Below are positions 1 to 64,000 of a stretch of 64,000 bases of DNA, in pieces. The DNA comes from Schumannella sp. 10F1B-5-1 (GTDB lineage Bacteria > Actinomycetota > Actinomycetes > Actinomycetales > Microbacteriaceae), in assembly GCF_006517535.1 (NCBI RefSeq), contig NZ_VHQH01000039.1, positions 62,001 to 126,000 of the forward strand. The letters run 5' to 3'. Both the position numbers and the translations under genes were made by a program. The notes below the pieces were generated by a model that worked only from the letters and a program-made list of their open reading frames with translations, had not been told where the DNA came from and ran no database searches. Positions within the stretch are counted from its first letter, which is position 1; each line of letters starts with the position of its first letter.

Positions 1-383
1 AGAGCTACTTCCAGCGCGCGGGATTCGACTCGGTCGCCTTCGACGGCGACCGCGTCGAGATCGCCAGCTCGCTGTCGCTGCTGGAGCAGAGCATCCCGGT
101 GCAGATCGATCTCTCGCTCGGGGCCGACGGCGGCGCGCTCGTCTTCACCCCGACGACCGTGCACCTCGGCGGCGAGGCGATCGAGCTGGCCGAGGTGGCC
201 GACAGCCCCTTCGGTCCGGCGCTCGAGCGCTACATCGGTCCCAAGACCTTCTGCGTGAACGAGCAGCTGCCCGCGGGCATCGGCCTGCGCAGCGCCGTCA
301 TGAAGGACGGCGACATCACGCTGCGCTTCGCGGGCGACGACGTCGCCCTCGCTGGCGGCGCCGCGAAGGGCACCTGCAGCTGA
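1..383 (+). CDS. DUF2993-like (LmeA family) protein, C-terminal part
   Basis: The left edge cuts this gene; the open frame runs from base 3 to a TGA at 381-383, giving about 126 residues of the C-terminus. The visible part alternates short hydrophobic and polar stretches (LSLLEQSIPVQIDLSL, GADGGALVFTPTTVHLGG) and then a segment with two cysteines, one of them in the final CS. This pattern resembles DUF2993/LmeA proteins, which are secreted or membrane-anchored lipid-binding proteins of actinobacteria. The family assignment is by eye only. It is followed by lysA after about 130 bases that hold a possible -10 box, so it is probably a separate transcription unit. Its N-terminus and signal sequence lie outside the window. 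Confidence 0.55.
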   Translation, partial: SYFQRAGFDSVAFDGDRVEIASSLSLLEQSIPVQIDLSLGADGGALVFTPTTVHLGGEAIELAEVADSPFGPALERYIGPKTFCVNEQLPAGIGLRSAVMKDGDITLRFAGDDVALAGGAAKGTCS

Positions 384-435
384 CGACGCCGCGCGGGTGA
401 ACGCCGGGCGTCGCGGAGGGGTCCGCGCGATTCGC

Positions 436-441
436 TAGCAT
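436..441 (+). promoter_or_regulatory. possible -10 box upstream of lysA
   Basis: TAGCAT lies about 70 bases before the GTG chosen as the lysA start and overlaps the ATG at 440 that would give a longer protein. That overlap is one reason to prefer the downstream start. No convincing -35 is visible. Confidence 0.35.
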
Positions 442-511
442 GGATGCGGCTTCAGGGACCAAGCCGGGTCCGCTCGCCTCGATCCGATCATCTCCGACCG
501 CGAGGCCCAGC

Positions 512-1966
512 GTGACCGTGAACCCGCTCGCTCCGGCGTGGCTCGACCACCCGGCCGACGCGAACGCTCTGACCCCCGCCGTGTGGCCGTCCTCGGCCGA
601 GCGCGACGCCGACGGACGGCTCGTGATCGCCGGCGTGGCCGCGACCGCCCTCGCAGCCGAGCACGGCACTCCGCTCTATGTCGTCGACGAAGTGGATGCG
701 CGGTCGCGCGCCGCCCGCATCCGCTCGGCGTTCGAGTCGGCCTTCGAGCGCCTCGGCACGACCGTCGGCGTCTACTACGCCGGCAAGGCGTTCCTCAGCG
801 CCGCCGTGGCCCGGTGGATGCGCGACGAGGGCCTGCGCATCGACGTGTGCAGCGGGGGTGAGCTGGCCGTCGCCCTGGCGGCCGGTGTGGAGCCGGCCGC
901 GATCGGCTTCCACGGCAACAACAAGAGCCTCGCCGAGATCGACCGTGCGGTCGGCATCGGCGTGGGCGCGCTCGTTCTCGACAGCGTCGTCGAGATCGAT
1001 CGTGTCGCCGAGGCCGCACGTCGTCATGGCCGCACGCAGGCGGTGCGTCTGCGCATCAACAGCGGCGTGCACGCGAGCACGCACGAGTACCTGGCGACCT
1101 CGCGCGAGGACCAGAAGTTCGGCATCCCGATCGCGGATGCTCCCGACGCGGTCGCCCGCATCCGCGCGCACGACGGTCTCGAGTTCCTCGGCCTGCACTC
1201 GCACATCGGCTCGCAGATCTTCGAGTCGTCGGGCTTCGCCGAGGCGGCGCGTCGTCTGCTCGCGCTGCACGCGGAGCTGTCGGCCGCAGCCCCGGTGCCC
1301 GAGCTCAACATCGGCGGCGGCTTCGGCATCGCCTACACGGCCGCCGACGAGGTCATGCCGATCGAGACGATCGCCGACGAGCTCGCCCGGGCCGTCGCGG
1401 GGGAGTGCGACCGGCTCGGCATCCCTGTGCCGCGCATCGCGATCGAGCCGGGTCGCTCGATCATCGGCCCGGCGGGCGTGACGCTCTACGAGGTCGGCAC
1501 GATCAAGGACGTCCGGGTCGGCGACGGCGCCGACGCGGCCGTGCGCCGCTACGTCAGCGTCGACGGCGGGATGAGCGACAACGCCCGTCCGTCGCTCTAC
1601 GGCGCCGACTACTCGGTGCGTCTCGCCGGCCGCGTCTCCGCCGCCGACGCCGCCCTGGTGCGGATCGCCGGCAAGCACTGCGAGTCGGGCGACATCGTGG
1701 TGCAGGCCGACTACCTGCCCGGCGACGTGACGGCGGGCGACCTCGTCGCCGTCCCGGCCACGGGCGCCTACTGCTGGTCGCTCGCCAGCAACTACAACCA
1801 CCTCGGCCGTCCCGCCGTCGTCGCCGTGCGCGACGGCGCCGGCCGCGTCATCGTGCGCGGCGAGGCGATCGACGACCTCCTCGCCCGCGACGTCGACGCC
1901 GCGGCCCCCGCCCTGACCGCCCCTGCGCCGCGATCGGCGGCCGAGACGACAGAGAAGACCGCGTGA
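512..1966 (+). CDS. lysA: diaminopimelate decarboxylase LysA
   Basis: Catalyses the last step of lysine synthesis, decarboxylating meso-diaminopimelate with PLP; cytoplasmic. The PLP lysine is in YYAGKAF (about K92). Other family motifs follow in order: HSHIGSQI, the glycine-rich GGGFGIAYT, EPGRSIIG, and CESGDI, which supplies the substrate-contacting cysteine. The C-terminal NYNHLGRPAVV is also typical. From the GTG at 512 the protein is 484 residues and begins VTVNPLAPAWL, where related actinobacterial proteins begin. An ATG at 440 would add 24 low-complexity residues and overlaps a putative -10 box, so I do not use it. The stop overlaps the hom GTG by four bases (GTGA), indicating translational coupling of lysine and threonine genes. 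Confidence 0.93.
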   Translation: MTVNPLAPAWLDHPADANALTPAVWPSSAERDADGRLVIAGVAATALAAEHGTPLYVVDEVDARSRAARIRSAFESAFERLGTTVGVYYAGKAFLSAAVARWMRDEGLRIDVCSGGELAVALAAGVEPAAIGFHGNNKSLAEIDRAVGIGVGALVLDSVVEIDRVAEAARRHGRTQAVRLRINSGVHASTHEYLATSREDQKFGIPIADAPDAVARIRAHDGLEFLGLHSHIGSQIFESSGFAEAARRLLALHAELSAAAPVPELNIGGGFGIAYTAADEVMPIETIADELARAVAGECDRLGIPVPRIAIEPGRSIIGPAGVTLYEVGTIKDVRVGDGADAAVRRYVSVDGGMSDNARPSLYGADYSVRLAGRVSAADAALVRIAGKHCESGDIVVQADYLPGDVTAGDLVAVPATGAYCWSLASNYNHLGRPAVVAVRDGAGRVIVRGEAIDDLLARDVDAAAPALTAPAPRSAAETTEKTA

Positions 1967-3285
1967 TCGAATACCGCAACCTCCGCATCGCCCTCCTCGG
2001 ATCCGGCTCCGTCGGGTCGCAGGTCGCCTCGCTGCTGCTCGAGCACGGCGACGAGCTCGCCCAGCGCGTCGGAGCGGGCCTCGAGCTCGTCGGCATCGCG
2101 GTGCGCGACGTCGAGAAGCACCGCGGCCAGGGCATCCCCGACGAGCTGTTCACGACCGACGCGGAGTCGCTCATCCTCGGCGCCGACATCGTCGTCGAGG
2201 TCATGGGCGGGCTCGAGCCGGCGCGCGAGCTCATCACGCTCGCCATGACGAGCGGTGCGGATGTCGTCACCGCCAATAAGGCACTGCTCGCGACCCACGG
2301 TCCGGAGCTGTTCGAGCTGGCCGAGCAGCTCGGCGCCCAGCTCTACTACGAGGCCTCGGTCGCGGCGGCGATCCCGATCATCCGGCCCCTGCGCGAGAGC
2401 CTCGCCGGCGACCGCATCGAGCGCATCTACGGCATCGTCAACGGCTCGACCAACTACATCCTCGACCGCATGGACGTCGACGACCTGCCCGCCGAGGAGG
2501 CGCAGCGCATCGCGCTCGAGCTCGGCTACCTCGAGGCCGACCCGACGCTCGACGTCGAGGGCTACGACGCCGCGCAGAAGGCCGCGATCCTCGCGAGCCT
2601 GGCGTTCCACACGACGGTGCCGCTCGAGGCGGTGCACCGCGAGGGCATCTCGGGCGTGACCCGCGAGCAGGTCCGCGCCGCGCGCGACGCCGGCTACGTC
2701 GTCAAGCTCCTCGCGGTGTGCGAGCGCCTGACCGACCCGGCGACCGGCGGCGACGGAGTGAGCGTGCGCGTCCACCCGGCCCTCGTGCCGCGCACGCACC
2801 CGCTCGGCGCGGTGCACGGCGGCAATAACGCGGTGTTCCTCGAGGCCTCGGCGGCCGGCCCGCTGATGTTCTACGGCGCGGGCGCGGGCGGCATCCAGAC
2901 CGCCTCGGCCGTGCTGGGCGATGTCGTGTCGGCCGCGCGCCGGCACGTGCTCGGCGGCCCGGGTGTGGCCGAGTCGACCCACGCCAATCTGCCGGTGCTG
3001 CCGATCGCGAACGTCGTCACGCGCTACCAGGTGACCCTGCGCGTCGTCGACGAGCCCGGGGTGCTGGCGCACATCGCCGGCGTCTTCAGCGAGCACGGCG
3101 TCTCGGTCGAGACCGTGCAGCAGTCGCCGTTCTCCGGCGGCACGGAACCGGGTGCGGCCACCGCTACCCTGGTGATCGTGACCCACGCGGCCACCGAGGC
3201 GGCCCTGACCGCCACCGTCGCCGCTCTGACGGCCAGTGACGCCGTCACCGAGGTCGCCAGCGTGCTCCGAGTCGAAGGAATCTGA
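1963..3285 (+). CDS. hom: homoserine dehydrogenase
   Basis: Reduces aspartate semialdehyde to homoserine with NAD(P)H, the branch-point step to threonine and methionine. The GTG start overlaps the lysA stop; the protein is 440 residues. The Rossmann motif ALLGSGSVGSQV is near residues 9-20, followed by the catalytic-domain segments ANKALLATHGPEL, YEASVAAAIPIIRPLRESL, GIVNGSTNYIL and DVEGYDAAQKAAILA. A C-terminal ACT domain (about 350-440, starting VTLRVVDEPGVLAHIAGVF) implies feedback inhibition by an end product, threonine in most actinobacteria. thrC begins two bases after the stop, so the genes are one operon. Confidence 0.95.
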   Translation: MIEYRNLRIALLGSGSVGSQVASLLLEHGDELAQRVGAGLELVGIAVRDVEKHRGQGIPDELFTTDAESLILGADIVVEVMGGLEPARELITLAMTSGADVVTANKALLATHGPELFELAEQLGAQLYYEASVAAAIPIIRPLRESLAGDRIERIYGIVNGSTNYILDRMDVDDLPAEEAQRIALELGYLEADPTLDVEGYDAAQKAAILASLAFHTTVPLEAVHREGISGVTREQVRAARDAGYVVKLLAVCERLTDPATGGDGVSVRVHPALVPRTHPLGAVHGGNNAVFLEASAAGPLMFYGAGAGGIQTASAVLGDVVSAARRHVLGGPGVAESTHANLPVLPIANVVTRYQVTLRVVDEPGVLAHIAGVFSEHGVSVETVQQSPFSGGTEPGAATATLVIVTHAATEAALTATVAALTASDAVTEVASVLRVEGI

Positions 3286-3287
3286 TC

Positions 3288-4382
3288 ATGGCCCACCAGT
3301 GGCGCGGAGTCGTCCGCGAATACGCCGACCGTCTCGACGTCAGCGACGCGACCCCGATCATCTCGCTCGGCGAGGGCGGCACCCCGCTCATCCCGGCCCC
3401 GGCCCTGAGCGCCCGCACCGGCGCCCGCGTCTGGGTCAAGTTCGAGGGCATGAACCCGACCGGCTCCTTCAAGGACCGCGGCATGACGATGGCCGTCACC
3501 AAGGCCGTCGAGCACGGTGCGAAGGCGATCATCTGCGCCTCGACCGGCAACACGTCCGCCTCCGCGGCCGCCTACGCGGCGCACGCCGGCATCGCGGCGG
3601 CGGTGCTCGTGCCCGAGGGCAAGATCGCCATGGGCAAGATGAGCCAGGCGGTCGCGCACGGCGCCTCGATCATCCAGTTGCGCGGCAACTTCGACGACTG
3701 CCTCGACATCGCCCGCGAGCTCGCGACGAACTACCCCGTGCATCTGGTCAACTCGGTCAACAACGACCGCATCGAGGGCCAGAAGACGGCCGCGTTCGAG
3801 GTCGTCGAGGTGCTCGGCGACGCGCCTGACATCCACATCGTGCCGGTCGGCAACGCCGGCAACTACACGGCCTACCACCGCGGCTACACCGAGGAGCTCG
3901 CCCGCGGCGCCGCCGGTCGCAAGCCCCGCATGTTCGGCTTCCAGGCCGAGGGCAGCGCGCCGATCGTGCGCGGCGAGGTCGTGCGCGAGCCCGAGACGAT
4001 CGCCAGCGCGATCCGCATCGGCAACCCCGCCTCGTGGGAGCTCGCGCTCACGGCGCGCGACGACAGCGACGGCTACTTCGGCGCGATCAGCGACAGCGAC
4101 ATCCTCGAGGCGCACCGCATCCTCTCCCGCGAGGTCGGCATCTTCGTCGAGCCGGCCTCCGCGATCAGCGTCGCCGGCCTGCTCGAGCGCAGCGCCGCCG
4201 GCGCGATCCCGAAGGATGCCACGGTCGTGCTGACGGTGACCGGTCACGGACTCAAGGACCCGCAGTGGGCCCTCCGCGCCGCCGACGGCGGCGAGGTCTC
4301 GCCGACCGTCGTCGACGTCGACGTGCAGGACGTCGCCGGGCAGCTCGGACTCGTGCCGAGCCCGGCCGGCTCGACGGCATGA
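3288..4382 (+). CDS. thrC: threonine synthase
   Basis: PLP enzyme converting phosphohomoserine to threonine. The 364-residue length matches the short bacterial type. The PLP lysine is K62 in NPTGSFKDRG, and the phosphate-binding glycine loop is PVGNAGNYTAY. ASTGNTSASAAAYAAHAG is the asparagine-containing loop that contacts PLP. It lies between hom and thrB, and its TGA overlaps the thrB ATG, which fits stoichiometric production of the last two threonine enzymes. Confidence 0.95.
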   Translation: MAHQWRGVVREYADRLDVSDATPIISLGEGGTPLIPAPALSARTGARVWVKFEGMNPTGSFKDRGMTMAVTKAVEHGAKAIICASTGNTSASAAAYAAHAGIAAAVLVPEGKIAMGKMSQAVAHGASIIQLRGNFDDCLDIARELATNYPVHLVNSVNNDRIEGQKTAAFEVVEVLGDAPDIHIVPVGNAGNYTAYHRGYTEELARGAAGRKPRMFGFQAEGSAPIVRGEVVREPETIASAIRIGNPASWELALTARDDSDGYFGAISDSDILEAHRILSREVGIFVEPASAISVAGLLERSAAGAIPKDATVVLTVTGHGLKDPQWALRAADGGEVSPTVVDVDVQDVAGQLGLVPSPAGSTA

Positions 4383-5317
4383 GCCTCGTCGGCCGCGCCG
4401 TCGCGGTGAAGACCCCGGCGACCACCGCGAACCTCGGCCCCGGCTTCGACACGCTGGGCCTCGCGCTCTCGGTCTACGACGAGCTCGAGGTCACCGCGGT
4501 CGCCGAGCCGGGCGTCGTCGTCGAGGTGCACGGCGTCGGCGAGGGCGAGGTGCCCACCGGCGAGACGAACCTCGTGGCGCGCTCGATCGCGCACGTCTTC
4601 GCCGACCAGAGCATCGAGATGCCGGGCCTGCGCCTCGTGGCCCGCAACGGCATTCCGCACGGCCGGGGGATGGGCAGCTCGGGCGCCGCGATCGTCGCCG
4701 GCGTGATGGCGGCGAAGGGTCTGCTCGAGGGCGTCGTCGAGCTCGACTCGCGCGCGCTGCTGCGTCTCGCGACCGAGCTCGAGGGGCACCCCGACAACGT
4801 CGCGCCCGCGCTGTTCGGCGGGCTCACGATCGCCTGGATGTCGGAGGACGGCCCCGAGCACAAGAAGCTCTCGGTGCACCGCGGCGTGTCGCCGCTGGTC
4901 GCCGTTCCCGAGCAGATCACCATGTCGACCGCGCTGGCGCGCAGCCTGCAGCCGTCGTCGGTGCCGCACGAGGACGCGATCTTCAACGTCTCGCGGTCGG
5001 CTCTGCTGATCGCCGCGCTCATCCAAAGCCCCGAGCTGCTGCACGCCGCCACCGAGGACAAGCTGCACCAGAGCTACCGCGCGAGCGCGATGCCCGAGAC
5101 GGATGCGCTGATCCGCCTGCTGCGCCAGGAGGGTCTCGCGGCGGTGGTCTCCGGCGCCGGCCCGTCGATCCTCGTGCTGGGCAGCGACCCCGCGCAGCGC
5201 CTGGTCGCCGCCGAGCTGATCGAGCGACACGCCACGACCGTGTGGCGCCCGCTCATGCTGGCCGTCGACTTCCGCGGTGCTACAGTGGGACCGCTTCCGG
5301 CCGCCGCAGTGGCCTAG
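4379..5317 (+). CDS. thrB: homoserine kinase (GHMP family)
   Basis: Phosphorylates homoserine for ThrC. The ATG overlaps the thrC stop by four bases (ATGA). The 312-residue protein has the three GHMP motifs: an N-terminal KTPATTANLGPGFDTLGLAL, the ATP-binding PHGRGMGSSGAAIVAG, and a C-terminal AAVVSGAGPSILVL. It ends the amino-acid operon; about 160 bases with short hairpins separate it from rho. Confidence 0.94.
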   Translation: MSLVGRAVAVKTPATTANLGPGFDTLGLALSVYDELEVTAVAEPGVVVEVHGVGEGEVPTGETNLVARSIAHVFADQSIEMPGLRLVARNGIPHGRGMGSSGAAIVAGVMAAKGLLEGVVELDSRALLRLATELEGHPDNVAPALFGGLTIAWMSEDGPEHKKLSVHRGVSPLVAVPEQITMSTALARSLQPSSVPHEDAIFNVSRSALLIAALIQSPELLHAATEDKLHQSYRASAMPETDALIRLLRQEGLAAVVSGAGPSILVLGSDPAQRLVAAELIERHATTVWRPLMLAVDFRGATVGPLPAAAVA

Positions 5318-5379
5318 CCCGCACGGCCCGGAGCATTCACCCGGCATTCGCCGAACGCGGTTCCGCACGATCCCGCAGT

Positions 5380-5456
5380 GCTCCGGCATGGAGCGGAGGA
5401 GTGCATCCGAACCGCGGAAACCCGTGTGTCCCGTCCCCGAGCGTTTCTGTGCTCGG
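5380..5456 (+). promoter_or_regulatory. structured leader before rho
   Basis: The 162-base gap between thrB and rho contains two short hairpins: GCTCC/GGAGC at 5380-5384 and 5390-5394, and CCGAGC/GCTCGG at 5437-5442 and 5451-5456. The rho ribosome-binding sequence GAGAAGGAA follows directly. Known rho genes are often autoregulated through their leaders; that this leader acts so is inference. No clear promoter box was found. Confidence 0.3.
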
Positions 5457-5479
5457 ATCGAGAGAAGGAACCGCAATCC

Positions 5480-7543
5480 GTGTCTGATGTCACTGCACCC
5501 CTGCCCGGCGACCGCGCCGCGCTGACCAAGCTGAAGCTCGCCGAGCTGCAGGCCCTCGCCGCCGAGCGCGGCGTGCCCGGCGCCGCCCGCCTGCGCAAGG
5601 GCGAGCTCGTCGAGCTGCTGATCTCCTCGGCGAACCCCGAGGCCGCCGCTGAGGCGCCGGCCGAGAGCGCCCCCGCTCCGGCCGCCGAGACCGCGGCCGC
5701 CTCGGCCGAGGCGCCGGCCGCCGAGGTCGTCGCTGAGGCGCCCGCCGCCGCGCCGGCCCGTCGCTCGCGCCGCGCCACCGCATCCACCGCCGACGCCGCC
5801 GCTCTCGCGACCGCGCCGGCCGAGACCCCCGCTTCCGACAACGCCGCGACCGCCGACGCCGCCGCGTCGGCGACCGAGCAGCCCGCCGAGCGCCCGCAGG
5901 GCGAGGGCCGCGGTCGCGGTCGTCGCGGCGGAGAGCGCCGCGGCGCCGACCAGCACGCCGCGGGCGGCGCGACCGGAACGCAGTCGGCCGGCGCCGACGC
6001 GCCGGAGAAGGCCGACTCGGCCGAGAAGGCCGGCGCGTCCGACAAGCCCGCCGAGTCGGAGCAGTCCGCCGACGGCGAGACCCAGCCCCGCGAGGGTCAG
6101 GGCTCGAGCCGTCGCCGCGGTCGCAACCGCGGCAAGGGCCAGCAGAACGGCCAGAGCCAGAACGGCCAGCAGAACCAGGGCGGCCAGAACGGCAACGGCG
6201 CCTCGAGCCAGGCCGAGGAGTCGAGCTCGCAGAACCAGGGCGGCAACGGCCCCGACCAGCAGGGCGCCCACGATGACGACCAGGACGGCCAGGGCGGCAG
6301 CCGCCGCAGCCGCTACCGCGACCGCAAGCGCGGCCGCGGCGGCCAGAACGACGACGAGCCCGAGATCAGCGACGACGACGTGCTGATCCCGATCGGCGGC
6401 ATCCTCGACGTACTCGACAACTACGCCTTCGTGCGCACGACCGGCTACCTGCCCGGCCCGAACGACGTCTACGTCTCGCTCGGCCAGGTGAAGAAGTACC
6501 ACCTGCGCAAGGGCGACGCGGTCGTCGGCGCGATCCGCCAGCCGCGCGAGGGCGACAGCCAGAGCGGCCGTCAGAAGTACAACGCGCTCGTGAAGGTCGA
6601 CCTGGTCAACGGCCAGCCCGTCGATCAGCTCGAGAACCGCGTCGAGTTCGGCAGCCTGACCCCGATCTACCCGAACGAGCGCCTGCGCCTCGAGACGGAG
6701 CCCGGCAAGCTGTCGACCCGCATCATCGATCTGATCTCGCCGATCGGCAAGGGCCAGCGCGGCCTCATCGTCGCGCCCCCGAAGGCCGGCAAGACGCTCA
6801 TCCTCCAGGCGATCGCCAAGGCGATCGCCGAGAACAACCCCGAGACGCACATCATGGTCGTGCTCGTCGACGAGCGCCCCGAAGAGGTCACCGACATGCA
6901 GCGCTCGGTGCGCGGCGAGGTCATCGCGTCGACCTTCGACCGCCCGGCCGAGGACCACACGACGGTCGCCGAGCTCGCGATCGAGCGCGCGAAGCGCCTC
7001 GTCGAGCTGGGCAACGACGTCGTCGTGCTGCTCGACTCGATCACCCGCCTCGGCCGTGCCTACAACCTCGCCTCCCCGGCGAGCGGTCGCGTGCTCTCGG
7101 GCGGCGTCGACGCCTCGGCGCTCTACCCGCCGAAGCGCTTCTTCGGCGCCGCGCGCAACATCGAGGGCGGTGGCTCGCTGACCATCCTCGCGACCGCGCT
7201 CGTCGAGACCGGATCGAAGATGGACGAGGTGATCTTCGAGGAGTTCAAGGGCACCGGCAACATGGAGCTGCGCCTCTCGCGTCAGCTCGCCGACAAGCGC
7301 ATCTTCCCGGCGGTCGACCTCTACGCGTCGAGCACCCGCCGCGAGGAGGAGCTGCTCAGCGCCGACGAGGTCAAGATCACCTGGCGCCTGCGCCGCGCTC
7401 TGGCCGGTCTCGAGCTGCAGCAGCAGCTCGAGGTCGTGCTCGGCAAGCTCAAGGAGACCTCGTCGAACACCGAGTTCCTCGTGCAGATCCAGAACTCGCT
7501 CCCGAGCGGCGGCCACCAGAACGGCGCCGGCCACAAGGAGTAA
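5480..7543 (+). CDS. rho: transcription termination factor Rho with long disordered insert
   Basis: Hexameric RNA-dependent ATPase that ends transcription at Rho-dependent sites. The GTG at 5480 is preceded by GAGAAGGAA and gives 687 residues beginning [18 protein letters not shown]. Residues 10-50 form the Rho N domain. From about 50 to 290 there is an Ala/Glu-rich and then Arg/Gly/Gln/Asn-rich low-complexity insert, followed by the cold-shock-like RNA-binding domain ([21 protein letters not shown]) and the ATPase core with Walker A APPKAGKT near 433, [13 protein letters not shown], and [13 protein letters not shown]. Long inserts are known in actinobacterial Rho, such as that of Micrococcus luteus. 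prfA starts three bases after the stop. Confidence 0.95.
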
Positions 7544-7546
7544 CCC

Positions 7547-8629
7547 GTGTTCGAATCGGTCGCCGCGCTGCGGGCCGAGCACGACCAGCTTCAGGAGCAG
7601 CTGGCCGACCCGGCCCTGCACGCGGATGCCGCGCGCGCGAAGAAGGTCAATCGGCGCTACGCCGAGCTGAGCCAGATCGTGCACGCCCACTCCACGTGGA
7701 GCCAGGCGCAGGACGACCTGGCGGCCGCGCGCGAGCTCGCGAAGGAGGACGACGCCTTCGCCGAGGAGGTGCCCGGCCTCGAGGAGGGGCTCGCGGCATC
7801 CCAGGAGAAGCTGCGCCGGCTGCTGATCCCGCGCGACCCGGACGACGGCCGCGACGTGATCATGGAGATCAAGGGCGGCGAGGGCGGCGAGGAGTCGGCT
7901 CTGTTCGCGGCGGACCTGCTGCGCATGTACGTGCACTACGCCGAGTCGCGCGGCTGGAAGACCGAGCTGCTCGAGCGCACCGAGTCGGACCTGGGCGGCT
8001 ACAAGGACGTGCAGGTCGCGATCAAGTCGTCGGCCAGCGACCCGGCCGAGGGCGTGTGGGCCAGCCTGAAGTACGAGGGCGGCGTGCACCGCGTGCAGCG
8101 GGTTCCCGCGACCGAGTCGCAGGGGCGCATCCACACCTCGACGACGGGCGTGCTCGTGTTCCCCGAGGTCGACGAGCCCGAAGAGGTCGAGATCAACCAG
8201 AACGATCTCAAGATCGACGTGTTCCGCTCCTCGGGGCCCGGCGGCCAGAGCGTCAACACGACCGACTCGGCCGTGCGCATCACGCACCAGCCGACCGGCA
8301 TCGTGGTCTCGATGCAGAACGAGAAGAGCCAGCTGCAGAACCGCGAGGCGGCCATGCGCGTGCTGCGTGCCCGTCTGCTCGCGCGCCAGCAGGAGGAGCT
8401 CGCGGCCGCGGCGTCGGATGCGCGCAAGACGCAGATCCGCACCATGGACCGCTCGGAGCGCATCCGCACCTACAACTTCCCCGAGAACCGCATCGCCGAT
8501 CACCGCACCGGCTACAAGGCCTACAACCTGGATGCGGTCATGAACGGCGCCCTCGCTCCGGTCATCGAGTCCCTGATCTCCGCCGACGAGGAGGCCCGCC
8601 TGGCCGACCTCGGCGACAGCGCCGGATGA
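7547..8629 (+). CDS. prfA: peptide chain release factor 1
   Basis: Recognises UAA and UAG stop codons and triggers peptide release. The 360-residue protein has the GGQ catalytic motif in [16 protein letters not shown] (about 231-233). It carries the codon-recognition tripeptide PAT in [10 protein letters not shown] (about 187-189), the RF1 type rather than the SPF of RF2. The GTG start lies just after rho, and the 3-prime end overlaps prmC, whose product methylates the GGQ glutamine. Confidence 0.96.
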
Positions 8630-9525
8630 GGGCCGTGACCGAGAGCGCGCCCACCGGCCACGCCGTGCCGCGCACGATCGCCGAGCTGCGCGGCGAGGCC
8701 GTGCGCGTGCTCACGGCGGCCCGCATCCCGACGCCCGAGGCCGACGCCGAGCTGCTGATCGGCCACGTGCTCGGGCTCAGCCGCGGCCAGATCCAGGCGA
8801 AGTCGCTCACGGGCGCCGGCGTCGACGCCGAGCAGCGCCTGCAGGTGATCGAGGCGGTCGAGCGCCGCGCCGCGCGCGAGCCGCTGCAGCACATCACCGG
8901 CCGCGCTCCCTTCCGGATGCTCGAGCTCGCGGTCGGACCCGGCGTCTTCGTGCCGCGCCCCGAGACCGAGTCGGTCGCGCAGATCGCGATCGACGCGCTG
9001 CGCGCCGTCGCGAGCCCCGAGCCGATCGCGGTCGACCTCGGCACGGGCAGCGGCGCGATCGCGATCGCGCTCGCCACCGAGGTGCCGCACGCGCAGGTCG
9101 TCGCGGTCGAGAACTCGCCGCAGGCCTTCATCTGGACCAAGCAGAACGCCCGCGAGAGCGGCGCCGACAACCTCCGTCTCGTGTTCGCCGACCTCGGCGT
9201 GGCCGTGCCCGAGCTGGATGGCCGGGTCGACGTCGTGGTCTCGAATCCGCCCTACATCCCGCTCGCCGCGGTCCCGCGCGATCCGGAGGTGCGGCTGTTC
9301 GACCCGCCCGCCGCCCTCTACGCGGGAGAGGACGGACTCGACGTCGTCCGCTCCCTGTCGCAGCGCGCGCTGGCGCTGCTGCGACCCGGCGGCACGCTCG
9401 TGATCGAGCACGGCGAGCTGCAGGGCGAGCAGATCCGCGAGCTTCTGACGGCGGACGGCTGGCGTGCGGCCGCGACGTCGCGCGACCTGCTGGGCCGCGA
9501 CCGGGCGACTACCGCTCTGCGTTGA
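8626..9525 (+). CDS. prmC: release factor glutamine methyltransferase PrmC
   Basis: Methylates the GGQ glutamine of release factors using S-adenosylmethionine. The ATG overlaps the prfA stop (ATGA), giving 299 residues; GTG at 8635 is an alternative. Visible motifs are the SAM-binding [16 protein letters not shown], the catalytic VVSNPPYIP and, upstream, [27 protein letters not shown], typical of PrmC. Its last 17 bases overlap the convergent HAD gene on the other strand. Confidence 0.95.
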
Positions 9526-10180
9526 CCGGGTCGTCGGCGCCGCCCGCAGGCCCGCCTTCGAGATCGGCGTGGGCGGCCGCGAACGCCTCGATCGCGGCAC
9601 GCAGTCCCGGCGCATCCCGGTACTGGTGGGCGGTGATGCCGACGGACGCGGCGCCCGCGACGTTCTCGGCCAGGTCGTCCGCGAAGAACACCTCGCCGGG
9701 ATCGCGGTCGTAGGCCTCGAGCAGCGAGCGGAAGACGGCGGGGTCGGGCTTGCGCGCGCCGTAGTACGACGTCGAGCGCAGGCCGTCGCCGAACAGCTCG
9801 GCGACCTCGGGCACGAGTCGGTGCAGGTTCTCGCCGATGAAGGCGCCGTTGTTGGTCAGCATCGTCACCTCGCCGAGCTGCTTGGCCCGCTCGATCGCGG
9901 CGATGACGGCCGGGCGCGGCGCCATCGCGTCACGACGCGCCGCGAGCCAGGCGTCGCCGGGCACGTCGACGCCGAGCGCCGTGTTGACGGCCTCCAGGTA
10001 CTCGGCACCCGTGCGCCAGCCGCCCGCCTCGGCCTTCATCTCGCCGTCGGGGTGAATCCACCACCGCTCGCGAAGCTCCTGGAAGGGGAGCCCGGTGAGC
10101 TCGCTCAGCCCCGCCATCCGGCGGCGCCAGTCGTAGTCGTAGATGACCTCGTCCATGTCGAAGGCGAAGAGCAGTGTCAC
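9509..10180 (-). CDS. HAD-superfamily hydrolase
   Basis: Probable small-molecule phosphatase of 223 residues. HAD motif I is FAFDMDEVIYD (nucleophile and acid Asp at about 7 and 9), motif II MLTNNGAF, motif III GARKPDPAVF (Lys), and motif IV FFADDLAENV. The substrate is unknown. The GTG start at 10180 is six bases after AAGACT, a plausible -10, which suggests a leaderless message. The frame stays open upstream but enters the divergent tsaC promoter region. The 3-prime end overlaps prmC by 17 bases, so the two genes are antisense at their ends. Confidence 0.85.
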   Translation of the reverse strand: MTLLFAFDMDEVIYDYDWRRRMAGLSELTGLPFQELRERWWIHPDGEMKAEAGGWRTGAEYLEAVNTALGVDVPGDAWLAARRDAMAPRPAVIAAIERAKQLGEVTMLTNNGAFIGENLHRLVPEVAELFGDGLRSTSYYGARKPDPAVFRSLLEAYDRDPGEVFFADDLAENVAGAASVGITAHQYRDAPGLRAAIEAFAAAHADLEGGPAGGADDPVNAER

Positions 10181-10186
10181 GGGTCC

Positions 10187-10192
10187 AGTCTT
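10187..10192 (-). promoter_or_regulatory. -10 box for the HAD gene
   Basis: On the minus strand AAGACT is followed by exactly six bases and then the GTG start at 10180. This spacing recurs at many genes in the window and indicates leaderless transcription. Confidence 0.4.
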
Positions 10193-10207
10193 CCAGGTGG
10201 CCGACAG

Positions 10208-10213
10208 TAGGAT
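10208..10213 (+). promoter_or_regulatory. -10 box for tsaC
   Basis: TAGGAT lies ten bases before the tsaC ATG, leaving a leader of only a few bases. No clear -35 is visible. It is divergent to the HAD promoter. Confidence 0.5.
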
Positions 10214-10223
10214 TGCCACCGCC

Positions 10224-10904
10224 ATGACCACGCTCTACGACTGCTCCGAGCCCTCCGAGCTGCTGACCGGGATGCGCCTCGCGCGTCAGGCGATCGGCCG
10301 CGGCGAGCTCGTGGTGCTGCCGACCGACACCGTCTACGGGGTCGGCGCCGACGCCTTCTCGCCGGCGGCCGTGCAGCGGCTGCTCGACGCGAAGGGACGC
10401 GACCGCACCGCGCCGCCGCCCGTGCTCGTGCCGGGCAAGCAGACCCTCGAGGCGCTGGCCGAGACCGTTCCCGACCTCGTGCACGACCTCGTCGACGAGT
10501 TCTGGCCCGGCGGGCTGACGATCGTGCTCCGGGCGCGGCCGACCCTCGACTGGGACCTCGGCGAGACCCGGGGCACCGTGGCACTGCGCCAGCCGAGCGA
10601 CACGCTCGCCCTCGAGCTGCTCGCCGAGACGGGGCCTCTCGCCGTCTCGAGCGCCAACCTCACGGGCGAGCCCGCCGCCATGACCGCTCAGTCGGCGCTC
10701 GACATGCTCGGCGACAGTGTCGCCGTCTACCTCGACGGCGGGCCGGCGGGGGAGGGCTACGCCGATGCGGTCGCCAGCACGGGCTCGACCATCGTCGACG
10801 CGACCCTGCTCGAGCATCCCGAGGGCAAGCTGCGCATCCTGCGCCACGGCGTGATCCCCGACGAGGAGATCGTCCGGGTCGTGGGAGCCGATCGGTGCGC
10901 ATAG
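10224..10904 (+). CDS. tsaC: L-threonylcarbamoyladenylate synthase (Sua5/YciO/YrdC)
   Basis: Makes threonylcarbamoyl-AMP from threonine, bicarbonate and ATP for the t6A37 modification of tRNAs that read ANN codons. The 226-residue protein has the family core VLPTDTVYGVGADAF, then LLDAKGRDRTAPPPVLVPGK, and the SSANLTGEPAAMTA segment. It corresponds to the short TsaC type without the Sua5 C-terminal domain. Its end overlaps the next gene by ten bases, an actinobacterial arrangement that joins it to the WecA-type transferase. Confidence 0.92.
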   Translation: MTTLYDCSEPSELLTGMRLARQAIGRGELVVLPTDTVYGVGADAFSPAAVQRLLDAKGRDRTAPPPVLVPGKQTLEALAETVPDLVHDLVDEFWPGGLTIVLRARPTLDWDLGETRGTVALRQPSDTLALELLAETGPLAVSSANLTGEPAAMTAQSALDMLGDSVAVYLDGGPAGEGYADAVASTGSTIVDATLLEHPEGKLRILRHGVIPDEEIVRVVGADRCA

Positions 10905-12226
10905 TCTTCTACGCCCTCGTCCTCGGCATCGCCGCCGTCGTGACGTTCACGGTCTCGCTGCTGATCTGGAGGCTGAGCCACAAGTACCGGCTGTACCCCA
11001 AGATCAGGGCGCGCGACGTGCACACCCGGCCGACCCCGCGTCTCGGCGGCATCGCGATGTTCGTCGGCGTGATCGCCGCGTTCGCGGTCGCGTCGAAGCT
11101 GCCGGCCTTTGAGCTGGTCTTCTCCGACACCGGCAAGATCCTGGGCGTGCTCGGCGCGGCGCTGCTCACGGTCGTGATCGGCGTGATCGACGACGTGATC
11201 GACCTGGACTGGGTGACCAAGCTCGCCGGTCAGGTCATCGCGGCCGCACTGCTCGCCTGGCAGGGCGCGCAGCTCGCCTCGCTGCCGATCCCCGGCGGCC
11301 TGCTGATCGGCTCGCCGTTCCTGTCGCTCGCGGCGACGATCTTCATCTGCATGCTCGTGATGAACGCCGTCAACTTCATCGACGGTCTCGACGGGCTCGT
11401 CGCGGGCGTCGCGATCATCGCCAGCAGCGTCTTCTTCGTCTACACCTACGTGCTCAGCGTCGGTCCGACCCAGACGGAGTACTTCAACCTGGCGTCGTTC
11501 CTCGCGGTGACCGTGATCGGCATCTGCCTCGGGTTCCTGCCGCTGAACTGGCGACCCGCACGGCTGTTCATGGGGGATGCCGGCGCCCTGCTGGTCGGGC
11601 TCCTCATGGCCGCCTCGACGATCGCCGCCACCGGTCAGCTCGACCCCGGCACGGTGACGGTGCAGGTTCCGACGCCCGACAGCGGCGTCGTGCTCGGCGG
11701 ATCGGGTCTGCTCCCGGCGTTCATCCCGATCCTGCTGCCCTTCGCGGTGCTCATCGTGCCGCTGCTCGACTTCGGCCTCGCCGTCACCCGGCGTCTGCGG
11801 GCCGGCAAGTCGCCGTTCAGCGCTGATCGCAAGCACCTGCACCACCGCCTGCTCGACATGGGCCACTCGCACCTGCACGCCGTGCTGATCTTCTACGGCT
11901 GGACCCTCGCGGCCTCGGTCGGGTGCCTGCTCTTCCTCTTCGTCGACTGGTGGTGGGCGCTCATCGTGACCGCCCTCGGCTTCCTGGTCTGCGCCATCAT
12001 CACGCTGTCGCCGCTCAGCCGGCGCAAGGCGGTCGAGGTGGCGGTGCAGAGCGCCCGTGGCGACGAGCAGCTCGCGCAGTTCGATCCGCTCGACTCCGCC
12101 GCGCGCGACGAGGAGCCCAGCGACGCCGCGGCCGAGGCCGCCCTGCGCCGCGTCGCCACCGGCGGCATCCCCCTGCCCGGTCGTCGCCCCGGCGACACCC
12201 CCTCCCGACAGGAGCCCACCCCGTGA
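10895..12226 (+). CDS. wecA: MraY-family undecaprenyl-phosphate sugar-1-phosphate transferase (WecA/TagO type)
   Basis: Polytopic membrane enzyme of 443 residues that transfers GlcNAc-1-phosphate (or a related sugar phosphate) to undecaprenyl phosphate, the first step of cell-wall glycopolymer assembly. Family signatures are HTRPTPRLGGIAMFVG, the Mg-binding VIGVIDDVIDLDW, NAVNFIDGLDGLVAG, FMGDAGALLVG, and the cytoplasmic ADRKHLHHRLLDMGHS. About ten membrane segments are apparent. A charged C-terminal tail of about 60 residues follows. GTG start within the tsaC end. The exact sugar is not determined by the sequence. Confidence 0.9.
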   Translation: MRIVFYALVLGIAAVVTFTVSLLIWRLSHKYRLYPKIRARDVHTRPTPRLGGIAMFVGVIAAFAVASKLPAFELVFSDTGKILGVLGAALLTVVIGVIDDVIDLDWVTKLAGQVIAAALLAWQGAQLASLPIPGGLLIGSPFLSLAATIFICMLVMNAVNFIDGLDGLVAGVAIIASSVFFVYTYVLSVGPTQTEYFNLASFLAVTVIGICLGFLPLNWRPARLFMGDAGALLVGLLMAASTIAATGQLDPGTVTVQVPTPDSGVVLGGSGLLPAFIPILLPFAVLIVPLLDFGLAVTRRLRAGKSPFSADRKHLHHRLLDMGHSHLHAVLIFYGWTLAASVGCLLFLFVDWWWALIVTALGFLVCAIITLSPLSRRKAVEVAVQSARGDEQLAQFDPLDSAARDEEPSDAAAEAALRRVATGGIPLPGRRPGDTPSRQEPTP

Positions 12227-12696
12227 CCACCGCCCCGCTGTTCCGCCGCGTCCTGCGCGACGGAGCCATCCTGGCCCTCGTCGTCGCCGTCCTCGGCGGC
12301 GGGATCGGTCTGATCGCCGCCGGCCTGCCCGGGCTCTGGGGCGGGCTGATCGGCGCGGTGCTCGCCGCCGTCTTTCTCGCCCTCACCGCCGCGAGCGTGC
12401 TGCTGGCGGGCCGGGCGACCGGTGGAGACCTCGCCAGCCCGGTGTTCTTCGGCATCGTGCTCGGCGTCTGGCTGCTGAAGCTCGTGCTGTTCCTGGTGCT
12501 GTCGATCGTGCTGCGCGGTCAGCCGTGGCTGAACCCCTACGTCTTCTTCGCGGCCGTCGTGGTCGCGGTGCTCGGCTCGCTCGTGATCGACGTCGTCGCC
12601 TTCCAGAAGAGCCGCGTGCCCTATGTGGATGCGCCGCTGCCCGGCGAGCCGACCGGCACGGATGTGCAGGCCGACGAAACCCGGAACGGTGACTGA
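12223..12696 (+). CDS. small membrane protein before the ATP synthase operon (AtpI-like position)
   Basis: 157 residues with four hydrophobic segments and a charged C-terminal tail. The GTG start overlaps the previous stop (GTGA). A gene in this place, just before atpB, is often an AtpI-like or 'ATP synthase protein I' membrane protein; the residues here do not by themselves prove this. A new -10 box follows it, so it may be co-transcribed with wecA rather than atpB. Confidence 0.7.
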   Translation: MTTAPLFRRVLRDGAILALVVAVLGGGIGLIAAGLPGLWGGLIGAVLAAVFLALTAASVLLAGRATGGDLASPVFFGIVLGVWLLKLVLFLVLSIVLRGQPWLNPYVFFAAVVVAVLGSLVIDVVAFQKSRVPYVDAPLPGEPTGTDVQADETRNGD

Positions 12697-12713
12697 CCAT
12701 CCGGAATCTTTGA

Positions 12714-12719
12714 TAGGGT
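12714..12719 (+). promoter_or_regulatory. possible -10 box of the atp operon
   Basis: TAGGGT lies 61 bases before the proposed atpB start, in an AT-richer stretch right after the upstream gene. A matching -35 is not obvious. Confidence 0.4.
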
Positions 12720-12780
12720 CTACTTACCTCCCCCCTGATGATCGTCGCGCGCTGGCGCGCCCCGATTCTGGAGAACTGCG

Positions 12781-13602
12781 CTGCTTTCCCACGCCCTCAC
12801 CACCTTCCTTCCGTCGGCAACCGATGACGGGGGTGACAGCGGTTTCCACGGGCCGTCGCTCGACGAGTTCTTCCCCGAGGCCCTGCTCTTCCCGAACACT
12901 CCGTTCGAGCTCAACCGCATCATGCTCATCCGCCTGCTGGTGGTCGTCGTGCTGGTGCTGGTGTTCTGGCTCGGAACGCGTCGCCTGAAGGTCGTCCCCG
13001 GTCGCTTCCAGACGGGCCTCGAGTTCCTGCTCGGCTTCGTGCGGAACAACATCATCATCGAGACGCTCGGTGAGAAGGACGGCAAGCGCTTCATGCCGGT
13101 CCTCATGTCGATGTTCTTCCTGATCCTCGGGATGAACCTGACCGGCATCGTGATCTTCCTGAACATCTCGGGCAACTCGGTGATCGGCCTGCCGCTCGTG
13201 CTCGCGGTCATCTCGTGGGTGCTGTTCATCTACGCGGGCTTCCGCAAGCACCCGGCGCAGTTCATCCGCAACTCGCTGTTCCCGCCCGGGATCAACCCGT
13301 TCCTCTACATCATCGTCACGCCGATCGAGTTCATCTCGACGTTCATCCTGCGTCCGGTCACGCTGACCGTCCGACTCCTGATGAACATGGTCGCGGGCCA
13401 CATGCTGCTGGTGCTCTGCTTCTCGGCCACGCAGTTCTTCCTCTTCACCGCCGGCGGCGCCTGGGGCCTCTTCTCGATCGGCACCTTCGCCTTCGGGCTC
13501 GCGTTCACGCTCTTCGAGCTCCTGGTCGCCGCCCTCCAGGCCTACGTCTTCACCCTGCTTACCGCCGTCTACATCCAGCTCGCGCTGGCCGACGAGCACT
13601 AA
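12781..13602 (+). CDS. atpB: ATP synthase Fo subunit a, apparent CTG start
   Basis: Membrane proton-channel subunit. The first ATG in frame is at 12922, but the frame is open back to tandem TGA stops at 12736-12741. The upstream residues (LLSHALTTFLPSATDDGG, then GFHGPSLDEFFPEALLF) look like the genuine periplasmic N-terminus of related AtpB proteins. The only credible initiator there is CTG at 12781, with GGAG seven bases before it. From CTG the protein is 273 residues; from ATG, 226. The conserved channel segments include LRPVTLTVRLLMNMVAGH, with the essential Arg, and ALLQAYVFTLL-type helix 5 residues near the end (LQAYVFTLLTAVYIQLA). First gene of atpBEFHAGDC. Confidence 0.85.
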   Translation: MLSHALTTFLPSATDDGGDSGFHGPSLDEFFPEALLFPNTPFELNRIMLIRLLVVVVLVLVFWLGTRRLKVVPGRFQTGLEFLLGFVRNNIIIETLGEKDGKRFMPVLMSMFFLILGMNLTGIVIFLNISGNSVIGLPLVLAVISWVLFIYAGFRKHPAQFIRNSLFPPGINPFLYIIVTPIEFISTFILRPVTLTVRLLMNMVAGHMLLVLCFSATQFFLFTAGGAWGLFSIGTFAFGLAFTLFELLVAALQAYVFTLLTAVYIQLALADEH

Positions 13603-13655
13603 GAACGTCCAGGCACCCCGCCTCGGGCACCATTCCCCATTCGGAAGGAAACACA

Positions 13656-13880
13656 GTGAACCTCGCTGAAGTCACCGGACAGCTCGCCCCGCTCGCGTTC
13701 GGCGTCGCCACGATCGGCCCGGCCATCGGCGTCGGCATCGTCGTCGGCAAGACCGTCGAGTCGGTCGCCCGCCAGCCGGAGCTCCAGGGCCGTCTCACGG
13801 GTCTGATGTTCCTCGGCATCGCGTTCACCGAGGCGCTCGCGTTCATCGCGATCGCCGTCGGGTTCATCCCCTTCCCGTAA
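13656..13880 (+). CDS. atpE: ATP synthase Fo subunit c
   Basis: Rotor-ring proteolipid of 74 residues with two membrane helices. The first is glycine/alanine-rich (ATIGPAIGVGIVVGKTV). The loop is ARQPELQG, and the second helix carries the proton-binding glutamate E59 in GIAFTEALAF. The GTG start has CGGAAGGAA upstream. It sits between subunits a and b. Confidence 0.96.
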   Translation: MNLAEVTGQLAPLAFGVATIGPAIGVGIVVGKTVESVARQPELQGRLTGLMFLGIAFTEALAFIAIAVGFIPFP

Positions 13881-13907
13881 TCCACGCTCGAGCCTGAAGG
13901 AGGCGGA

Positions 13908-14465
13908 ATGCACAACGCATTCCTGGCCGTGGCGGCGGAGGAATCCCCGAACCCGCTGCTGCCCGCGCTGCCCGACCTCATCTGGGGCGCCGTCGCGTTC
14001 ATCATCGTCTTCGTCGTCTTCGCCTGGAAGGTCGTGCCGCGTCTCAACGCCGCGCTCGACGCCCGTCGCGACGCGATCGAGGGCGGCATCGAGCGCGCCG
14101 AGGCCGCCCAGGCCGAGGCGAGCGCCGCTCGCGACAACTACACCGCTCAGCTCGCCGAGGCGCGCGCCGAGGCGGGTCGCATCCGCGAGCAGGCCCGTGC
14201 CGACGGACAGAAGATCATCGCCGAGCTCAAGCAGCAGGCGCAGGTCGAGGCCGATCGCATCACGGCGACCGCCCACGCGCAGATCGAGGCCGAGCGCTCC
14301 GCCGCTCTCGTCTCGCTCCGTGCCGAGGTCGGCGCGCTCGCGCTGGACCTCGCGTCCGGCGTGGTGGGCGAGGCGCTGAACGACGACGCGAAGTCGACGG
14401 CCCTGGTGGACCGCTTCCTCGCGGACCTCGAGGCCAGCGAGACCGCAGGCAAGGCAGGCAAGTAG
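13908..14465 (+). CDS. atpF: ATP synthase Fo subunit b
   Basis: Peripheral stalk subunit of 185 residues. One N-terminal membrane helix (about 25-45, LIWGAVAFIIVFVVFAW) is followed by a long charged alpha-helical segment rich in Ala, Glu, Arg and Gln that dimerises as a coiled coil. ATG start after AAGGAGG at 13898-13904. The atpH ATG follows the TAG directly. Confidence 0.95.
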   Translation: MHNAFLAVAAEESPNPLLPALPDLIWGAVAFIIVFVVFAWKVVPRLNAALDARRDAIEGGIERAEAAQAEASAARDNYTAQLAEARAEAGRIREQARADGQKIIAELKQQAQVEADRITATAHAQIEAERSAALVSLRAEVGALALDLASGVVGEALNDDAKSTALVDRFLADLEASETAGKAGK

Positions 14466-15254
14466 ATGGGTTCCGCGACCAGGGGCGCGCTCGAGGCCGG
14501 CATCGCCGCCCTCGATGCGCAGAAGCCGACCGCCGCGACCGGTGAGCAGCTGCTCGCCGCCGCGCGGGCGATCGACTCCTCGCTGCAGCTCCGCTCGCTC
14601 CTGGCCGACCCCGCGGTGAGCGTCGACGACAAGCGCGCGATCGTGTCGCGGGTCTTCGGCTCGCTCGACGTCGCTGCCGCCGAGGTGCTCGTCACCGCGG
14701 CAGGCCAGCGGTGGTCGACCGCGGCGGACCTCGTCGACGGGATCGAGGAGCTCGGCATCCGCGCTGCGGTGGCCGCCGCTCCGAAGTCGGCCGAGGTCGA
14801 GCGCGAGCTCTTCGACATCCAGAGTGCCGTCGCCAGCGACGCGGAGCTCGAGCTCGCTCTCAGCAGCAAGCTCGGCGAACCCGCCGCCAAGGCCGGTCTG
14901 GTGTCGAAGCTGCTCGAGGGCAAGGCCTCGGCCGCCGCCCTCGTGATCGCGTCGCACCTCGTGCAGAGCCCGCGGGGTCGCCGCGTGCGCCCGACGCTGC
15001 GTCGCGCGGCCGAGATCGTCGCCTCGGCGTCGAGCCGCGTCGTGGCGACGGTCACCGCCGCCGCGCCGCTCTCCGCGGCGCAGCAGAAGCGGCTGTCGAC
15101 GGCACTGCAGGCGCAGTACGGCACGACCCCGCAGCTCAACGTGATCATCGATCCGGCCGTCATCGGCGGGATCCGCGTGCAGATCGCCGACGACGTCATC
15201 GACGGCAGCGTGGCATCGCGCCTGAACGATCTCAGAATCCAGCTCGCCGGCTGA
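14466..15254 (+). CDS. atpH: ATP synthase F1 subunit delta
   Basis: Connects the b stalk to the alpha3beta3 head. 262 residues, the usual actinobacterial length. The N-terminal helical bundle is followed by the conserved C-terminal motif with [19 protein letters not shown] and [23 protein letters not shown]. The C-terminal GGIRVQIGD-like stretch is the family signature. It begins at the base after the atpF stop. Confidence 0.95.
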
Positions 15255-15279
15255 CCCGGCAGACAAGACAGGAACACTC

Positions 15280-16917
<1,638 letters not shown>

Positions 16918-16945
16918 GCCACCCCGACTGATCACACCGCCGATG

Positions 16946-16987
16946 CGGTGCGGCGGCTCGGGGCCCGACCCTGACGCCGCCGCACCG
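16946..16987 (+). promoter_or_regulatory. 12-bp stem-loop between atpA and atpG
   Basis: The arms at 16946-16957 and 16976-16987 are perfect inverted repeats (CGGTGCGGCGGC with GCCGCCGCACCG). The 18-base loop contains a second small stem, TCGGG with CCCGA. No T-run follows, so it is not a standard terminator in an operon that must be read through. It may set mRNA processing or stability, or partly attenuate the distal genes; this is inference. Confidence 0.5.
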
Positions 16988-17013
16988 GCACCGACCACAG
17001 ACAAGGAAACGAC

Positions 17014-19406
<2,393 letters not shown>

Positions 19407-19408
19407 TC

Positions 19409-19669
19409 ATGGCCGACCTCCAGGTGAGCGTCGTCTCCGCCGACGCCGAGCTCTGGTCGGGGGCCGCGCGACAGATCGTCGCGCGGACCACCGAGGGCGA
19501 GATCGGCATCCTGGCCGGACACGAGCCGATCCTCGCGATCCTCGCCCAGGGCGAGGTGCGCGTGACGACGACCGAGGGCGAGGTCGTGACCGCGAACGCG
19601 GCCGACGGCTTCCTCTCGGTCGACAACGACGTGGTCACGGTCGTCGCCGGCGACGCGACCCTCGTCTGA
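19409..19669 (+). CDS. atpC: ATP synthase F1 subunit epsilon, short form
   Basis: 86 residues covering only the N-terminal beta-sandwich (LQVSVVSADAELWSGAARQI, TTEGEIGILAGHEPILAIL, ADGFLSVDNDVVTVVAG). The C-terminal helical hairpin of about 45 residues, which in other bacteria inhibits ATP hydrolysis, is absent. The stop is clean and no continuing frame is seen, so this is the natural form and not a frameshift. It ends the operon. Confidence 0.93.
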   Translation: MADLQVSVVSADAELWSGAARQIVARTTEGEIGILAGHEPILAILAQGEVRVTTTEGEVVTANAADGFLSVDNDVVTVVAGDATLV

Positions 19670-19682
19670 GACCCGCACCCTC

Positions 19683-20204
19683 GTGCTGATCGCCATGGCC
19701 GGGCTTCCGGGCGTCGGCAAGAGCGCGATCGCGGATGCGGTCGGCGACCGACTCGGCCTCGCGGTCGTGTCGGTCGACCCGATCGAGTCCGCGATCCTGC
19801 AGGCCGGCATCGATGGCGATCAGCCGACGGGTCTCGCAGCGTACCTCGTCGCCGAGACGCTGGCGGACGCCGTGCTGCAGAGTGGTCGCGGCGTCATCGT
19901 GGATGCGGTGAACGCGGTCGCTCCCGCGCGCGAGCAGTGGGTGCACCTCGCTGCTCGGCGCGGCGTCGAGCTGCGCTTCGTCGCGGTCGAGTGCTCGGAT
20001 CCCGAGCTGCACCGCTCGCGACTCGAGGCGCGCGAGCGCGGTCTCGCTCCGCTCGAGGAGCCGACCTGGCACGCCGTCGAGCAGAGTCTCGACGAGTGGG
20101 AGGACTGGTCGGGGGAGTCGGGCGCGGTCGCACGACTCGCGATCGACACCCGCGAGTCTCTCGAGGCGTGCGTCGGCGCGGTCGTGGAGTTCGTGCGCGC
20201 CTGA
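19683..20204 (+). CDS. P-loop kinase / AAA-type ATP-binding protein
   Basis: 173 residues. Walker A is MAGLPGVGKSAIADAV at the N-terminus, followed by a kinase-like VVSVDPIESAIL, a Walker B-like strand GRGVIVDAVNAV, and an arginine-rich lid (HRSRLEARERG). The layout resembles small-molecule or nucleotide kinases of the zeta-toxin/gluconokinase-like P-loop group. The substrate is not known. GTG start 13 bases after atpC; its TGA shares one base with the yaaA ATG. Confidence 0.75.
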   Translation: MLIAMAGLPGVGKSAIADAVGDRLGLAVVSVDPIESAILQAGIDGDQPTGLAAYLVAETLADAVLQSGRGVIVDAVNAVAPAREQWVHLAARRGVELRFVAVECSDPELHRSRLEARERGLAPLEEPTWHAVEQSLDEWEDWSGESGAVARLAIDTRESLEACVGAVVEFVRA

Positions 20205-20956
20205 TGCTCCTGCTGCTTCCTCCCTCGGAGACGAAGCGGCGTGGGGGAGAGGGGCCACCCCTCGACCTCACCGCCCTCTCGTTCCCGTCGCTCACGCGCG
20301 CGCGTCGCGCCACGATAGCGGCGCTGCGGGAGCTCTCGACCGATCTCGATGCCGCGGCCCGGGCGCTCAAACTGGGCCCGAAGTCGGCGGTGGATGCGGC
20401 CCTCAATCGCGATGTCCGCCGTTCGGCGACGATGCCCGCGATCGACCGCTTCGATGGCGTGCTCTACGAGTCGCTCGATGCGCCCGGTCTGGATGCGGCC
20501 GCCCGCGCGTGGCTCGGTCGCAACGTCGTCGTCTCGTCAGCGCTCTTCGGACTGCTGGGCGCCCTGGACGCCGTACCGGCCTATCGGCTGAGTGCGGATT
20601 CGCGGCTTCCGGGCCTGAGCCTCGGTCGGCACTGGCGTGACGCGCAGGCTGCCGTGCTCGCGGACCGCGACGGGCTCGTGCTCGATCTGCGCTCCGAGGC
20701 CTACGCCGCCCTCGGACCCGCGCCGGCACGGCACGACAGCGTCTACCTTCGCGTCGTGACCGAGTCCGGCGACGGCCGGCGACGCGCGCTCAATCACTTC
20801 AACAAGGCCGCGAAGGGCCGCCTGACTCGGGCTCTCGCCGAGTCGGACGCCGATCCGACCACGGTGGGCGAGCTGCTCGACTGGGCGGCGTCGGCGGGTC
20901 TCGACCTGCGTCCGGGCGCGTCGGGCGAGATCGATCTCGTCGTCGAGGCGGCTTAG
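20204..20956 (+). CDS. yaaA: YaaA family peroxide-stress protein
   Basis: 250 residues matching the YaaA/UPF0246 family, which in E. coli limits intracellular iron and oxidative DNA damage under peroxide stress. Signatures are the N-terminal LLLLPPSETKRRGG, the central LFGLLGALDAVPAYRLS, and the C-terminal NHFNKAAKGRLTRALAES. It is coupled to the preceding kinase gene and converges on tag, with seven bases between them. Confidence 0.85.
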   Translation: MLLLLPPSETKRRGGEGPPLDLTALSFPSLTRARRATIAALRELSTDLDAAARALKLGPKSAVDAALNRDVRRSATMPAIDRFDGVLYESLDAPGLDAAARAWLGRNVVVSSALFGLLGALDAVPAYRLSADSRLPGLSLGRHWRDAQAAVLADRDGLVLDLRSEAYAALGPAPARHDSVYLRVVTESGDGRRRALNHFNKAAKGRLTRALAESDADPTTVGELLDWAASAGLDLRPGASGEIDLVVEAA

Positions 20957-20963
20957 CGCCCGC

Positions 20964-21563
20964 TCACCCCTCGGCGCGCCAGCAGCCGACGAGATGATCG
21001 TCGACGAGCCCGGCCGACTGCATGAGCGCGTAGAACGTCGTCGGCCCGACGAAGCGCAGCCCTCGTCGCCGGAGCTCCTTGCTGGCGGCGGTCGACTCGG
21101 GCGTCACCGCGGGGACGTCGGCGAAGGTGCGCGGGCGTTCCGACGCGGCGCGCGGCGCCGGCGCGAACCCCCAGACGAGGCGGTCGAGCGCACCCGGTTC
21201 GTCGCGCAGCATCTCGCGCAGCGTGCGCGCGTTCGCGATCGTCGCCTCGATCTTCAGCCGGTTGCGGATGATGCCGGTGTCGTCGAGCAGGCGGGCGACG
21301 TCGCGCTCGTCGAAGTCGGCGACCGTGTCGATCTCGAAGCCGGCGAAGGCGGTGCGGAACGTCAGCCGGCGTCGCAGGATCGTGATCCACGAGAGGCCCG
21401 ACTGGAACGCCTCGAGGCTGAGCTTCTCGAACAGCGCGCGGTCGCCGTGCAGCGGCCGCCCCCACTCCTCGTCGTGATAGCGCTGGTACTCCGGATCGTC
21501 ACCGCACCATCCGCACCGGGTGAGACCGTCGTCGCCGGTGACCAGCTCGGCGCGGGGACTCAC
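20964..21563 (-). CDS. tag: DNA-3-methyladenine glycosylase I
   Basis: Base-excision repair enzyme removing 3-methyladenine. 199 residues from the GTG at 21563, which overlaps the ogt stop by four bases. The N-terminal RCGWCGDDPEYQRYHDEEWG has the zinc-ligand Cys and the substrate-binding Glu/Trp region. The core has LSLEAFQSGLSWITILRRR, and the C-terminus has the zinc-binding HLVGCW. It lies downstream of ogt, so the two alkylation-repair genes form one unit. Confidence 0.93.
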   Translation of the reverse strand: MSPRAELVTGDDGLTRCGWCGDDPEYQRYHDEEWGRPLHGDRALFEKLSLEAFQSGLSWITILRRRLTFRTAFAGFEIDTVADFDERDVARLLDDTGIIRNRLKIEATIANARTLREMLRDEPGALDRLVWGFAPAPRAASERPRTFADVPAVTPESTAASKELRRRGLRFVGPTTFYALMQSAGLVDDHLVGCWRAEG

Positions 21564-22147
21564 GCGGCGGTCTCGGCGGCGCCGTCGCGCTCGAGGCCGA
21601 GCGCCAGCTCGACGGCGGTCTCGACCTCGTGCGTGCTCGGCAGGCGGAAGGGGATGCCCTCGTGCTCGAGCAGCCAGGCCTTGGTGGCGACGCCCTCGCC
21701 GGCGCTGTAGCCGGTGATACGGCCGTCGCTCGCCAGCACGCGATGGCAGGGGACGAGGATCGGCACGGGGTTCGCGCCGACCGCGCCGCCGACGGCGCGA
21801 CCGGCCGTCGCGCGCCCGGTCGCGCGGCCCAGGTCGCCGTAGCTGACCACCTCGCCCCACTCCAGGTCGACGAGCTCCTCCCACACGGTGCGCTGGAACT
21901 CGGTGCCGACGAGCTTGACCGGCACATCGAAGTCGCGGCGCGCGCCGGCGAAGTACTCGCCGAGCTGTTCCGCCGCACGATCCAGCACCGCGTCGCTGGC
22001 CTCGGGTTCGGCGTCGTGCGGCAGGCGGCCGTTGCATTCGATGCTCAGCGCCACGACGGCCTCGCCGTCGCCGACCAGCTCGAGCCGCCCGAGCGGCGAG
22101 TCGACGCGGCGGAGGGTGTGGACGGGACGCGCATCGGGGGAGGTCAT
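21560..22147 (-). CDS. ogt: methylated-DNA-protein-cysteine methyltransferase
   Basis: Direct reversal of O6-alkylguanine by transfer to its own cysteine; a suicide enzyme. 195 residues. The active site is ILVPCHRVLASDGRITGYSAG, preceded by the helix-turn-helix region VVSYGDLGRATGRATAGRAVG. The ATG at 22147 is exactly six bases after TACCGT, suggesting a leaderless message. Forms a two-gene repair unit with tag. Confidence 0.94.
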   Translation of the reverse strand: MTSPDARPVHTLRRVDSPLGRLELVGDGEAVVALSIECNGRLPHDAEPEASDAVLDRAAEQLGEYFAGARRDFDVPVKLVGTEFQRTVWEELVDLEWGEVVSYGDLGRATGRATAGRAVGGAVGANPVPILVPCHRVLASDGRITGYSAGEGVATKAWLLEHEGIPFRLPSTHEVETAVELALGLERDGAAETAA

Positions 22148-22153
22148 GCGCTC

Positions 22154-22159
22154 ACGGTA
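22154..22159 (-). promoter_or_regulatory. -10 box for ogt-tag
   Basis: Minus-strand TACCGT followed by six bases and the ogt ATG, the leaderless arrangement seen repeatedly in this window. Confidence 0.45.
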
Positions 22160-22271
22160 GCGAGGGCCGCGGACATCGCGCCGGTGCCCGCGTCCGCTCG
22201 TGGAGAACAGGCGATGGTGGTGCGCTGGGGAGGAGAGCCGAGCCGTCGTGCGGGCGTCGTGCAGCCCGGCC

Positions 22272-22277
22272 TAGGGT
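22272..22277 (+). promoter_or_regulatory. -10 box for the aldo/keto reductase
   Basis: TAGGGT followed by six bases and the GTG at 22284. The message would be leaderless at this GTG, with ATG at 22290 as the alternative start. Confidence 0.5.
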
Positions 22278-22283
22278 GGTCGG

Positions 22284-23258
22284 GTGAGCATGGAGTATCG
22301 CACCCTCGGCCGTTCCGGCCTCCGCGTCTCGGCCGTCGGCCTCGGCTGCAACAACCTCGGGCGCACCGGCACCCTGACCTTCGAGCAGGAGGGCGCCGAC
22401 GCGGTCGTGAACGCGGCGATCGATGCGGGAGTGACCCTCTTCGACACGGCCGACATGTACGGCGCCGAGTTCGGGCTGAGCGAGCGCATCCTGGGCCGTG
22501 CCCTCGGCTCGCGTCGCGACGAGGTCGTCGTGGCCAGCAAGTTCGGACACCAGGGCTATGACGCCCCGATCAGCGGATGGGGCGCGAAGGCCTCGCGCCG
22601 CTACATCCGGCAGGCGGTCGAGGGCTCGCTGACGCGGCTCGGCACCGACCGCATCGATCTGTACCAGCTGCACACGCCTGACCCGATCACGCCGATCGAC
22701 GAGACGCTGAGCGCGCTCGACGAGCTCGTGCGCGAGGGCAAGGTGCTCTACATCGGCCACTCGAACTTCTCCGGCTGGCAGCTCGCCGAGGCCGAACTCA
22801 CCGCCGAGCTGATCGGCACCGGCCACTTCGTGTCGGCGCAGAACGAGTACAGCCTGCTGAAGCGCGAGGTGGAGCAGGAGCTGCTGCCCGCCGCCGAGCA
22901 CTTCGGGGTCGGGTTCCTGCCCTACTTCCCGCTCGCCAACGGACTGTTCACCGGCAAGTTCACCCGCAGCGAGCGCCCGGCCGACACGCGCATCTCGCGT
23001 CAGCGCCCGCACGTCGCCGACGAGGCGCCGTGGGATGCCATGGAGGCGCTTGCCGCGTTCGCGGCCGAGCGCGACATCACGATGCTGCAGGCGACGATGG
23101 GCTGGCTGCTCGCGCAGCCGGCGATGTCGAGCGTGATCGCCGGGGCGACGAAGCCCGAGCAGATCGAGCAGAACGCCGCCGCGGCGACCGCCTGGACGCC
23201 CGACGTCGAGGAGCTCAGCGCGATCTCGCGGCTGTTCCCGCCGGCCCTAGCCGCCTGA
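22284..23258 (+). CDS. aldo/keto reductase
   Basis: NADPH-dependent oxidoreductase of 324 residues with the beta/alpha-barrel signatures: GLGCNNLGRTG, the catalytic Asp/Tyr region FDTADMYGAEFGLSERILG, VASKFGH with the catalytic Lys, DLYQLHTPDP with the His, and GHSNFSGWQL. The C-terminal NADPH-binding VIAGATKPEQIEQNAAA is present. The substrate is unknown. It is not linked to the sugar genes that follow, since those read in the opposite direction. Confidence 0.9.
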   Translation: MSMEYRTLGRSGLRVSAVGLGCNNLGRTGTLTFEQEGADAVVNAAIDAGVTLFDTADMYGAEFGLSERILGRALGSRRDEVVVASKFGHQGYDAPISGWGAKASRRYIRQAVEGSLTRLGTDRIDLYQLHTPDPITPIDETLSALDELVREGKVLYIGHSNFSGWQLAEAELTAELIGTGHFVSAQNEYSLLKREVEQELLPAAEHFGVGFLPYFPLANGLFTGKFTRSERPADTRISRQRPHVADEAPWDAMEALAAFAAERDITMLQATMGWLLAQPAMSSVIAGATKPEQIEQNAAAATAWTPDVEELSAISRLFPPALAA

Positions 23259-23321
23259 CGCCGTGTTCGATTTGCACGAAACGATACACGGGGTCTGGGG
23301 CCATCGGATCGAGTACGGCGT

Positions 23322-24314
23322 TCAGCTCGGGGCGGACTCGCTCTCGTCTGCGGCGCTTTCGCGGCTGACCGCCAACGCGCGTTCGACGATCTCGTGTGCG
23401 GGAAGGATCGCGAGGCGCTCCGCGTCGACATCCGCTGTGCCATCGATCAATCCGAGGAAGCGCTTGAACTGTGCGGCGAGCGGCTCGTCGCCGCTGATCT
23501 CGGGAACTTCCATTTCCGTCGACTGACGGTAGCCAGCGCCCGCGTCGTCCGGATCCGTGATGTGCGTGTGACGGTACAAGGTGACGCCACGACGGAGCAG
23601 GTCGACTTCGATCATCGTGTCGAGACTCTGGACGACCATCGAGCGTACTTTCCGCTGCCCTATTCTGCTTGCGGACGCTGATGCGAGACCGCCCCTTCCG
23701 AAGCGGAGGGAGACGTCGATCACATCCTCGGCGCCGGGCAGAGACGACGGGTGGAACTGGCCGACCTCGACGTTCACGTTCGCCGGCGGCACGCTGCCGT
23801 ACATGTGGGAAATCAGATCGACGTCGTGAACCAGCAGGTCCCAGGCGACGCCGGTCTTGATCCGCGGTACGTACGGCGAGTGGCGTTCGGCTCGGATGTA
23901 CAGAGGCTCGCCCATCATGCGCCGTGCCTGGATGATCGCGGGGTTGTAGCGCTCCAAGAAGCCGCACATGATCGGCACCGACGACTTCTCGGCTAGAGCG
24001 ATCAGCTCCTTCGTCTGCTCCAGCGACGGGCAGACCGGCTTCTCGACCAGAATGGGAAGGCCTCGGCCGATGAGCTCCTTGACGATGTCGTAGTGGTACT
24101 CCGTCGAGGCGGCGACCACGACGCCGTCCACATCGCCGATGCCGTCGAGATCAGCCACCCAGCTGGTCTGGTGGAGGTCCGCCGTAGCGCGGCCGACCTC
24201 TTCGAAGGGGTCGACGATCACGGAGAAGTCCGAATCCGGGTTGGCTGAGATCACTCGAGCATGATTCCGGCCCATCGAGCCGGCGCCGACGAGAGCGATA
24301 CGCGGTGCGCTCAC
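23322..24314 (-). CDS. Gfo/Idh/MocA family sugar-nucleotide dehydrogenase (GnnA/WlbA-like)
   Basis: 330 residues. Rossmann motif ALVGAGSMGRNHARVI at the N-terminus, then ILVEKPVCPSLEQTKELI (Gfo family EKP motif), GFLERYNPAI, and LLVHDVDLISHMYG with the conserved His/Asp. The ERYNPA-type motif and the neighbouring DegT aminotransferase and LpxA-like gene suggest 3-dehydrogenation of a UDP-HexNAc, as done by GnnA. WlbA/WbpB-like action on a uronic acid is the main alternative. Its start overlaps the aminotransferase stop by four bases, so it is translated second in the pair. Codon use is less GC-extreme than in the flanks. Confidence 0.85.
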   Translation of the reverse strand: MSAPRIALVGAGSMGRNHARVISANPDSDFSVIVDPFEEVGRATADLHQTSWVADLDGIGDVDGVVVAASTEYHYDIVKELIGRGLPILVEKPVCPSLEQTKELIALAEKSSVPIMCGFLERYNPAIIQARRMMGEPLYIRAERHSPYVPRIKTGVAWDLLVHDVDLISHMYGSVPPANVNVEVGQFHPSSLPGAEDVIDVSLRFGRGGLASASASRIGQRKVRSMVVQSLDTMIEVDLLRRGVTLYRHTHITDPDDAGAGYRQSTEMEVPEISGDEPLAAQFKRFLGLIDGTADVDAERLAILPAHEIVERALAVSRESAADESESAPS

Positions 24315-25405
24315 GCGGCGAGCACCTCCCGCATCGCCCTGGCGACGGCGTCGACGTCGTCATCGCTCAGATGCTGGTGCACCGGGAGCGACAGGCAGCG
24401 CCGCACGACGTCCTCCGCGACGGGAGTACTCGACGGGATCACGTCGGCACGAGACCGGTACGTGTCGTAGTCGTGTACGAGCTTCGGGTAGTAGATCCCG
24501 CTGCCGACGCCGCGCTCGGCGAGAGCGGCGACAACCTGATCACGATCGACGCCGACAGGCAGCAGAACCGTGTACTGGTGCCACACGTGCTCGCGACCTT
24601 CGAGCTGTCGTGGCAACTCCAGTCCTTCGATCCCCTCGAGCGAGGACGTCAGGCGTGCGGCGTGGGCGCGGCGGGTCGCGACAAGCTCATCGTACGTATC
24701 CAGCTGCGGCAGGACCACTGCCGCCTGAAGATCCGTGAGGCGGTAGTTGTGACCGGCGAGCACGTACTCATAGCGAGCGCGCATCCCCTGGTTCCGCAGG
24801 ATCCGCAGACGGTCCGCCAGATCGGCGTCGTCGGTCGTGATGATGCCGCCCTCACCGGTCGTGAGGTTCTTGGTGCCGTAGAACGAGAAGGTTCCGACGC
24901 CGAAGGACCCTACACCACGGCCCTCGTATCGAGCGCCGTGTGCTTGAGCCGAATCCTCGATGATCCTGAGGTCATGCTTCTCGGCCAGGGCGACGAGTGG
25001 AGTCATGTCGACGGACTGTCCGTAGAGATGCACCGGAAGCAGGAGCCGAGTCGCGTCGGTGATCTGAGCCTCGACGGACGAGGCATCGAGGCCAAAGTCC
25101 TCCGCTCGGATGTCCGCGAATCGGACGGTGGCGCCCGTCTCCAGAATCGCATTCAACGTGGCGATGAAGGTGAAGGGCGTCGTGATCACCTCGTCGCCCG
25201 GTCCGACCTCCAGCGCCTCGATCGCCGCGCTCAACGCCGTGGTGCCGTTGTTGACGGCAACGGCGTGGCGAACCCCCTGCAGACGGGCGAACCGGTGCTC
25301 CAGTTCGGCGACAAGTGGACCCTGCGCGATCATCCCGGACCGGAGCACTTCGAGGACCTTGTTCTCGACGTCCGGTCCGAGCTTGACGGAGGAAATGGGG
25401 ATCAC
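24311..25405 (-). CDS. DegT/DnrJ/EryC1/StrS sugar aminotransferase (GnnB/WbpE-like)
   Basis: 364-residue PLP enzyme that transfers an amino group to a keto-sugar nucleotide. Motifs: VNNGTTALSAAIEAL for PLP phosphate binding, IEDSAQAHGARYEGRGVGSF with the cofactor Asp, and SFYGTKNLTTGEGG with the Schiff-base Lys. With the following dehydrogenase it would convert a sugar nucleotide to its 3-amino form. GTG start; a TATGCT -10 box lies upstream. Divergent to the LpxA-like gene over a 99-base gap. Confidence 0.88.
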   Translation of the reverse strand: MIPISSVKLGPDVENKVLEVLRSGMIAQGPLVAELEHRFARLQGVRHAVAVNNGTTALSAAIEALEVGPGDEVITTPFTFIATLNAILETGATVRFADIRAEDFGLDASSVEAQITDATRLLLPVHLYGQSVDMTPLVALAEKHDLRIIEDSAQAHGARYEGRGVGSFGVGTFSFYGTKNLTTGEGGIITTDDADLADRLRILRNQGMRARYEYVLAGHNYRLTDLQAAVVLPQLDTYDELVATRRAHAARLTSSLEGIEGLELPRQLEGREHVWHQYTVLLPVGVDRDQVVAALAERGVGSGIYYPKLVHDYDTYRSRADVIPSSTPVAEDVVRRCLSLPVHQHLSDDDVDAVARAMREVLAA

Positions 25406-25444
25406 TGGCGACTACCTCAGTTCTGTGGGGGACCTCAATCCTCG

Positions 25445-25450
25445 AGCATA
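25445..25450 (-). promoter_or_regulatory. -10 box for the aminotransferase-dehydrogenase pair
   Basis: Minus-strand TATGCT about 40 bases before the GTG start at 25405. It lies in the divergent gap shared with the LpxA-like gene. Confidence 0.4.
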
Positions 25451-25492
25451 TCGCGCGGTCTCGTCGGTCAGTGAGCACGGCGAGCCTCCGGG

Positions 25493-25498
25493 TAGACT
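25493..25498 (+). promoter_or_regulatory. -10 box for the LpxA-like gene
   Basis: TAGACT followed by six bases and the GTG at 25505, a leaderless arrangement. Confidence 0.5.
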
Positions 25499-25504
25499 CT
25501 GCGG

Positions 25505-26218
25505 GTGCAGAACCGTCACAGCTCTTCAGCATGGATCGGCGACGGCGTCGAACTCGGGCGCGACGTCAGGATCGGCCCAGGAGCAGTCGTGATGGGACCC
25601 TGCGTGATCGGAGATTCCGTCTTCATCGGACCCGGCGCGTTGATCGGCGGTCCGCCCGAGATCAGCAGTCTGGAGCAGACTGCCGCATGGCACGGCGAAC
25701 TCGGCGGCGCCGGGATCGTGATCGGCGACGGCGCGGTGATCCGCGAGGGGGCCGTGATCACCCAGGGGAGCCACCGCACAACGACGGTGGGGCCCGGCGC
25801 CTGGCTGCTCAGCCGGTGCTACGTCGCTCACGATGTCGTGATCGGAGCTGGTGCGACGGTCTCCGCGGGAGTCAGCATCGGCGGACATGCCGAAATCGGC
25901 GCGGGTGCGAACCTCGGTATGAATGCGTCGGTTCACCAGCGACGCAGGGTCGGGCCCGGCGCGATGGTCGGGATGTGCACGCCGCTGAGTCGGGACGTCC
26001 CGCCGTTCGCAAAAGTCTTCGGCACGCCGCCGCGGCTGCACGCCGCGAATCGATTTGCGCTGGCGCGACTCGGCATCGATCCGGTCGTGATCGAGCGCGT
26101 CGAGACCGCGCTGCTGCACGGCGGCCATCCCTACGAAGGAATTCCTGAACTCGCTGAAGCGAATGCCTGGTGGAGCGCGGCCGAGTCGTCCTCCTGGGTT
26201 CGTCCCGCGGTCGGCTGA
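25505..26218 (+). CDS. LpxA-like hexapeptide-repeat acyltransferase
   Basis: 237 residues. About 180 residues of left-handed beta-helix hexapeptides (IGDGVELGRDVRIGPGAVV) are followed by a short helical C-terminus. It looks like UDP-GlcNAc acyltransferase LpxA rather than a plain acetyltransferase: YVAHDVVIG keeps the His equivalent to E. coli LpxA H125, SIGGHAEIG that of H144, and ASVHQRRRVG that of H160 (VHQ motif); PLSRDVPPFAKVFG matches the C-terminal DVPPY segment. The H122 equivalent appears to be Tyr. Gram-positive actinobacteria make no lipid A, so the acyl chain and acceptor are unknown. Divergent from the aminotransferase-dehydrogenase pair, which could provide its amino-sugar acceptor. 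Confidence 0.8.
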   Translation: MQNRHSSSAWIGDGVELGRDVRIGPGAVVMGPCVIGDSVFIGPGALIGGPPEISSLEQTAAWHGELGGAGIVIGDGAVIREGAVITQGSHRTTTVGPGAWLLSRCYVAHDVVIGAGATVSAGVSIGGHAEIGAGANLGMNASVHQRRRVGPGAMVGMCTPLSRDVPPFAKVFGTPPRLHAANRFALARLGIDPVVIERVETALLHGGHPYEGIPELAEANAWWSAAESSSWVRPAVG

Positions 26219-26258
26219 GTCGGGAAAAGTAAGGTGTTCCGTCCTCGGAGCATCTTCG

Positions 26259-26264
26259 TAAGAT
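26259..26264 (+). promoter_or_regulatory. possible -10 box for the DUF6541-like gene
   Basis: TAAGAT lies 15 bases before the GTG start at 26280, in an AT-rich gap of 61 bases after the LpxA-like gene. Confidence 0.35.
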
Positions 26265-26279
26265 GAAAGAGATGTAGTT

Positions 26280-28199
26280 GTGAACTCCTGGATGACGATC
26301 GTGGCGCCCGTGCTGGCGGCGTTGCTGGTGATCTTCCTTCCGGGAGCGCTGATCGGTGTCGCCGCCTGCATCCGCCCTGTCCACGTTCTCGGTCTCGCGC
26401 CCGTCCTGAGCGTGAGTGCCATCACTCTGGCCGCTCTCGCTGATCAGCTGGTGCCGCTTCCCTGGACGCCTGCGAATCCGCTGCTTGCGGCGATCGTGAT
26501 CGCCGCAGTGACCTGGACCGGTCGGCGAGTGTGGGAGCGGCGCTGGCCGCGGACGGCAGTCGCGTCCAGGTCGATCCGACTTCTGACCGCCGGCATCGTC
26601 GGGGCTGTCGTCGCCGGGGTCCTGATCGGCGGACGGCTCCTCGTCGCGTTCGGCGCTCCTGACAACATCTCCCAGACCTTCGACAACGTGTACCACCTGA
26701 ACGCCGTCGAGTGGATCCTGCAGACCGGAATAGCGTCCCCGTTCCAGCAGCTCATCCCGGGCTTCTACCCGGATGCATGGCATGCGTTGACGGCGACGGT
26801 CGCCTCGCTCAGTGGGTCTGACGTGCCGACCGCGGTGAATGCCGTTGCGTTGGTGATAGCGGCGATCGTCTGGCCCCTGTCGAACATGGTGCTGGTTCGC
26901 GCTCTGACCTCCTCGGTCTGGGGAGTGCTCTTCGCGGCGGTGGCGTCTGCCGGTCTCGCCGCGTTCCCTCTGGCGCTCCTCGACTTCGGCGTGCTCTACC
27001 CGAACGCCCTCTCCCTTTCCCTCGTGCCCGCGGTCTTCGCTCTCGCGATTCGCGCGGCAGGGTTGAGTCGAGACCAGTCGCTCGAGCGGGCGAGCGCCTG
27101 GTGGATCTTCCTGGTTGCGCTCCCCGGTCTCGCCCTTGCTCACCCCAGCGCGGTCATGGCGCTCATTGCTATGTCGACGGCGCCGGGGCTCACGTGGTTC
27201 GCTCGAGTCATCCGATCACAGCGCCGATCCGGGGTGTCTTCGTTCCGCCGCGTCGCGACCGTCATCGTCTGGGCAGGTGTGCTGGCGGGCGCCGCCGTGC
27301 TGCTTATCAAGGCCCGACCGACGTACGAGCAGGCGTTCTGGGGTCCGATCATGTCGGTGCCGCAGGCACTGTGGGAGGGTGTGACCAACTCGGCGATGAG
27401 CAAGCCCGTCCCGTTCGCCGTCACGATCGCGATGCTGCTGGGCGTCATGGCCGCCTTCGCCCTCCGGCGCGGCCGGTGGCTGGTGGTCTCGTGGGGTGTG
27501 ATGGTGACACTTTGGGTAGTCTGCGCCTCACTGCCCCGTGGTAGCCTGCGTTACTGGCTCACCGGCACCTGGTACAGCGACAACCAGCGTCTGGCGGCGC
27601 TTCTCCCACTGGTCGCGGTGCCTCTCGCCGCATGGGGCGCGTCGTGGCTGGTAGGCGTGGTCGCGACCCGAGTGCGGATGACGCATTCGATCAGGCGGCT
27701 GATTCCGGTCGCGGGACTGCTGATCCTCGTTGTGGCGAGTCAGGCCACCCCGCCGCTTCAGGTTGCAACCGCGTCGGCCCAATCCACGTATCGCCTCTCA
27801 TCGGCGTCGGTGCTGGTCTCGTCCGACGAGCGCGAGCTCCTCGAACGGCTCGACAAGACGGTGCCGAAGGGTGACGTGATCGTCGGGAGCCCCTGGACTG
27901 GTGCTGCTCTCTCGTTCGCAATCGGCGGCCGGTCAGCGTTGATTCCGCACATCTACTGGGGGTGGACGAAAGATGACGAGACCATCCTCCTGCGCCTCGA
28001 CGAGGCGGATACCGATCCATCGGTCTGTCGGGCTCTCAGCAGGACGAAGACCCGTTGGGTTCTCGACTTCGGCAAGAAAGAGGTCCACGGAGACCGGCAC
28101 GACTATCCCGGTCTCGATGATCTCTCACGATCGGATGTCGTGACGTTGGCCGATTCGGTCGGAGACGCGCGTCTCTATCGGATCACAGCCTGCAATTAA
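26280..28199 (+). CDS. large polytopic membrane protein, DUF6541-like (possible GT-C glycosyltransferase)
   Basis: 639 residues with about 12-13 hydrophobic segments and a C-terminal soluble domain of about 130 residues outside the membrane. The large extracellular loop between the first membrane segments carries FGAPDNISQTFDNVYHLNAVEWIL and PGFYPDAWHALTATVASL, acidic and aromatic residues of the kind seen in lipid-linked-sugar glycosyltransferases of the GT-C fold. Actinobacterial DUF6541 proteins have this size and layout and are linked to cell-wall polysaccharide genes. The function is inferred from topology and neighbours. GTG start. Confidence 0.7.
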   Translation: MNSWMTIVAPVLAALLVIFLPGALIGVAACIRPVHVLGLAPVLSVSAITLAALADQLVPLPWTPANPLLAAIVIAAVTWTGRRVWERRWPRTAVASRSIRLLTAGIVGAVVAGVLIGGRLLVAFGAPDNISQTFDNVYHLNAVEWILQTGIASPFQQLIPGFYPDAWHALTATVASLSGSDVPTAVNAVALVIAAIVWPLSNMVLVRALTSSVWGVLFAAVASAGLAAFPLALLDFGVLYPNALSLSLVPAVFALAIRAAGLSRDQSLERASAWWIFLVALPGLALAHPSAVMALIAMSTAPGLTWFARVIRSQRRSGVSSFRRVATVIVWAGVLAGAAVLLIKARPTYEQAFWGPIMSVPQALWEGVTNSAMSKPVPFAVTIAMLLGVMAAFALRRGRWLVVSWGVMVTLWVVCASLPRGSLRYWLTGTWYSDNQRLAALLPLVAVPLAAWGASWLVGVVATRVRMTHSIRRLIPVAGLLILVVASQATPPLQVATASAQSTYRLSSASVLVSSDERELLERLDKTVPKGDVIVGSPWTGAALSFAIGGRSALIPHIYWGWTKDDETILLRLDEADTDPSVCRALSRTKTRWVLDFGKKEVHGDRHDYPGLDDLSRSDVVTLADSVGDARLYRITACN

Positions 28200-28212
28200 G
28201 CGTGGTTGCGGC

Positions 28213-28241
28213 TTGCGCGACCTCGCGGCTGCGAATATTTT
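28213..28241 (+). promoter_or_regulatory. promoter for the FG-GAP protein gene
   Basis: TTGCGC at 28213-28218 and TATTTT at 28236-28241 are separated by 17 bases, an ideal sigma-70 spacing. This places the transcript start near 28248 and rules out the TTG at 28213 as the start codon. Confidence 0.5.
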
Positions 28242-28269
28242 CAAGTGTCTGAGCGACGGGGGATTCGCC

Positions 28270-30645
28270 ATGATCAGGTTCATCAAGATGATCGCCGCCG
28301 TCGTGGTCGCGGCGCTGGTCGGCGCCGGTCTCGTCGTGTCGGTGGCGCCGGCTGAGCGCGCGGATGCACTCACGGGCTCCGAGTTCTCGGCCGGAATGAT
28401 CATCACCGACGATCTGTTCTATGACTCGTCGGCCATGACGACCCAGGAGATCCAGAACTTCCTGGATGGCAAGATCGGTTCCTGTCGCACGTCGGGCTGC
28501 CTGAACGTGGTGCCGGTGGATGTGACGAGCCAGCCGGTGGTGACGTCGCGTGCGACCGGTCAGATCCGCTGTGGTGCGCTGGTGGGTGGCCGGATGAGCG
28601 TCGCCGAGCTGATCTTCCGAGTTCAGCGCGCCTGCTCCATCAGCGCGAAAGTCATCCTCGTCACCCTGCAGAAGGAGCAGGGTCTCGTCACCAACAAGGC
28701 GCCCTCGCAAAGCGCGCTCGACCGGGCCATGGGCATGGCCTGCCCGGATACCGCGCCGTGCGCGCCGTACGCGCTCGGGCTGGCGAATCAGATCTATAAG
28801 GGCGCGCTCCAGCTCAGCACGTACAAGACCGATCAGTTCGGCATGCAGCCGGGGTGGCATTCGATCGGCTACAGCCCGAACTCCAGCAAGTGCGCGGCGC
28901 CGACGATCAACATCCTCAACTATGCCACCGCGGCCCTCTACAACTACACGCCCTACCAGCCCAACGACTCTGCACTGTCGAACCTCTACGGTCTCGGCGA
29001 TGGCTGCGCGTCGTATGGCAACCGCAACTTCTGGGTTTACTACAACTCGTGGTTCGGATCCACCACCGGCGCCCCACCCGCACTTGTGAGTGATGCGACC
29101 GTGGGGGAGCCCGGGCTGTATCTGACCGCTCGCGACGTCAACGGGGACCTCTACATCTACCCGCAGGATCGCAAAGGCGGCTGGGGGGCGCGTGCCCTCG
29201 TCGGTCGAGGCTGGGGCGGCATGACCGCCCTCACCGCCGCGGGCGATTTCAACGGGAACGGTCGTCAGGAGATGTTCGCCCGCGACAGTTCCGGGGCACT
29301 CTACCTCTACCTGCGAGATGGCAAGGGCGGTTGGTCGGGGCGGGCCCTGGTCGGCACGGGATGGAATCCGTTCGTCGATCTGGCCGGCGGAGTGGACTTC
29401 GATCGTGACGGACGCCCGGACCTGCTCGCTCGTGGTGCCGACGGCTATCTCTATCTCTATCCCGGAAATGGCGGCGGAGGGTGGCTTCCGCGGACCGTGA
29501 TCGGTGCGGGATGGGGGAGCATCCGGACCTTCCAGGTCGCGACGGACTTCAGCGCGCCGGGCTCTCGCGACGTGCTGGTCGTCGTCGGAGACTCGCTGCA
29601 GCGGTTCACGCGAACCGACTCCGGGTGGGCGCCGGCGGCGACGCTGAGCGCTGGATTCACGGGGGTGACATCCTTCACGGTCACGACCGACTTCAACGGC
29701 GATGGTCGCGCTGACGTGCTCGCACGCGACGGCGCGGGATCGCTGTGGATGTACCCGGGTGACGGCAAAGGCGGCGTCTCCGCTCCGACGCGAGTCGGCA
29801 CGGGGTGGAACGTCATGAATGCGATCCTGCCGTCGGCTGACACGCAGCCTCGGGCAGGGACTCCCGGGCGTGTGGATGCTGTCCGCTCGGGATCTGGCGA
29901 CTTCGATGGAGACGGCGCCGTGGATGTAGCCGCCAGGAACCTCTCGGGTGATCTCGTGATGTATCGCGGGGACGGCGCGGGCGGCTGGAAGGGGTCATCG
30001 GTCCTAGTGCGCAACACGGGTGACTATCGACAGCTCTTCGGTGTCGGCGATCTGCGTGGCAAGGGCGAGCGGGGGATCATCGGCATCGACGCCGCGGGGA
30101 TCATGTGGTATCTGCCGACCGTGGATGGCCGGCTCAGCGGTTCTCGTGCGGCCATCGGATCCGGATGGTCGGGCTTCGCCTGGGTCGGATCGCCGGGCGA
30201 CTTCGACGGTGATGGGAAGGCGGACGTTCTGGCTATCGACTCGCTCGGCCGGATGCTGCTCTACTCTGGTGATGGTGCCGGCGGGTGGCGTGCTGCTCGT
30301 GAGATCGGCGCGGGATGGGGTGCCTACGCTCGGGGGACCTTCACCGCGGGCGACCTCGACGGAGACGGCGCTGTCGACGTGGCGGTGATCGACGCGCGAG
30401 GACAGCTGCTCCTCTATCCGGGAGACGGGAGGGGCGGATGGAAGCCGCGGTCGACGATCGGTGCGGGTTGGGGGAGTTTCTCAGCGGTCTTCGGCGCTGG
30501 TGACATCGATGGCGACGGTCATGCCGACGTCCTCGCATGGGGAGCCGATGGGCGCTTGATCCTGTATCCGAAGCTGAGTGGCTCGGCGTGGAAGGCTCCG
30601 CGCGTCATCGGGCAGGGATGGAGCGGACTCACGCCGTTGCGCTGA
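28270..30645 (+). CDS. secreted protein: lysozyme-like N-terminal domain plus FG-GAP/VCBS repeats
   Basis: 791 residues from the ATG at 28270. A signal peptide (MIRFIKMIAAVVVAALVGA, cleaved near ADA at about 33) is followed by a Cys-containing domain of about 250 residues with SAKVILVTLQKEQGLVTNK. Its KEQG glutamate resembles the catalytic region of lysozyme-like or transglycosylase folds. From about 290 to the end come some ten units of about 47 residues, each with a DFDGDGxxDV calcium-binding FG-GAP core and a repeated IGxGW tail, forming one or more beta-propellers. No sorting motif or C-terminal anchor is seen, so it is secreted or bound non-covalently. A likely role is glycan binding or remodelling at the surface. 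Confidence 0.8.
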   Translation: MIRFIKMIAAVVVAALVGAGLVVSVAPAERADALTGSEFSAGMIITDDLFYDSSAMTTQEIQNFLDGKIGSCRTSGCLNVVPVDVTSQPVVTSRATGQIRCGALVGGRMSVAELIFRVQRACSISAKVILVTLQKEQGLVTNKAPSQSALDRAMGMACPDTAPCAPYALGLANQIYKGALQLSTYKTDQFGMQPGWHSIGYSPNSSKCAAPTINILNYATAALYNYTPYQPNDSALSNLYGLGDGCASYGNRNFWVYYNSWFGSTTGAPPALVSDATVGEPGLYLTARDVNGDLYIYPQDRKGGWGARALVGRGWGGMTALTAAGDFNGNGRQEMFARDSSGALYLYLRDGKGGWSGRALVGTGWNPFVDLAGGVDFDRDGRPDLLARGADGYLYLYPGNGGGGWLPRTVIGAGWGSIRTFQVATDFSAPGSRDVLVVVGDSLQRFTRTDSGWAPAATLSAGFTGVTSFTVTTDFNGDGRADVLARDGAGSLWMYPGDGKGGVSAPTRVGTGWNVMNAILPSADTQPRAGTPGRVDAVRSGSGDFDGDGAVDVAARNLSGDLVMYRGDGAGGWKGSSVLVRNTGDYRQLFGVGDLRGKGERGIIGIDAAGIMWYLPTVDGRLSGSRAAIGSGWSGFAWVGSPGDFDGDGKADVLAIDSLGRMLLYSGDGAGGWRAAREIGAGWGAYARGTFTAGDLDGDGAVDVAVIDARGQLLLYPGDGRGGWKPRSTIGAGWGSFSAVFGAGDIDGDGHADVLAWGADGRLILYPKLSGSAWKAPRVIGQGWSGLTPLR

Positions 30646-30706
30646 ATCAGGACGGACGACCCCGTCCGGTAGGGCGCGAGCTGCCGATCCGCACCGGAGA
30701 GCTGAC

Positions 30707-30734
30707 AAGGGGGCAGGAGTGATCCTGCCCCCTT
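30707..30734. terminator. bidirectional terminator between convergent genes
   Basis: A perfect 12-bp stem (AAGGGGGCAGGA with TCCTGCCCCCTT) and a GTGA loop, flanked by A on one side and T on the other. It lies between the FG-GAP gene and the convergent GT2 gene and can serve both. Confidence 0.85.
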
Positions 30735-30760
30735 TCGCGGTTCGTCTGCGGGGCTCGTCG

Positions 30761-31738
30761 TCAGTCTTCGGCGCCTCGAGGCACGGCGAACGGATTCAGA
30801 GTCGGGTGCGATGGACTTGCCTGGATGTCGAGTTGCAGGGCGCTGATCAGCATCTGAGTTCCGAGCATCAGTGGCAGAGCGGCGAGCATGACGGTGGCGG
30901 CGGTCGCGACCACCGAGCCAGCGATCTGGAAGCAGACCCAGATCGCGACCGCGAGGCCGAAGACCACGAGCAGGATCCCCAGGAACAGCAGCAGTGCGAT
31001 CGGCGAGAACGACCAGAGGACGTAGCGATACCAGATCCTGCGCCAGAATCCGGAGGTGAGGAGGGTCATGAGCTCCGGGATCACGCGGCTCAGGCGAATG
31101 CTCGAGACCTCGTCACCGTAGACGGCAGGGATCGCCACGTCAACCGCGGGAACCTGAAGAATGTTGAGATGGATGAGGAGGTCGTTCTCGAAGCTGTAGC
31201 GCTTCGCGACGCGATCGAGAGGAACACGCTCCAGCACTTCGGTGCGAACGGCGGTGTATCCGTTCTGCGGATCGAAGAGATGCCAGTAGCCGGAGGCGAG
31301 TTTCGTCATGAACGACAGAACGAAATTCCCGAACACGCGATACGGAGGCATGCCGCTCACCGATTCAGGAGAGAAGAAACGGTTTCCCTTCGCGAATCCG
31401 AATCCTCGGTCCGTGACTTCGTCAAGCAGAGCGGGGAGATGCTGGGGGTCCATCTGGGCGTCCCCGGCCATGATCACGTTCACATCGGCACCGAGCTCGA
31501 TCGCCCGGCGATGCCCCGTGATGATCGCCCCGCCGACACCCTGATTGATCTCGTGCCGGATGAGCTCGACGCGAGGATCGACCGTTGAACGAACCACCCC
31601 GCTGGTGTCATCCGGGCTGCAGTCGTCGACGACCACGATGTGGTCGACGTAGTCGGGCATCGTCGTGATTACGGTGGCGATCATCGATTCTTCCTTATAC
31701 GCCGGCACCACTGCCGCGATCACGGCTCCCTTGTACAT
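30761..31738 (-). CDS. family 2 glycosyltransferase, polyprenyl-phosphate type
   Basis: 325 residues. The GT2 catalytic domain begins AAVVPAYKEESMIATVI, with VVVDDCSPDDTSGV and the metal-binding MAGDAQMDP. Two C-terminal membrane helices (about 240-310) make it resemble DPM1/GtrB enzymes, which charge polyprenyl phosphate with a sugar. The ATG shares one base with the stop of the GtrA-like gene upstream, supporting a GtrA-GtrB type pair that makes and flips a lipid-linked sugar for surface glycan modification. Confidence 0.88.
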   Translation of the reverse strand: MYKGAVIAAVVPAYKEESMIATVITTMPDYVDHIVVVDDCSPDDTSGVVRSTVDPRVELIRHEINQGVGGAIITGHRRAIELGADVNVIMAGDAQMDPQHLPALLDEVTDRGFGFAKGNRFFSPESVSGMPPYRVFGNFVLSFMTKLASGYWHLFDPQNGYTAVRTEVLERVPLDRVAKRYSFENDLLIHLNILQVPAVDVAIPAVYGDEVSSIRLSRVIPELMTLLTSGFWRRIWYRYVLWSFSPIALLLFLGILLVVFGLAVAIWVCFQIAGSVVATAATVMLAALPLMLGTQMLISALQLDIQASPSHPTLNPFAVPRGAED

Positions 31739-32181
31739 CAGCTCTGTCCTTTCGTGGGCGATCTGAACACCCAGTAGCGATATGCGAAGTAGTTCCAGAC
31801 GGTGGTGATCGCGGTCGCGACGATCTTGCCGATGGCCCAACCCTGCGTGAAGCCCGCTGAGTCGAGCAGGGTATCGAGTCCCGCGACGATGAGACTCGAC
31901 GCGACGGTGTTGATTGCGACGAGGATCGCGTACCGCACGAGGGCGCGACCATGGGGCGTGTCGGCCGAGAAGGCGACCAGCCGCTGCAGGGTGTAGGTCA
32001 CGACGAACGACACCAGGAAAGCGACACCAGTGGCGATCCACACCGGCCACCCGAGCACGGCCTTCAAGAGCGCAAGCAACGCGAAATCGACCAGGAAGCA
32101 GAAACCGCCGACCAGGAGGTAGCGCAACGCTGGGTGGGAGATCACGATACGGACGAGGCCGCTGCTCGGCGTCTGAGCCAT
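31738..32181 (-). CDS. GtrA family membrane protein
   Basis: 147 residues with four membrane helices typical of GtrA: RYLLVGGFCFLVDFALLALL, TGVAFLVSFVVTYTLQRLVAF, a third helix NTVASSLIVAGL, and a final IVATAITTVWNYFAYRYWVF. GtrA proteins are thought to flip lipid-linked sugars. The ATG at 32181 fits the family N-terminus and a -10 box about 35 bases upstream; the frame is open further, but those residues are low-complexity. Coupled to the GT2 gene. Confidence 0.88.
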   Translation of the reverse strand: MAQTPSSGLVRIVISHPALRYLLVGGFCFLVDFALLALLKAVLGWPVWIATGVAFLVSFVVTYTLQRLVAFSADTPHGRALVRYAILVAINTVASSLIVAGLDTLLDSAGFTQGWAIGKIVATAITTVWNYFAYRYWVFRSPTKGQS

Positions 32182-32215
32182 CCTTGGATCGGTCCTCTCC
32201 TCTGGGCCGCCGTCG

Positions 32216-32221
32216 ATCCTA
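32216..32221 (-). promoter_or_regulatory. -10 box for gtrA-GT2
   Basis: Minus-strand TAGGAT, 34 bases before the ATG at 32181, within the 213-base gap between the TspO gene end and this operon. The rest of that gap shows nothing convincing. Confidence 0.45.
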
Positions 32222-32394
32222 TCGCGATGCGCGTCAGCCGGGATCCGGCGCGCGGGTGGTAGTGGTGGGCCTGTCCCGGAACTCGCTGGGTGACGCCGTA
32301 GTGAAGGCGACGTCATCGCTGGTCCGGTTCAGATCGCCCGGGGCGGAAGTGCGCTATCTGGAGACATCGATCGTCGGCCTGGATTCCGTGACGA

Positions 32395-32964
32395 TCACTG
32401 AGAGCGGTTCAGCACCGCCAGCGCCGCGTTGAGCGTGGTGGCGTAGAGCACCCACGCCCAGTACGGGATGAGCAGCACGGCCGCGAGGCGCCGCACCCGC
32501 CAGAACCGCAGCATCGTGACGAGCACGGCCGCGTCGAGCGCGACGATGATCGCGAGACCGATCCACAGCGCCGCCGGTCCGGCGAGCGGGTAGAGCCCGA
32601 AGAAGACCGGGGTCCAGACCGCGTTGAGCACGAGCTGCACGACGTAGGCGCCGAGCGCGCGTCGCGCATCCCGCCGCTCGCCGCTGCCGACGGCGCCGCG
32701 CCGCAGCCAGACGAGCCAGGCGCAGACCGACATGAGCGTGTAGAGCACGGTCCAGACCGGACCGAAGACCGCGTTCGGCGGATTCCAGAAGGCCTTGTCG
32801 GCGTCGGCGTACCAGCCCTGCACGTTCTCGAGCGTCGCGAGCGAGCCCACTGCCGCCACGGCGAACGAGATCGCCAGGAACACGACGAGCACGCCCGCAG
32901 CCGCGAGCGGGGGAGTGCCGTCGCGAGAGGCGGACGGAAGGGGAGCGGCGGCGCTGGAGCTCAT
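32395..32964 (-). CDS. tspO: TspO/MBR family membrane protein
   Basis: 189 residues with five membrane helices. The TspO signature WNPPNAVFGPVWTVLYTLMS is present, followed by QLVLNAVWTPVFFGLYP and LLIPYWAWVLYATTLNAALA. Family members bind porphyrins or tetrapyrroles and act in stress responses. The ATG is exactly six bases after TACGCT, suggesting a leaderless message. Confidence 0.92.
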   Translation of the reverse strand: MSSSAAAPLPSASRDGTPPLAAAGVLVVFLAISFAVAAVGSLATLENVQGWYADADKAFWNPPNAVFGPVWTVLYTLMSVCAWLVWLRRGAVGSGERRDARRALGAYVVQLVLNAVWTPVFFGLYPLAGPAALWIGLAIIVALDAAVLVTMLRFWRVRRLAAVLLIPYWAWVLYATTLNAALAVLNRSQ

Positions 32965-32970
32965 GCCTCG

Positions 32971-32976
32971 AGCGTA
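32971..32976 (-). promoter_or_regulatory. -10 box for tspO
   Basis: Minus-strand TACGCT followed by six bases and the ATG at 32964. It sits between the yceI terminator and tspO. Confidence 0.5.
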
Positions 32977-32980
32977 CGAA

Positions 32981-33018
32981 GAGAGGCCGGGGTCCGCACG
33001 TGCGGGCCCCGGCCTCTC
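32981..33018 (-). terminator. terminator of yceI
   Basis: An 18-bp GC-rich stem (32981-32998 with 33001-33018) with one G-T wobble and a minimal loop, about 40 bases beyond the yceI stop and before tspO. Confidence 0.75.
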
Positions 33019-33035
33019 AGGCGAAGCGGAGGTCG

Positions 33036-33083
33036 TTACTTCTGCAGCACCAGCTGGATTTACTTCTGCAGCACCAGCTGGAT
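33036..33083. repeat. 24-bp perfect tandem duplication at the yceI stop
   Basis: Copies at 33036-33059 and 33060-33083 are identical. The second (in + order) contains the functional stop and last seven codons (IQLVLQK); the first repeats these codons and stop downstream, after the gene has ended. The duplication is in frame relative to itself but not translated. It looks recent because the copies are perfect. Confidence 0.95.
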
Positions 33084-33611
33084 TTCGAAGCTCAGCGTGA
33101 CGTCGTCGCCGAGCGTGAGACCGCCGGCCTCGAGGGCCGCGTTCCAGTTGACGCCGAAGTCGGTGCGGTTGATCACGGTCTTGGCCTCGAAGCCCGCCTT
33201 GGTCTGGCCGTAGCCGTCGACGACGACGCCGCCGAGCTCGCCCTTCAGGGTGACCGGCTTGGTGACGCCGCGGAGGGTCAGGTCGCCCTGAGCGGTGAAG
33301 TCGTCGCCGTCGAGTTCGACCGAGGTCGAGCGGAAGGTCGCGGTGGGGTGCTCCTCGACGAGGAAGAAGTCGCTCGTGCGCAGGTGCTCGTCGCGCTGGG
33401 CCTGATTGGTGTTGACGCTCGCGACGTCGATCGAGGCCTCGATCGACAGGTCGGCGGGGGTCTCGCCGGCGACGACGGTCACGTCGAAGGTCTCGAAGGA
33501 GCCGCGCACCTTGCTGATCGCGAGGTGGCGCACGCTGAAGTCGATCGTCGAGTGCGTCGGGTCGAGCTTCCAGGTGCCGGTGGCGAAGGAGGGATGGGTC
33601 TGAGTGGTCAT
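33060..33611 (-). CDS. YceI family lipocalin-like protein
   Basis: 183 residues. YceI proteins form an extended beta-barrel that binds isoprenoid-like lipids. Motifs: GTWKLDPTHSTIDFSVRHLAISKVRGSF at the start, then a strand-rich core with LTLRGVTKPVTLKGELGG and the end FGVNWNAALEAGGLTLGDDVTLSFEI. No signal peptide, so cytoplasmic, as in many actinobacterial members. ATG at 33611 is chosen because it gives the conserved N-terminus; two upstream ATGs add only 11 residues. The 3-prime end is tandemly duplicated. Confidence 0.9.
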   Translation of the reverse strand: MTTQTHPSFATGTWKLDPTHSTIDFSVRHLAISKVRGSFETFDVTVVAGETPADLSIEASIDVASVNTNQAQRDEHLRTSDFFLVEEHPTATFRSTSVELDGDDFTAQGDLTLRGVTKPVTLKGELGGVVVDGYGQTKAGFEAKTVINRTDFGVNWNAALEAGGLTLGDDVTLSFEIQLVLQK

Positions 33612-33680
33612 GAATCCATGCAATCGCATCGATCCTGAATCCATTCCCCGAATCGCCGAAAATCTCGCCGAACGTGAAAT

Positions 33681-33710
33681 GACGGCCCGGGATGCGCATC
33701 CCGGGCCGTC
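33681..33710 (-). terminator. perfect 30-bp palindrome downstream of the class-III aminotransferase
   Basis: Arms 33681-33695 and 33696-33710 are exact reverse complements (GACGGCCCGGGATGC and its complement). It is located 23 bases past the aminotransferase stop and before yceI, the place of a terminator; no long T-run. Confidence 0.75.
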
Positions 33711-33733
33711 ACGCAGAGCTCAGCGACCGCCGA

Positions 33734-35137
33734 TCAGAGGCGGGTCCAGGCCTCCGTCAGCACGCCGCGCAGGATGCTCTCGATCTCATCGAACTCCTTC
33801 GGCCCGATCGTCAGCGGCGGCGCGAGCTGGATGACGGGGTCGCCGCGGTCGTCGGCGCGGCAGTAGAGGCCGGCGTCGTAGAGCGCCTTCGACAGGAAGC
33901 CGCGCAGCAGGCGCTCCGACTCGTCGTCGTCGAAGGTCGTCTTGGTCGCCTTGTCCTTCACCAGCTCGATGCCGAAGAAGTAGCCGTCGCCGCGCACGTC
34001 GCCGACGATGGGCAGGTCGGTCAGCCGCTCGAGCGCCGCGCGGAACAGCGGCGAGTTCTCGCGCACGTTCTCGTTGAGCTTCTCCTCCTCGAAGATGTCG
34101 AGGTTCTCCAGCGCGACGGCCGCCGAGACGGGATGCCCGCCGAAGGTGTAGCCGTGGTAGAAGCTCGTGGTGCCCGTGCGGAAGGGCTCGTAGATGCGGT
34201 CGCTGACGATGGTCGCGCCGATCGGCGAGTAGCCCGAGGTCATCGCCTTGGCGCAGGTGATCATGTCGGGCACGAAGCCGTAGGCATCGGCGGCGAACAT
34301 GTGGCCGATGCGCCCGAAGGCGCAGATGACCTCGTCCGAGACGAGCAGCACGTCGTACTGGTCGCAGATCTCGCGCACGCGACGGAAGTAGCTCGGCGGC
34401 GGCGGGAAGCATCCGCCCGAGTTCTGCACCGGCTCGAGGAAGACGGCCGCGACCGTGTCGGGCCCCTCGAACTGGATCATCTCCTCGATGCGGTTCGCGG
34501 CCCAGAGCCCGAAGGCCTCGGCGTCGGCGCCCTGCGCGTCGCCCACGAAGCCCATCTCCTCGGCGCGGTAGGCGTTCGTGTTCGGCACGCGGAAGCCACC
34601 GGGCGTCAGCGGCTCGAACATGGCCTTCATGGCCGGGATGCCGGTGATCGCCAGCGCGCCCTGCGGGGTGCCGTGGTAGGCGACCGAGCGCGAGATGACC
34701 TTGTGCTTGGTGGGCTTGCCCTGCAGCTTCCAGTAGTACTTGGCCAGCTTGAAGGCCGTCTCGACGGCCTCGCCGCCGCCCGTCGAGAAGAACACGCGGT
34801 TCAGGTCGCCGGGGGCGTAGTCGGCCAGACGGTCGGCGAGCTCGATGGCGGCGGGATGCGCGTAGCTCCAGATCGGGAAGAACGCGAGCTCTTCGGCCTG
34901 CTTGGCCGCGACCTCGGCGAGGCGGCGGCGGCCGTGGCCGGCCGCGACCACGAACAGACCCGAGAGCCCGTCGAAGTACTTCTTGCCCTTCGAGTCCCAG
35001 ACGTGGTGGCCCTCGCCCTTGACGATGATGGGGACGCCGTTCTCCATCGTCGACTGGCGTGCGAAGTGCATCCAGAGGTGGTCCTTGGCCTTCTGCTGAA
35101 GCTCGGCCTCGTTCAGCGTCGTCGTGGTGTCGGTCAT
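33734..35137 (-). CDS. class-III aminotransferase (putrescine/GABA-pyruvate type)
   Basis: 467-residue PLP enzyme of the omega-amino acid/amine group. Segments: FDGLSGLFVVAAGHGRRRLAE, FFSTGGGEAVETAFKLAKYY, VAYHGTPQGALAITG, LVSDEVICAFGRIGHMFAAD, and ITCAKAMTSGYSPIGA with the Schiff-base Lys. This fits enzymes using putrescine, beta-alanine or GABA with pyruvate; the exact substrate is not settled. The start lies five bases past the Lrp-type regulator stop, so the regulator probably controls it. Polyamine-transporter genes and gabT elsewhere in the window suggest amine catabolism. Confidence 0.85.
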   Translation of the reverse strand: MTDTTTTLNEAELQQKAKDHLWMHFARQSTMENGVPIIVKGEGHHVWDSKGKKYFDGLSGLFVVAAGHGRRRLAEVAAKQAEELAFFPIWSYAHPAAIELADRLADYAPGDLNRVFFSTGGGEAVETAFKLAKYYWKLQGKPTKHKVISRSVAYHGTPQGALAITGIPAMKAMFEPLTPGGFRVPNTNAYRAEEMGFVGDAQGADAEAFGLWAANRIEEMIQFEGPDTVAAVFLEPVQNSGGCFPPPPSYFRRVREICDQYDVLLVSDEVICAFGRIGHMFAADAYGFVPDMITCAKAMTSGYSPIGATIVSDRIYEPFRTGTTSFYHGYTFGGHPVSAAVALENLDIFEEEKLNENVRENSPLFRAALERLTDLPIVGDVRGDGYFFGIELVKDKATKTTFDDDESERLLRGFLSKALYDAGLYCRADDRGDPVIQLAPPLTIGPKEFDEIESILRGVLTEAWTRL

Positions 35138-35142
35138 CGGTA

Positions 35143-35610
35143 TCACCGTGTTCCCCAGTTGTAGAACTGCTTGTGGAGTCGCAGATAGACGAAGGTCTCG
35201 GTCGAGAGCACCCCGTCGATGCCGCGGATGCGCTTGTTGAGCAGGTCGATCAGGTCGTCGTCGTTCTCGCAGACGACCTCGGCGAGGATGTCGAAGCTGC
35301 CCGCGGTGAGCACGACGTAGTCGACCGCCTCGATGGCGCCGATGGCCTCGGCGACCGCGGTGGTGTCGCCCGAGACCCGCACGCCGATCATCGCCTGGCG
35401 GTAGAAGCCGAGCTGCATCGGGTCGGTCACGGCGACGACCTGCATGACGCCGGCGTCGGTGAGCTTCTGCACCCGCTGGCGCACCGCCGCCTCGCTGAGG
35501 CCGACGGCTTTGCCGATCTCGGAGTAGGAGCGGCGTCCGTCGGACTGCAGCTGCTCGATGATCGCCTTCGACACGTCGTCGAGCACGAGAGGGCGCGTTC
35601 GTGAGGCCAT
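35143..35610 (-). CDS. Lrp/AsnC family transcriptional regulator
   Basis: 155 residues. N-terminal helix-turn-helix: LDDVSKAIIEQLQSDGRRSY, then SEIGKAVGLSEAAVRQRVQKL. The C-terminal ligand-binding RAM domain is VMQVVAVTDPMQLGFYRQAM onward. It is the first gene of an operon with the class-III aminotransferase; family members sense amino acids and amines. ATG at 35610 is six bases after CACAAT, so a leaderless start is likely; an upstream ATG would add 11 residues. Confidence 0.92.
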   Translation of the reverse strand: MASRTRPLVLDDVSKAIIEQLQSDGRRSYSEIGKAVGLSEAAVRQRVQKLTDAGVMQVVAVTDPMQLGFYRQAMIGVRVSGDTTAVAEAIGAIEAVDYVVLTAGSFDILAEVVCENDDDLIDLLNKRIRGIDGVLSTETFVYLRLHKQFYNWGTR

Positions 35611-35616
35611 GTCCCG

Positions 35617-35622
35617 ATTGTG
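35617..35622 (-). promoter_or_regulatory. -10 box for the Lrp-aminotransferase operon
   Basis: Minus-strand CACAAT followed by six bases and the ATG at 35610. Confidence 0.5.
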
Positions 35623-35774
35623 GCAGTGGGGCCGGTGGCTCACAAGCGGATCCGCAGGACCGGACGCTCCTCACCGCGGAATCCGAAGTGTCGCCCGGTG
35701 GGCTGGTGCTCGACCGCGCGCTCTCGGCGATGGGATGCGCGGCGTCGGCCCGTCCGGTCGCCGCGACGATGGCG

Positions 35775-35780
35775 GATGAT
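35775..35780 (+). promoter_or_regulatory. weak -10 box for the FHA-PP2C genes
   Basis: GATGAT (A at position 2, T at position 6) followed by six bases and the ATG at 35787. The sequence is weak but the spacing is the same as at other leaderless genes here. Confidence 0.3.
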
Positions 35781-35786
35781 GGGGTG

Positions 35787-36356
35787 ATGCAGCTCGACGA
35801 CGACGACACGCGGCCGCGGGCCGCCGTGCCGCTCGCCGGGCCGCCCGCCGCGGTCGACGACCTCGAGGAGACGCTGCGGCTGGGAGCCACGACGCAGCAC
35901 CGCCTGCTCCGCGAGCCCACGCCGCGCCGGGCGCCGCCGGCGCGGCCGCCGGTCGCACCGGCCCACCTCACGCACCGCGTGCGCGTCGGCGGCGCTGCAC
36001 CGCTGTCGCTCGGTGCGCCGGTGCTGGTCGGCCGCGCACCGCGGGCGCCGCGCATCCCGGCCGGGCTGCCGGCGCAGCTGGTCGTGGTCGCGTCGCTGAC
36101 CGGGGAGATCAGCTCGACCCATGTGGAGCTGACCGAGGTCGGCCACGCGGTCGTGGTGCGCGACCTCCGCTCGACGAACGGAACCCGGGTCGTGACGCCC
36201 GGAGGCCCGGCGCGGATGCTGGCGCCGGGCGAGTCCGCCGTGGTGGCAGCGGGTACGGTGATCGAGCTGGGTGACGGCGTGGCCGTCGAGGTGCTGCCGC
36301 CGGGGGTCGCGGGTGCGACCGGGTCCGGCGGCGACGGGGGAGCGGGAACGCGATGA
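35787..36356 (+). CDS. FHA-domain protein
   Basis: 189 residues. The first 60 or so are proline/arginine-rich and unstructured. A forkhead-associated domain follows (about 65-175), with ISSTHVELTEVGHAVVVRDLRSTNGTRV; the S-x-x-H and STNGT motifs are those that bind phosphothreonine. An ETLRLGATTQH segment near residue 35 could be a kinase phosphorylation site, as in GarA-like proteins; that is inference. The stop overlaps the phosphatase ATG (ATGA). In-frame ATG at 35769 and GTG at 35784 are alternatives. First gene of the kinase-to-FtsK locus. Confidence 0.85.
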   Translation: MQLDDDDTRPRAAVPLAGPPAAVDDLEETLRLGATTQHRLLREPTPRRAPPARPPVAPAHLTHRVRVGGAAPLSLGAPVLVGRAPRAPRIPAGLPAQLVVVASLTGEISSTHVELTEVGHAVVVRDLRSTNGTRVVTPGGPARMLAPGESAVVAAGTVIELGDGVAVEVLPPGVAGATGSGGDGGAGTR

Positions 36357-37126
36357 CGGTTCTGGGCGAGTACACGGGCGAGATCGAGATCGAGGTCGCC
36401 GGGGCCGACCCCGTGCGCCTCGGCTGGGGCGTCGCGAGCGACGTCGGCCGCCGTCGTGCCAACAACGAGGACAGCGCCGTCGTGCGCCCGCCGCTCTTCG
36501 CGGTGGCCGACGGCATGGGCGGTCACTCGGCCGGCGACCTGGCATCCAAGGCGGCGGTCGTGCGCCTCGACGAGCACGAGCGCGGCGCGATGGGCACCGA
36601 GCAGGAGATCCTGACCCACCTCGAGCGCGCCGTCGACGACATCGCGCGGGTCGCGGCCGGGGTGCCGGCCGGCGCCGGCACGACCGTGACCGGCGTCGTG
36701 CTCGCCGACGCCGAGGACGGCGGCGCCGAGCTGCTCGTCTTCAATCTCGGCGACAGCCGCACCTACCGCTTCGCCGGCAACGAGCTGACCCGGGTGACGG
36801 TCGACCACTCGGTCGTCCAGGAGCTCGTCGACGCCGGCGCGATCAGCGAGGCCGAGGCCGAGTACCACCCCGAGAGCAACGTGATCACCCGCGCCCTGGG
36901 GTTCTCCGAGCATCCGGAGCCCGACTTCACGCGCATCCCGCTGCGGCCCGGGATGCGGCTGCTGATCTGCTCCGACGGGCTCACCCGCGAGGTCGAGGAC
37001 GCGCACATCCGACTGCACCTGAGCGCGGGCCTCGACCCGCTCGTCACCGCCGACGCGCTCGTGGATGCGGCCCTCGCCTCGGGCGGACGCGACAACGTGA
37101 CCGTGCTCGTCGTCGACGTGCGCTGA
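36353..37126 (+). CDS. PP2C-family Ser/Thr phosphatase
   Basis: 257 residues, soluble, with all PP2C motifs: GRRRANNEDSAVV, ADGMGGHSAGDLAS with metal-binding Asp/Gly, VFNLGDSRTYRF, LLICSDGLTREV, and GGRDNVTVLVVDV. Unlike mycobacterial PstP, it lacks the transmembrane segment and extracellular domain. Coupled to the FHA gene and facing the kinase, so it probably reverses the kinase's phosphorylation. Confidence 0.92.
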   Translation: MTVLGEYTGEIEIEVAGADPVRLGWGVASDVGRRRANNEDSAVVRPPLFAVADGMGGHSAGDLASKAAVVRLDEHERGAMGTEQEILTHLERAVDDIARVAAGVPAGAGTTVTGVVLADAEDGGAELLVFNLGDSRTYRFAGNELTRVTVDHSVVQELVDAGAISEAEAEYHPESNVITRALGFSEHPEPDFTRIPLRPGMRLLICSDGLTREVEDAHIRLHLSAGLDPLVTADALVDAALASGGRDNVTVLVVDVR

Positions 37127-37230
37127 GCTCTTCGCGGCGGCGCGAGACGCCCCGCAGGCCCCCGATCCGGGCTGCCGCGCGGGCTCCCCCCGTTCGGGGG
37201 TGGCTGCCGGGATCGGGCGATGCGCCTGCC

Positions 37231-37236
37231 TACAAT
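37231..37236 (+). promoter_or_regulatory. -10 box for the kinase gene
   Basis: TACAAT, a near-consensus -10, 30 bases before the TTG start of the kinase. It sits in the 140-base gap after the phosphatase gene and may drive the entire downstream operon. Confidence 0.55.
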
Positions 37237-37266
37237 CGGGGGAGTTCCGAGGAGAGGGGGACGACA

Positions 37267-38688
37267 TTGGCGCGCCGTCTGCCGTCTCAGCCCCCTGTGC
37301 TGCCGGGGTTCTCCTTCGTGCACATCCTCGGTTCGGGAGGCTTCGCCGACGTCTTCCTCTATGAGCAGAACATGCCGCGACGCCAGGTCGCGGTGAAGGT
37401 GCTGCTCAACGAGGTCGTCAACGAGAACGTGCGGCAGATGTTCCAGGCCGAGGCGAACCTGATGGGCCAGGTGAGCGCCCATCCCTCGGTCCTGACCGTC
37501 CACTCGGCGGGCGTCTCCGCCGACGGACGCCCCTTCCTGGTCATGGAGCTCTGCTCGGCGATCCTCAGCGAGCGCTACCGTCGCGAGCGCATCCCGGTGC
37601 CCGAGGTGCTGCGCGTCGCGGTCGCGATCGGCAGCGCGATCGAGACGGCGCACCGCGCGGGCGTGCTGCACCGCGACATCAAGCCGTCGAACATCCTCGT
37701 GACCGCCTACGGCCACCCCGTGCTGAGCGACTTCGGCATCGCGTCGACGCTGAGCGCCGAGATCGCCGAGGAGTCGATCGGCCTGTCGATCCCGTGGTCG
37801 GCCCCCGAGGTGCTGCTCGACGAGACGACCGGCACGGTCGCCTCGGAGGTCTGGGCGTTCGCGGCGACCGTCTACTCGCTGCTCGCCGGGCGTTCGCCCT
37901 TCGAGATCCCGGGGGAGTCGAACAGCTCGGCCGACCTCATGGGCCGCATCAACCGCGGTCGACCGCAGCCGATCGGACGTCCGGACGTGCCGGCGAGCCT
38001 CGAGCAGGCGCTGCGTCGGGCGATGTCGCGCCGTGCCGAGCAGCGCCCCGGCAGCGTGATCGAGGTCGTGCGCGAGCTGCAGCTCATCGAGTCGGAGCTC
38101 GGCATCGCGCAGACGCCGATCGAGCTGGCGATGGACGACTGGGCGCTCGCGAGCGCCGGCGACCTGGGCGAGCGCACGCGCGTGCGGGCGGCGCCGGGCG
38201 CGGCCGAGCCGGCGCGCCGCCGTCGTCGACGCGCGGCGGCCGGCGAGGACTACGCCGCGGTCGGCACCCTGCCCCGCGACTTGGGCGCCCCGGTGCCGTC
38301 GTCCGGGCGATCCGGCGGGCTGAGCAGGCGCCGCGGGCCGACCGGCTGGCTCATCGGCACGATCGTCGCGCTCGTCGCCGTGATCGGCATCGTCACGGGC
38401 GTGCTCGTCGTCACGGCCCAGGACGCGCAGTCCATCCCGCGCGTGGCGGACATCCGCGATCGGCAGACCAGCGGCACCGTGCGATTCAGCTGGGACGACC
38501 CGGGGCTGCGCGCGGGCGACCGCTACGTCGTGCAGGTCGACGACGACACCCCGAGCATCCAGCAGGCCGCGACCTTCCAGGTGGATGCGGCCGCCGGCTC
38601 GACCGTCTGCATCACCGTCACCGTCAACCGCGACGGGCGCACCGGCGAGGCCAGCTCGCCGAAGTGCGTCGACGTCGTGGCGGGATGA
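37267..38688 (+). CDS. transmembrane Ser/Thr protein kinase with extracellular FN3-like domain
   Basis: 473 residues. Kinase domain about 15-275: GSGGFADVFLYEQ (glycine loop), VAVKVLL (Lys), VLHRDIKPSNILV (catalytic loop), DFGIAST (DFG), WSAPEVL (APE). A charged juxtamembrane linker precedes one membrane helix at about 360-385 (WLIGTIVALVAVIGIVTGVL). The external part is only about 90 residues, FN3-like, with two cysteines, and carries no PASTA repeats, so it differs from PknB/StkP. TTG start, with GAGGAGAGGGGG upstream. Seven bases separate it from the giant repeat protein. Confidence 0.9.
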   Translation: MARRLPSQPPVLPGFSFVHILGSGGFADVFLYEQNMPRRQVAVKVLLNEVVNENVRQMFQAEANLMGQVSAHPSVLTVHSAGVSADGRPFLVMELCSAILSERYRRERIPVPEVLRVAVAIGSAIETAHRAGVLHRDIKPSNILVTAYGHPVLSDFGIASTLSAEIAEESIGLSIPWSAPEVLLDETTGTVASEVWAFAATVYSLLAGRSPFEIPGESNSSADLMGRINRGRPQPIGRPDVPASLEQALRRAMSRRAEQRPGSVIEVVRELQLIESELGIAQTPIELAMDDWALASAGDLGERTRVRAAPGAAEPARRRRRRAAAGEDYAAVGTLPRDLGAPVPSSGRSGGLSRRRGPTGWLIGTIVALVAVIGIVTGVLVVTAQDAQSIPRVADIRDRQTSGTVRFSWDDPGLRAGDRYVVQVDDDTPSIQQAATFQVDAAAGSTVCITVTVNRDGRTGEASSPKCVDVVAG

Positions 38689-38695
38689 GGCGGCG

Positions 38696-41600
38696 ATGAT
38701 CCGCCGCTGGCTCGCCGCCCGCAAGGGAGCGGTCGCGACGGCCGTGAGCGGCGCCCTGATCACGGCCGTGGTCGCCGCCGGCGCGATCCTCTCCACCGGG
38801 TACACGGCGCAGAAGCTCGACCTCGATCCCGGTGCGGTCTGGGTCGTCAACGACGCCGAGCAGGCCGTCGGCCGCGCCAACACGCAGGTGCGCGAGCTCG
38901 ACACGGTGGTGCGCACGACCGGCACCGACGTCGAGCTGCTGCAGTCCGACGACACCGTGCTCGTGGTCGACCGCAGCAATGCCTCCCTCGACACGCTCGA
39001 CCCCGCCACGGGCGAGCTGGGCGAGACCGTGGCGCTGCCGCCGGAGCAGCCGGAGGCCTGGCTGGCCGGGGACAACGTCGTGATCCTCGCGCGCGGCACG
39101 GGAGAGGTCTGGATCGTCCCGCTCACCGATCTGCAGGGCTTCGATCCCTCGAGCGAAGCCGAGCTGAACTTCGGCCGTCAGGCCGTCGCGACCGTCGACG
39201 CCGACGGCATCCTCTGGGCCTACGGCCCGGAGACCGGCGAGGTCTACCGCGTCGACGCGGCGGCCGGCGCGCAGAAGTCCGATCAGCGCTGGACCGTCGA
39301 TCTGCCGCGCGACGACGACAGCTACAGCATCTCGGCGGTCGCCGGCCGCTGGGCCGTCGTCGACGCCGACGACGGCCGCATCGCCCTGCAGGATCGCGGC
39401 GTGGTCTCGCTGCGTGGTCTGCTGGGCGCCGACGGCGACGCGGTCGTGCAGCTGCCGAGCGAGTCCGGCGACGCGGTGCTCGTCGCCGGTCGACGCGGCC
39501 TCGTCAGGGTGCCCTTCGGCGACGGCCGGGTGCAGCGGCTGGCCGACGGCGGCGGCACGCCGGCCGCTCCGGCCGTCGTGGGCACCTGCCGCTACGCCGC
39601 CTGGACCGGCGTCGGGGCCTGGCGGCAGTGCGACGGATCCGCTCGTCGCACGCTCGAGCTGGAGTCGCTCGACGGAGCCGCGCAGCTCGACTTCGTGCGC
39701 AGTGGCAAGCGCCTCGTGCTCAACGACACGCGCAGCGGAGGCAGCTGGGCCGTGCAGCACGACGGCGAGCTGATCGACAACTGGACCGCGCTGCTGCAGA
39801 AGGACGACGACCGCCAGGTCGTCGACGACGATGAGGACACGCCGCCCGAGGTCGCCGACAAGCAGGAGCCGCCCGTCGCGGTCGACGACGACCTCGGTGC
39901 GCGGCCGGGCCGGGCGACCGTGCTGCCGGTGCTGCTCAACGACTACGACCCCAACGGCGACGTGCTCGTCATCCAGAGCGCCGACACGCTGCCCGAGGCC
40001 GTCGGCCGCGTCGATCTGATCAACCGCAACCAGCAGCTGCTGCTCACGCTGCCGGCCGGCGCATCCGGAGTCGTCTCGTTCGCCTACACGATCACCGACG
40101 GCCGCGGCGGCTCCGCCTCGGCGACCGTGCGCGTCACCGTGCGCGAGCCCGGCGAGAACTCGCCGCCGCAGCAGGTGCGCGCCTCGAAGACCACCGTGCG
40201 CGCCGGCGGCGAGGTCACGGCCCAGGTGCTCGGCGACTGGATCGACCCCGACGGCGACGCCATGTTCGTGCGCACCGCCTCGGTCGCGCCGCCCGACCAC
40301 GTCACCTCGAAGCCGGACGGCGCGGTGCTCTACTCCGACGCGGGCGAGGGCGGCGACCTCAAGTCGGTCACCCTGGTCGTCTCCGACGGGATGGCCGACG
40401 GCACCGGATCGCTGGCCGTCACCGTGCGCGCGGCCGGCCAGGTGCCGATCATCGCCGATCCCTTCGCCGTGATCGCCTACGCCGGCCAGACCGTGACCGT
40501 GGCGCCGCTCGAGCACGTGCGCGGCGGTAACGCGGTCGTGCGTCTCAACGCCGTGCCGGCGAAGTCGGGCGCGACCGTGGTGCCCAGCTTCGACGCCGGC
40601 ACCTTCACCTTCGTCAGCGACCAGGTGCGCACCCACAACCTCGAGTACGTCGTGACCGACGGCACCCAGACCGTGACCGGCCAGGTGCGCATCGAGGTGC
40701 TGCAGCCGCCCGACGCGAACGCCAAGCCGATCACGATCCCCAAGACGATGTTCGTGCATCCGCTCGCGAGTCAGACGATCGACGTCGCCGGCAGCGACAA
40801 GGATCCCGCCGGGGGCGTGCTGCTCGTCACCGCCCTCAGCGGGGTGCCGGCGGGCAGCATGCAGGCCGAGGTGCTCGAGCAGCGCGCCGTGCAGGTCACC
40901 CTGACGGCGCCGCTCGAGGGCGCCGTGACGTTCGGCTACCGCATCACGAACGGCCTCTCGGAGTCGGACGGCACGATCACCGTGATCGAGATCCCGTTCC
41001 CGAGCGTCGTGCAGCCGCCCATCGCGCGCGACGACTCCGTGACGGTGCGCGTGGGCGATGTGATCGACATCCCGGTGCTCGACAACGACGAGCAGCCCGA
41101 CGGTGAGGACATCACGCTCGACCCGGTGCTGCCGCAGGACGTGCCGAGCGGCTCCGGTCTGCTCTTCGTCTCGGGCGACCGGCTGCGCTTCCTCGCGCCC
41201 AGCCAGGCCGGCACCTTCACCGCCGTGTACCAGATCAGCTCGCTCGGGCAGACGGCGCAGGCCACGGTCAAGATCTCGGTGCGCGAACGCGACGCCGCGA
41301 CCAACAACGCGCCCGTGCCGCAGGTCGTCACCGCCCGCGTGATCGCCGGGGAGACGGTCGACATCCGCATCCCGCTCAGCGGGATCGACCCCGACGGCGA
41401 CGAGGTGCAGCTGCTCGGGCTCGCGACGAACCCGGAGAAGGGATCGGTCACCTCGACGACGGCCACCGGCATCGTCTACCAGGCCGGCGCCTACTCCACC
41501 GGAACCGACACCTTCACCTACACGGTCATGGACGGTCTCGGAGCTCGCGCCACCGGAACCGTGCGGGTGGGCATCGCCGCCCGGGTCGAAGCCGGCCGCA

Positions 41601-44600
41601 ACCCCATCGCGGTCGCGGATGCCGTGATCGCCCGCCCCGGCACGACGGTCACGGTGCCCGTGCTCGACAACGACTCCGACCCCGACGGCGCCCAGCTGCA
41701 CGTCACCGCGGTCAAGCCGAACGACGCGACGGTGACGGCGAAGGTCGTCGACGAGCGCTACGTGCAGATCGCGGTGCCGAAGGACGAGGGCAGCTACGGC
41801 CTCGTCTACAGCATCGCCAACGAGACCGGCGGCATCGCCTCGAACTTCGTCACCGTCACGGTGGCCGCCGACGCGCCCCTGTCCCGTCCCGTCGCCGAGG
41901 ACACCGTGCTGACCGTCACCGATGTGCTCGGCAAGCGGAGCATCAGCGTGCCCGTGCTCGACAACGTCTTCTTCGCCGACGGCGCCGTGTCGACGCTCGG
42001 CGTCGCGCTGCTGCCCGGCTACGACGACGGCGCCCGGGTGCTCGCCGACAAGCGGATCCGCGTGGAGGTCGGCGACACGAGCCGGGTCATCCCCTTCGTC
42101 GTCACGCACCCGAAGGACCCGAGCGTGCGCGCCTACGCGTTCCTGCGCGTGCCGGGCTACGACGACGCGCTGCCGCAGCTCAACACGAAGGCCTCGAAGA
42201 TCACGGTCAAGAGCGAGTCGACGGTGCGCATCGATCTCAACGACTACGTCGTCGCGCTCGGCGGATCGCGGGTGCGGCTGACCGACACCAGCACCGTGCG
42301 CGCCACGCACGCCAACGGCGACACGCTCGTCGTCGACGACGACACGCTGCAGTACACCTCCGCCGACCAGTATTTCGGTCCCGCATCGATCTCGTTCGAG
42401 GTCTCCGACGGCGACCCGTCCGACCCGAAGACCCGCAGCGCCGTGCTGACCCTGCCGATCCAGGTCGACCCGCGGCAGAACCAGCCGCCCGTGTTCACCG
42501 GCGCCTCGCTCGAGTTCGAGCCCGGCCAGCAGCGCGAGCTCGACCTCGTGCGGCTCACCAACTACCCCTATGCCAAGGACGTCGACGAGCTCGCCTACGC
42601 GAAGGTCGGAGCCGACCCGACCGGGTTCCGGGTGCAGATCAACGGGCAGCGGCTCGTGCTGACCGCTGACGCGAGCGCCGCGAAGGGGACATCGACGTCC
42701 CTCACCCTCGGGGTCCGGGATCGCGACAACACCGGAACCGCCGGCCGCATCCAGCTCAAGGTCGTCGCCTCGACCCGGCCGCTCGCCAAACCGGTCGCCG
42801 ACGCCGCGATCGCGCAGCGCGGACAGACCACGACGGTCGATGTGCTCGCGAACGACGCCCCGAACAACCCGTTCCCGGGCAGCCCGCTCCGCGTCGTCCA
42901 GGTGCTCGGCATCGACGGGGCGTCGCTGCCGGATGGCGTCAAGGTGACGCCGAGCGCCGACAACTCCCAGCTCACCGTGCAGGTCTCGGCCACCGCCGCG
43001 CCCGGTGACACGAACCTCCAGTACCAGGTCGCCGACGCGACGCGCGACCTCGACCGCTACGTCTGGGGCGGGGTGCGCATCTCGGTGCAGGACCGCCCCG
43101 ACCCGGTCACGAACGTGCGGGTGACCGAATTCGGCGACCGCACGCTCCGGGTCGCGTTCTCGCCGGGTGTCGCCAACAACTCGCCCATCACCTCCTACGA
43201 GGTGACCGCGACACGTGCGTCGGGCGGGGGCGGCGCGACGACGACGCGGTGCACCGGATCGGCCACCTGCCGCATCGCGACCGACGGCAACGGGCCCAGC
43301 AACGCGGTGTCGATCTCGGTCGTCGCGATCAACGCCATCGGACGTTCGGATGCCGCGACGCTGCCGGGCACGATCTGGTCGGACATCATCCCGCCGCCGC
43401 CGACCGGACTCAGCTCGCGTCCGCTGAACACCGGGCTGCGGGTCAGCTGGGCCAAGCCGGTCGACGCGGCCGCCGCGAGCCCGATCACGTACTACCTGGT
43501 GACCGTGGGCGGCATCTCGCGCACCGTGTCGGTGAGCGCGAGCGACGCCCCGGGCACCGTGTACTCCACGTCGATCACCGGCGCCTCGATCGTCAACGGC
43601 AGCGCGACCGGTTACACGGTCAGCGCCCGTAACGGCGCACCGAACTCCCTCGCGCAGTGGAATGAGGCCTCCGGCAGCGGGATCCCCGCCGGCGCGCCGA
43701 TCGCGACGGTGTCGCCGACCGCATCCGGGCAGGGCACCACGCAGGCGACCCTCGGCTGGTCGGGCGTGTTCTCGTCGAACGGCCGGGACATCGGCAAGTA
43801 CTACGCCGTCGCCTACACGGGCACCGCTCCCGAGTGCGCTGTCAGCACGTCGGACGACGCCGCGCCGGTCATCACGCCGCCCACCGGACCGAACGTGCAG
43901 TCGCTGCCATCGACGGCGACGAGTGCCACATTCTCGGGGCTCGCCGTCAACCAGAGCTACTCGCTCGTGGTGTTCGCCGACAACGGGCAGGGATGCACGT
44001 CCTCCGCCGCGGTGAGCTTCGTGCCGCGCGAGGCGCCTGGCCGCGTGACCCGCATCCTCTCGTCGGCGCCGAGCCCGGGCTCGCCCGATGGCGACGGAAC
44101 CTGGAACTGGCGGATCGACTCGATCAGCGCCGACGGCGACTGGGATGCGGTGAAGTACCGGGTGATCGGCGACGGCGTCGACGCCTCGACGTCGGGCGCC
44201 GTGGTCCCCGGCTCGTCGTCGGCGATCATCACGACCGGCAACGGCTCGCACTACGGCCGCAGCATCGGCGTGCAGGCCATCGCCTGCAAGTACTACCCCG
44301 AGCTGGCGACGGGCGGATCCGACGGATACCTCTGCGGTTCCACCTGGTCGGACACCTTCGCGGTCGGCGTGCCGGTGAGCGCGCAGGTCGGCGGGCTCAC
44401 CCACGCCGTCTCGGCCGACGACCCCTCGACCGCGACATGGTCCTGGACCTCCACGACCGCGGGCCCCGATTACGGCAAGGTCGAAGTGAGCTGCGATCGC
44501 GGCGCCACGTGGATCGACACCGGCAACCAGGGCGCGCCCGGAAGCTGCACGGTGACGGACCTCGGCGGGCTCGTCGGCATCTGGCCGCCGCTCACGATCC

Positions 44601-44650
44601 GGATCACGGCCAACGGACAGACCACCTACGACAGGAGCTACCAGTGGTAG
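38696..44650 (+). CDS. giant membrane-anchored repeat protein (beta-propeller, Ig/cadherin-like, FN3)
   Basis: 1984 residues. N-terminal helix (about 10-35, AVATAVSGALITAVVAAGAIL) is a signal anchor. Residues 40-400 repeat short aromatic/Gly strands resembling a beta-propeller. An acidic linker DDDRQVVDDDEDTPPEVAD is followed by roughly ten Ig/cadherin-like units of 85-95 residues, many with VPVLDNDxDPDG or VDVLANDAPN (calcium-type motifs). From about 1470 on come FN3-like units (PDPVTNVRVTEF, PPPPTGLSSRPL) and a few less regular ones. No LPXTG, no C-terminal membrane segment; ends SYQW. Overlaps the MoxR start by seven bases. Likely an adhesin or cell-wall scaffold held by its N-terminus; function unproven. 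Confidence 0.85.
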   Translation: MIRRWLAARKGAVATAVSGALITAVVAAGAILSTGYTAQKLDLDPGAVWVVNDAEQAVGRANTQVRELDTVVRTTGTDVELLQSDDTVLVVDRSNASLDTLDPATGELGETVALPPEQPEAWLAGDNVVILARGTGEVWIVPLTDLQGFDPSSEAELNFGRQAVATVDADGILWAYGPETGEVYRVDAAAGAQKSDQRWTVDLPRDDDSYSISAVAGRWAVVDADDGRIALQDRGVVSLRGLLGADGDAVVQLPSESGDAVLVAGRRGLVRVPFGDGRVQRLADGGGTPAAPAVVGTCRYAAWTGVGAWRQCDGSARRTLELESLDGAAQLDFVRSGKRLVLNDTRSGGSWAVQHDGELIDNWTALLQKDDDRQVVDDDEDTPPEVADKQEPPVAVDDDLGARPGRATVLPVLLNDYDPNGDVLVIQSADTLPEAVGRVDLINRNQQLLLTLPAGASGVVSFAYTITDGRGGSASATVRVTVREPGENSPPQQVRASKTTVRAGGEVTAQVLGDWIDPDGDAMFVRTASVAPPDHVTSKPDGAVLYSDAGEGGDLKSVTLVVSDGMADGTGSLAVTVRAAGQVPIIADPFAVIAYAGQTVTVAPLEHVRGGNAVVRLNAVPAKSGATVVPSFDAGTFTFVSDQVRTHNLEYVVTDGTQTVTGQVRIEVLQPPDANAKPITIPKTMFVHPLASQTIDVAGSDKDPAGGVLLVTALSGVPAGSMQAEVLEQRAVQVTLTAPLEGAVTFGYRITNGLSESDGTITVIEIPFPSVVQPPIARDDSVTVRVGDVIDIPVLDNDEQPDGEDITLDPVLPQDVPSGSGLLFVSGDRLRFLAPSQAGTFTAVYQISSLGQTAQATVKISVRERDAATNNAPVPQVVTARVIAGETVDIRIPLSGIDPDGDEVQLLGLATNPEKGSVTSTTATGIVYQAGAYSTGTDTFTYTVMDGLGARATGTVRVGIAARVEAGRNPIAVADAVIARPGTTVTVPVLDNDSDPDGAQLHVTAVKPNDATVTAKVVDERYVQIAVPKDEGSYGLVYSIANETGGIASNFVTVTVAADAPLSRPVAEDTVLTVTDVLGKRSISVPVLDNVFFADGAVSTLGVALLPGYDDGARVLADKRIRVEVGDTSRVIPFVVTHPKDPSVRAYAFLRVPGYDDALPQLNTKASKITVKSESTVRIDLNDYVVALGGSRVRLTDTSTVRATHANGDTLVVDDDTLQYTSADQYFGPASISFEVSDGDPSDPKTRSAVLTLPIQVDPRQNQPPVFTGASLEFEPGQQRELDLVRLTNYPYAKDVDELAYAKVGADPTGFRVQINGQRLVLTADASAAKGTSTSLTLGVRDRDNTGTAGRIQLKVVASTRPLAKPVADAAIAQRGQTTTVDVLANDAPNNPFPGSPLRVVQVLGIDGASLPDGVKVTPSADNSQLTVQVSATAAPGDTNLQYQVADATRDLDRYVWGGVRISVQDRPDPVTNVRVTEFGDRTLRVAFSPGVANNSPITSYEVTATRASGGGGATTTRCTGSATCRIATDGNGPSNAVSISVVAINAIGRSDAATLPGTIWSDIIPPPPTGLSSRPLNTGLRVSWAKPVDAAAASPITYYLVTVGGISRTVSVSASDAPGTVYSTSITGASIVNGSATGYTVSARNGAPNSLAQWNEASGSGIPAGAPIATVSPTASGQGTTQATLGWSGVFSSNGRDIGKYYAVAYTGTAPECAVSTSDDAAPVITPPTGPNVQSLPSTATSATFSGLAVNQSYSLVVFADNGQGCTSSAAVSFVPREAPGRVTRILSSAPSPGSPDGDGTWNWRIDSISADGDWDAVKYRVIGDGVDASTSGAVVPGSSSAIITTGNGSHYGRSIGVQAIACKYYPELATGGSDGYLCGSTWSDTFAVGVPVSAQVGGLTHAVSADDPSTATWSWTSTTAGPDYGKVEVSCDRGATWIDTGNQGAPGSCTVTDLGGLVGIWPPLTIRITANGQTTYDRSYQW

Positions 44651-45651
44651 ACGGCACGACCGCCAGCCCCGCCCAGCGGGTCACGATGACGCCCGAGCAG
44701 GCGGCGTGGTACCAGGACACCTTCGCGCGGCTCGTGACCAACGTCGAGCAGGTGCTGGTCGGCAAGACCTTCGTCGTGCGCCTCGGATTCGTGGCTCTGC
44801 TCAGCGAGGGCCACCTGCTGCTCGAGGACTTCCCGGGCACCGGCAAGACCTCCCTCGCGCGGGCGATCGCGCAGAGCGTCGACGGCAGTTCCAGCCGCGT
44901 GCAGTTCACGCCCGACCTGCTGCCCGGAGACATCACCGGCGTCAGCATCTACGACCAGCGCACGGGGAGCTTCGAGTTCCATCGCGGCCCCGTGTTCGCG
45001 AACATCGTGCTCGCCGATGAGATCAACCGCGCCAGCCCGAAGACCCAGGCCGCGCTGCTCGAGGTCATGGAGGAGCGCCACATCACGGCCGACGGCGTCG
45101 AGCACTCCGTCGCGGCGCCGTTCATGGTCATCGCGACCCAGAACCCCATCGAGCAGGCCGGCACCTACCGACTGCCCGAGGCGCAGCTCGACCGCTTCCT
45201 GCTGAAGGCCTCGATCGGATATCCCGACCACGCCTCGACCCTGCGCATCCTCGAGACCGCCGGCAGCCGCTCGCACGAGATCACGCTCGACCCGGTGATC
45301 GGCGCCGCGCAGGTGGTCGAGATGGCGCGGCTCGCCCGCACGGTGCACGTCGACCCGACGATCAACGACTACGTCTCCCGCCTCGTCGAGGCGACCCGCA
45401 CGGCGACCGAGGTGCGCCTCGGCGGCAGCGTGCGCGCCGCGCTCGCCCTGATCCGCGCCGCGAAGACGCTCGCCGCCGCATCCGGACGGCACTACGTCAT
45501 CCCCGACGACGTCAAGGCCCTCGCCGAGCCCGTGCTCGCCCACCGCCTCGTGCTCGACCCTGAAGCCGAGTTCGACGGGGTCACGACCTCGGGCGTCGTG
45601 TCGCAGATCCTGATCGAGACCCCGCCGCCGAGCGATCGGCAAGCTGTGTGA
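44644..45651 (+). CDS. MoxR-family AAA+ ATPase
   Basis: 335 residues, chaperone-like AAA+ protein. Walker A FPGTGKTSLARAIA, then the MoxR signature RVQFTPDLLPGDITGVSIYD, Walker B NIVLADEINRASPKTQAALLEVMEE, sensor 1 ATQNPIEQAGTYRLPEAQLDRFL, and C-terminal lid. GTG at 44644 has AGGAG six bases upstream; ATG at 44686 is the alternative. MoxR ATPases normally act with DUF58/VWA and transglutaminase-fold membrane proteins, exactly its next two neighbours. Confidence 0.93.
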   Translation: MVDGTTASPAQRVTMTPEQAAWYQDTFARLVTNVEQVLVGKTFVVRLGFVALLSEGHLLLEDFPGTGKTSLARAIAQSVDGSSSRVQFTPDLLPGDITGVSIYDQRTGSFEFHRGPVFANIVLADEINRASPKTQAALLEVMEERHITADGVEHSVAAPFMVIATQNPIEQAGTYRLPEAQLDRFLLKASIGYPDHASTLRILETAGSRSHEITLDPVIGAAQVVEMARLARTVHVDPTINDYVSRLVEATRTATEVRLGGSVRAALALIRAAKTLAAASGRHYVIPDDVKALAEPVLAHRLVLDPEAEFDGVTTSGVVSQILIETPPPSDRQAV

Positions 45652-47045
45652 GCAGTCCCGGACACTCCCGGGGTGTCACCCAGCGCACCGGCACCCGCAC
45701 GCTCGACGCGCATACCTCCACCGACACTCTGAGCAACACGCGCACCCGCATCGTGGGAGCGCGCACCGGCGTGCTCGCCGACGGGGTCGTCGGCATCGTG
45801 CGCATCGGCAGTCGCGTCGGCGCCGGCATCGCCCGGGTCGCGCGGAGGGTGTCGGCCGTCATCACGCCGCTCGGCTGGGTCATGCTCGGCGTGCTCATCG
45901 CCGCGGCGGTCTGCGGCTACCTCGTGCTCGGCTGGGTCGAGGCCGTCGTGGCGTTCTGGATCGCCGCCGTGCTGATCGTGGTGGCCGCGCTCGCGCTGAT
46001 CGGACGCAACGCCTTCCTCGTGCGCCTGGACCTGCCCCGCCGCAAGGTCGTCGTCGGCGAGCCGGCGTCGGCCAGCATCGAGGTGCGCAGCGCGGGCCGG
46101 CACCGCTCGCTCGGCGCCACCGCCGAGATCCCGGTCGGCGAGGGCCTGGCCGAGGCGGCGATCCCGGGACTGCGGCGGGATGCCGTGTTCCGGCATGAGT
46201 TCGCGGTGCCCACGCGACGGCGGGGCCTGGTCGCGATCGGCCCCGTGCGCACCGTGCGCGCCGACCCCATCGGGCTCGTGCGCCGCGAGCTGCTCTGGAC
46301 GGGCCGCGAAGAGCTGGTCGTGCATCCCCGCACCATCGCGGTGCCCTCGACCAGCACGGGCCTCATCCGCGATCTCGAAGGCGCCGCCACCGCGGACCTG
46401 ACGCCCAGCGACGTCTCCTTCCACGCCCTGCGCGAGTACCAGGCCGGGGATGACCGCCGCTACATCCACTGGAAGTCGACCGCGAAGACGGGCACCTACA
46501 TGGTGCGCCAGTTCGAGCAGACGCGCCGCAGCCACCTCGTCGTCGGCCTCAGCACGGCGGCCGCCGATTACCTCGACGACGAGGAGTTCGAGCTCGCCGT
46601 CAGCGTCGCGGGCAGTCTCGGCGTGCGCGCGATCCGCGACGGCCGCACCGTCTCGGTCGTGGTGGGGGAGAAGACCCCCGAGTTCGCGAAGCGCCGCGTC
46701 TACGCGGTGCGCCCGCTCTCGACCGTGCGCCCCGGTCGCCTGCTCGACGATCTGGCCGTGGTCGCGTCGGCGCCCACGGCGCTGCCGGTGCGGGATGTCG
46801 CGCGGGTCGTCGCCGACACCGTCACCGGCGTCTCGATCGCCTTCCTGATCACCGGGTCGGCCACCGGCATCGCCGAGCTGCGTGCGGCCTCGGCCGCCTT
46901 CCCCGCGGATGTCGAGGTCGTCGCGGTCGTCTGCGACCCGGATGCGAAGCCCGGCCTGCGTCGGGTGCCCGGTCTCAACGTGCTGCGCGTGGGGCTGCTC
47001 GACGATCTGCGCCACGCTCTCGCCCGAGCGGCGGCCGTCTCATGA
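45648..47045 (+). CDS. DUF58-domain membrane protein
   Basis: 465 residues. Basic, disordered N-terminus, two closely spaced membrane helices at about 80-125 (VMLGVLIAAAVCGYLVLGW and AVVAFWIAAVLIVVAALAL), then a cytoplasmic or surface domain with the DUF58 signature FHALREYQAGDDRRYIHWK, which resembles a von Willebrand A-like fold. Coupled by GTGA to moxR and by ATGA to the next gene, so the three are translated as a unit. Confidence 0.9.
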   Translation: MSSPGHSRGVTQRTGTRTLDAHTSTDTLSNTRTRIVGARTGVLADGVVGIVRIGSRVGAGIARVARRVSAVITPLGWVMLGVLIAAAVCGYLVLGWVEAVVAFWIAAVLIVVAALALIGRNAFLVRLDLPRRKVVVGEPASASIEVRSAGRHRSLGATAEIPVGEGLAEAAIPGLRRDAVFRHEFAVPTRRRGLVAIGPVRTVRADPIGLVRRELLWTGREELVVHPRTIAVPSTSTGLIRDLEGAATADLTPSDVSFHALREYQAGDDRRYIHWKSTAKTGTYMVRQFEQTRRSHLVVGLSTAAADYLDDEEFELAVSVAGSLGVRAIRDGRTVSVVVGEKTPEFAKRRVYAVRPLSTVRPGRLLDDLAVVASAPTALPVRDVARVVADTVTGVSIAFLITGSATGIAELRAASAAFPADVEVVAVVCDPDAKPGLRRVPGLNVLRVGLLDDLRHALARAAAVS

Positions 47046-49345
47046 GCGCCGCCACCCCGCGACCCCGCCGCGGACCGGTGATGATCCTGGTCACGCTCGG
47101 CTTCGCGGAGCTGCTGCTCGCCCTGGCCGTCGTGAAGCTCTGGCCGATCTATCGCGACGGCAGCTTCCTGCTCGCCGCGGGCGGCGCGATCGTGCTGGGC
47201 AGCCTGATCGCCGGGCTCGGCGCGCTGTTCCGCTGGCGCGTCTGGGTGCTGATGGTCGCGTCGTTCCTCGTCTTCCTGGCCGCGGGCGTGCCGCTCGCGG
47301 TGCCGTCGCAGACCGTGCGCGGGGTCGTGCCGACGCTCGACGGCGTGCGCGATCTGCTGTCGGGCGTCGTGCTCGGCTGGCGTCAGCTGCTCACCATCAC
47401 GCTGCCGGTCGGCGACTACCAGGCCCTTCTCGTGCCGGCCTTCGCGACCCTGCTCGTCGCGAGCGTCATCGCCGTCTCCGTCGGGCTGCGGGCGCGCTAC
47501 GGCGAGCTCGGGGCGATCCCGCCGATCGTCGTCATCGTCGTCGCGATCCTGTTCGGCGCCGAGCGCGTCGAGTCGGGCGGGCTCATCACCGGGACCGCCA
47601 TCGCGATCGCGCTGCTGTGGTGCGTCTGGCGCCGCGCCGCCCGCCGTCGCGCCGCCGTTCGGCAGCTGCTCGGCGACGCGGGCGAGCCGGTGCGCGCGCT
47701 GGGGGTGCGATCCCTGCTGGCGGCCCTCGGCATCCTGGTCCTGGCGGGGTCGGGTGCCGGCATCGCGGCCGCCGAGCTGCCGTCGTCGCAGGCGCGCACC
47801 GTGCTGCGCAGCGCGGTCGCCCAGCCGTTCGACCCCCGTGACTACGCGAGCCCCCTGGCGGCGTTCCGCAGCTACCTCAAAGACGGTCGCGACGACGAGA
47901 CCCTGCTCACCGTGACCGGACTCGAACCGGGGGAGCGCATCCGCATCGCCACCCTCGACGACTACGACGGCGTCGTCTACCGCGTCGGGGCGGGAACCGC
48001 CGACAGCGGATCGGGGACCTTCGTGAGGGTTCCGACGACCGTGGACCGCCCCGGCGAGCAGGGGCGGCGCATCAGCCTCGACGTGCGCGTCGACGGATAC
48101 CGCGGCGTGTGGGTGCCGACAGTCGGCGATCTGTCCTCGGTCGAGTTCACCGGTGACGACGGAGATGCGCTGCGCGGCCGCTTCTACTTCAACCGCCTCA
48201 GCGGCACCGGCGCCGTGCTCGGCGGGCTGACCGCCGGCGACAGCTACCGGCTCACGGCGCTCGAGCCGACCGAGCCGACCTCCGCCCAGCTGGCGAGTGC
48301 GACGCCGGGCACCGCACGCGTGCCCGCCGCCACGACCGTGCCCGACTCGGTCGGCGCGCGGCTCGAGCAGTACGACGCCGGGGCGACCACTCCCGGCGAG
48401 CAGCTGACGGCGGCGCTCGACGGACTGCGCCGCGACGGCTACATCAGCCACGGCATCGACGTCGACGAGCCGGCCAGCCGCAGCGGTCACTCCGCTGAGC
48501 GGATCGACGAGCTGCTGACCGCGCCCCTCATGATCGGCGACGCGGAGCAGTACGCGGTCGCGGCGTCGCTCATGGCCCGTCAGATCGGGTTCCCGTCCCG
48601 CGTCGTGATCGGCTTCGCGCCCGCCGACGACAGCGGCGGCGCGATCACGGGTGCGGACATCTCAGCCTGGATCGAGGTGAGCACGGCCGAGTACGGCTGG
48701 GTCTCGCTCGACCCGGTGCCCGAGGTGCGGCCGATCCCGGATGCGCCGCCCACCGATCCCACGCAGATCTCGCGCCCGCAGACCCCGGTCGAGCCGCCGC
48801 CGGACGAGCCGGAGCCGCACACGGAGCAGAACCAGCCCGACAGCACGCAGGACGACGACTCGGGTGACGACGCCTGGCTGCAGGTCGTGCTGGCGTTGCT
48901 GCGTATCGCCGGGCCCATCGCGCTCGGCCTCGGTCTGCTGGCCTCGCCGTTCCTGGTGATCGTCGCGCTCAAGGCGCGCCGGCGTCGACGGCGCCGCTAC
49001 GCACGGGTGCCGCTCGAGCGCATCAGCGGCGCCTGGGACGAGTTCCACGACGCGGCGGTCGACCGCGGTCACCCGCCGCTGCCGTCGTCGACGCGCACCG
49101 AGTTCGCCGAGTCCGTCGGGCTGGCGCAGTCGCGCACGCTCGCCGCCGTCGCCGACCGCGCGGTCTTCTCGTCGGACGTCGTCGACCCGGCTGAGGCCGA
49201 TCGCATGTGGCGCGCCCTGCGCGAGCTCGACTACTCGCTCGATCGCGGACTGACCCGCTGGCAGCGCATCCGATCCCGGGTGTCGCTGCGCTCGCTCGGC
49301 GCAGACCCCCAGCGCAGGCGACTGCGCGACAGGAGAACACCATGA
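47042..49345 (+). CDS. transglutaminase-fold membrane protein, catalytic Cys and His missing
   Basis: 767 residues. Six or more membrane helices in the first 260 residues, a large extracytoplasmic part with the transglutaminase-like core at about 480-570, a further membrane helix near 630 and a cytoplasmic DUF4129-like tail. In active relatives the core reads GDCEQFA and AHAWVEV; here it is GDAEQYAVAASLMARQIGFP and DISAWIEVSTAEYGW, so the nucleophile Cys is Ala and the His is Ser, while the Asp (SLDPVPE) remains. It is therefore probably a non-catalytic binding or scaffold protein. Coupled to DUF58 and to the zinc-ribbon FHA gene. Confidence 0.85.
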   Translation: MSAATPRPRRGPVMILVTLGFAELLLALAVVKLWPIYRDGSFLLAAGGAIVLGSLIAGLGALFRWRVWVLMVASFLVFLAAGVPLAVPSQTVRGVVPTLDGVRDLLSGVVLGWRQLLTITLPVGDYQALLVPAFATLLVASVIAVSVGLRARYGELGAIPPIVVIVVAILFGAERVESGGLITGTAIAIALLWCVWRRAARRRAAVRQLLGDAGEPVRALGVRSLLAALGILVLAGSGAGIAAAELPSSQARTVLRSAVAQPFDPRDYASPLAAFRSYLKDGRDDETLLTVTGLEPGERIRIATLDDYDGVVYRVGAGTADSGSGTFVRVPTTVDRPGEQGRRISLDVRVDGYRGVWVPTVGDLSSVEFTGDDGDALRGRFYFNRLSGTGAVLGGLTAGDSYRLTALEPTEPTSAQLASATPGTARVPAATTVPDSVGARLEQYDAGATTPGEQLTAALDGLRRDGYISHGIDVDEPASRSGHSAERIDELLTAPLMIGDAEQYAVAASLMARQIGFPSRVVIGFAPADDSGGAITGADISAWIEVSTAEYGWVSLDPVPEVRPIPDAPPTDPTQISRPQTPVEPPPDEPEPHTEQNQPDSTQDDDSGDDAWLQVVLALLRIAGPIALGLGLLASPFLVIVALKARRRRRRRYARVPLERISGAWDEFHDAAVDRGHPPLPSSTRTEFAESVGLAQSRTLAAVADRAVFSSDVVDPAEADRMWRALRELDYSLDRGLTRWQRIRSRVSLRSLGADPQRRRLRDRRTP

Positions 49346-50199
49346 CCAGCTGCCGCTTCTGCGGAAGCCCCCTGCCCGTCGGCGCGCTGTTCTGCGGCGA
49401 GTGCGGCCGTGCCGTCGGCGCGACGTCCATCCCGGCAGCCGTGCCGGTCGTCGTCGAGCCCGTGCCGGTCGTGGCGGTTCCGTCGGGCGAGGGAGCCCGC
49501 GGGTCGGCGGCCGTAGCGGCGCGTCCGCCGGTCGCGCAGCCGACGCCGCAGGCGGAGCAGCGGCTTGTGCCGCAGCCCGAGCTGCAGCCAGAGCCGCAGC
49601 CCGAGTCCGAGTGGATGCGCGACCCCGACCCCGAGCCTGAGCGTGCGCCCGAGCCCGGAGCCGAGCCGCCGCCGTCGGGTGCGCCATCCGCCGGGGCGCC
49701 TCCACCTGCCCCGGCACAGGCCCCGACGGCCGAGCCTCTGCTGCCCGTGCCCGACCTCCCGCTCCCGCCGCCCGCACCCGGTCTCGCTCCCGGGCTGCCG
49801 GGGCTGCCGCCGGGACAGCGGGAGATGCCGGTCGACCTCGAGCAGACGCGCTTGGTGCAGCGAGGGTCTCGGCCCGCGAGCTGGGTTCTGCAGTTCTCGA
49901 CGGGGGAGTCGTTCACCGTCAGCGGGTCAGGTCTCATCGGGCGCAACCCGGTGGCCCAGCCCGCCGAGTTCATGGATCAGCTCGTGCCGCTCTTCGACGC
50001 GGGCAAGTCGGTGTCGAAGACGCATCTCGAGTTCGGCCAGGACGAGGGCCGGTTCTGGGTGGCCGACCGGTTCTCCACGAACGGCACGGTGGTGCGCCCG
50101 CCCGACGGCCCGCCGCGGCGGTGCGAGCCGGGTCGTCGCTACCTGGTCTCGCGCGGCACGCGGATCGATATCGGGGAGCAGTTCTTCGTCGTGAGCTGA
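49342..50199 (+). CDS. zinc-ribbon and FHA-domain protein
   Basis: 285 residues. N-terminal zinc ribbon with two CxxC pairs (CRFCGSPLPVGALFCGECG), then a Pro/Glu/Ala-rich linker of about 135 residues, then a C-terminal FHA domain (about 175-283) with SVSKTHLEFGQDEGRFWVADRFSTNGTVV. It should bind phosphothreonine, linking the kinase to the secretion-type ATPase gene that follows. ATG overlaps the previous stop (ATGA) with AGGAG upstream. Confidence 0.88.
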   Translation: MTSCRFCGSPLPVGALFCGECGRAVGATSIPAAVPVVVEPVPVVAVPSGEGARGSAAVAARPPVAQPTPQAEQRLVPQPELQPEPQPESEWMRDPDPEPERAPEPGAEPPPSGAPSAGAPPPAPAQAPTAEPLLPVPDLPLPPPAPGLAPGLPGLPPGQREMPVDLEQTRLVQRGSRPASWVLQFSTGESFTVSGSGLIGRNPVAQPAEFMDQLVPLFDAGKSVSKTHLEFGQDEGRFWVADRFSTNGTVVRPPDGPPRRCEPGRRYLVSRGTRIDIGEQFFVVS

Positions 50200-50287
50200 G
50201 TCCTCCCCAGCCCGTCGTGGATCCGCGTTCTCCACGGATCGCGGTCGAGCGCGGTCGCCGCGCCCGCGACGCTGGTGCGATGAGCGC

Positions 50288-53005
50288 ATGCTCCTGCTCC
50301 CCGAGCCGCTGACACTGACTCTGCCGCGCGCCGATCCGCCCCCGACTCGCTCCGGACTCCCGATGCTCGGCGCGCTCGCCCCGCTCGTCATGGCGATCGT
50401 GCTCTGGGCGGTGACCCAGTCGATCGTGTCGCTGCTGGTCGGGCTCCTGAGCCCGATCCTGGCTCTCGCCGCCCTCCTGGATCGGCGACTGGCGGCACGG
50501 CGTCATCGTCGTGCCGACCATGAGCGGCTGCGCGTGGAGCTCGAGCGGCTCGCGGAGCGGGTCGGTCGGCATGGCGACGAGGAGCGCCACCGGCTGACGC
50601 GCGCGTCGGCCGGCACGACCGCCGGCCGCCGTGCGCTGCGCATCGGCACGGGGTCGATGCCCTCGGGCATCGCGTGGAACGCCGAGAGCGGCGCGCCGCT
50701 GCCGGCGGACCTCGCGGCCCGGGCCGACGGGCTGGCGGCGGGCTCGGCGCGGATGTCGTGTCCCGTCGTCCTCGAGATCGACGACGGCATCCGCGTCGTC
50801 GGCTCGGGCGTCGTGATCGCGGCGGTCCGGCGCGCGCTGGCCCTTCAGGTCGCGCAGATCCTGCCGCCGGAGGACTGGATGCTGACCGCGTGGCCGGACG
50901 AGGAGGCGGCGTGGATCGACCTGCTCCCGCATCGACGTCGGCGACCCGACGGCGCCGGTCGCGACGCGGTCGACTATGTCTTCCGGGAGGTCCGCCCGGC
51001 GGGGGAGGCGCGAACGGTGCGGATCGGAGCGGCTCCCGACTCCGGCGGGTCGATCCCGGTGCTCGAGATCGATCCCGCGGGACGCGCATCCCTCGATCTC
51101 GACGGCGAGCACGTCGACGCCGCGGGCCTGCGTCTCGAGACCCGCACCCGGGCGCAGGCCGCCGACACGGCTCGCCGGCTCGCGCGCGCCTCAGGGGGCG
51201 AGGCGACACGATCCGCGCTGCCGTCCTACCTCGCCTTCGCCGACCTCGACCAGGAGGATGACGGGGCCCTGGCAGCGGCGGTCGGGATCGACGCCGCGGG
51301 CGACACGGTCGCGCTCGACCTCGACCGCGACGGACCGCATGCGATCGTCGGCGGGACCACGGGCTCGGGCAAGAGCGAGCTGCTGGTGACCTGGGTGCTC
51401 GCGCTGGCGGCCCGGTCCGGCCCGGATCGCCTGGCCGTGCTGCTGGTCGACTTCAAGGGCGGGGCGGCGTTCGCGCCGCTCGAGGCGCTTCCCCAGGTCG
51501 TCGGCGTGCTCAGCGACCTCGATCAGCGTGCGGCCCGCCGCGCGGTGACGAGCCTGCGCACCGAGCTGCTGCGCCGTGAGCGGCTGCTGGCCGACAGTCG
51601 GGTGCGCTCGGTCTCCGAGCTCGCTCCGGATGCGCTGCCCCGCCTGCTGGTCGTGATCGACGAGTTCGCGGCGCTGGTCGCGGAGCAGCCCGACCTCAGC
51701 GCCGTCATCGCCGATCTCGCGGCGCGAGGGCGATCGCTCGGCATCCACCTGATCCTGTGCACGCAGCGCCCGGCAGGTGTCGTGAAGGAGTCGGTGCTCG
51801 CCAATGCGACGCTGCGGTTGAGTCTCCGGGTCAACAGCCGTGCCGACAGCTCGGCGGTCGTGGGCGACGACAGCGCCGCGACGCTGCCGGTCGATGCGCG
51901 CGGGCGTGCCGTGCTCGCCTGCGACGGGGCGACGCGACCGGTTCAGATCGCGCTCGCCGGGCCCGCCGACGTGCGACGCGTCGCCGAGCGGTGGCGGTCG
52001 GGTCGCCGGGCGGCGCCGTTCTGGACGCCGGGCCTGCCGGCGCGGGTCGGGTATGACGAGCTGCCACCGGCAGGGGCGCAGGAGCTGCGGTTCGGGCTCG
52101 TCGACCTCCCGCACGAGCAGCGGATCGGTGCGGCCGTCTACCGGCCTGCCGTCGACGGGCACCTGCTCGTGGTCGGCGGCCGCGGGGCGGGGACGAGCAC
52201 CGCGCTCGCGGCGATCGCCGCCGATGCGCGCCAGGCCGTGCAGGTCCCCGACGACCCCGCCGGCGCGTGGTCGGTGCTCACCGCCGTGATCGCCGGGCTC
52301 GAGGATCGGCCGGTCGAGCAGCTGATCGTGCTCGTCGACGATGTCGATCGGCTGCTGGAGGCGGCCGGCGACGACCATCGCGCCGACCTGGTGGTGCTGC
52401 TCGCCCGCGTCGCCCGCGAGATCGCTCGGGACGGCGGAGCGCTCGTGCTCGGAGCAGCCCGCCCCCTCACCGGTGCGGCGACGCTGACCGCGCAGCTCGA
52501 TGCCCGCCTGCTCCTGGCCATGCCGACGCGCGAAGACCATGTCATGGCGGGCGGGGAGAGCCGGGACTGGAGCCGCGACCGGCGGGCGGGCTCGGCGGTC
52601 TGGCACGGCCACGAGGTCCAGATCGCAGTCGCCGAGCCGACCGCGGCGCCGGCCGTCGTCTGCCCCTCCCTCGACCTCGGCGGCGACGTCGTGTCGATCG
52701 CCAGCGCCCGACCCGCGGCGATCGCCGCCGCGCTGCTGCGACGCGGCGTCGCCGTGCACGCCGTCGATCGAGCCGAGGAGGCGCGGCCGGGCTCGGTCGT
52801 GCTCGGCGATCCCGACGACTGGCTCGCGGAGTTCGGCGCGATCGAGCGCGCCCGTCGCGGCCGCCTGCTGGTGCACGCGCTCGCGGCCGCTGATCTGCGG
52901 GCGCTCACCCGGATCCGCCGAGCGCTCCCGCCCCTCGATCCGCGCGCGGAGGAGGCGTGGCTGGTGGAAGCCCGCGAGGTGAGCCGCGTGCGCGTGCCGT
53001 GGTGA
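50288..53005 (+). CDS. FtsK/SpoIIIE-type ATPase resembling EccC/EssC
   Basis: 905 residues. Two membrane helices near residues 20-65 (LGALAPLVMAIVLWAVTQSI), then a DUF-like region, then an FtsK domain with Walker A IVGGTTGSGKSELLV (about 355-365), DFKGGAAFAPLEALPQVVGV, and Walker B LLVVIDEFAALV. A second ATPase-like domain follows in which Walker A reads GGRGAGTSTALAA, the Lys replaced by Ser, with VLVDDVDRLL as Walker B. The C-terminal region has VVLGDPDDWLAEFG, like domain 3 of type VII secretion ATPases. No WXG100-type gene occurs in the window. Starts 88 bases after the FHA protein. Confidence 0.85.
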   Translation: MLLLPEPLTLTLPRADPPPTRSGLPMLGALAPLVMAIVLWAVTQSIVSLLVGLLSPILALAALLDRRLAARRHRRADHERLRVELERLAERVGRHGDEERHRLTRASAGTTAGRRALRIGTGSMPSGIAWNAESGAPLPADLAARADGLAAGSARMSCPVVLEIDDGIRVVGSGVVIAAVRRALALQVAQILPPEDWMLTAWPDEEAAWIDLLPHRRRRPDGAGRDAVDYVFREVRPAGEARTVRIGAAPDSGGSIPVLEIDPAGRASLDLDGEHVDAAGLRLETRTRAQAADTARRLARASGGEATRSALPSYLAFADLDQEDDGALAAAVGIDAAGDTVALDLDRDGPHAIVGGTTGSGKSELLVTWVLALAARSGPDRLAVLLVDFKGGAAFAPLEALPQVVGVLSDLDQRAARRAVTSLRTELLRRERLLADSRVRSVSELAPDALPRLLVVIDEFAALVAEQPDLSAVIADLAARGRSLGIHLILCTQRPAGVVKESVLANATLRLSLRVNSRADSSAVVGDDSAATLPVDARGRAVLACDGATRPVQIALAGPADVRRVAERWRSGRRAAPFWTPGLPARVGYDELPPAGAQELRFGLVDLPHEQRIGAAVYRPAVDGHLLVVGGRGAGTSTALAAIAADARQAVQVPDDPAGAWSVLTAVIAGLEDRPVEQLIVLVDDVDRLLEAAGDDHRADLVVLLARVAREIARDGGALVLGAARPLTGAATLTAQLDARLLLAMPTREDHVMAGGESRDWSRDRRAGSAVWHGHEVQIAVAEPTAAPAVVCPSLDLGGDVVSIASARPAAIAAALLRRGVAVHAVDRAEEARPGSVVLGDPDDWLAEFGAIERARRGRLLVHALAAADLRALTRIRRALPPLDPRAEEAWLVEAREVSRVRVPW

Positions 53006-53224
53006 TCCGGCCGTCGCGGCACGGTGTCGGCGGAGCGAGCACCGCACGGCGCCGCCCACCGTGATCACGACGGAATGCACCCGCTTTTGGGGGTGACGGC
53101 GCGCGAACTCGTGAAATCTCTGTTACGAAACGGAGCGATCCGCGGTTTCGCTCTGGTCGACATCCGCCCGTTATGCCACTATCGACCAACGGCCGCCGGG
53201 CCGTGTCACGACGAGGAGATCTCC
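53006..53224 (+). other. 219-base gap before potD
   Basis: Longest gene-free stretch of the window. It is more AT-rich from 53110 on, as expected for a promoter region. I see no -35/-10 pair that I would commit to (CACTAT at 53176-53181 is one weak -10 candidate), no hairpin of note and no small ORF. Confidence 0.4.
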
Positions 53225-54433
53225 ATGACCCGACCCCTTCCCGCCGACCCGGTCATCCGCGAGCTGGTGCAGCAGGCACGCCGCCACCAGCTCAGCCGTC
53301 GCCAGGTTCTCGCCGGGGCAGGGATCGGCGCGAGCGCCCTCGCGCTGGCCGCCTGCTCGGCGCCCGCCGCCGATCTCAAGCCCGCCACGGACGACTCGGC
53401 GAGCGACAAGTCGCTCGTCTGGGCGAACTGGCCCGACTACATCGACGTCGACGACGCGAAGAAGCACCCGACGCTCGAGAAGTTCACGCAGCAGACCGGC
53501 ATCAAGGTCGACTACCGCGAAGACGTCGACGACAACAACACCTACTACGCCAAGGTGCGCGACCAGCTCATCAAGGGCGCCGACATCGGCGCCGACACGG
53601 TCTGCCTCACCGAGTGGATGGTCGCCCGCCTCGTCAAGGGCGGCTACGTCCAGGAGCTCGACAAGAAGAACATCCCGAACGCGAAGAACCTCGTCTCGAC
53701 GCTCGCCGACCCCGACTTCGACCCCGGTCGCGCGCACTCGCTGCCGTGGCAGGGCGGCTTCGCCGGCATCGCGTGGAACACCGAGCAGGTCGGCGAGCTC
53801 AAGTCGGTCTCCGACCTCTGGAGCTCCGAGCTGGCCGGCCGCGTCGGCGTGCTCTCCGAGATGCGCGACACGATCGGCCTCATCCTGCTCGAGCAGGGCG
53901 TCGACATCAGCGGCGAGAAGTGGGGCGCCGACGAGTTCGGCAAGGCCATGGACGAGTTCAGCAAGCAGCTGAAGAACAAGCAGATCCGCAACGTCAAGGG
54001 CAACTCGTACACCGAGGACCTCGCGAACGGCGACACGCTCGCCGCGATCTGCTGGTCGGGCGACATCACGCTGCTCAACGGCGAGGTCGGCTACGAGAAG
54101 TTCAAGTTCGTGATCCCCGAGTCAGGCGGCACGATCTGGAACGACACCTTCGTGGTGCCGGTGGGGTCCACCAAGAAGACCAACGCCGAGACGCTCATGA
54201 ACTACTACTACGAGCCCGAGGTCGCGGCCGAGGTCGCCGCCTACGTGAACTACGTCACGCCGGTCGCCGGCGCCGCCGAGGCGGCCGCCGCGATCGACCC
54301 GGCCCTCGCCGAGAACCAGCTCATCTTCCCGAACGACGAGACGCTCAAGACCGTGCACCCGTTCCGCACCCTGTCGGCCGAAGAGGACCAGGCCTTCACG
54401 CAGGAGTTCCAGCGGGCCCTGCTCGGCGCCTGA
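53225..54433 (+). CDS. potD: ABC transporter substrate-binding lipoprotein, spermidine/putrescine type
   Basis: 402 residues. The N-terminus SRRQVLAGAGIGASALALAAC has both a twin-arginine-like RR and a lipobox with Cys, so it is probably a Tat-exported lipoprotein. The mature part resembles PotD/PotF: LVWANWPDYIDVDD, YREDVDDNNTYYAKVRDQL, ICWSGDITLLNG, and a C-terminal AYVNYVTPVAGAAEAA. It starts the transporter operon; GAGGAG precedes the ATG. Confidence 0.9.
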   Translation: MTRPLPADPVIRELVQQARRHQLSRRQVLAGAGIGASALALAACSAPAADLKPATDDSASDKSLVWANWPDYIDVDDAKKHPTLEKFTQQTGIKVDYREDVDDNNTYYAKVRDQLIKGADIGADTVCLTEWMVARLVKGGYVQELDKKNIPNAKNLVSTLADPDFDPGRAHSLPWQGGFAGIAWNTEQVGELKSVSDLWSSELAGRVGVLSEMRDTIGLILLEQGVDISGEKWGADEFGKAMDEFSKQLKNKQIRNVKGNSYTEDLANGDTLAAICWSGDITLLNGEVGYEKFKFVIPESGGTIWNDTFVVPVGSTKKTNAETLMNYYYEPEVAAEVAAYVNYVTPVAGAAEAAAAIDPALAENQLIFPNDETLKTVHPFRTLSAEEDQAFTQEFQRALLGA

Positions 54434-54434
54434 G

Positions 54435-55616
54435 ATGTCGGCCTTCGACGACGCCGGCGCCGACCTCGAGCTGCGCCAGATCACCAAGACCTTCCCCGGC
54501 TTCACCGCGATCGAGCAGCTCGATCTGACGATCCCGGCCGGCTCGTTCTTCGCGCTGCTCGGTCCGTCCGGCTGCGGCAAGACCACGACGCTGCGCCTGG
54601 TCGCCGGGCTCGAGGAGCCGACGACCGGTCGGGTGCTGATCGGCGGCCGCGACGTGACGGCGACCAAACCGCACGAGCGTCCGGTCAACACCGTCTTCCA
54701 GAGCTACGCCCTGTTCCCGCACATGACCGTGCAGGGCAACGTCGAGTTCGGGCTGCGGCGCCGGGGCGTGAAGGATGCCGGGGCCCGCGCCCTCGAGGCG
54801 CTCAAGCTCGTGCAGCTCGATCACCTCGCCGCCCGTCGGCCGTCGCAGCTCTCGGGCGGTCAGCAGCAGCGTGTCGCGCTGGCGCGCGCCATCGTCAACC
54901 GTCCGGCGCTGCTGCTGCTCGACGAGCCGCTCGGCGCCCTCGACCTCAAGCTGCGTCGCGAGATGCAGCTCGAGCTCAAGGCGATCCAGGCGGAGGTCGG
55001 CCTCACCTTCCTGCACGTCACGCACGACCAGGAGGAGGCCATGACGATGGCCGACACGGTCGCCGTCATGAACCGCGGTCGCATCGAGCAGATGGGCTCG
55101 CCGCAGGAGCTGTACGAGCTGCCGCGCACGCTGTTCGTCGCGAACTTCCTCGGGCAGTCCAACCTCCTCACGGGCGACGTCGTCGCCACGTCGGGCGCGA
55201 ACACCGTCGTGGAGGTGGGCGGCGTGCGGCTGAGCATCCCGACGGCGCGGATGCAGCGCACGAGCGGAGCCGTCACGGTCGGCGTGCGCCCCGAGAAGCT
55301 GCTGCTGCTCACCGAGGAACCCAAGGCGAAGCGCGGCGTGAACCTTCTCGGCCCGGCGCGGGTCACGGATGTGTCGTTCACCGGCGTGAGCACGCAGTAT
55401 CAGGTCGAGTTCCCCGAGAACTCGGCGCTGCCGGGCATGTCGGTGTTCGCCCAGAACCTCGTGTTCGGAGCGGTCGTGAACCCCGGCGCCGAGGTGTGGC
55501 TGAGCTGGTCGGTCGACCACGGCTTCGGCCTGGCGGATGCCGCCGAGCCCGGGTCGAGCTTCGCCGCCGCCGAGGCGGACGACACGTCGGTCGCCGTCGC
55601 GGCGGGGGAGAGCTGA
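54435..55616 (+). CDS. potA: polyamine ABC transporter ATP-binding protein
   Basis: 393 residues. Walker A LLGPSGCGKTTTLRLVAG, Q-loop, signature LSGGQQQRVALARAI, Walker B LLLLDEPLGALDLKLR, and H-loop LHVTHDQEEAMTMAD. A C-terminal TOBE regulatory domain (about 280-380) is present. It begins one base after potD and is followed by the two permeases, so it energises this importer. Confidence 0.93.
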   Translation: MSAFDDAGADLELRQITKTFPGFTAIEQLDLTIPAGSFFALLGPSGCGKTTTLRLVAGLEEPTTGRVLIGGRDVTATKPHERPVNTVFQSYALFPHMTVQGNVEFGLRRRGVKDAGARALEALKLVQLDHLAARRPSQLSGGQQQRVALARAIVNRPALLLLDEPLGALDLKLRREMQLELKAIQAEVGLTFLHVTHDQEEAMTMADTVAVMNRGRIEQMGSPQELYELPRTLFVANFLGQSNLLTGDVVATSGANTVVEVGGVRLSIPTARMQRTSGAVTVGVRPEKLLLLTEEPKAKRGVNLLGPARVTDVSFTGVSTQYQVEFPENSALPGMSVFAQNLVFGAVVNPGAEVWLSWSVDHGFGLADAAEPGSSFAAAEADDTSVAVAAGES

Positions 55617-55617
55617 G

Positions 55618-56538
55618 GTGGCCTTCGGCGCCTTCGCCGGCGGACCGGCGGCGGATCCGGGGATCGGGGCGGCGCAGCGCAAGAGCCGCGTCGTGCTGCT
55701 GCTCCTGCTGCCCGGCGTCATCTACCTCGCGCTGACCTACGTCGCGCCGCTGATCTCGCTCGTGCTGACGAGCCTGCAGTCGCCGAGCCCGACCTTCGAC
55801 ATCGGCTCTTACGTCTACGCGTTCAACATCGGCAACTACGCGACCGCGATCTCGGAGTACGCGCCCGTGCTCGGCCGCTCGTTCCTGTTCGCGCTGACCG
55901 CGACCGTGCTCACGCTCGTCATCGGGTATCCGCTCGCGTACTTCATCGGCGTGACCCTGCGCCGGTTCCCGCTGCTGCAGAGCCTCGCGCTCGTGCTGGT
56001 GATCGCCCCGTTCTTCATCAGCTTCCTGCTGCGCACCCTCGCCTGGAAGCAGATCTTCTCCGACGAGGGGCCCGTCGTCTCGTTCCTGCAGGCGCTCGCG
56101 ATCCTGCCCCACGACGCGCACGTCACCGGCACGCCGTTCATGGTGATCTTCGGCCTCACCTACAACTTCCTGCCGTTCACCGTGCTGCCGATGTACACCT
56201 CGCTCGAGCGCCTCGACCTGAGGTACCTCGAGGCGGCCGGCGATCTCTACGCGAGCCGCTGGTCGAGCTTCTGGCGGGTCACCTTCCCGCTCTCGCTGCC
56301 GGGCGTCGTCTCCGGAACGCTCCTGACCTTCATCCCGGCGACCGGCGACTACATCAACGCCAGTCCGAGCTTCCTCGGCGGTCTCGACACGGCGATGGTC
56401 GGCAACGTGATCGAGCAGAACTTCCTCGTGCTGCAGAACTATCCGGTGGCGGCGGCGATGTCGATCGTGCTGATGGTCGCGATCCTGATCCCGGTCGCCG
56501 TCTACGTCAGTCTCACCAAGACGGAGGAGCTGCTGTGA
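55618..56538 (+). CDS. potB: polyamine ABC transporter permease, PotB-like
   Basis: 306 residues with six membrane helices. The EAA loop is YLEAAGDLYASRWSSFWRVTFPLSLPG, which contacts the ATPase. GTG at 55618, one base after the potA stop, with GGGGGAG upstream. Its end overlaps potC by four bases. Confidence 0.9.
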   Translation: MAFGAFAGGPAADPGIGAAQRKSRVVLLLLLPGVIYLALTYVAPLISLVLTSLQSPSPTFDIGSYVYAFNIGNYATAISEYAPVLGRSFLFALTATVLTLVIGYPLAYFIGVTLRRFPLLQSLALVLVIAPFFISFLLRTLAWKQIFSDEGPVVSFLQALAILPHDAHVTGTPFMVIFGLTYNFLPFTVLPMYTSLERLDLRYLEAAGDLYASRWSSFWRVTFPLSLPGVVSGTLLTFIPATGDYINASPSFLGGLDTAMVGNVIEQNFLVLQNYPVAAAMSIVLMVAILIPVAVYVSLTKTEELL

Positions 56539-57335
56539 CCGGGCGATTCCGCGGCTGGGGCGTCACGATCTACTCGATCGTGGTGTTCGCGATCCTGCTC
56601 GTGCCCATCGGCTACACGGTGCTGTTCTCGTTCAACGACGCGAAGCGCACCAACATCATCTGGCGCGGTTTCACGCTCGACAACTGGACGGGCATCTGCG
56701 ACGACGCACGCGTCTGCGGCGCCTTCGGCGCGAGCATCCTGGTCGGCGTCGTGGCGACGGTCTTCGCCTGCGCGCTCGGCACGGCGATCGCGATCGCGCT
56801 CGTGCGGTTCCGCTTCCGGTTCCGCAACGCGCTCACGATCCTGCTGTTCCTGCCCATGGCGACCCCCGAGATCGTGCTCGGCGCCGGCCTGTCGTCGCAG
56901 CTGGTCAACCTCGGCATCGAGAAGAACCTCGTCACGGTCATCGCGGCGCACGTCATGTTCTGCATCAGCTTCGTGGTCGTGACGGTGCGCGCCCGTGCGG
57001 CATCGCTCGATCCCTCGCTCGAGGAGGCGGGGCGTGACCTCTACGGCTCGCCGGCCCAGGTGTTCTGGCGGGTGACGTTCCCGCTGCTGCTGCCCGGCAT
57101 CGTGGCGGCGGCGCTGCTCAGCTTCGCGCTCAGCTTCGACGACTTCATCATCACGAACTTCGTCTCGGGCAGCGCCGAGACCCTGCCGAAGTACATCTAC
57201 ATCGCGGCCGCCCGCGGCATCCCGCCGCAGGCGAACGTGTTCGCCTCGCTGATCTTCTTCCTCGCGATCGCGGCCGTGATCGCGGTCGAGCTCGCCGGGG
57301 CGGCGCGCCGGAAGCGTCTGCTGCGCGCCGGCTGA
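56535..57335 (+). CDS. potC: polyamine ABC transporter permease, PotC-like
   Basis: 266 residues with six membrane helices. The EAA loop is SLEEAGRDLYGSPAQVFWRVTFPLLLPG, and the following SFDDFIITNFVSG is typical of PotC. GTG start overlapping the potB stop. Last gene of the importer; a bulged GC hairpin at about 57346-57367 may be its terminator. Confidence 0.92.
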   Translation: MTGRFRGWGVTIYSIVVFAILLVPIGYTVLFSFNDAKRTNIIWRGFTLDNWTGICDDARVCGAFGASILVGVVATVFACALGTAIAIALVRFRFRFRNALTILLFLPMATPEIVLGAGLSSQLVNLGIEKNLVTVIAAHVMFCISFVVVTVRARAASLDPSLEEAGRDLYGSPAQVFWRVTFPLLLPGIVAAALLSFALSFDDFIITNFVSGSAETLPKYIYIAAARGIPPQANVFASLIFFLAIAAVIAVELAGAARRKRLLRAG

Positions 57336-57402
57336 GCCCTGCGGTGGCCGAGCGCCGCGGCGCGGCCTGGCGGTCGCCGGCACGGGATGCGAGGCTCGGG
57401 CC

Positions 57403-57873
57403 ATGACCGAGACCGAGCTGCTCGTGCACCTGTCCGCGCTCGAGGATGCCGTGGTGCAGACCGCGGCGCCGGGCGACGGCTCGCCGGAGATCGCCTGGGG
57501 CGACAGCTTCGTCACGGTCGGCGTCGGTCTGCCGCCGGAGGAGCGGGGTCAGCCGTTCGCGACGATCGTGACGAAGGACTACCCCGGCTTCGACGCCGCG
57601 TCGCAGCTCGACCGACCGGGCGCCTTCCGCGTCAACGTGCAGCTGGGTCGCGAGGCCTTCACCGCGCGGTTCGGCTACCCGCCGCGCGAGGCCGCGGCGC
57701 ACCGGGAGGCGATCGACTTCGCCGAGCCCGATCGCCTGCTGCCGCATCCGACCTACGCCGAGCAGGGCTGGGCGGCCGTGGTGCTGCCCGGTCCGCGCAC
57801 GCAGGACGACCTGCTCGAGCTCATCGGTCGCGCGCACGTCGCGGCGCTCGAGCGTCGCGACCGCCGTCGCTGA
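57403..57873 (+). CDS. DUF6194-like protein
   Basis: 156 residues, soluble, of unknown function. The pattern GDSFVTVGVGLPPEERGQPFATIVTKDYPGFDAASQLDRPG, then AFRVNVQLGREAFTARFGYPP and LLPHPTYAEQGWAAVVLPG, resembles DUF6194 proteins of actinobacteria. ATG is six bases after GAGGCT, a weak -10. Converges on the asparaginase gene. Confidence 0.7.
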   Translation: MTETELLVHLSALEDAVVQTAAPGDGSPEIAWGDSFVTVGVGLPPEERGQPFATIVTKDYPGFDAASQLDRPGAFRVNVQLGREAFTARFGYPPREAAAHREAIDFAEPDRLLPHPTYAEQGWAAVVLPGPRTQDDLLELIGRAHVAALERRDRRR

Positions 57874-57907
57874 GCTCGCGCAGTTCGCTGAGCGCGCTGT
57901 CGCGGGG

Positions 57908-58867
57908 TCAGACCGCCAGCCGCCAGCCGCCGACCGGCGCACCGCCGCCGAGCATCGGGGGAGCGGTGCGCTCGAGCGTCTCGGCCAGCGCACCGGGGTC
58001 GATCCGGCTGTGCCGGGCGAGCAGGCTCAGCGCGACGAGGCTTCCGACACGACCCGAGCCGTCGAGCACCTTGACGGTCGCCGCGGTGCCGTCCTGGGCG
58101 ACCGCGAGGTAGTAGCCCTCGGCGCCGAACTTGGCGAAGACCCCGAGGTTCTCCACGGCGACGGTGTCGGCGAAGCCCGGACCCTGGATCGCCCAGGGGT
58201 GCTCGCGCACGGCGGTCGCGATCACGCTCGGTCCGTTCGCGACCCGCGCGGCGGCGCGCGCCATGCCGACGAGGCTCAGGGCGTGCACGGGCGCGCCGCA
58301 TCCATCGATGCCGCTGTGGGCGATGCGCTCACTCGCGGCCTCCTCGATCTGCGCGATGACCGCCTGCTGCAGCGGATGCGCCGGGTCGAGATAGTCGGCG
58401 GTGGACCAGCCCGACTGCACGCACGCGGCCAGCAGGGCGGCGTGCTTGCCCGAGCAGACCATCGCCGTGCGGCGCTTCTCGGCGGCGCGGCCGGCGATCG
58501 GGTCGTCGGGCCACGAGGGCGGGCACTGCAGGTCGTCGGAGGTGAGTCCGAACTGGTGGAGGGTCCGCTCGACCACGTCCACGTGACGCGGCGTGCCGGC
58601 GTGGCTCGCGGTGGCGAGGGCGATCTGCTCCGCGTCGAGCTCGATCCCCGTCGCGAGGGCGGCGGTCGCCTGCAGCGGCTTGAGCGCCGAGCGCGGGTAC
58701 ACCGCCGCGCTCGTGTCGCCGTGCGCCTCGAGCACGGAGCCATCGGGCGCGACGACGACCGCGACGCCGAGGTGGCGCGACTCCTCGAGCCCCGACCGGT
58801 CGGCGACGGCGAGCTCGACCGCGCCGGCGGCCGTGAGCGGATGCGGGGCGAAGGGCGCGTCGGTCAT
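57908..58867 (-). CDS. L-asparaginase, thermolabile Rhizobium type (PF06089)
   Basis: 319 residues. Motifs of the type: YPRSALKPLQATAAL (the Ser-Lys pair involved in catalysis), ATASHAGTPRHVDVV, CSGKHAALLAACVQSGW with Cys and Lys, and SGIDGCGAPVHALSLVGMARA. This group is unrelated in sequence to E. coli AnsA/AnsB and resembles serine hydrolases. ATG at 58867, preceded by TAGACT eight bases upstream. Confidence 0.9.
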   Translation of the reverse strand: MTDAPFAPHPLTAAGAVELAVADRSGLEESRHLGVAVVVAPDGSVLEAHGDTSAAVYPRSALKPLQATAALATGIELDAEQIALATASHAGTPRHVDVVERTLHQFGLTSDDLQCPPSWPDDPIAGRAAEKRRTAMVCSGKHAALLAACVQSGWSTADYLDPAHPLQQAVIAQIEEAASERIAHSGIDGCGAPVHALSLVGMARAAARVANGPSVIATAVREHPWAIQGPGFADTVAVENLGVFAKFGAEGYYLAVAQDGTAATVKVLDGSGRVGSLVALSLLARHSRIDPGALAETLERTAPPMLGGGAPVGGWRLAV

Positions 58868-58875
58868 GGTCCCCG

Positions 58876-58881
58876 AGTCTA
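58876..58881 (-). promoter_or_regulatory. -10 box for the asparaginase gene
   Basis: Minus-strand TAGACT followed by eight bases and the ATG at 58867; leaderless or nearly so. Confidence 0.5.
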
Positions 58882-59002
58882 TTTCGCACCGCCGACGCGA
58901 CGACCCCGACAGCGACCACCCGACGACCACCCGGCGACCGCCCCGGCGGCCGCGCCGGGCGCCGGAGCCACGACGGAACCGGCGGACCGCGCCGATCCGC
59001 GC

Positions 59003-59008
59003 CAGGAT
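59003..59008 (+). promoter_or_regulatory. -10 box for the OsmC-family gene
   Basis: CAGGAT followed by six bases and the ATG at 59015. Confidence 0.35.
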
Positions 59009-59014
59009 GGGGGC

Positions 59015-59497
59015 ATGCGCTTCGAGCACGGATTCCAGGTCTCGCTGGAGTGGACGGGCGACCTCGGTCGCGGCACGGCCGACGCCCGCGCCTACAGCCG
59101 CGAGCACGTGCTGCGCGTCGACGGCCACCACGAGATCCACGGCTCCGCCGCCCGCGTGTTCCACGGCGACGCGGCGCTCTGGAACCCCGAGCAGATGCTG
59201 CTCGGCGCCCTCGTGCAGTGCCACCTGCTCAGCTACCTCTACACGGCCGCGTCGAACGGCATCGTGGTCGTCGGCTACACCGACGACGCGACGGCGACGC
59301 TGCGCACGCACGCCGACGGCTCGGGGGAGATGACGGAGGCCGTGCTGCGCCCGGTCGTCACGATCGCGGCGGGCGACCCCGCCCTCGCGCAGAGCCTGCA
59401 CGACCTGGCCGCCGAGACCTGCTTCATCGCCCGCAGCGTCGCATTCCCCGTGCGGCATGAGCCGACGGTGCGGCTCGCGGACGACCCGCTCAGCTGA
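59015..59497 (+). CDS. OsmC/Ohr family peroxiredoxin-like protein
   Basis: 160 residues. Both redox cysteines are in their usual places: LLGALVQCHLLSYLYTAASN (peroxidatic) and DLAAETCFIARSVAFPV (resolving). Family members detoxify organic hydroperoxides. It belongs to the general OsmC group rather than clearly to Ohr. Single gene; divergent to asparaginase. Confidence 0.88.
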   Translation: MRFEHGFQVSLEWTGDLGRGTADARAYSREHVLRVDGHHEIHGSAARVFHGDAALWNPEQMLLGALVQCHLLSYLYTAASNGIVVVGYTDDATATLRTHADGSGEMTEAVLRPVVTIAAGDPALAQSLHDLAAETCFIARSVAFPVRHEPTVRLADDPLS

Positions 59498-59608
59498 GGC
59501 GCCGAGGCCACGGGCGCGGGATTCCGCACGCCGTCCCGCGCGCCCGTGCCGACGTCCGCTGTGCGCGAACCGAGATGCGCGCCTCTCGCCGATGCGGAGG
59601 CACCCGGC

Positions 59609-59614
59609 TAGCGT
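59609..59614 (+). promoter_or_regulatory. -10 box for the ClgR-like regulator
   Basis: TAGCGT followed by six bases and the ATG at 59621, a clear leaderless arrangement. Confidence 0.5.
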
Positions 59615-59620
59615 CGCCTC

Positions 59621-59986
59621 ATGCTGCTGAGGTACGCCGTCGGCGCCGCGCTGCGTCGCATCCGTCTCGACTCGGGCCGGACGCTGCGCGAGGTCGCCCT
59701 CGCCGCGGCCATCTCGATGCCGTACCTCTCCGAGATCGAGCGCGGTCGCAAGGAGGCGTCGAGCGAGGTGCTGGCGGGTCTGTGCCGCGCTCTCGGCCTG
59801 ACGATCGTCGACCTGCTGCGCGAGGCGACGGCGGAGGCCGCGGTCGTCGATCTCAGCGAGCGTCGGGATGCACGACTCGTCGTGCTGCGCAGCACGACCA
59901 CCGACGCAGCACCCGGACGCTCGACGATCTCGCCGAGCGCCGGGTCGGGCGACCGCGGAGCGGTGAGTCTGTCGCTGGCGGCCTGA
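59621..59986 (+). CDS. HTH (XRE) regulator resembling ClgR
   Basis: 121 residues. The helix-turn-helix (about 8-65) reads LRRIRLDSGRTLREVALAAA and then YLSEIERGRKEASSEVLAGLC, very close to ClgR, the activator of clp protease and chaperone genes in actinobacteria. The tail lacks an obvious ligand domain. ClgR itself usually sits near recA or pspA genes; this locus does not match, so it may be a paralogue. Converges on gabT. Confidence 0.75.
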   Translation: MLLRYAVGAALRRIRLDSGRTLREVALAAAISMPYLSEIERGRKEASSEVLAGLCRALGLTIVDLLREATAEAAVVDLSERRDARLVVLRSTTTDAAPGRSTISPSAGSGDRGAVSLSLAA

Positions 59987-60020
59987 CCCTCATCAGCAAC
60001 CGCCGTCGGCGGCGCCCGTC

Positions 60021-61346
60021 TCAGCCGAGCTTCGCGAGAGCCTCTTCGATCACCGTCATGGCGTCGTCGATCAGCTGCTCGCTGATCACGACGCTCGGCA
60101 GCAGGCGCAGCACGCTGTCCCAGCTACCCGCGTCGAGCGGGATCACGCCGTTCGAGGTCGCGTGGGCGAGCACGGCCTTGAGGGCCTCGGGGTTCGGGTC
60201 CTTCGTGCCGGGCTTGACGAGCTCGATGCCGAACATCGCGCCCTTGCCGCGCACCTCGCCGACCACGGCGAACTTCTCCGACCAGTCGCCGATGCGCGCC
60301 CACAGCGCGGCTTCGACGCGCTGTGCCTCGCCGATCAGGTTCTCGCGCTCGATGAGCTCGAACGTCGCCAGCGCGGCCGCGGTCGAGACCGGATTGCCGC
60401 CGAAGGTGCCGCCGACGCCGCCGGGCTGCACCGCATCCATGACCTCGGCGCGCCCGGTCACGGCCGCGAGCGGGAAGCCGCCGGCGATGCCCTTGGCGGT
60501 CGTCACGATGTCGGGCACGACGTCGTGGTGCTCGATCGAGTACCACGCGCCCGTGCGGGCGATGCCGGCCTGGATCTCGTCGGCGACGAAGAGGATGCCG
60601 TTCTCCTCGCAGAAGGTCTTGATCGCGCGGAAGTAGCCGTCGGCCGGGATGATGATGCCGCCGTCGCCCTGGATCGGCTCGACGAAGAAGGCCGCGACCT
60701 CCTCGGCGCCGATGTGGGTGCGGATGTAGTCGATCGTCTTGGCGGCCGCCTCCTCGCCCGACAGCCCGTCGCGGAAGGGGTAGCTGATCGGCACCGAGTA
60801 GAGGTCGCCGGGGAACGGACCCATGCCGGCGCGCTCGGGCCAGGGGCGGTAGGTCATCGCCATGGTCAGGTTCGTGCGGCCGTGGAAGGCGTGGTCGAGG
60901 CTCAGAATCACGCGGCGGCCGGTGAACTTGCGGGCGATCTTGACGGCGTTCTCGACGGCCTCCGCGCCCGAGTTGACGAGCACGCTGCGCTTCTCGAAGT
61001 CGCCGGGCGTGATCTCGGCGAGCTTCTCGGCGACGCGCACGTAGTTCTCATAGGGCGTGACCGTGAAGAGCGTGTGGGTCAGCTTGGTCGCCTGCTCGGC
61101 GGCTGCCGCGGCGACGTCGGCGTTCGCGTGGCCGATCGTGGTCACGCCGATGCCGCAGCCCAGGTCGATGAGCTGGTTGCCGTCGACGTCGACGAGGATC
61201 GCGCCGGAGCCGCGCTCCATGTAGATGTTGGCGAGCGTGCCCGCTCCGCGCGAGACGCTGGCCTCGCGGCGCGCCTGCAGCGCGACCGACTTCGGTCCGG
61301 GGAGTTCGGTGACGAGCTTGCGCTCCTGGGGCACGCTGAAGTCCAT
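60021..61346 (-). CDS. gabT: 4-aminobutyrate-2-oxoglutarate transaminase
   Basis: 441-residue class-III PLP enzyme. Motifs: LIDLGCGIGVTTIGHANADV, LVNSGAEAVENAVKIARKFTG, ILSLDHAFHGRTNLTMAMTY, FFVEPIQGDGGIIIP, FVADEIQAGIARTG, and VTTAKGIAGGFPLAAVTG with the Schiff-base Lys. It removes the amino group of GABA, the second half of putrescine breakdown. ATG at 61346, seven bases after TAGGCT. No gabD is adjacent. Confidence 0.9.
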   Translation of the reverse strand: MDFSVPQERKLVTELPGPKSVALQARREASVSRGAGTLANIYMERGSGAILVDVDGNQLIDLGCGIGVTTIGHANADVAAAAAEQATKLTHTLFTVTPYENYVRVAEKLAEITPGDFEKRSVLVNSGAEAVENAVKIARKFTGRRVILSLDHAFHGRTNLTMAMTYRPWPERAGMGPFPGDLYSVPISYPFRDGLSGEEAAAKTIDYIRTHIGAEEVAAFFVEPIQGDGGIIIPADGYFRAIKTFCEENGILFVADEIQAGIARTGAWYSIEHHDVVPDIVTTAKGIAGGFPLAAVTGRAEVMDAVQPGGVGGTFGGNPVSTAAALATFELIERENLIGEAQRVEAALWARIGDWSEKFAVVGEVRGKGAMFGIELVKPGTKDPNPEALKAVLAHATSNGVIPLDAGSWDSVLRLLPSVVISEQLIDDAMTVIEEALAKLG

Positions 61347-61353
61347 GCCGTCG

Positions 61354-61359
61354 AGCCTA
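61354..61359 (-). promoter_or_regulatory. -10 box for gabT
   Basis: Minus-strand TAGGCT followed by seven bases and the ATG at 61346, a leaderless pattern. Confidence 0.5.
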
Positions 61360-61464
61360 GGCGCTCGACTGGGCGCGCTCGGCACGCCTCGCCCGCCCCG
61401 CGCCCAGGAGCCCGTGATGCCGGTGGGGCAGACTGGGCACGACCCCCGCTCCGAATCCGAAGGC

Positions 61465-62487
61465 ATGACCATGCGCCCCGTCCTCCGACGCTCCGTGATC
61501 CGACGCACCGTGATCCCCGCCCTGGCCGCCGCCGGCCTCCTCGCCGTCAGCCTCACGGGCTGCAGCACCGCCGAGACAGGCGACCCCGGCGATTCGATCG
61601 CCTGCGCGCCCTCGGGCTCGGCCTCCGACGCGGTGAAGGTGAAGACGGGCGACTCCGCCGAGTCCGCCCCGACCGTGACGTTCGAGACGCCGCTGAAGAC
61701 CGAGAAGACCGAGGCGACCCTCGTCAAGGCCGGCAAGGGCGACACGGTCGCCGACGGCGACACCGTCAAGGTGCGCTACGCCTTCTACAACGGCCGCGAC
61801 GGCAAGGCGCTCGGCACGGCGGTCGGCTACGACGGCGCCGCCGCCGACTCGCTGCCGCTGACCGACCAGATCCCGGCCGGCATCCGCAAGGCGATGCTCT
61901 GCGCGAAGCCCGGCGCCCGCGTGGCCATGGTGATCCCGCCCGATGACGCGTTCGGCTCGGCCGGCGTCGGCGAGCTCAAGGGCACCGACTCGCTGGTCGT
62001 CGTGATGGATGCGGTGAGCGTCGTGCCGACGAAGGCCGACGGCAAGAAAGTCGACCCGGGCGACGGCTTCCCCGAGGTCACGCTCAAGAAGTCGGGCGAG
62101 CCGACCGTGAAGCTGCCGAAGGAGGTCGTCGCCCCGGCGACGACGCAGGTCGGCCAGCTCAAGAAGGGCGACGGCGCGACCGTGGCCGACGGTGACACCG
62201 TGACGGTGCAGTACTCGGGCATCGACTGGAACACGGGCGAGACCTTCGACAGCAGCTGGAGCCGCGGAACCCCGGCGAGCTTCGCCACGACCGGTGTCAT
62301 CGCCGGCTTCTCGAAGGCGCTGGTCGGCCAGAAGGTCGGCTCGCAGGTGATCGCCATCATCCCGGCGGCCGAGGGCTACGGACCCTCGGGCGGCAACAGC
62401 CAGGCCGGCATCGGCGCCGAGGACACGCTGATCTTCGTGGTCGACATCCTCGACACGGCTCCGGCGTCTGCCTCGACCCAGGGCTGA
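61465..62487 (+). CDS. lipoprotein with two FKBP-type peptidyl-prolyl isomerase domains
   Basis: 340 residues. Lipoprotein signal ending LLAVSLTGC; Cys at about residue 34. Two FKBP-like domains: the first (about 80-185) has [20 protein letters not shown] and [13 protein letters not shown] but is altered around the active site; the second (about 220-335) is typical, with [42 protein letters not shown] and AAEGYG. Likely folds proteins outside the membrane. ATG at 61465 with AAGG upstream; ATG at 61471 also possible. dxr starts five bases past the stop. Confidence 0.9.
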
Positions 62488-62491
62488 GCGG

Positions 62492-63574
62492 ATGCGCCGC
62501 GTCCTCATCCTCGGCAGCACCGGCTCGATCGGCGAGCAGGCGCTCGACGTGATCCGGCGCAATCCGGAGCGCTTCGAGGTGGTCGGGCTCGCGGCCGGCA
62601 CGAATCGCGAGAAGCTCGACGCCCAGGCGGCCGAGCATCACGTCGACGCGACCGCGCTCGGGGTCGACGAGGCCGTGCAGCTCGTGCGCGACGTCGAGGC
62701 CGACGTGGTGCTCAACGGCATCACGGGATCGGTGGGCCTGGCGCCCACGCTCGCGGCGCTCGAGACCGGGGCCAGCCTCGCGCTGGCCAACAAGGAGAGC
62801 CTGATCGTGGGCGGGCCGCTCGTGAAGGCGGCGGCCGCCCCCGGTCAGATCGTGCCGGTCGACTCCGAGCACTCCGCGATCGCGCAGGCGCTGCGCGCGG
62901 GCGCGGCGACCGAGGTGCGTCGGCTCGTGCTGACCGCGTCGGGCGGGCCGTTCCGCGGCCGCTCGCGCGCCGAGCTCGCCGACGTCACTCCGGCGCAGGC
63001 GCTGGCGCATCCCACCTGGGACATGGGGCTCGTCGTCACGACCAACTCCTCGACGCTCGTCAACAAGGGCCTCGAGGTGATCGAGGCGCACCTGCTGTTC
63101 GACGTGCCGTATGACCGCATCGCGGTGACGGTGCACCCGCAGTCGATCGTGCACTCGATGGTCGAGTTCGTCGACGGATCGACGATCGCGCAGGCCTCGC
63201 CGCCTGACATGCGGCTGCCGATCTCGCTCGGCCTCGACTGGCCCGACCGCGTTCCCGGCGTGGGCGCGCCGCTCGACTGGACCACCGCATCCGCGTGGAC
63301 CTTCGAGCCGCTCGACGACGAGGCCTTCCCGGCGGTCGCGCTCGCGAAGCGCGTCGGCACGGCCGGCAGCACCTACCCGGCCGTGTTCAACGCCGCGAAC
63401 GAGCAGGCCGTGCACGCCTTCCACGCGGGACGCATCGGCTATCTCGACATCCTCGACATCGTGGATGCGGTGGTCGACCGGCACGAGCCGGCGGCCTCGC
63501 TCGACCTCGACGCCGTGCTCGACGCGGAGCGGTCCGCGCGCGAGCGGGCCGATGCGCTCATCGCCCGCGCATAG
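62492..63574 (+). CDS. dxr: 1-deoxy-D-xylulose-5-phosphate reductoisomerase
   Basis: Committed step of the MEP isoprenoid pathway, making MEP from DXP with NADPH. 360 residues: NADPH motif [30 protein letters not shown], the metal-binding [20 protein letters not shown], and HPTWDMG. The C-terminal helical domain is complete. The site-2 protease gene after it is a common neighbour of dxr in bacteria. Confidence 0.96.
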
Positions 63575-63618
63575 CGCGCACCCCAGGAGAAGGGGGCGCG
63601 CTCACAGCCGGGCGCGCG

Positions 63619-63624
63619 TAGCCT
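63619..63624 (+). promoter_or_regulatory. -10 box for the site-2 protease
   Basis: TAGCCT followed by seven bases and the GTG at 63632; leaderless pattern. Confidence 0.45.
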
Positions 63625-63631
63625 TCCCGTC

Positions 63632-64000
63632 GTGGAGTCGGTTCTGCTGTTCATCGTCGGCGTGCTCATCGTGCTCGTGGGCGTCGCCCTCTCGATCGGA
63701 CTCCACGAGTTCGGCCACCTGATCCCCGCCAAGCTCTTCGGCGTCAAGGTCGGCCAGTGGATGATCGGCTTCGGCCCGACGCTCTTCTCGCGCAAGGTGG
63801 GCGAGACCGAGTACGGCGTGAAGGCGATCCCGCTCGGCGGCTACATCTCGATGGCGGGCATGTACCCGCCCGAGAAACCGAAGAAGCGCCGCTGGGGGCG
63901 CCGCGACAGCGAGTCGCACGCGCTCGACGCCGAGCTCGCGGCCGAGGCGCTGCTGGCGCCGGGTGCTGTCGAGGACGCGGAGGCGAACCCGCGTCAGGAG
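63632..64000 (+). CDS. site-2 intramembrane metalloprotease (RseP/Rip1 family), N-terminal part
   Basis: The right edge cuts this gene after 123 codons. The first membrane helix (LLFIVGVLIVLVGVALSIGL) runs into the zinc-binding HEFGH motif, and FGVKVGQWMIGFGPTLFSRKVGETEYGVKAIPLGGYISMAGMYPPE follows, matching the GFGP and GGY motifs of M50 proteases. Such proteases cleave anti-sigma factors or other membrane proteins. A charged, low-complexity cytoplasmic loop (EKPKKRRWGRRDSES) begins at about residue 78. The PDZ domain and second catalytic motif lie outside the window. Confidence 0.92.
   Translation, partial: MESVLLFIVGVLIVLVGVALSIGLHEFGHLIPAKLFGVKVGQWMIGFGPTLFSRKVGETEYGVKAIPLGGYISMAGMYPPEKPKKRRWGRRDSESHALDAELAAEALLAPGAVEDAEANPRQE

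Follow-up and report, generated by a model that had tools for sequence, protein, structure and literature searches.

A PFNA-type gene cluster outside bifidobacteria, with a short EssC-like ATPase, in Schumannella sp. 10F1B-5-1

The 64,000-nt stretch of Schumannella sp. 10F1B-5-1 DNA analyzed here (the window) contains nine genes, all on the + strand, in the order proposed in a first-pass annotation. Open reading frames and a Pfam search bore out this arrangement (Table 1), with matches over cut-off, in order, to FHA, PP2C, Pkinase, Big_9/cadherin-like/fn3, AAA_3, DUF58, Transglut_core plus DUF4129, FHA and FtsK_SpoIIIE. The 1984-residue length previously given for the FN3 protein was exact. 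The position given for its start, 35775, carries no start codon, and the closest ATG in frame is at 35769, with alternatives at 35688, 35730 and 35787. The genes had also been described as mostly overlapping by 4–7 bases. This applies to four of the eight junctions, all of 4 nt (FHA1/PP2C, MoxR/DUF58, DUF58/TGM and TGM/FHA2), but not to the rest, which include gaps of 140 nt between PP2C and KIN and 88 nt between FHA2 and FtsK. A 7-nt overlap between FN3 and MoxR exists only if MoxR starts at GTG 44644, and ATG 44686 is favored because the orthologues are ~323 aa long. No further genes were called among the nine, and no WXG100 gene was called at the window locus. Long antisense ORFs were taken to be high-GC artefacts. 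Searches of the window yielded no sigma-70-type promoters (0.2 expected), three terminators (1.7 expected) and no RNA families.

Table 1. Genes of the window locus, with coordinates in the window and supporting matches.
Feature	Coordinates	Strand	Evidence
FHA1, small FHA protein, start uncertain	35769..36356	+	PF00498 23.2 bits, cut-off 20.7
PP2C, Ser/Thr phosphatase, prpC type	36353..37126	+	PF13672 1.7e-10
KIN, membrane Ser/Thr kinase, TTG start	37267..38688	+	PF00069 3.5e-35
FN3, 1984 aa	38696..44650	+	Pfam Big_9/cadherin-like repeats, fn3 domains; N-terminal helix, propeller-like N-terminal region (predicted)
MoxR, AAA+ ATPase, alternative start 44644	44686..45651	+	AAA_3 9.7e-62
DUF58 membrane protein	45648..47045	+	PF01882 9.2e-11
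TGM, polytopic membrane protein, pseudo-transglutaminase domain + DUF4129 tail	47042..49345	+	PF01841, PF13559
FHA2, FHA protein, zinc-ribbon-like N-terminal stretch	49342..50199	+	PF00498 2.2e-6
FtsK, short EssC/EccC-like ATPase, 905 aa	50288..53005	+	PF01580 8.6e-34

The phosphothreonine site of FHA1 (Arg, Ser, His, Asn) was kept in all 12 aligned rows. For PP2C, the motifs GDSR, SDG and GGRDN were present in 26 of 26 rows and DGMGG in 25, with one gap. KIN has one TM helix, and its Lys, HRD and DFG motifs are all found in the window protein; its extracytoplasmic tail of ~107 residues matched no Pfam family. The zinc ribbon of FHA2 scored 21.7 bits, under the cut-off of 25.

The core of the locus resembles the PFNA operon, described in the literature as unique to bifidobacteria. 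The available sections of PMC8430577 give its gene order as pkb2-fn3-aaa-atp-duf58-tgm, to which only certain species add prpC, fha and a hypothetical gene; co-transcription, and phosphorylation of MoxR by Pkb2, are reported in B. longum only. The window has the core KIN-FN3-MoxR-DUF58-TGM in identical order on one strand, along with PP2C and FHA accessory genes, and gene-by-gene matches to the B. aesculapii PFNA, with identities of 56% for MoxR, 30% over 1681 aa for FN3 and 31% for TGM. The window differs in having PP2C and an extra FHA gene (FHA1) upstream of the kinase, FHA2 downstream of TGM, and an FtsK-type ATPase further downstream, and in lacking the LRV-type hypothetical gene; in PFNA the accessory prpC, LRV hypothetical and fha genes lie downstream of tgm. 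No FtsK-type gene was called in 23 Bifidobacterium loci. Judged from its sequence, the window locus represents the PFNA gene-cluster family, described in Bifidobacterium, in an organism that is not a bifidobacterium. The first-pass annotation, which had supposed that such operons may occur in other Microbacteriaceae without a known role, left this literature out of account.

Within the window's family, 85 of 100 genomes had a match to the FN3 N-terminus; within its order, 60 of 119 did, spread over 13 families including the window's own. As had been anticipated, other members of the family have such operons, and their parts recur together: all nine genes were found in the window order in 13 of 20 fetched family loci, a set mostly chosen for carrying the genes. 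(Genes in fetched loci were called with a simple codon-usage caller, which missed some genes, and six-frame profile searches.)

The window FN3 protein has a single hydrophobic helix, at its N-terminus, and no other TM helix was seen in it; its earlier description as an anchored surface protein depends on this helix. One profile match, to the surface-layer protein chain 1l0q_A (E 1.7e-5), suggests that the N-terminal region is propeller-like. A short FN3 homologue in locus L219 (419 aa) has no repeat region, and a search for its solved relatives gave only chance-level matches.

TGM could be aligned with 6g49, the solved TG domain of TgpA of Pseudomonas aeruginosa. In this alignment, Ala501 occupies the position of the catalytic Cys and Ser541 that of the His. 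The Cys was absent from all 83 distinct PFNA-type TGM proteins compared, on which ground an active transglutaminase was rejected, and the His was absent from all but seven of them. Both residues were kept in 27 of 27 other TG domains from relatives, a control drawn from 30 loci that are a subset of all TG matches. TGM thus looks catalytically dead. The loss of the Cys in PFNA TGM was not found in the literature searched.

The window FtsK protein contains two TM helices and a single intact ATPase domain; its second P-loop region is weak and lacks the Walker Lys. Its PDB matches include YukB and EccC5, and it scored 217 bits against the EssC model, for which the cut-off is 778. A full EccC/EssC ATPase has four predicted NTPase domains (PMC11217815); the window protein, with 905 aa, one Pfam FtsK domain and a score under the family cut-off, is not of this full type. 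In the tree it forms its own clade (support 98/90), with a weakly placed sister and not nested in the clade of the EssC proteins linked to PFNA (see below); an origin from their system is therefore unsupported, and descent from them was rejected.

Association with a type VII-like ATPase proved real, and elsewhere in the order it is stronger than in the window. A PFNA FN3 lies within 20 kb of a full-length EssC in 20 of the 32 order genomes that carry one EssC type, representing nine families, and in 19 of these 20 the two genes share a strand. That EssC was missing, at the threshold used, from 32 of the 60 FN3-bearing order genomes, and four of the 32 genomes with full-length EssC had no FN3 match. 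The fetched regions L209–L220 are tight runs; in 10 of the 12 an EssC gene was called in the same orientation as the run, and in L212 and L214 none was called. WXG100 was found over the Pfam cut-off in four of seven loci tested (L209, L217, L218 and L219), and further evidence of linkage came from another order (L226/L227 and L229). This linkage to full-length EssC was not found in the literature searched. The FHA domains of EssC have the Arg/Ser/His/Asn pattern in 12 of 12 when read by eye, whereas a scripted pattern matched 0 of 12. An FHA-like protein, x241, matched no Pfam family. Two other FN3 clusters of the Schumannella genome each lie within ~31 kb of an EssC-size ATPase. In C320, on another contig, a WXG100 gene is located 116 nt after TGM, accompanied by an FHA-EssC, oriented opposite to FN3, and by T7SS_signal proteins; in C13, the ATPase is on a distant branch. 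Secretion by the window copy is unsupported, because its EssC-like ATPase is short and it has no WXG100 gene.

In a less selected sample of 54 family genomes carrying a window-type FtsK, this gene was separated from a TGM by no more than 6 kb in 36 and stood away from the PFNA core in 16. Ten of the latter loci were fetched; PP2C was beside FtsK in nine, an FHA gene in six and FN3 in none. Conversely, 12 of 52 genomes with a top-scoring TGM had no window-type FtsK at 1e-70, and two genomes had this FtsK with no FN3 or TGM match. (These counts cover all 54 FtsK matches, the first 110 TGM matches listed and 120 FN3 matches in table order, excluding a second piece, G093.) Scattering of the orthologues in close relatives had been named in advance as evidence against a single unit, and is seen for part of the relatives, while adjacency prevails in the 36. 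The locus is therefore separable into two modules. Conceivably, the PFNA core, KIN-FN3-MoxR-DUF58-TGM, was placed inside an FHA-PP2C-FHA-FtsK frame, and the two simply adjoin and have no joint function. In L093, L094, L095, L098, L099, L103, L104 and L105, the fetched 20 kb contain FtsK and PP2C and/or FHA genes but lack the PFNA core; L101 and L102 have FN3-MoxR-DUF58-TGM but no FtsK, and L102 also carries KIN and an FHA gene; and the 140-nt gap precedes the kinase. We nevertheless consider this unlikely, given the FtsK–TGM adjacency, the proximity of PFNA FN3 to a different, full-length EssC in nine families, and the EssC-size ATPases near the two other FN3 clusters of the Schumannella genome.

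The first-pass annotation had suggested that FtsK exports or assembles the giant protein under phosphorylation control. The conserved neighborhood and the kinship of FtsK with EssC/EccC are in keeping with this, but FN3 has an N-terminal hydrophobic helix of its own, and among the genomes counted above a top-scoring TGM occurs without this FtsK and the FtsK without FN3, although another FtsK/EssC of those genomes could stand in. Export of FN3 by the window FtsK is thus unsupported and quite improbable. The earlier interpretation as a whole is partly supported, and the nine-gene observation is confirmed.

A modular envelope machine under phospho-regulation is a better fit than such export, and on balance we favor a phospho-regulated envelope complex as the product of the locus. 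Because in many relatives the module is joined to full-length EssC, at several loci with WXG100, its common job is most likely the envelope/regulatory half of an unnamed type VII arrangement. The membrane kinase would sense an extracytoplasmic cue and phosphorylate cytoplasmic partners, which PP2C would reset, while FHA1 and FHA2 would dock on phospho-threonines. The MoxR ATPase may remodel or load a DUF58–TGM assembly in the membrane, and the TG domain, which lacks the catalytic Cys in its sequence, would have a binding or scaffolding role on the outside rather than act as a cross-linker. FN3 would be inserted via its own N-terminal helix and project outward as an Ig/fn3 stalk on a propeller-like base. 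The EssC-like FtsK would be a second motor recruited to the window locus. The window copy, with its short ATPase and no WXG100, and the bifidobacterial copy, whose inspected loci showed no such ATPase, may be reduced or repurposed versions.

PFNA has so far been treated as a bifidobacterial operon shaped by host immunity and equipped with a transglutaminase. The view put forward for bifidobacteria, of an adhesin operon for host sensing in which FN3 binds cytokines and TGM acts in signaling, draws on the TNF-alpha binding by B. longum FN3 fragments and the co-transcription described in the accessible portions of PMC8430577 and PMC10688814, but is very improbable here, since FN3 N-terminal matches extend over 13 families of the order (whose genomes may still be host-associated), every TGM homologue compared lacks the Cys, and the L219 homologue has no repeats. 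The Cys loss and the type VII neighborhood mean that the published role of PFNA needs rethinking. Tentatively, and with some reserve, we suggest that Actinomycetota could have an undescribed type VII subtype in which PFNA, rather than being a bifidobacterial host-sensing invention, supplies the half for the envelope and phospho-control; bifidobacteria would have kept the envelope half without the motor, and in the window's family a short EssC-like motor would substitute for it in one copy. The components proposed for the subtype are PP2C, FHA, kinase, the FHA-like x241, the propeller-Ig FN3, MoxR, DUF58, the pseudo-transglutaminase, FHA-EssC and a WXG100 pair. A cluster of PFNA descent over many actinobacterial families, often joined to type VII genes, would turn attention away from host sensing and towards machinery of the envelope and of secretion, a question testable in ordinary laboratory actinobacteria. 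The finding also suggests what some MoxR-DUF58-transglutaminase modules may act on.

Among known systems, the T7SSc to T7SSj variants (PMC11217815) share a kinase, PP2C, FHA proteins and an EssC/EccC-type ATPase with the locus in various subtypes, and T7SSd includes TsdI, a large envelope protein of Ig-like type. MoxR, transglutaminase and fibronectin, however, are unmentioned in the main text of that paper, and the window locus has no WXG100. TsdI has a Sec signal and a C-terminal TM helix, whereas the window FN3 has an N-terminal helix only; the 1788-aa TsdI-like protein of locus L225 was not hit by the FN3 profile, and membership in T7SSd was rejected. Comparison with MoxR-vWA-beta-propeller conflict systems, defined by bpMoxR, vWA and propeller partners, gave a mixed picture: the window MoxR scored 46.8 bits for bpMoxR, over the cut-off of 27, but 207 bits for AAA_3; DUF58 stands where a plain vWA protein would be; and the propeller of FN3 is a profile match only. 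TgpA keeps its catalytic triad and is enzymatically active, according to the available part of PMC3507681, while PFNA TGM lacks the Cys of the Cys-His-Asp triad. The MoxR-DUF58-transglutaminase trio has the same arrangement as in MoxR Proper (MRP) loci, a three-gene arrangement noted for PFNA in the sections available of PMC6803598; in the window, by contrast, the trio is embedded among kinase, FN3, FHA and FtsK genes.

The nine genes of the window locus follow one another on one strand in the order FHA1-PP2C-KIN-FN3-MoxR-DUF58-TGM-FHA2-FtsK. The first-pass annotation was right in this respect, but its description of the genes as mostly overlapping has to be corrected: four of the eight junctions are overlaps, each of 4 nt, and the run is interrupted by gaps of 140 nt 5' of KIN and 88 nt 5' of FtsK. 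The immediate upstream neighbours are on the opposite strand; the downstream genes presumably belong to a polyamine ABC transporter, judging by sequence features. Elsewhere in the window (28270-30645), a 791-aa protein combines a helix at its N-terminus with multiple D-x-D-G-x-x-D-like segments that by eye resemble FG-GAP/VCBS repeats.

Genes of the window locus and their protein identity with the PFNA operon of B. aesculapii
Gene	Position	Strand	Product	Identity
FHA1	within 35769-53005	+	FHA protein	
PP2C	within 35769-53005	+	Ser/Thr phosphatase	35%
KIN	within 35769-53005	+	membrane Ser/Thr kinase	30% (B. aesculapii gene cut by locus end)
FN3	within 35769-53005	+	1984-aa repeat protein	30% over 1681 aa, E 3e-165
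MoxR	within 35769-53005	+	AAA+ ATPase	56%
DUF58	within 35769-53005	+	DUF58 protein	34%
TGM	within 35769-53005	+	transglutaminase-like membrane protein	31% over 775 aa
FHA2	within 35769-53005	+	FHA protein, zinc-ribbon-like start	29%
FtsK	within 35769-53005	+	FtsK/SpoIIIE ATPase	

The window's taxonomic order includes Bifidobacterium (one locus, L138, is identical to B. gallicum), and we compared the locus with PFNA, the bifidobacterial operon pkb2-fn3-aaa-atp-duf58-tgm, in 23 named Bifidobacterium loci. B. aesculapii is one of four species with all eight PFNA genes (PMC8430577), and the window proteins match its PFNA in the same order; FHA1 and FtsK have no counterpart in that locus. The window locus is a PFNA-family cluster outside the bifidobacteria. 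The "hypothetical" seventh gene of the B. aesculapii operon (L160:13449-14054) matches LRV_2 repeats (3.1e-36).

A profile of the FN3 N-terminus matched 85 of 100 genomes of the window's family and 60 of 119 genomes of the order, the latter spanning 13 families. Among 148 genomes of the class there were 14 matches: seven in the order, five in one other family, and two that were weak and partial. Within the family, TGM lies no more than 12 kb from FN3 at 106 of the first 110 TGM places in the profile listing. The window-type FtsK, present in 54 of the 100 family genomes (threshold 1e-70), is within 6 kb of TGM in 36 and elsewhere in 16, with its neighbourhood hidden by short or broken contigs in two (G081, G103). 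Ten of the 16 stand-alone loci were fetched, 20 kb each; PP2C adjoins FtsK in nine, an FHA gene in six and a kinase-like gene in one (L096), and FN3 is absent from all ten. At L100, FtsK is without PP2C, FHA or kinase, and a MoxR-like gene and a weak DUF58 gene follow farther along. The top-scoring TGM occurs without window-type FtsK in 12 of 52 genomes, and FtsK without an FN3 or TGM match in G075 and G156. Because FtsK lies apart from the PFNA core in some genomes, and each is found without the other, the locus consists of two modules, FHA-PP2C-FHA-FtsK and KIN-FN3-MoxR-DUF58-TGM, which are often, not always, nested. The kinase-like protein at L096 (G131; 392 aa) lies between PP2C and FHA2-FtsK and has Thr in place of the catalytic Lys; the HRD motif deviates in one of 19 aligned kinases, perhaps this one.

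Against the EssC model, whose cut-off is 778 bits, the window FtsK reached 217 bits; YukB and EccC5 are among its relatives of known structure. Across 20 aligned rows, the first ATPase domain keeps the Walker Gly-Lys-Ser and Asp-Glu without exception; in the second P-loop, the Walker Lys is missing in the window protein and present in eight of the 20 rows. A tree of 71 domains placed all 26 window-type rows in a single clade (98/90), separate from a clade with 14 PFNA-linked EssC rows, with weak branching between them (85/65). The FN3 N-terminal profile matched the surface-layer protein 1l0q_A (E 1.7e-5), which we take to be a beta-propeller. In one run of PFNA and EssC genes (L219), the FN3 homologue (6202-7461) is only 419 aa long and ends directly before MoxR, so the repeat region is absent.

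TGM appears to be a pseudo-transglutaminase: aligned to the solved transglutaminase 6g49, it has Ala at the Cys position and Ser at the His position. Among 83 distinct PFNA-type proteins (85 rows, with two identifiers duplicated), none has C at the Cys position, where the residues are A, S, D, Q, G or E; the catalytic His is retained in seven, and the Glu-Gln after the Cys position is invariant. All 22 TGMs called in Bifidobacterium have Ser there; one of the 23 loci lacked a TGM call. As a control, we used 30 Transglut_core loci from the window's genome and its relatives: by eye, all 27 non-PFNA domains have both Cys and His, and the three PFNA-type proteins have neither. Literature listings yielded no statement that the PFNA transglutaminase is a pseudo-enzyme.

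The window's own genome has two further FN3 clusters, on contigs C320 and C13. On C320, a WXG100 gene (9.3e-15) lies 116 nt 3' of TGM; after it come T7SS_signal proteins and, on the opposite strand, a 1554-aa FHA-EssC. On C13, two WXG100 genes over the cut-off and a 1339-aa FtsK, which falls on a distant branch of the tree, are no more than ≈31 kb from KIN-FN3-MoxR-DUF58-TGM.

C320-type EssC (E 4.2e-247 or better) was found in 31 of the 119 order genomes, or 32 with G184, where it is split by a contig end (4.1e-156). FN3 lies within 20 kb of EssC in 20 of the 32, from nine families and on the same strand in 19; of the remaining 12, eight have FN3 elsewhere and four have none. At the same threshold, this EssC is absent from 32 of the 60 FN3 genomes. 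The gene caller placed EssC within the run and in the same orientation in ten of 12 fetched EssC regions; in the others (L212, L214) it probably missed the gene, since the search of the order genomes locates EssC there. The clearest case is G177 (L153, L217), with PP2C-FHA-KIN-x-FN3-MoxR-DUF58-TGM-EssC, gaps of at most ≈56 nt, followed by WXG100 genes at 53 and 65 nt. The layout of L219 is similar, with two WXG100 genes ≈1.5 kb later and two other called genes between. WXG100 exceeded the Pfam cut-off in four of seven loci tested (L209, L217, L218, L219) and fell under it in L215, L216 and L220. The same layout occurs in another order, at L226/L227, where blastp finds relatives of the C320 WXG100, and at L229, which ends inside EssC. 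Four of these ATPases are EssC-like, not curated EssC members, because they score 504-541 bits on the EssC model against the cut-off of 778. By eye, all 12 FHA domains of these EssC ATPases carry the pattern Arg, Ser, His, Asn.

Two side observations concern these neighbourhoods. A genome of the Bifidobacterium family (f36; G236:C2, L223-L225) has its PFNA core ≈13 kb from a T7SSd-like cluster of a WXG100 relative, a kinase, 140-aa and 1788-aa proteins and EssC. A protein of ≈234-264 aa with a DDNPYLHR motif (x241) sits beside kinase, FN3 or EssC genes at L089, L144, L145, L149, L153, L213 and L215; it had no Pfam match in the two copies searched (L149, L153) and by eye resembles a degenerate FHA protein.

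Taken together, the results favour an envelope machine that is common to many actinobacteria and is frequently linked to genes for type VII secretion. The earlier proposal of a joint machine was right in kind, but export of the giant protein by the window FtsK was not borne out. The type VII variants T7SSc-T7SSj have been described with kinases, phosphatases and FHA proteins (PMC11217815); the main text of that paper has no match for MoxR, transglutaminase or fibronectin. Literature searches combining these subjects, confined to open-access papers and judged by titles and the starts of abstracts, listed none that connects PFNA with type VII secretion. PFNA has been described as unique to bifidobacteria (PMC8430577), with orthologues reported as not found in other organisms (PMC6803598), and the mycobacterial moxR operon is said to resemble it (PMC12067865). 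The core order KIN-FN3-MoxR-DUF58-TGM of the bifidobacterial operon (PMC8430577; PMC6803598) is common to the window and the bifidobacteria.
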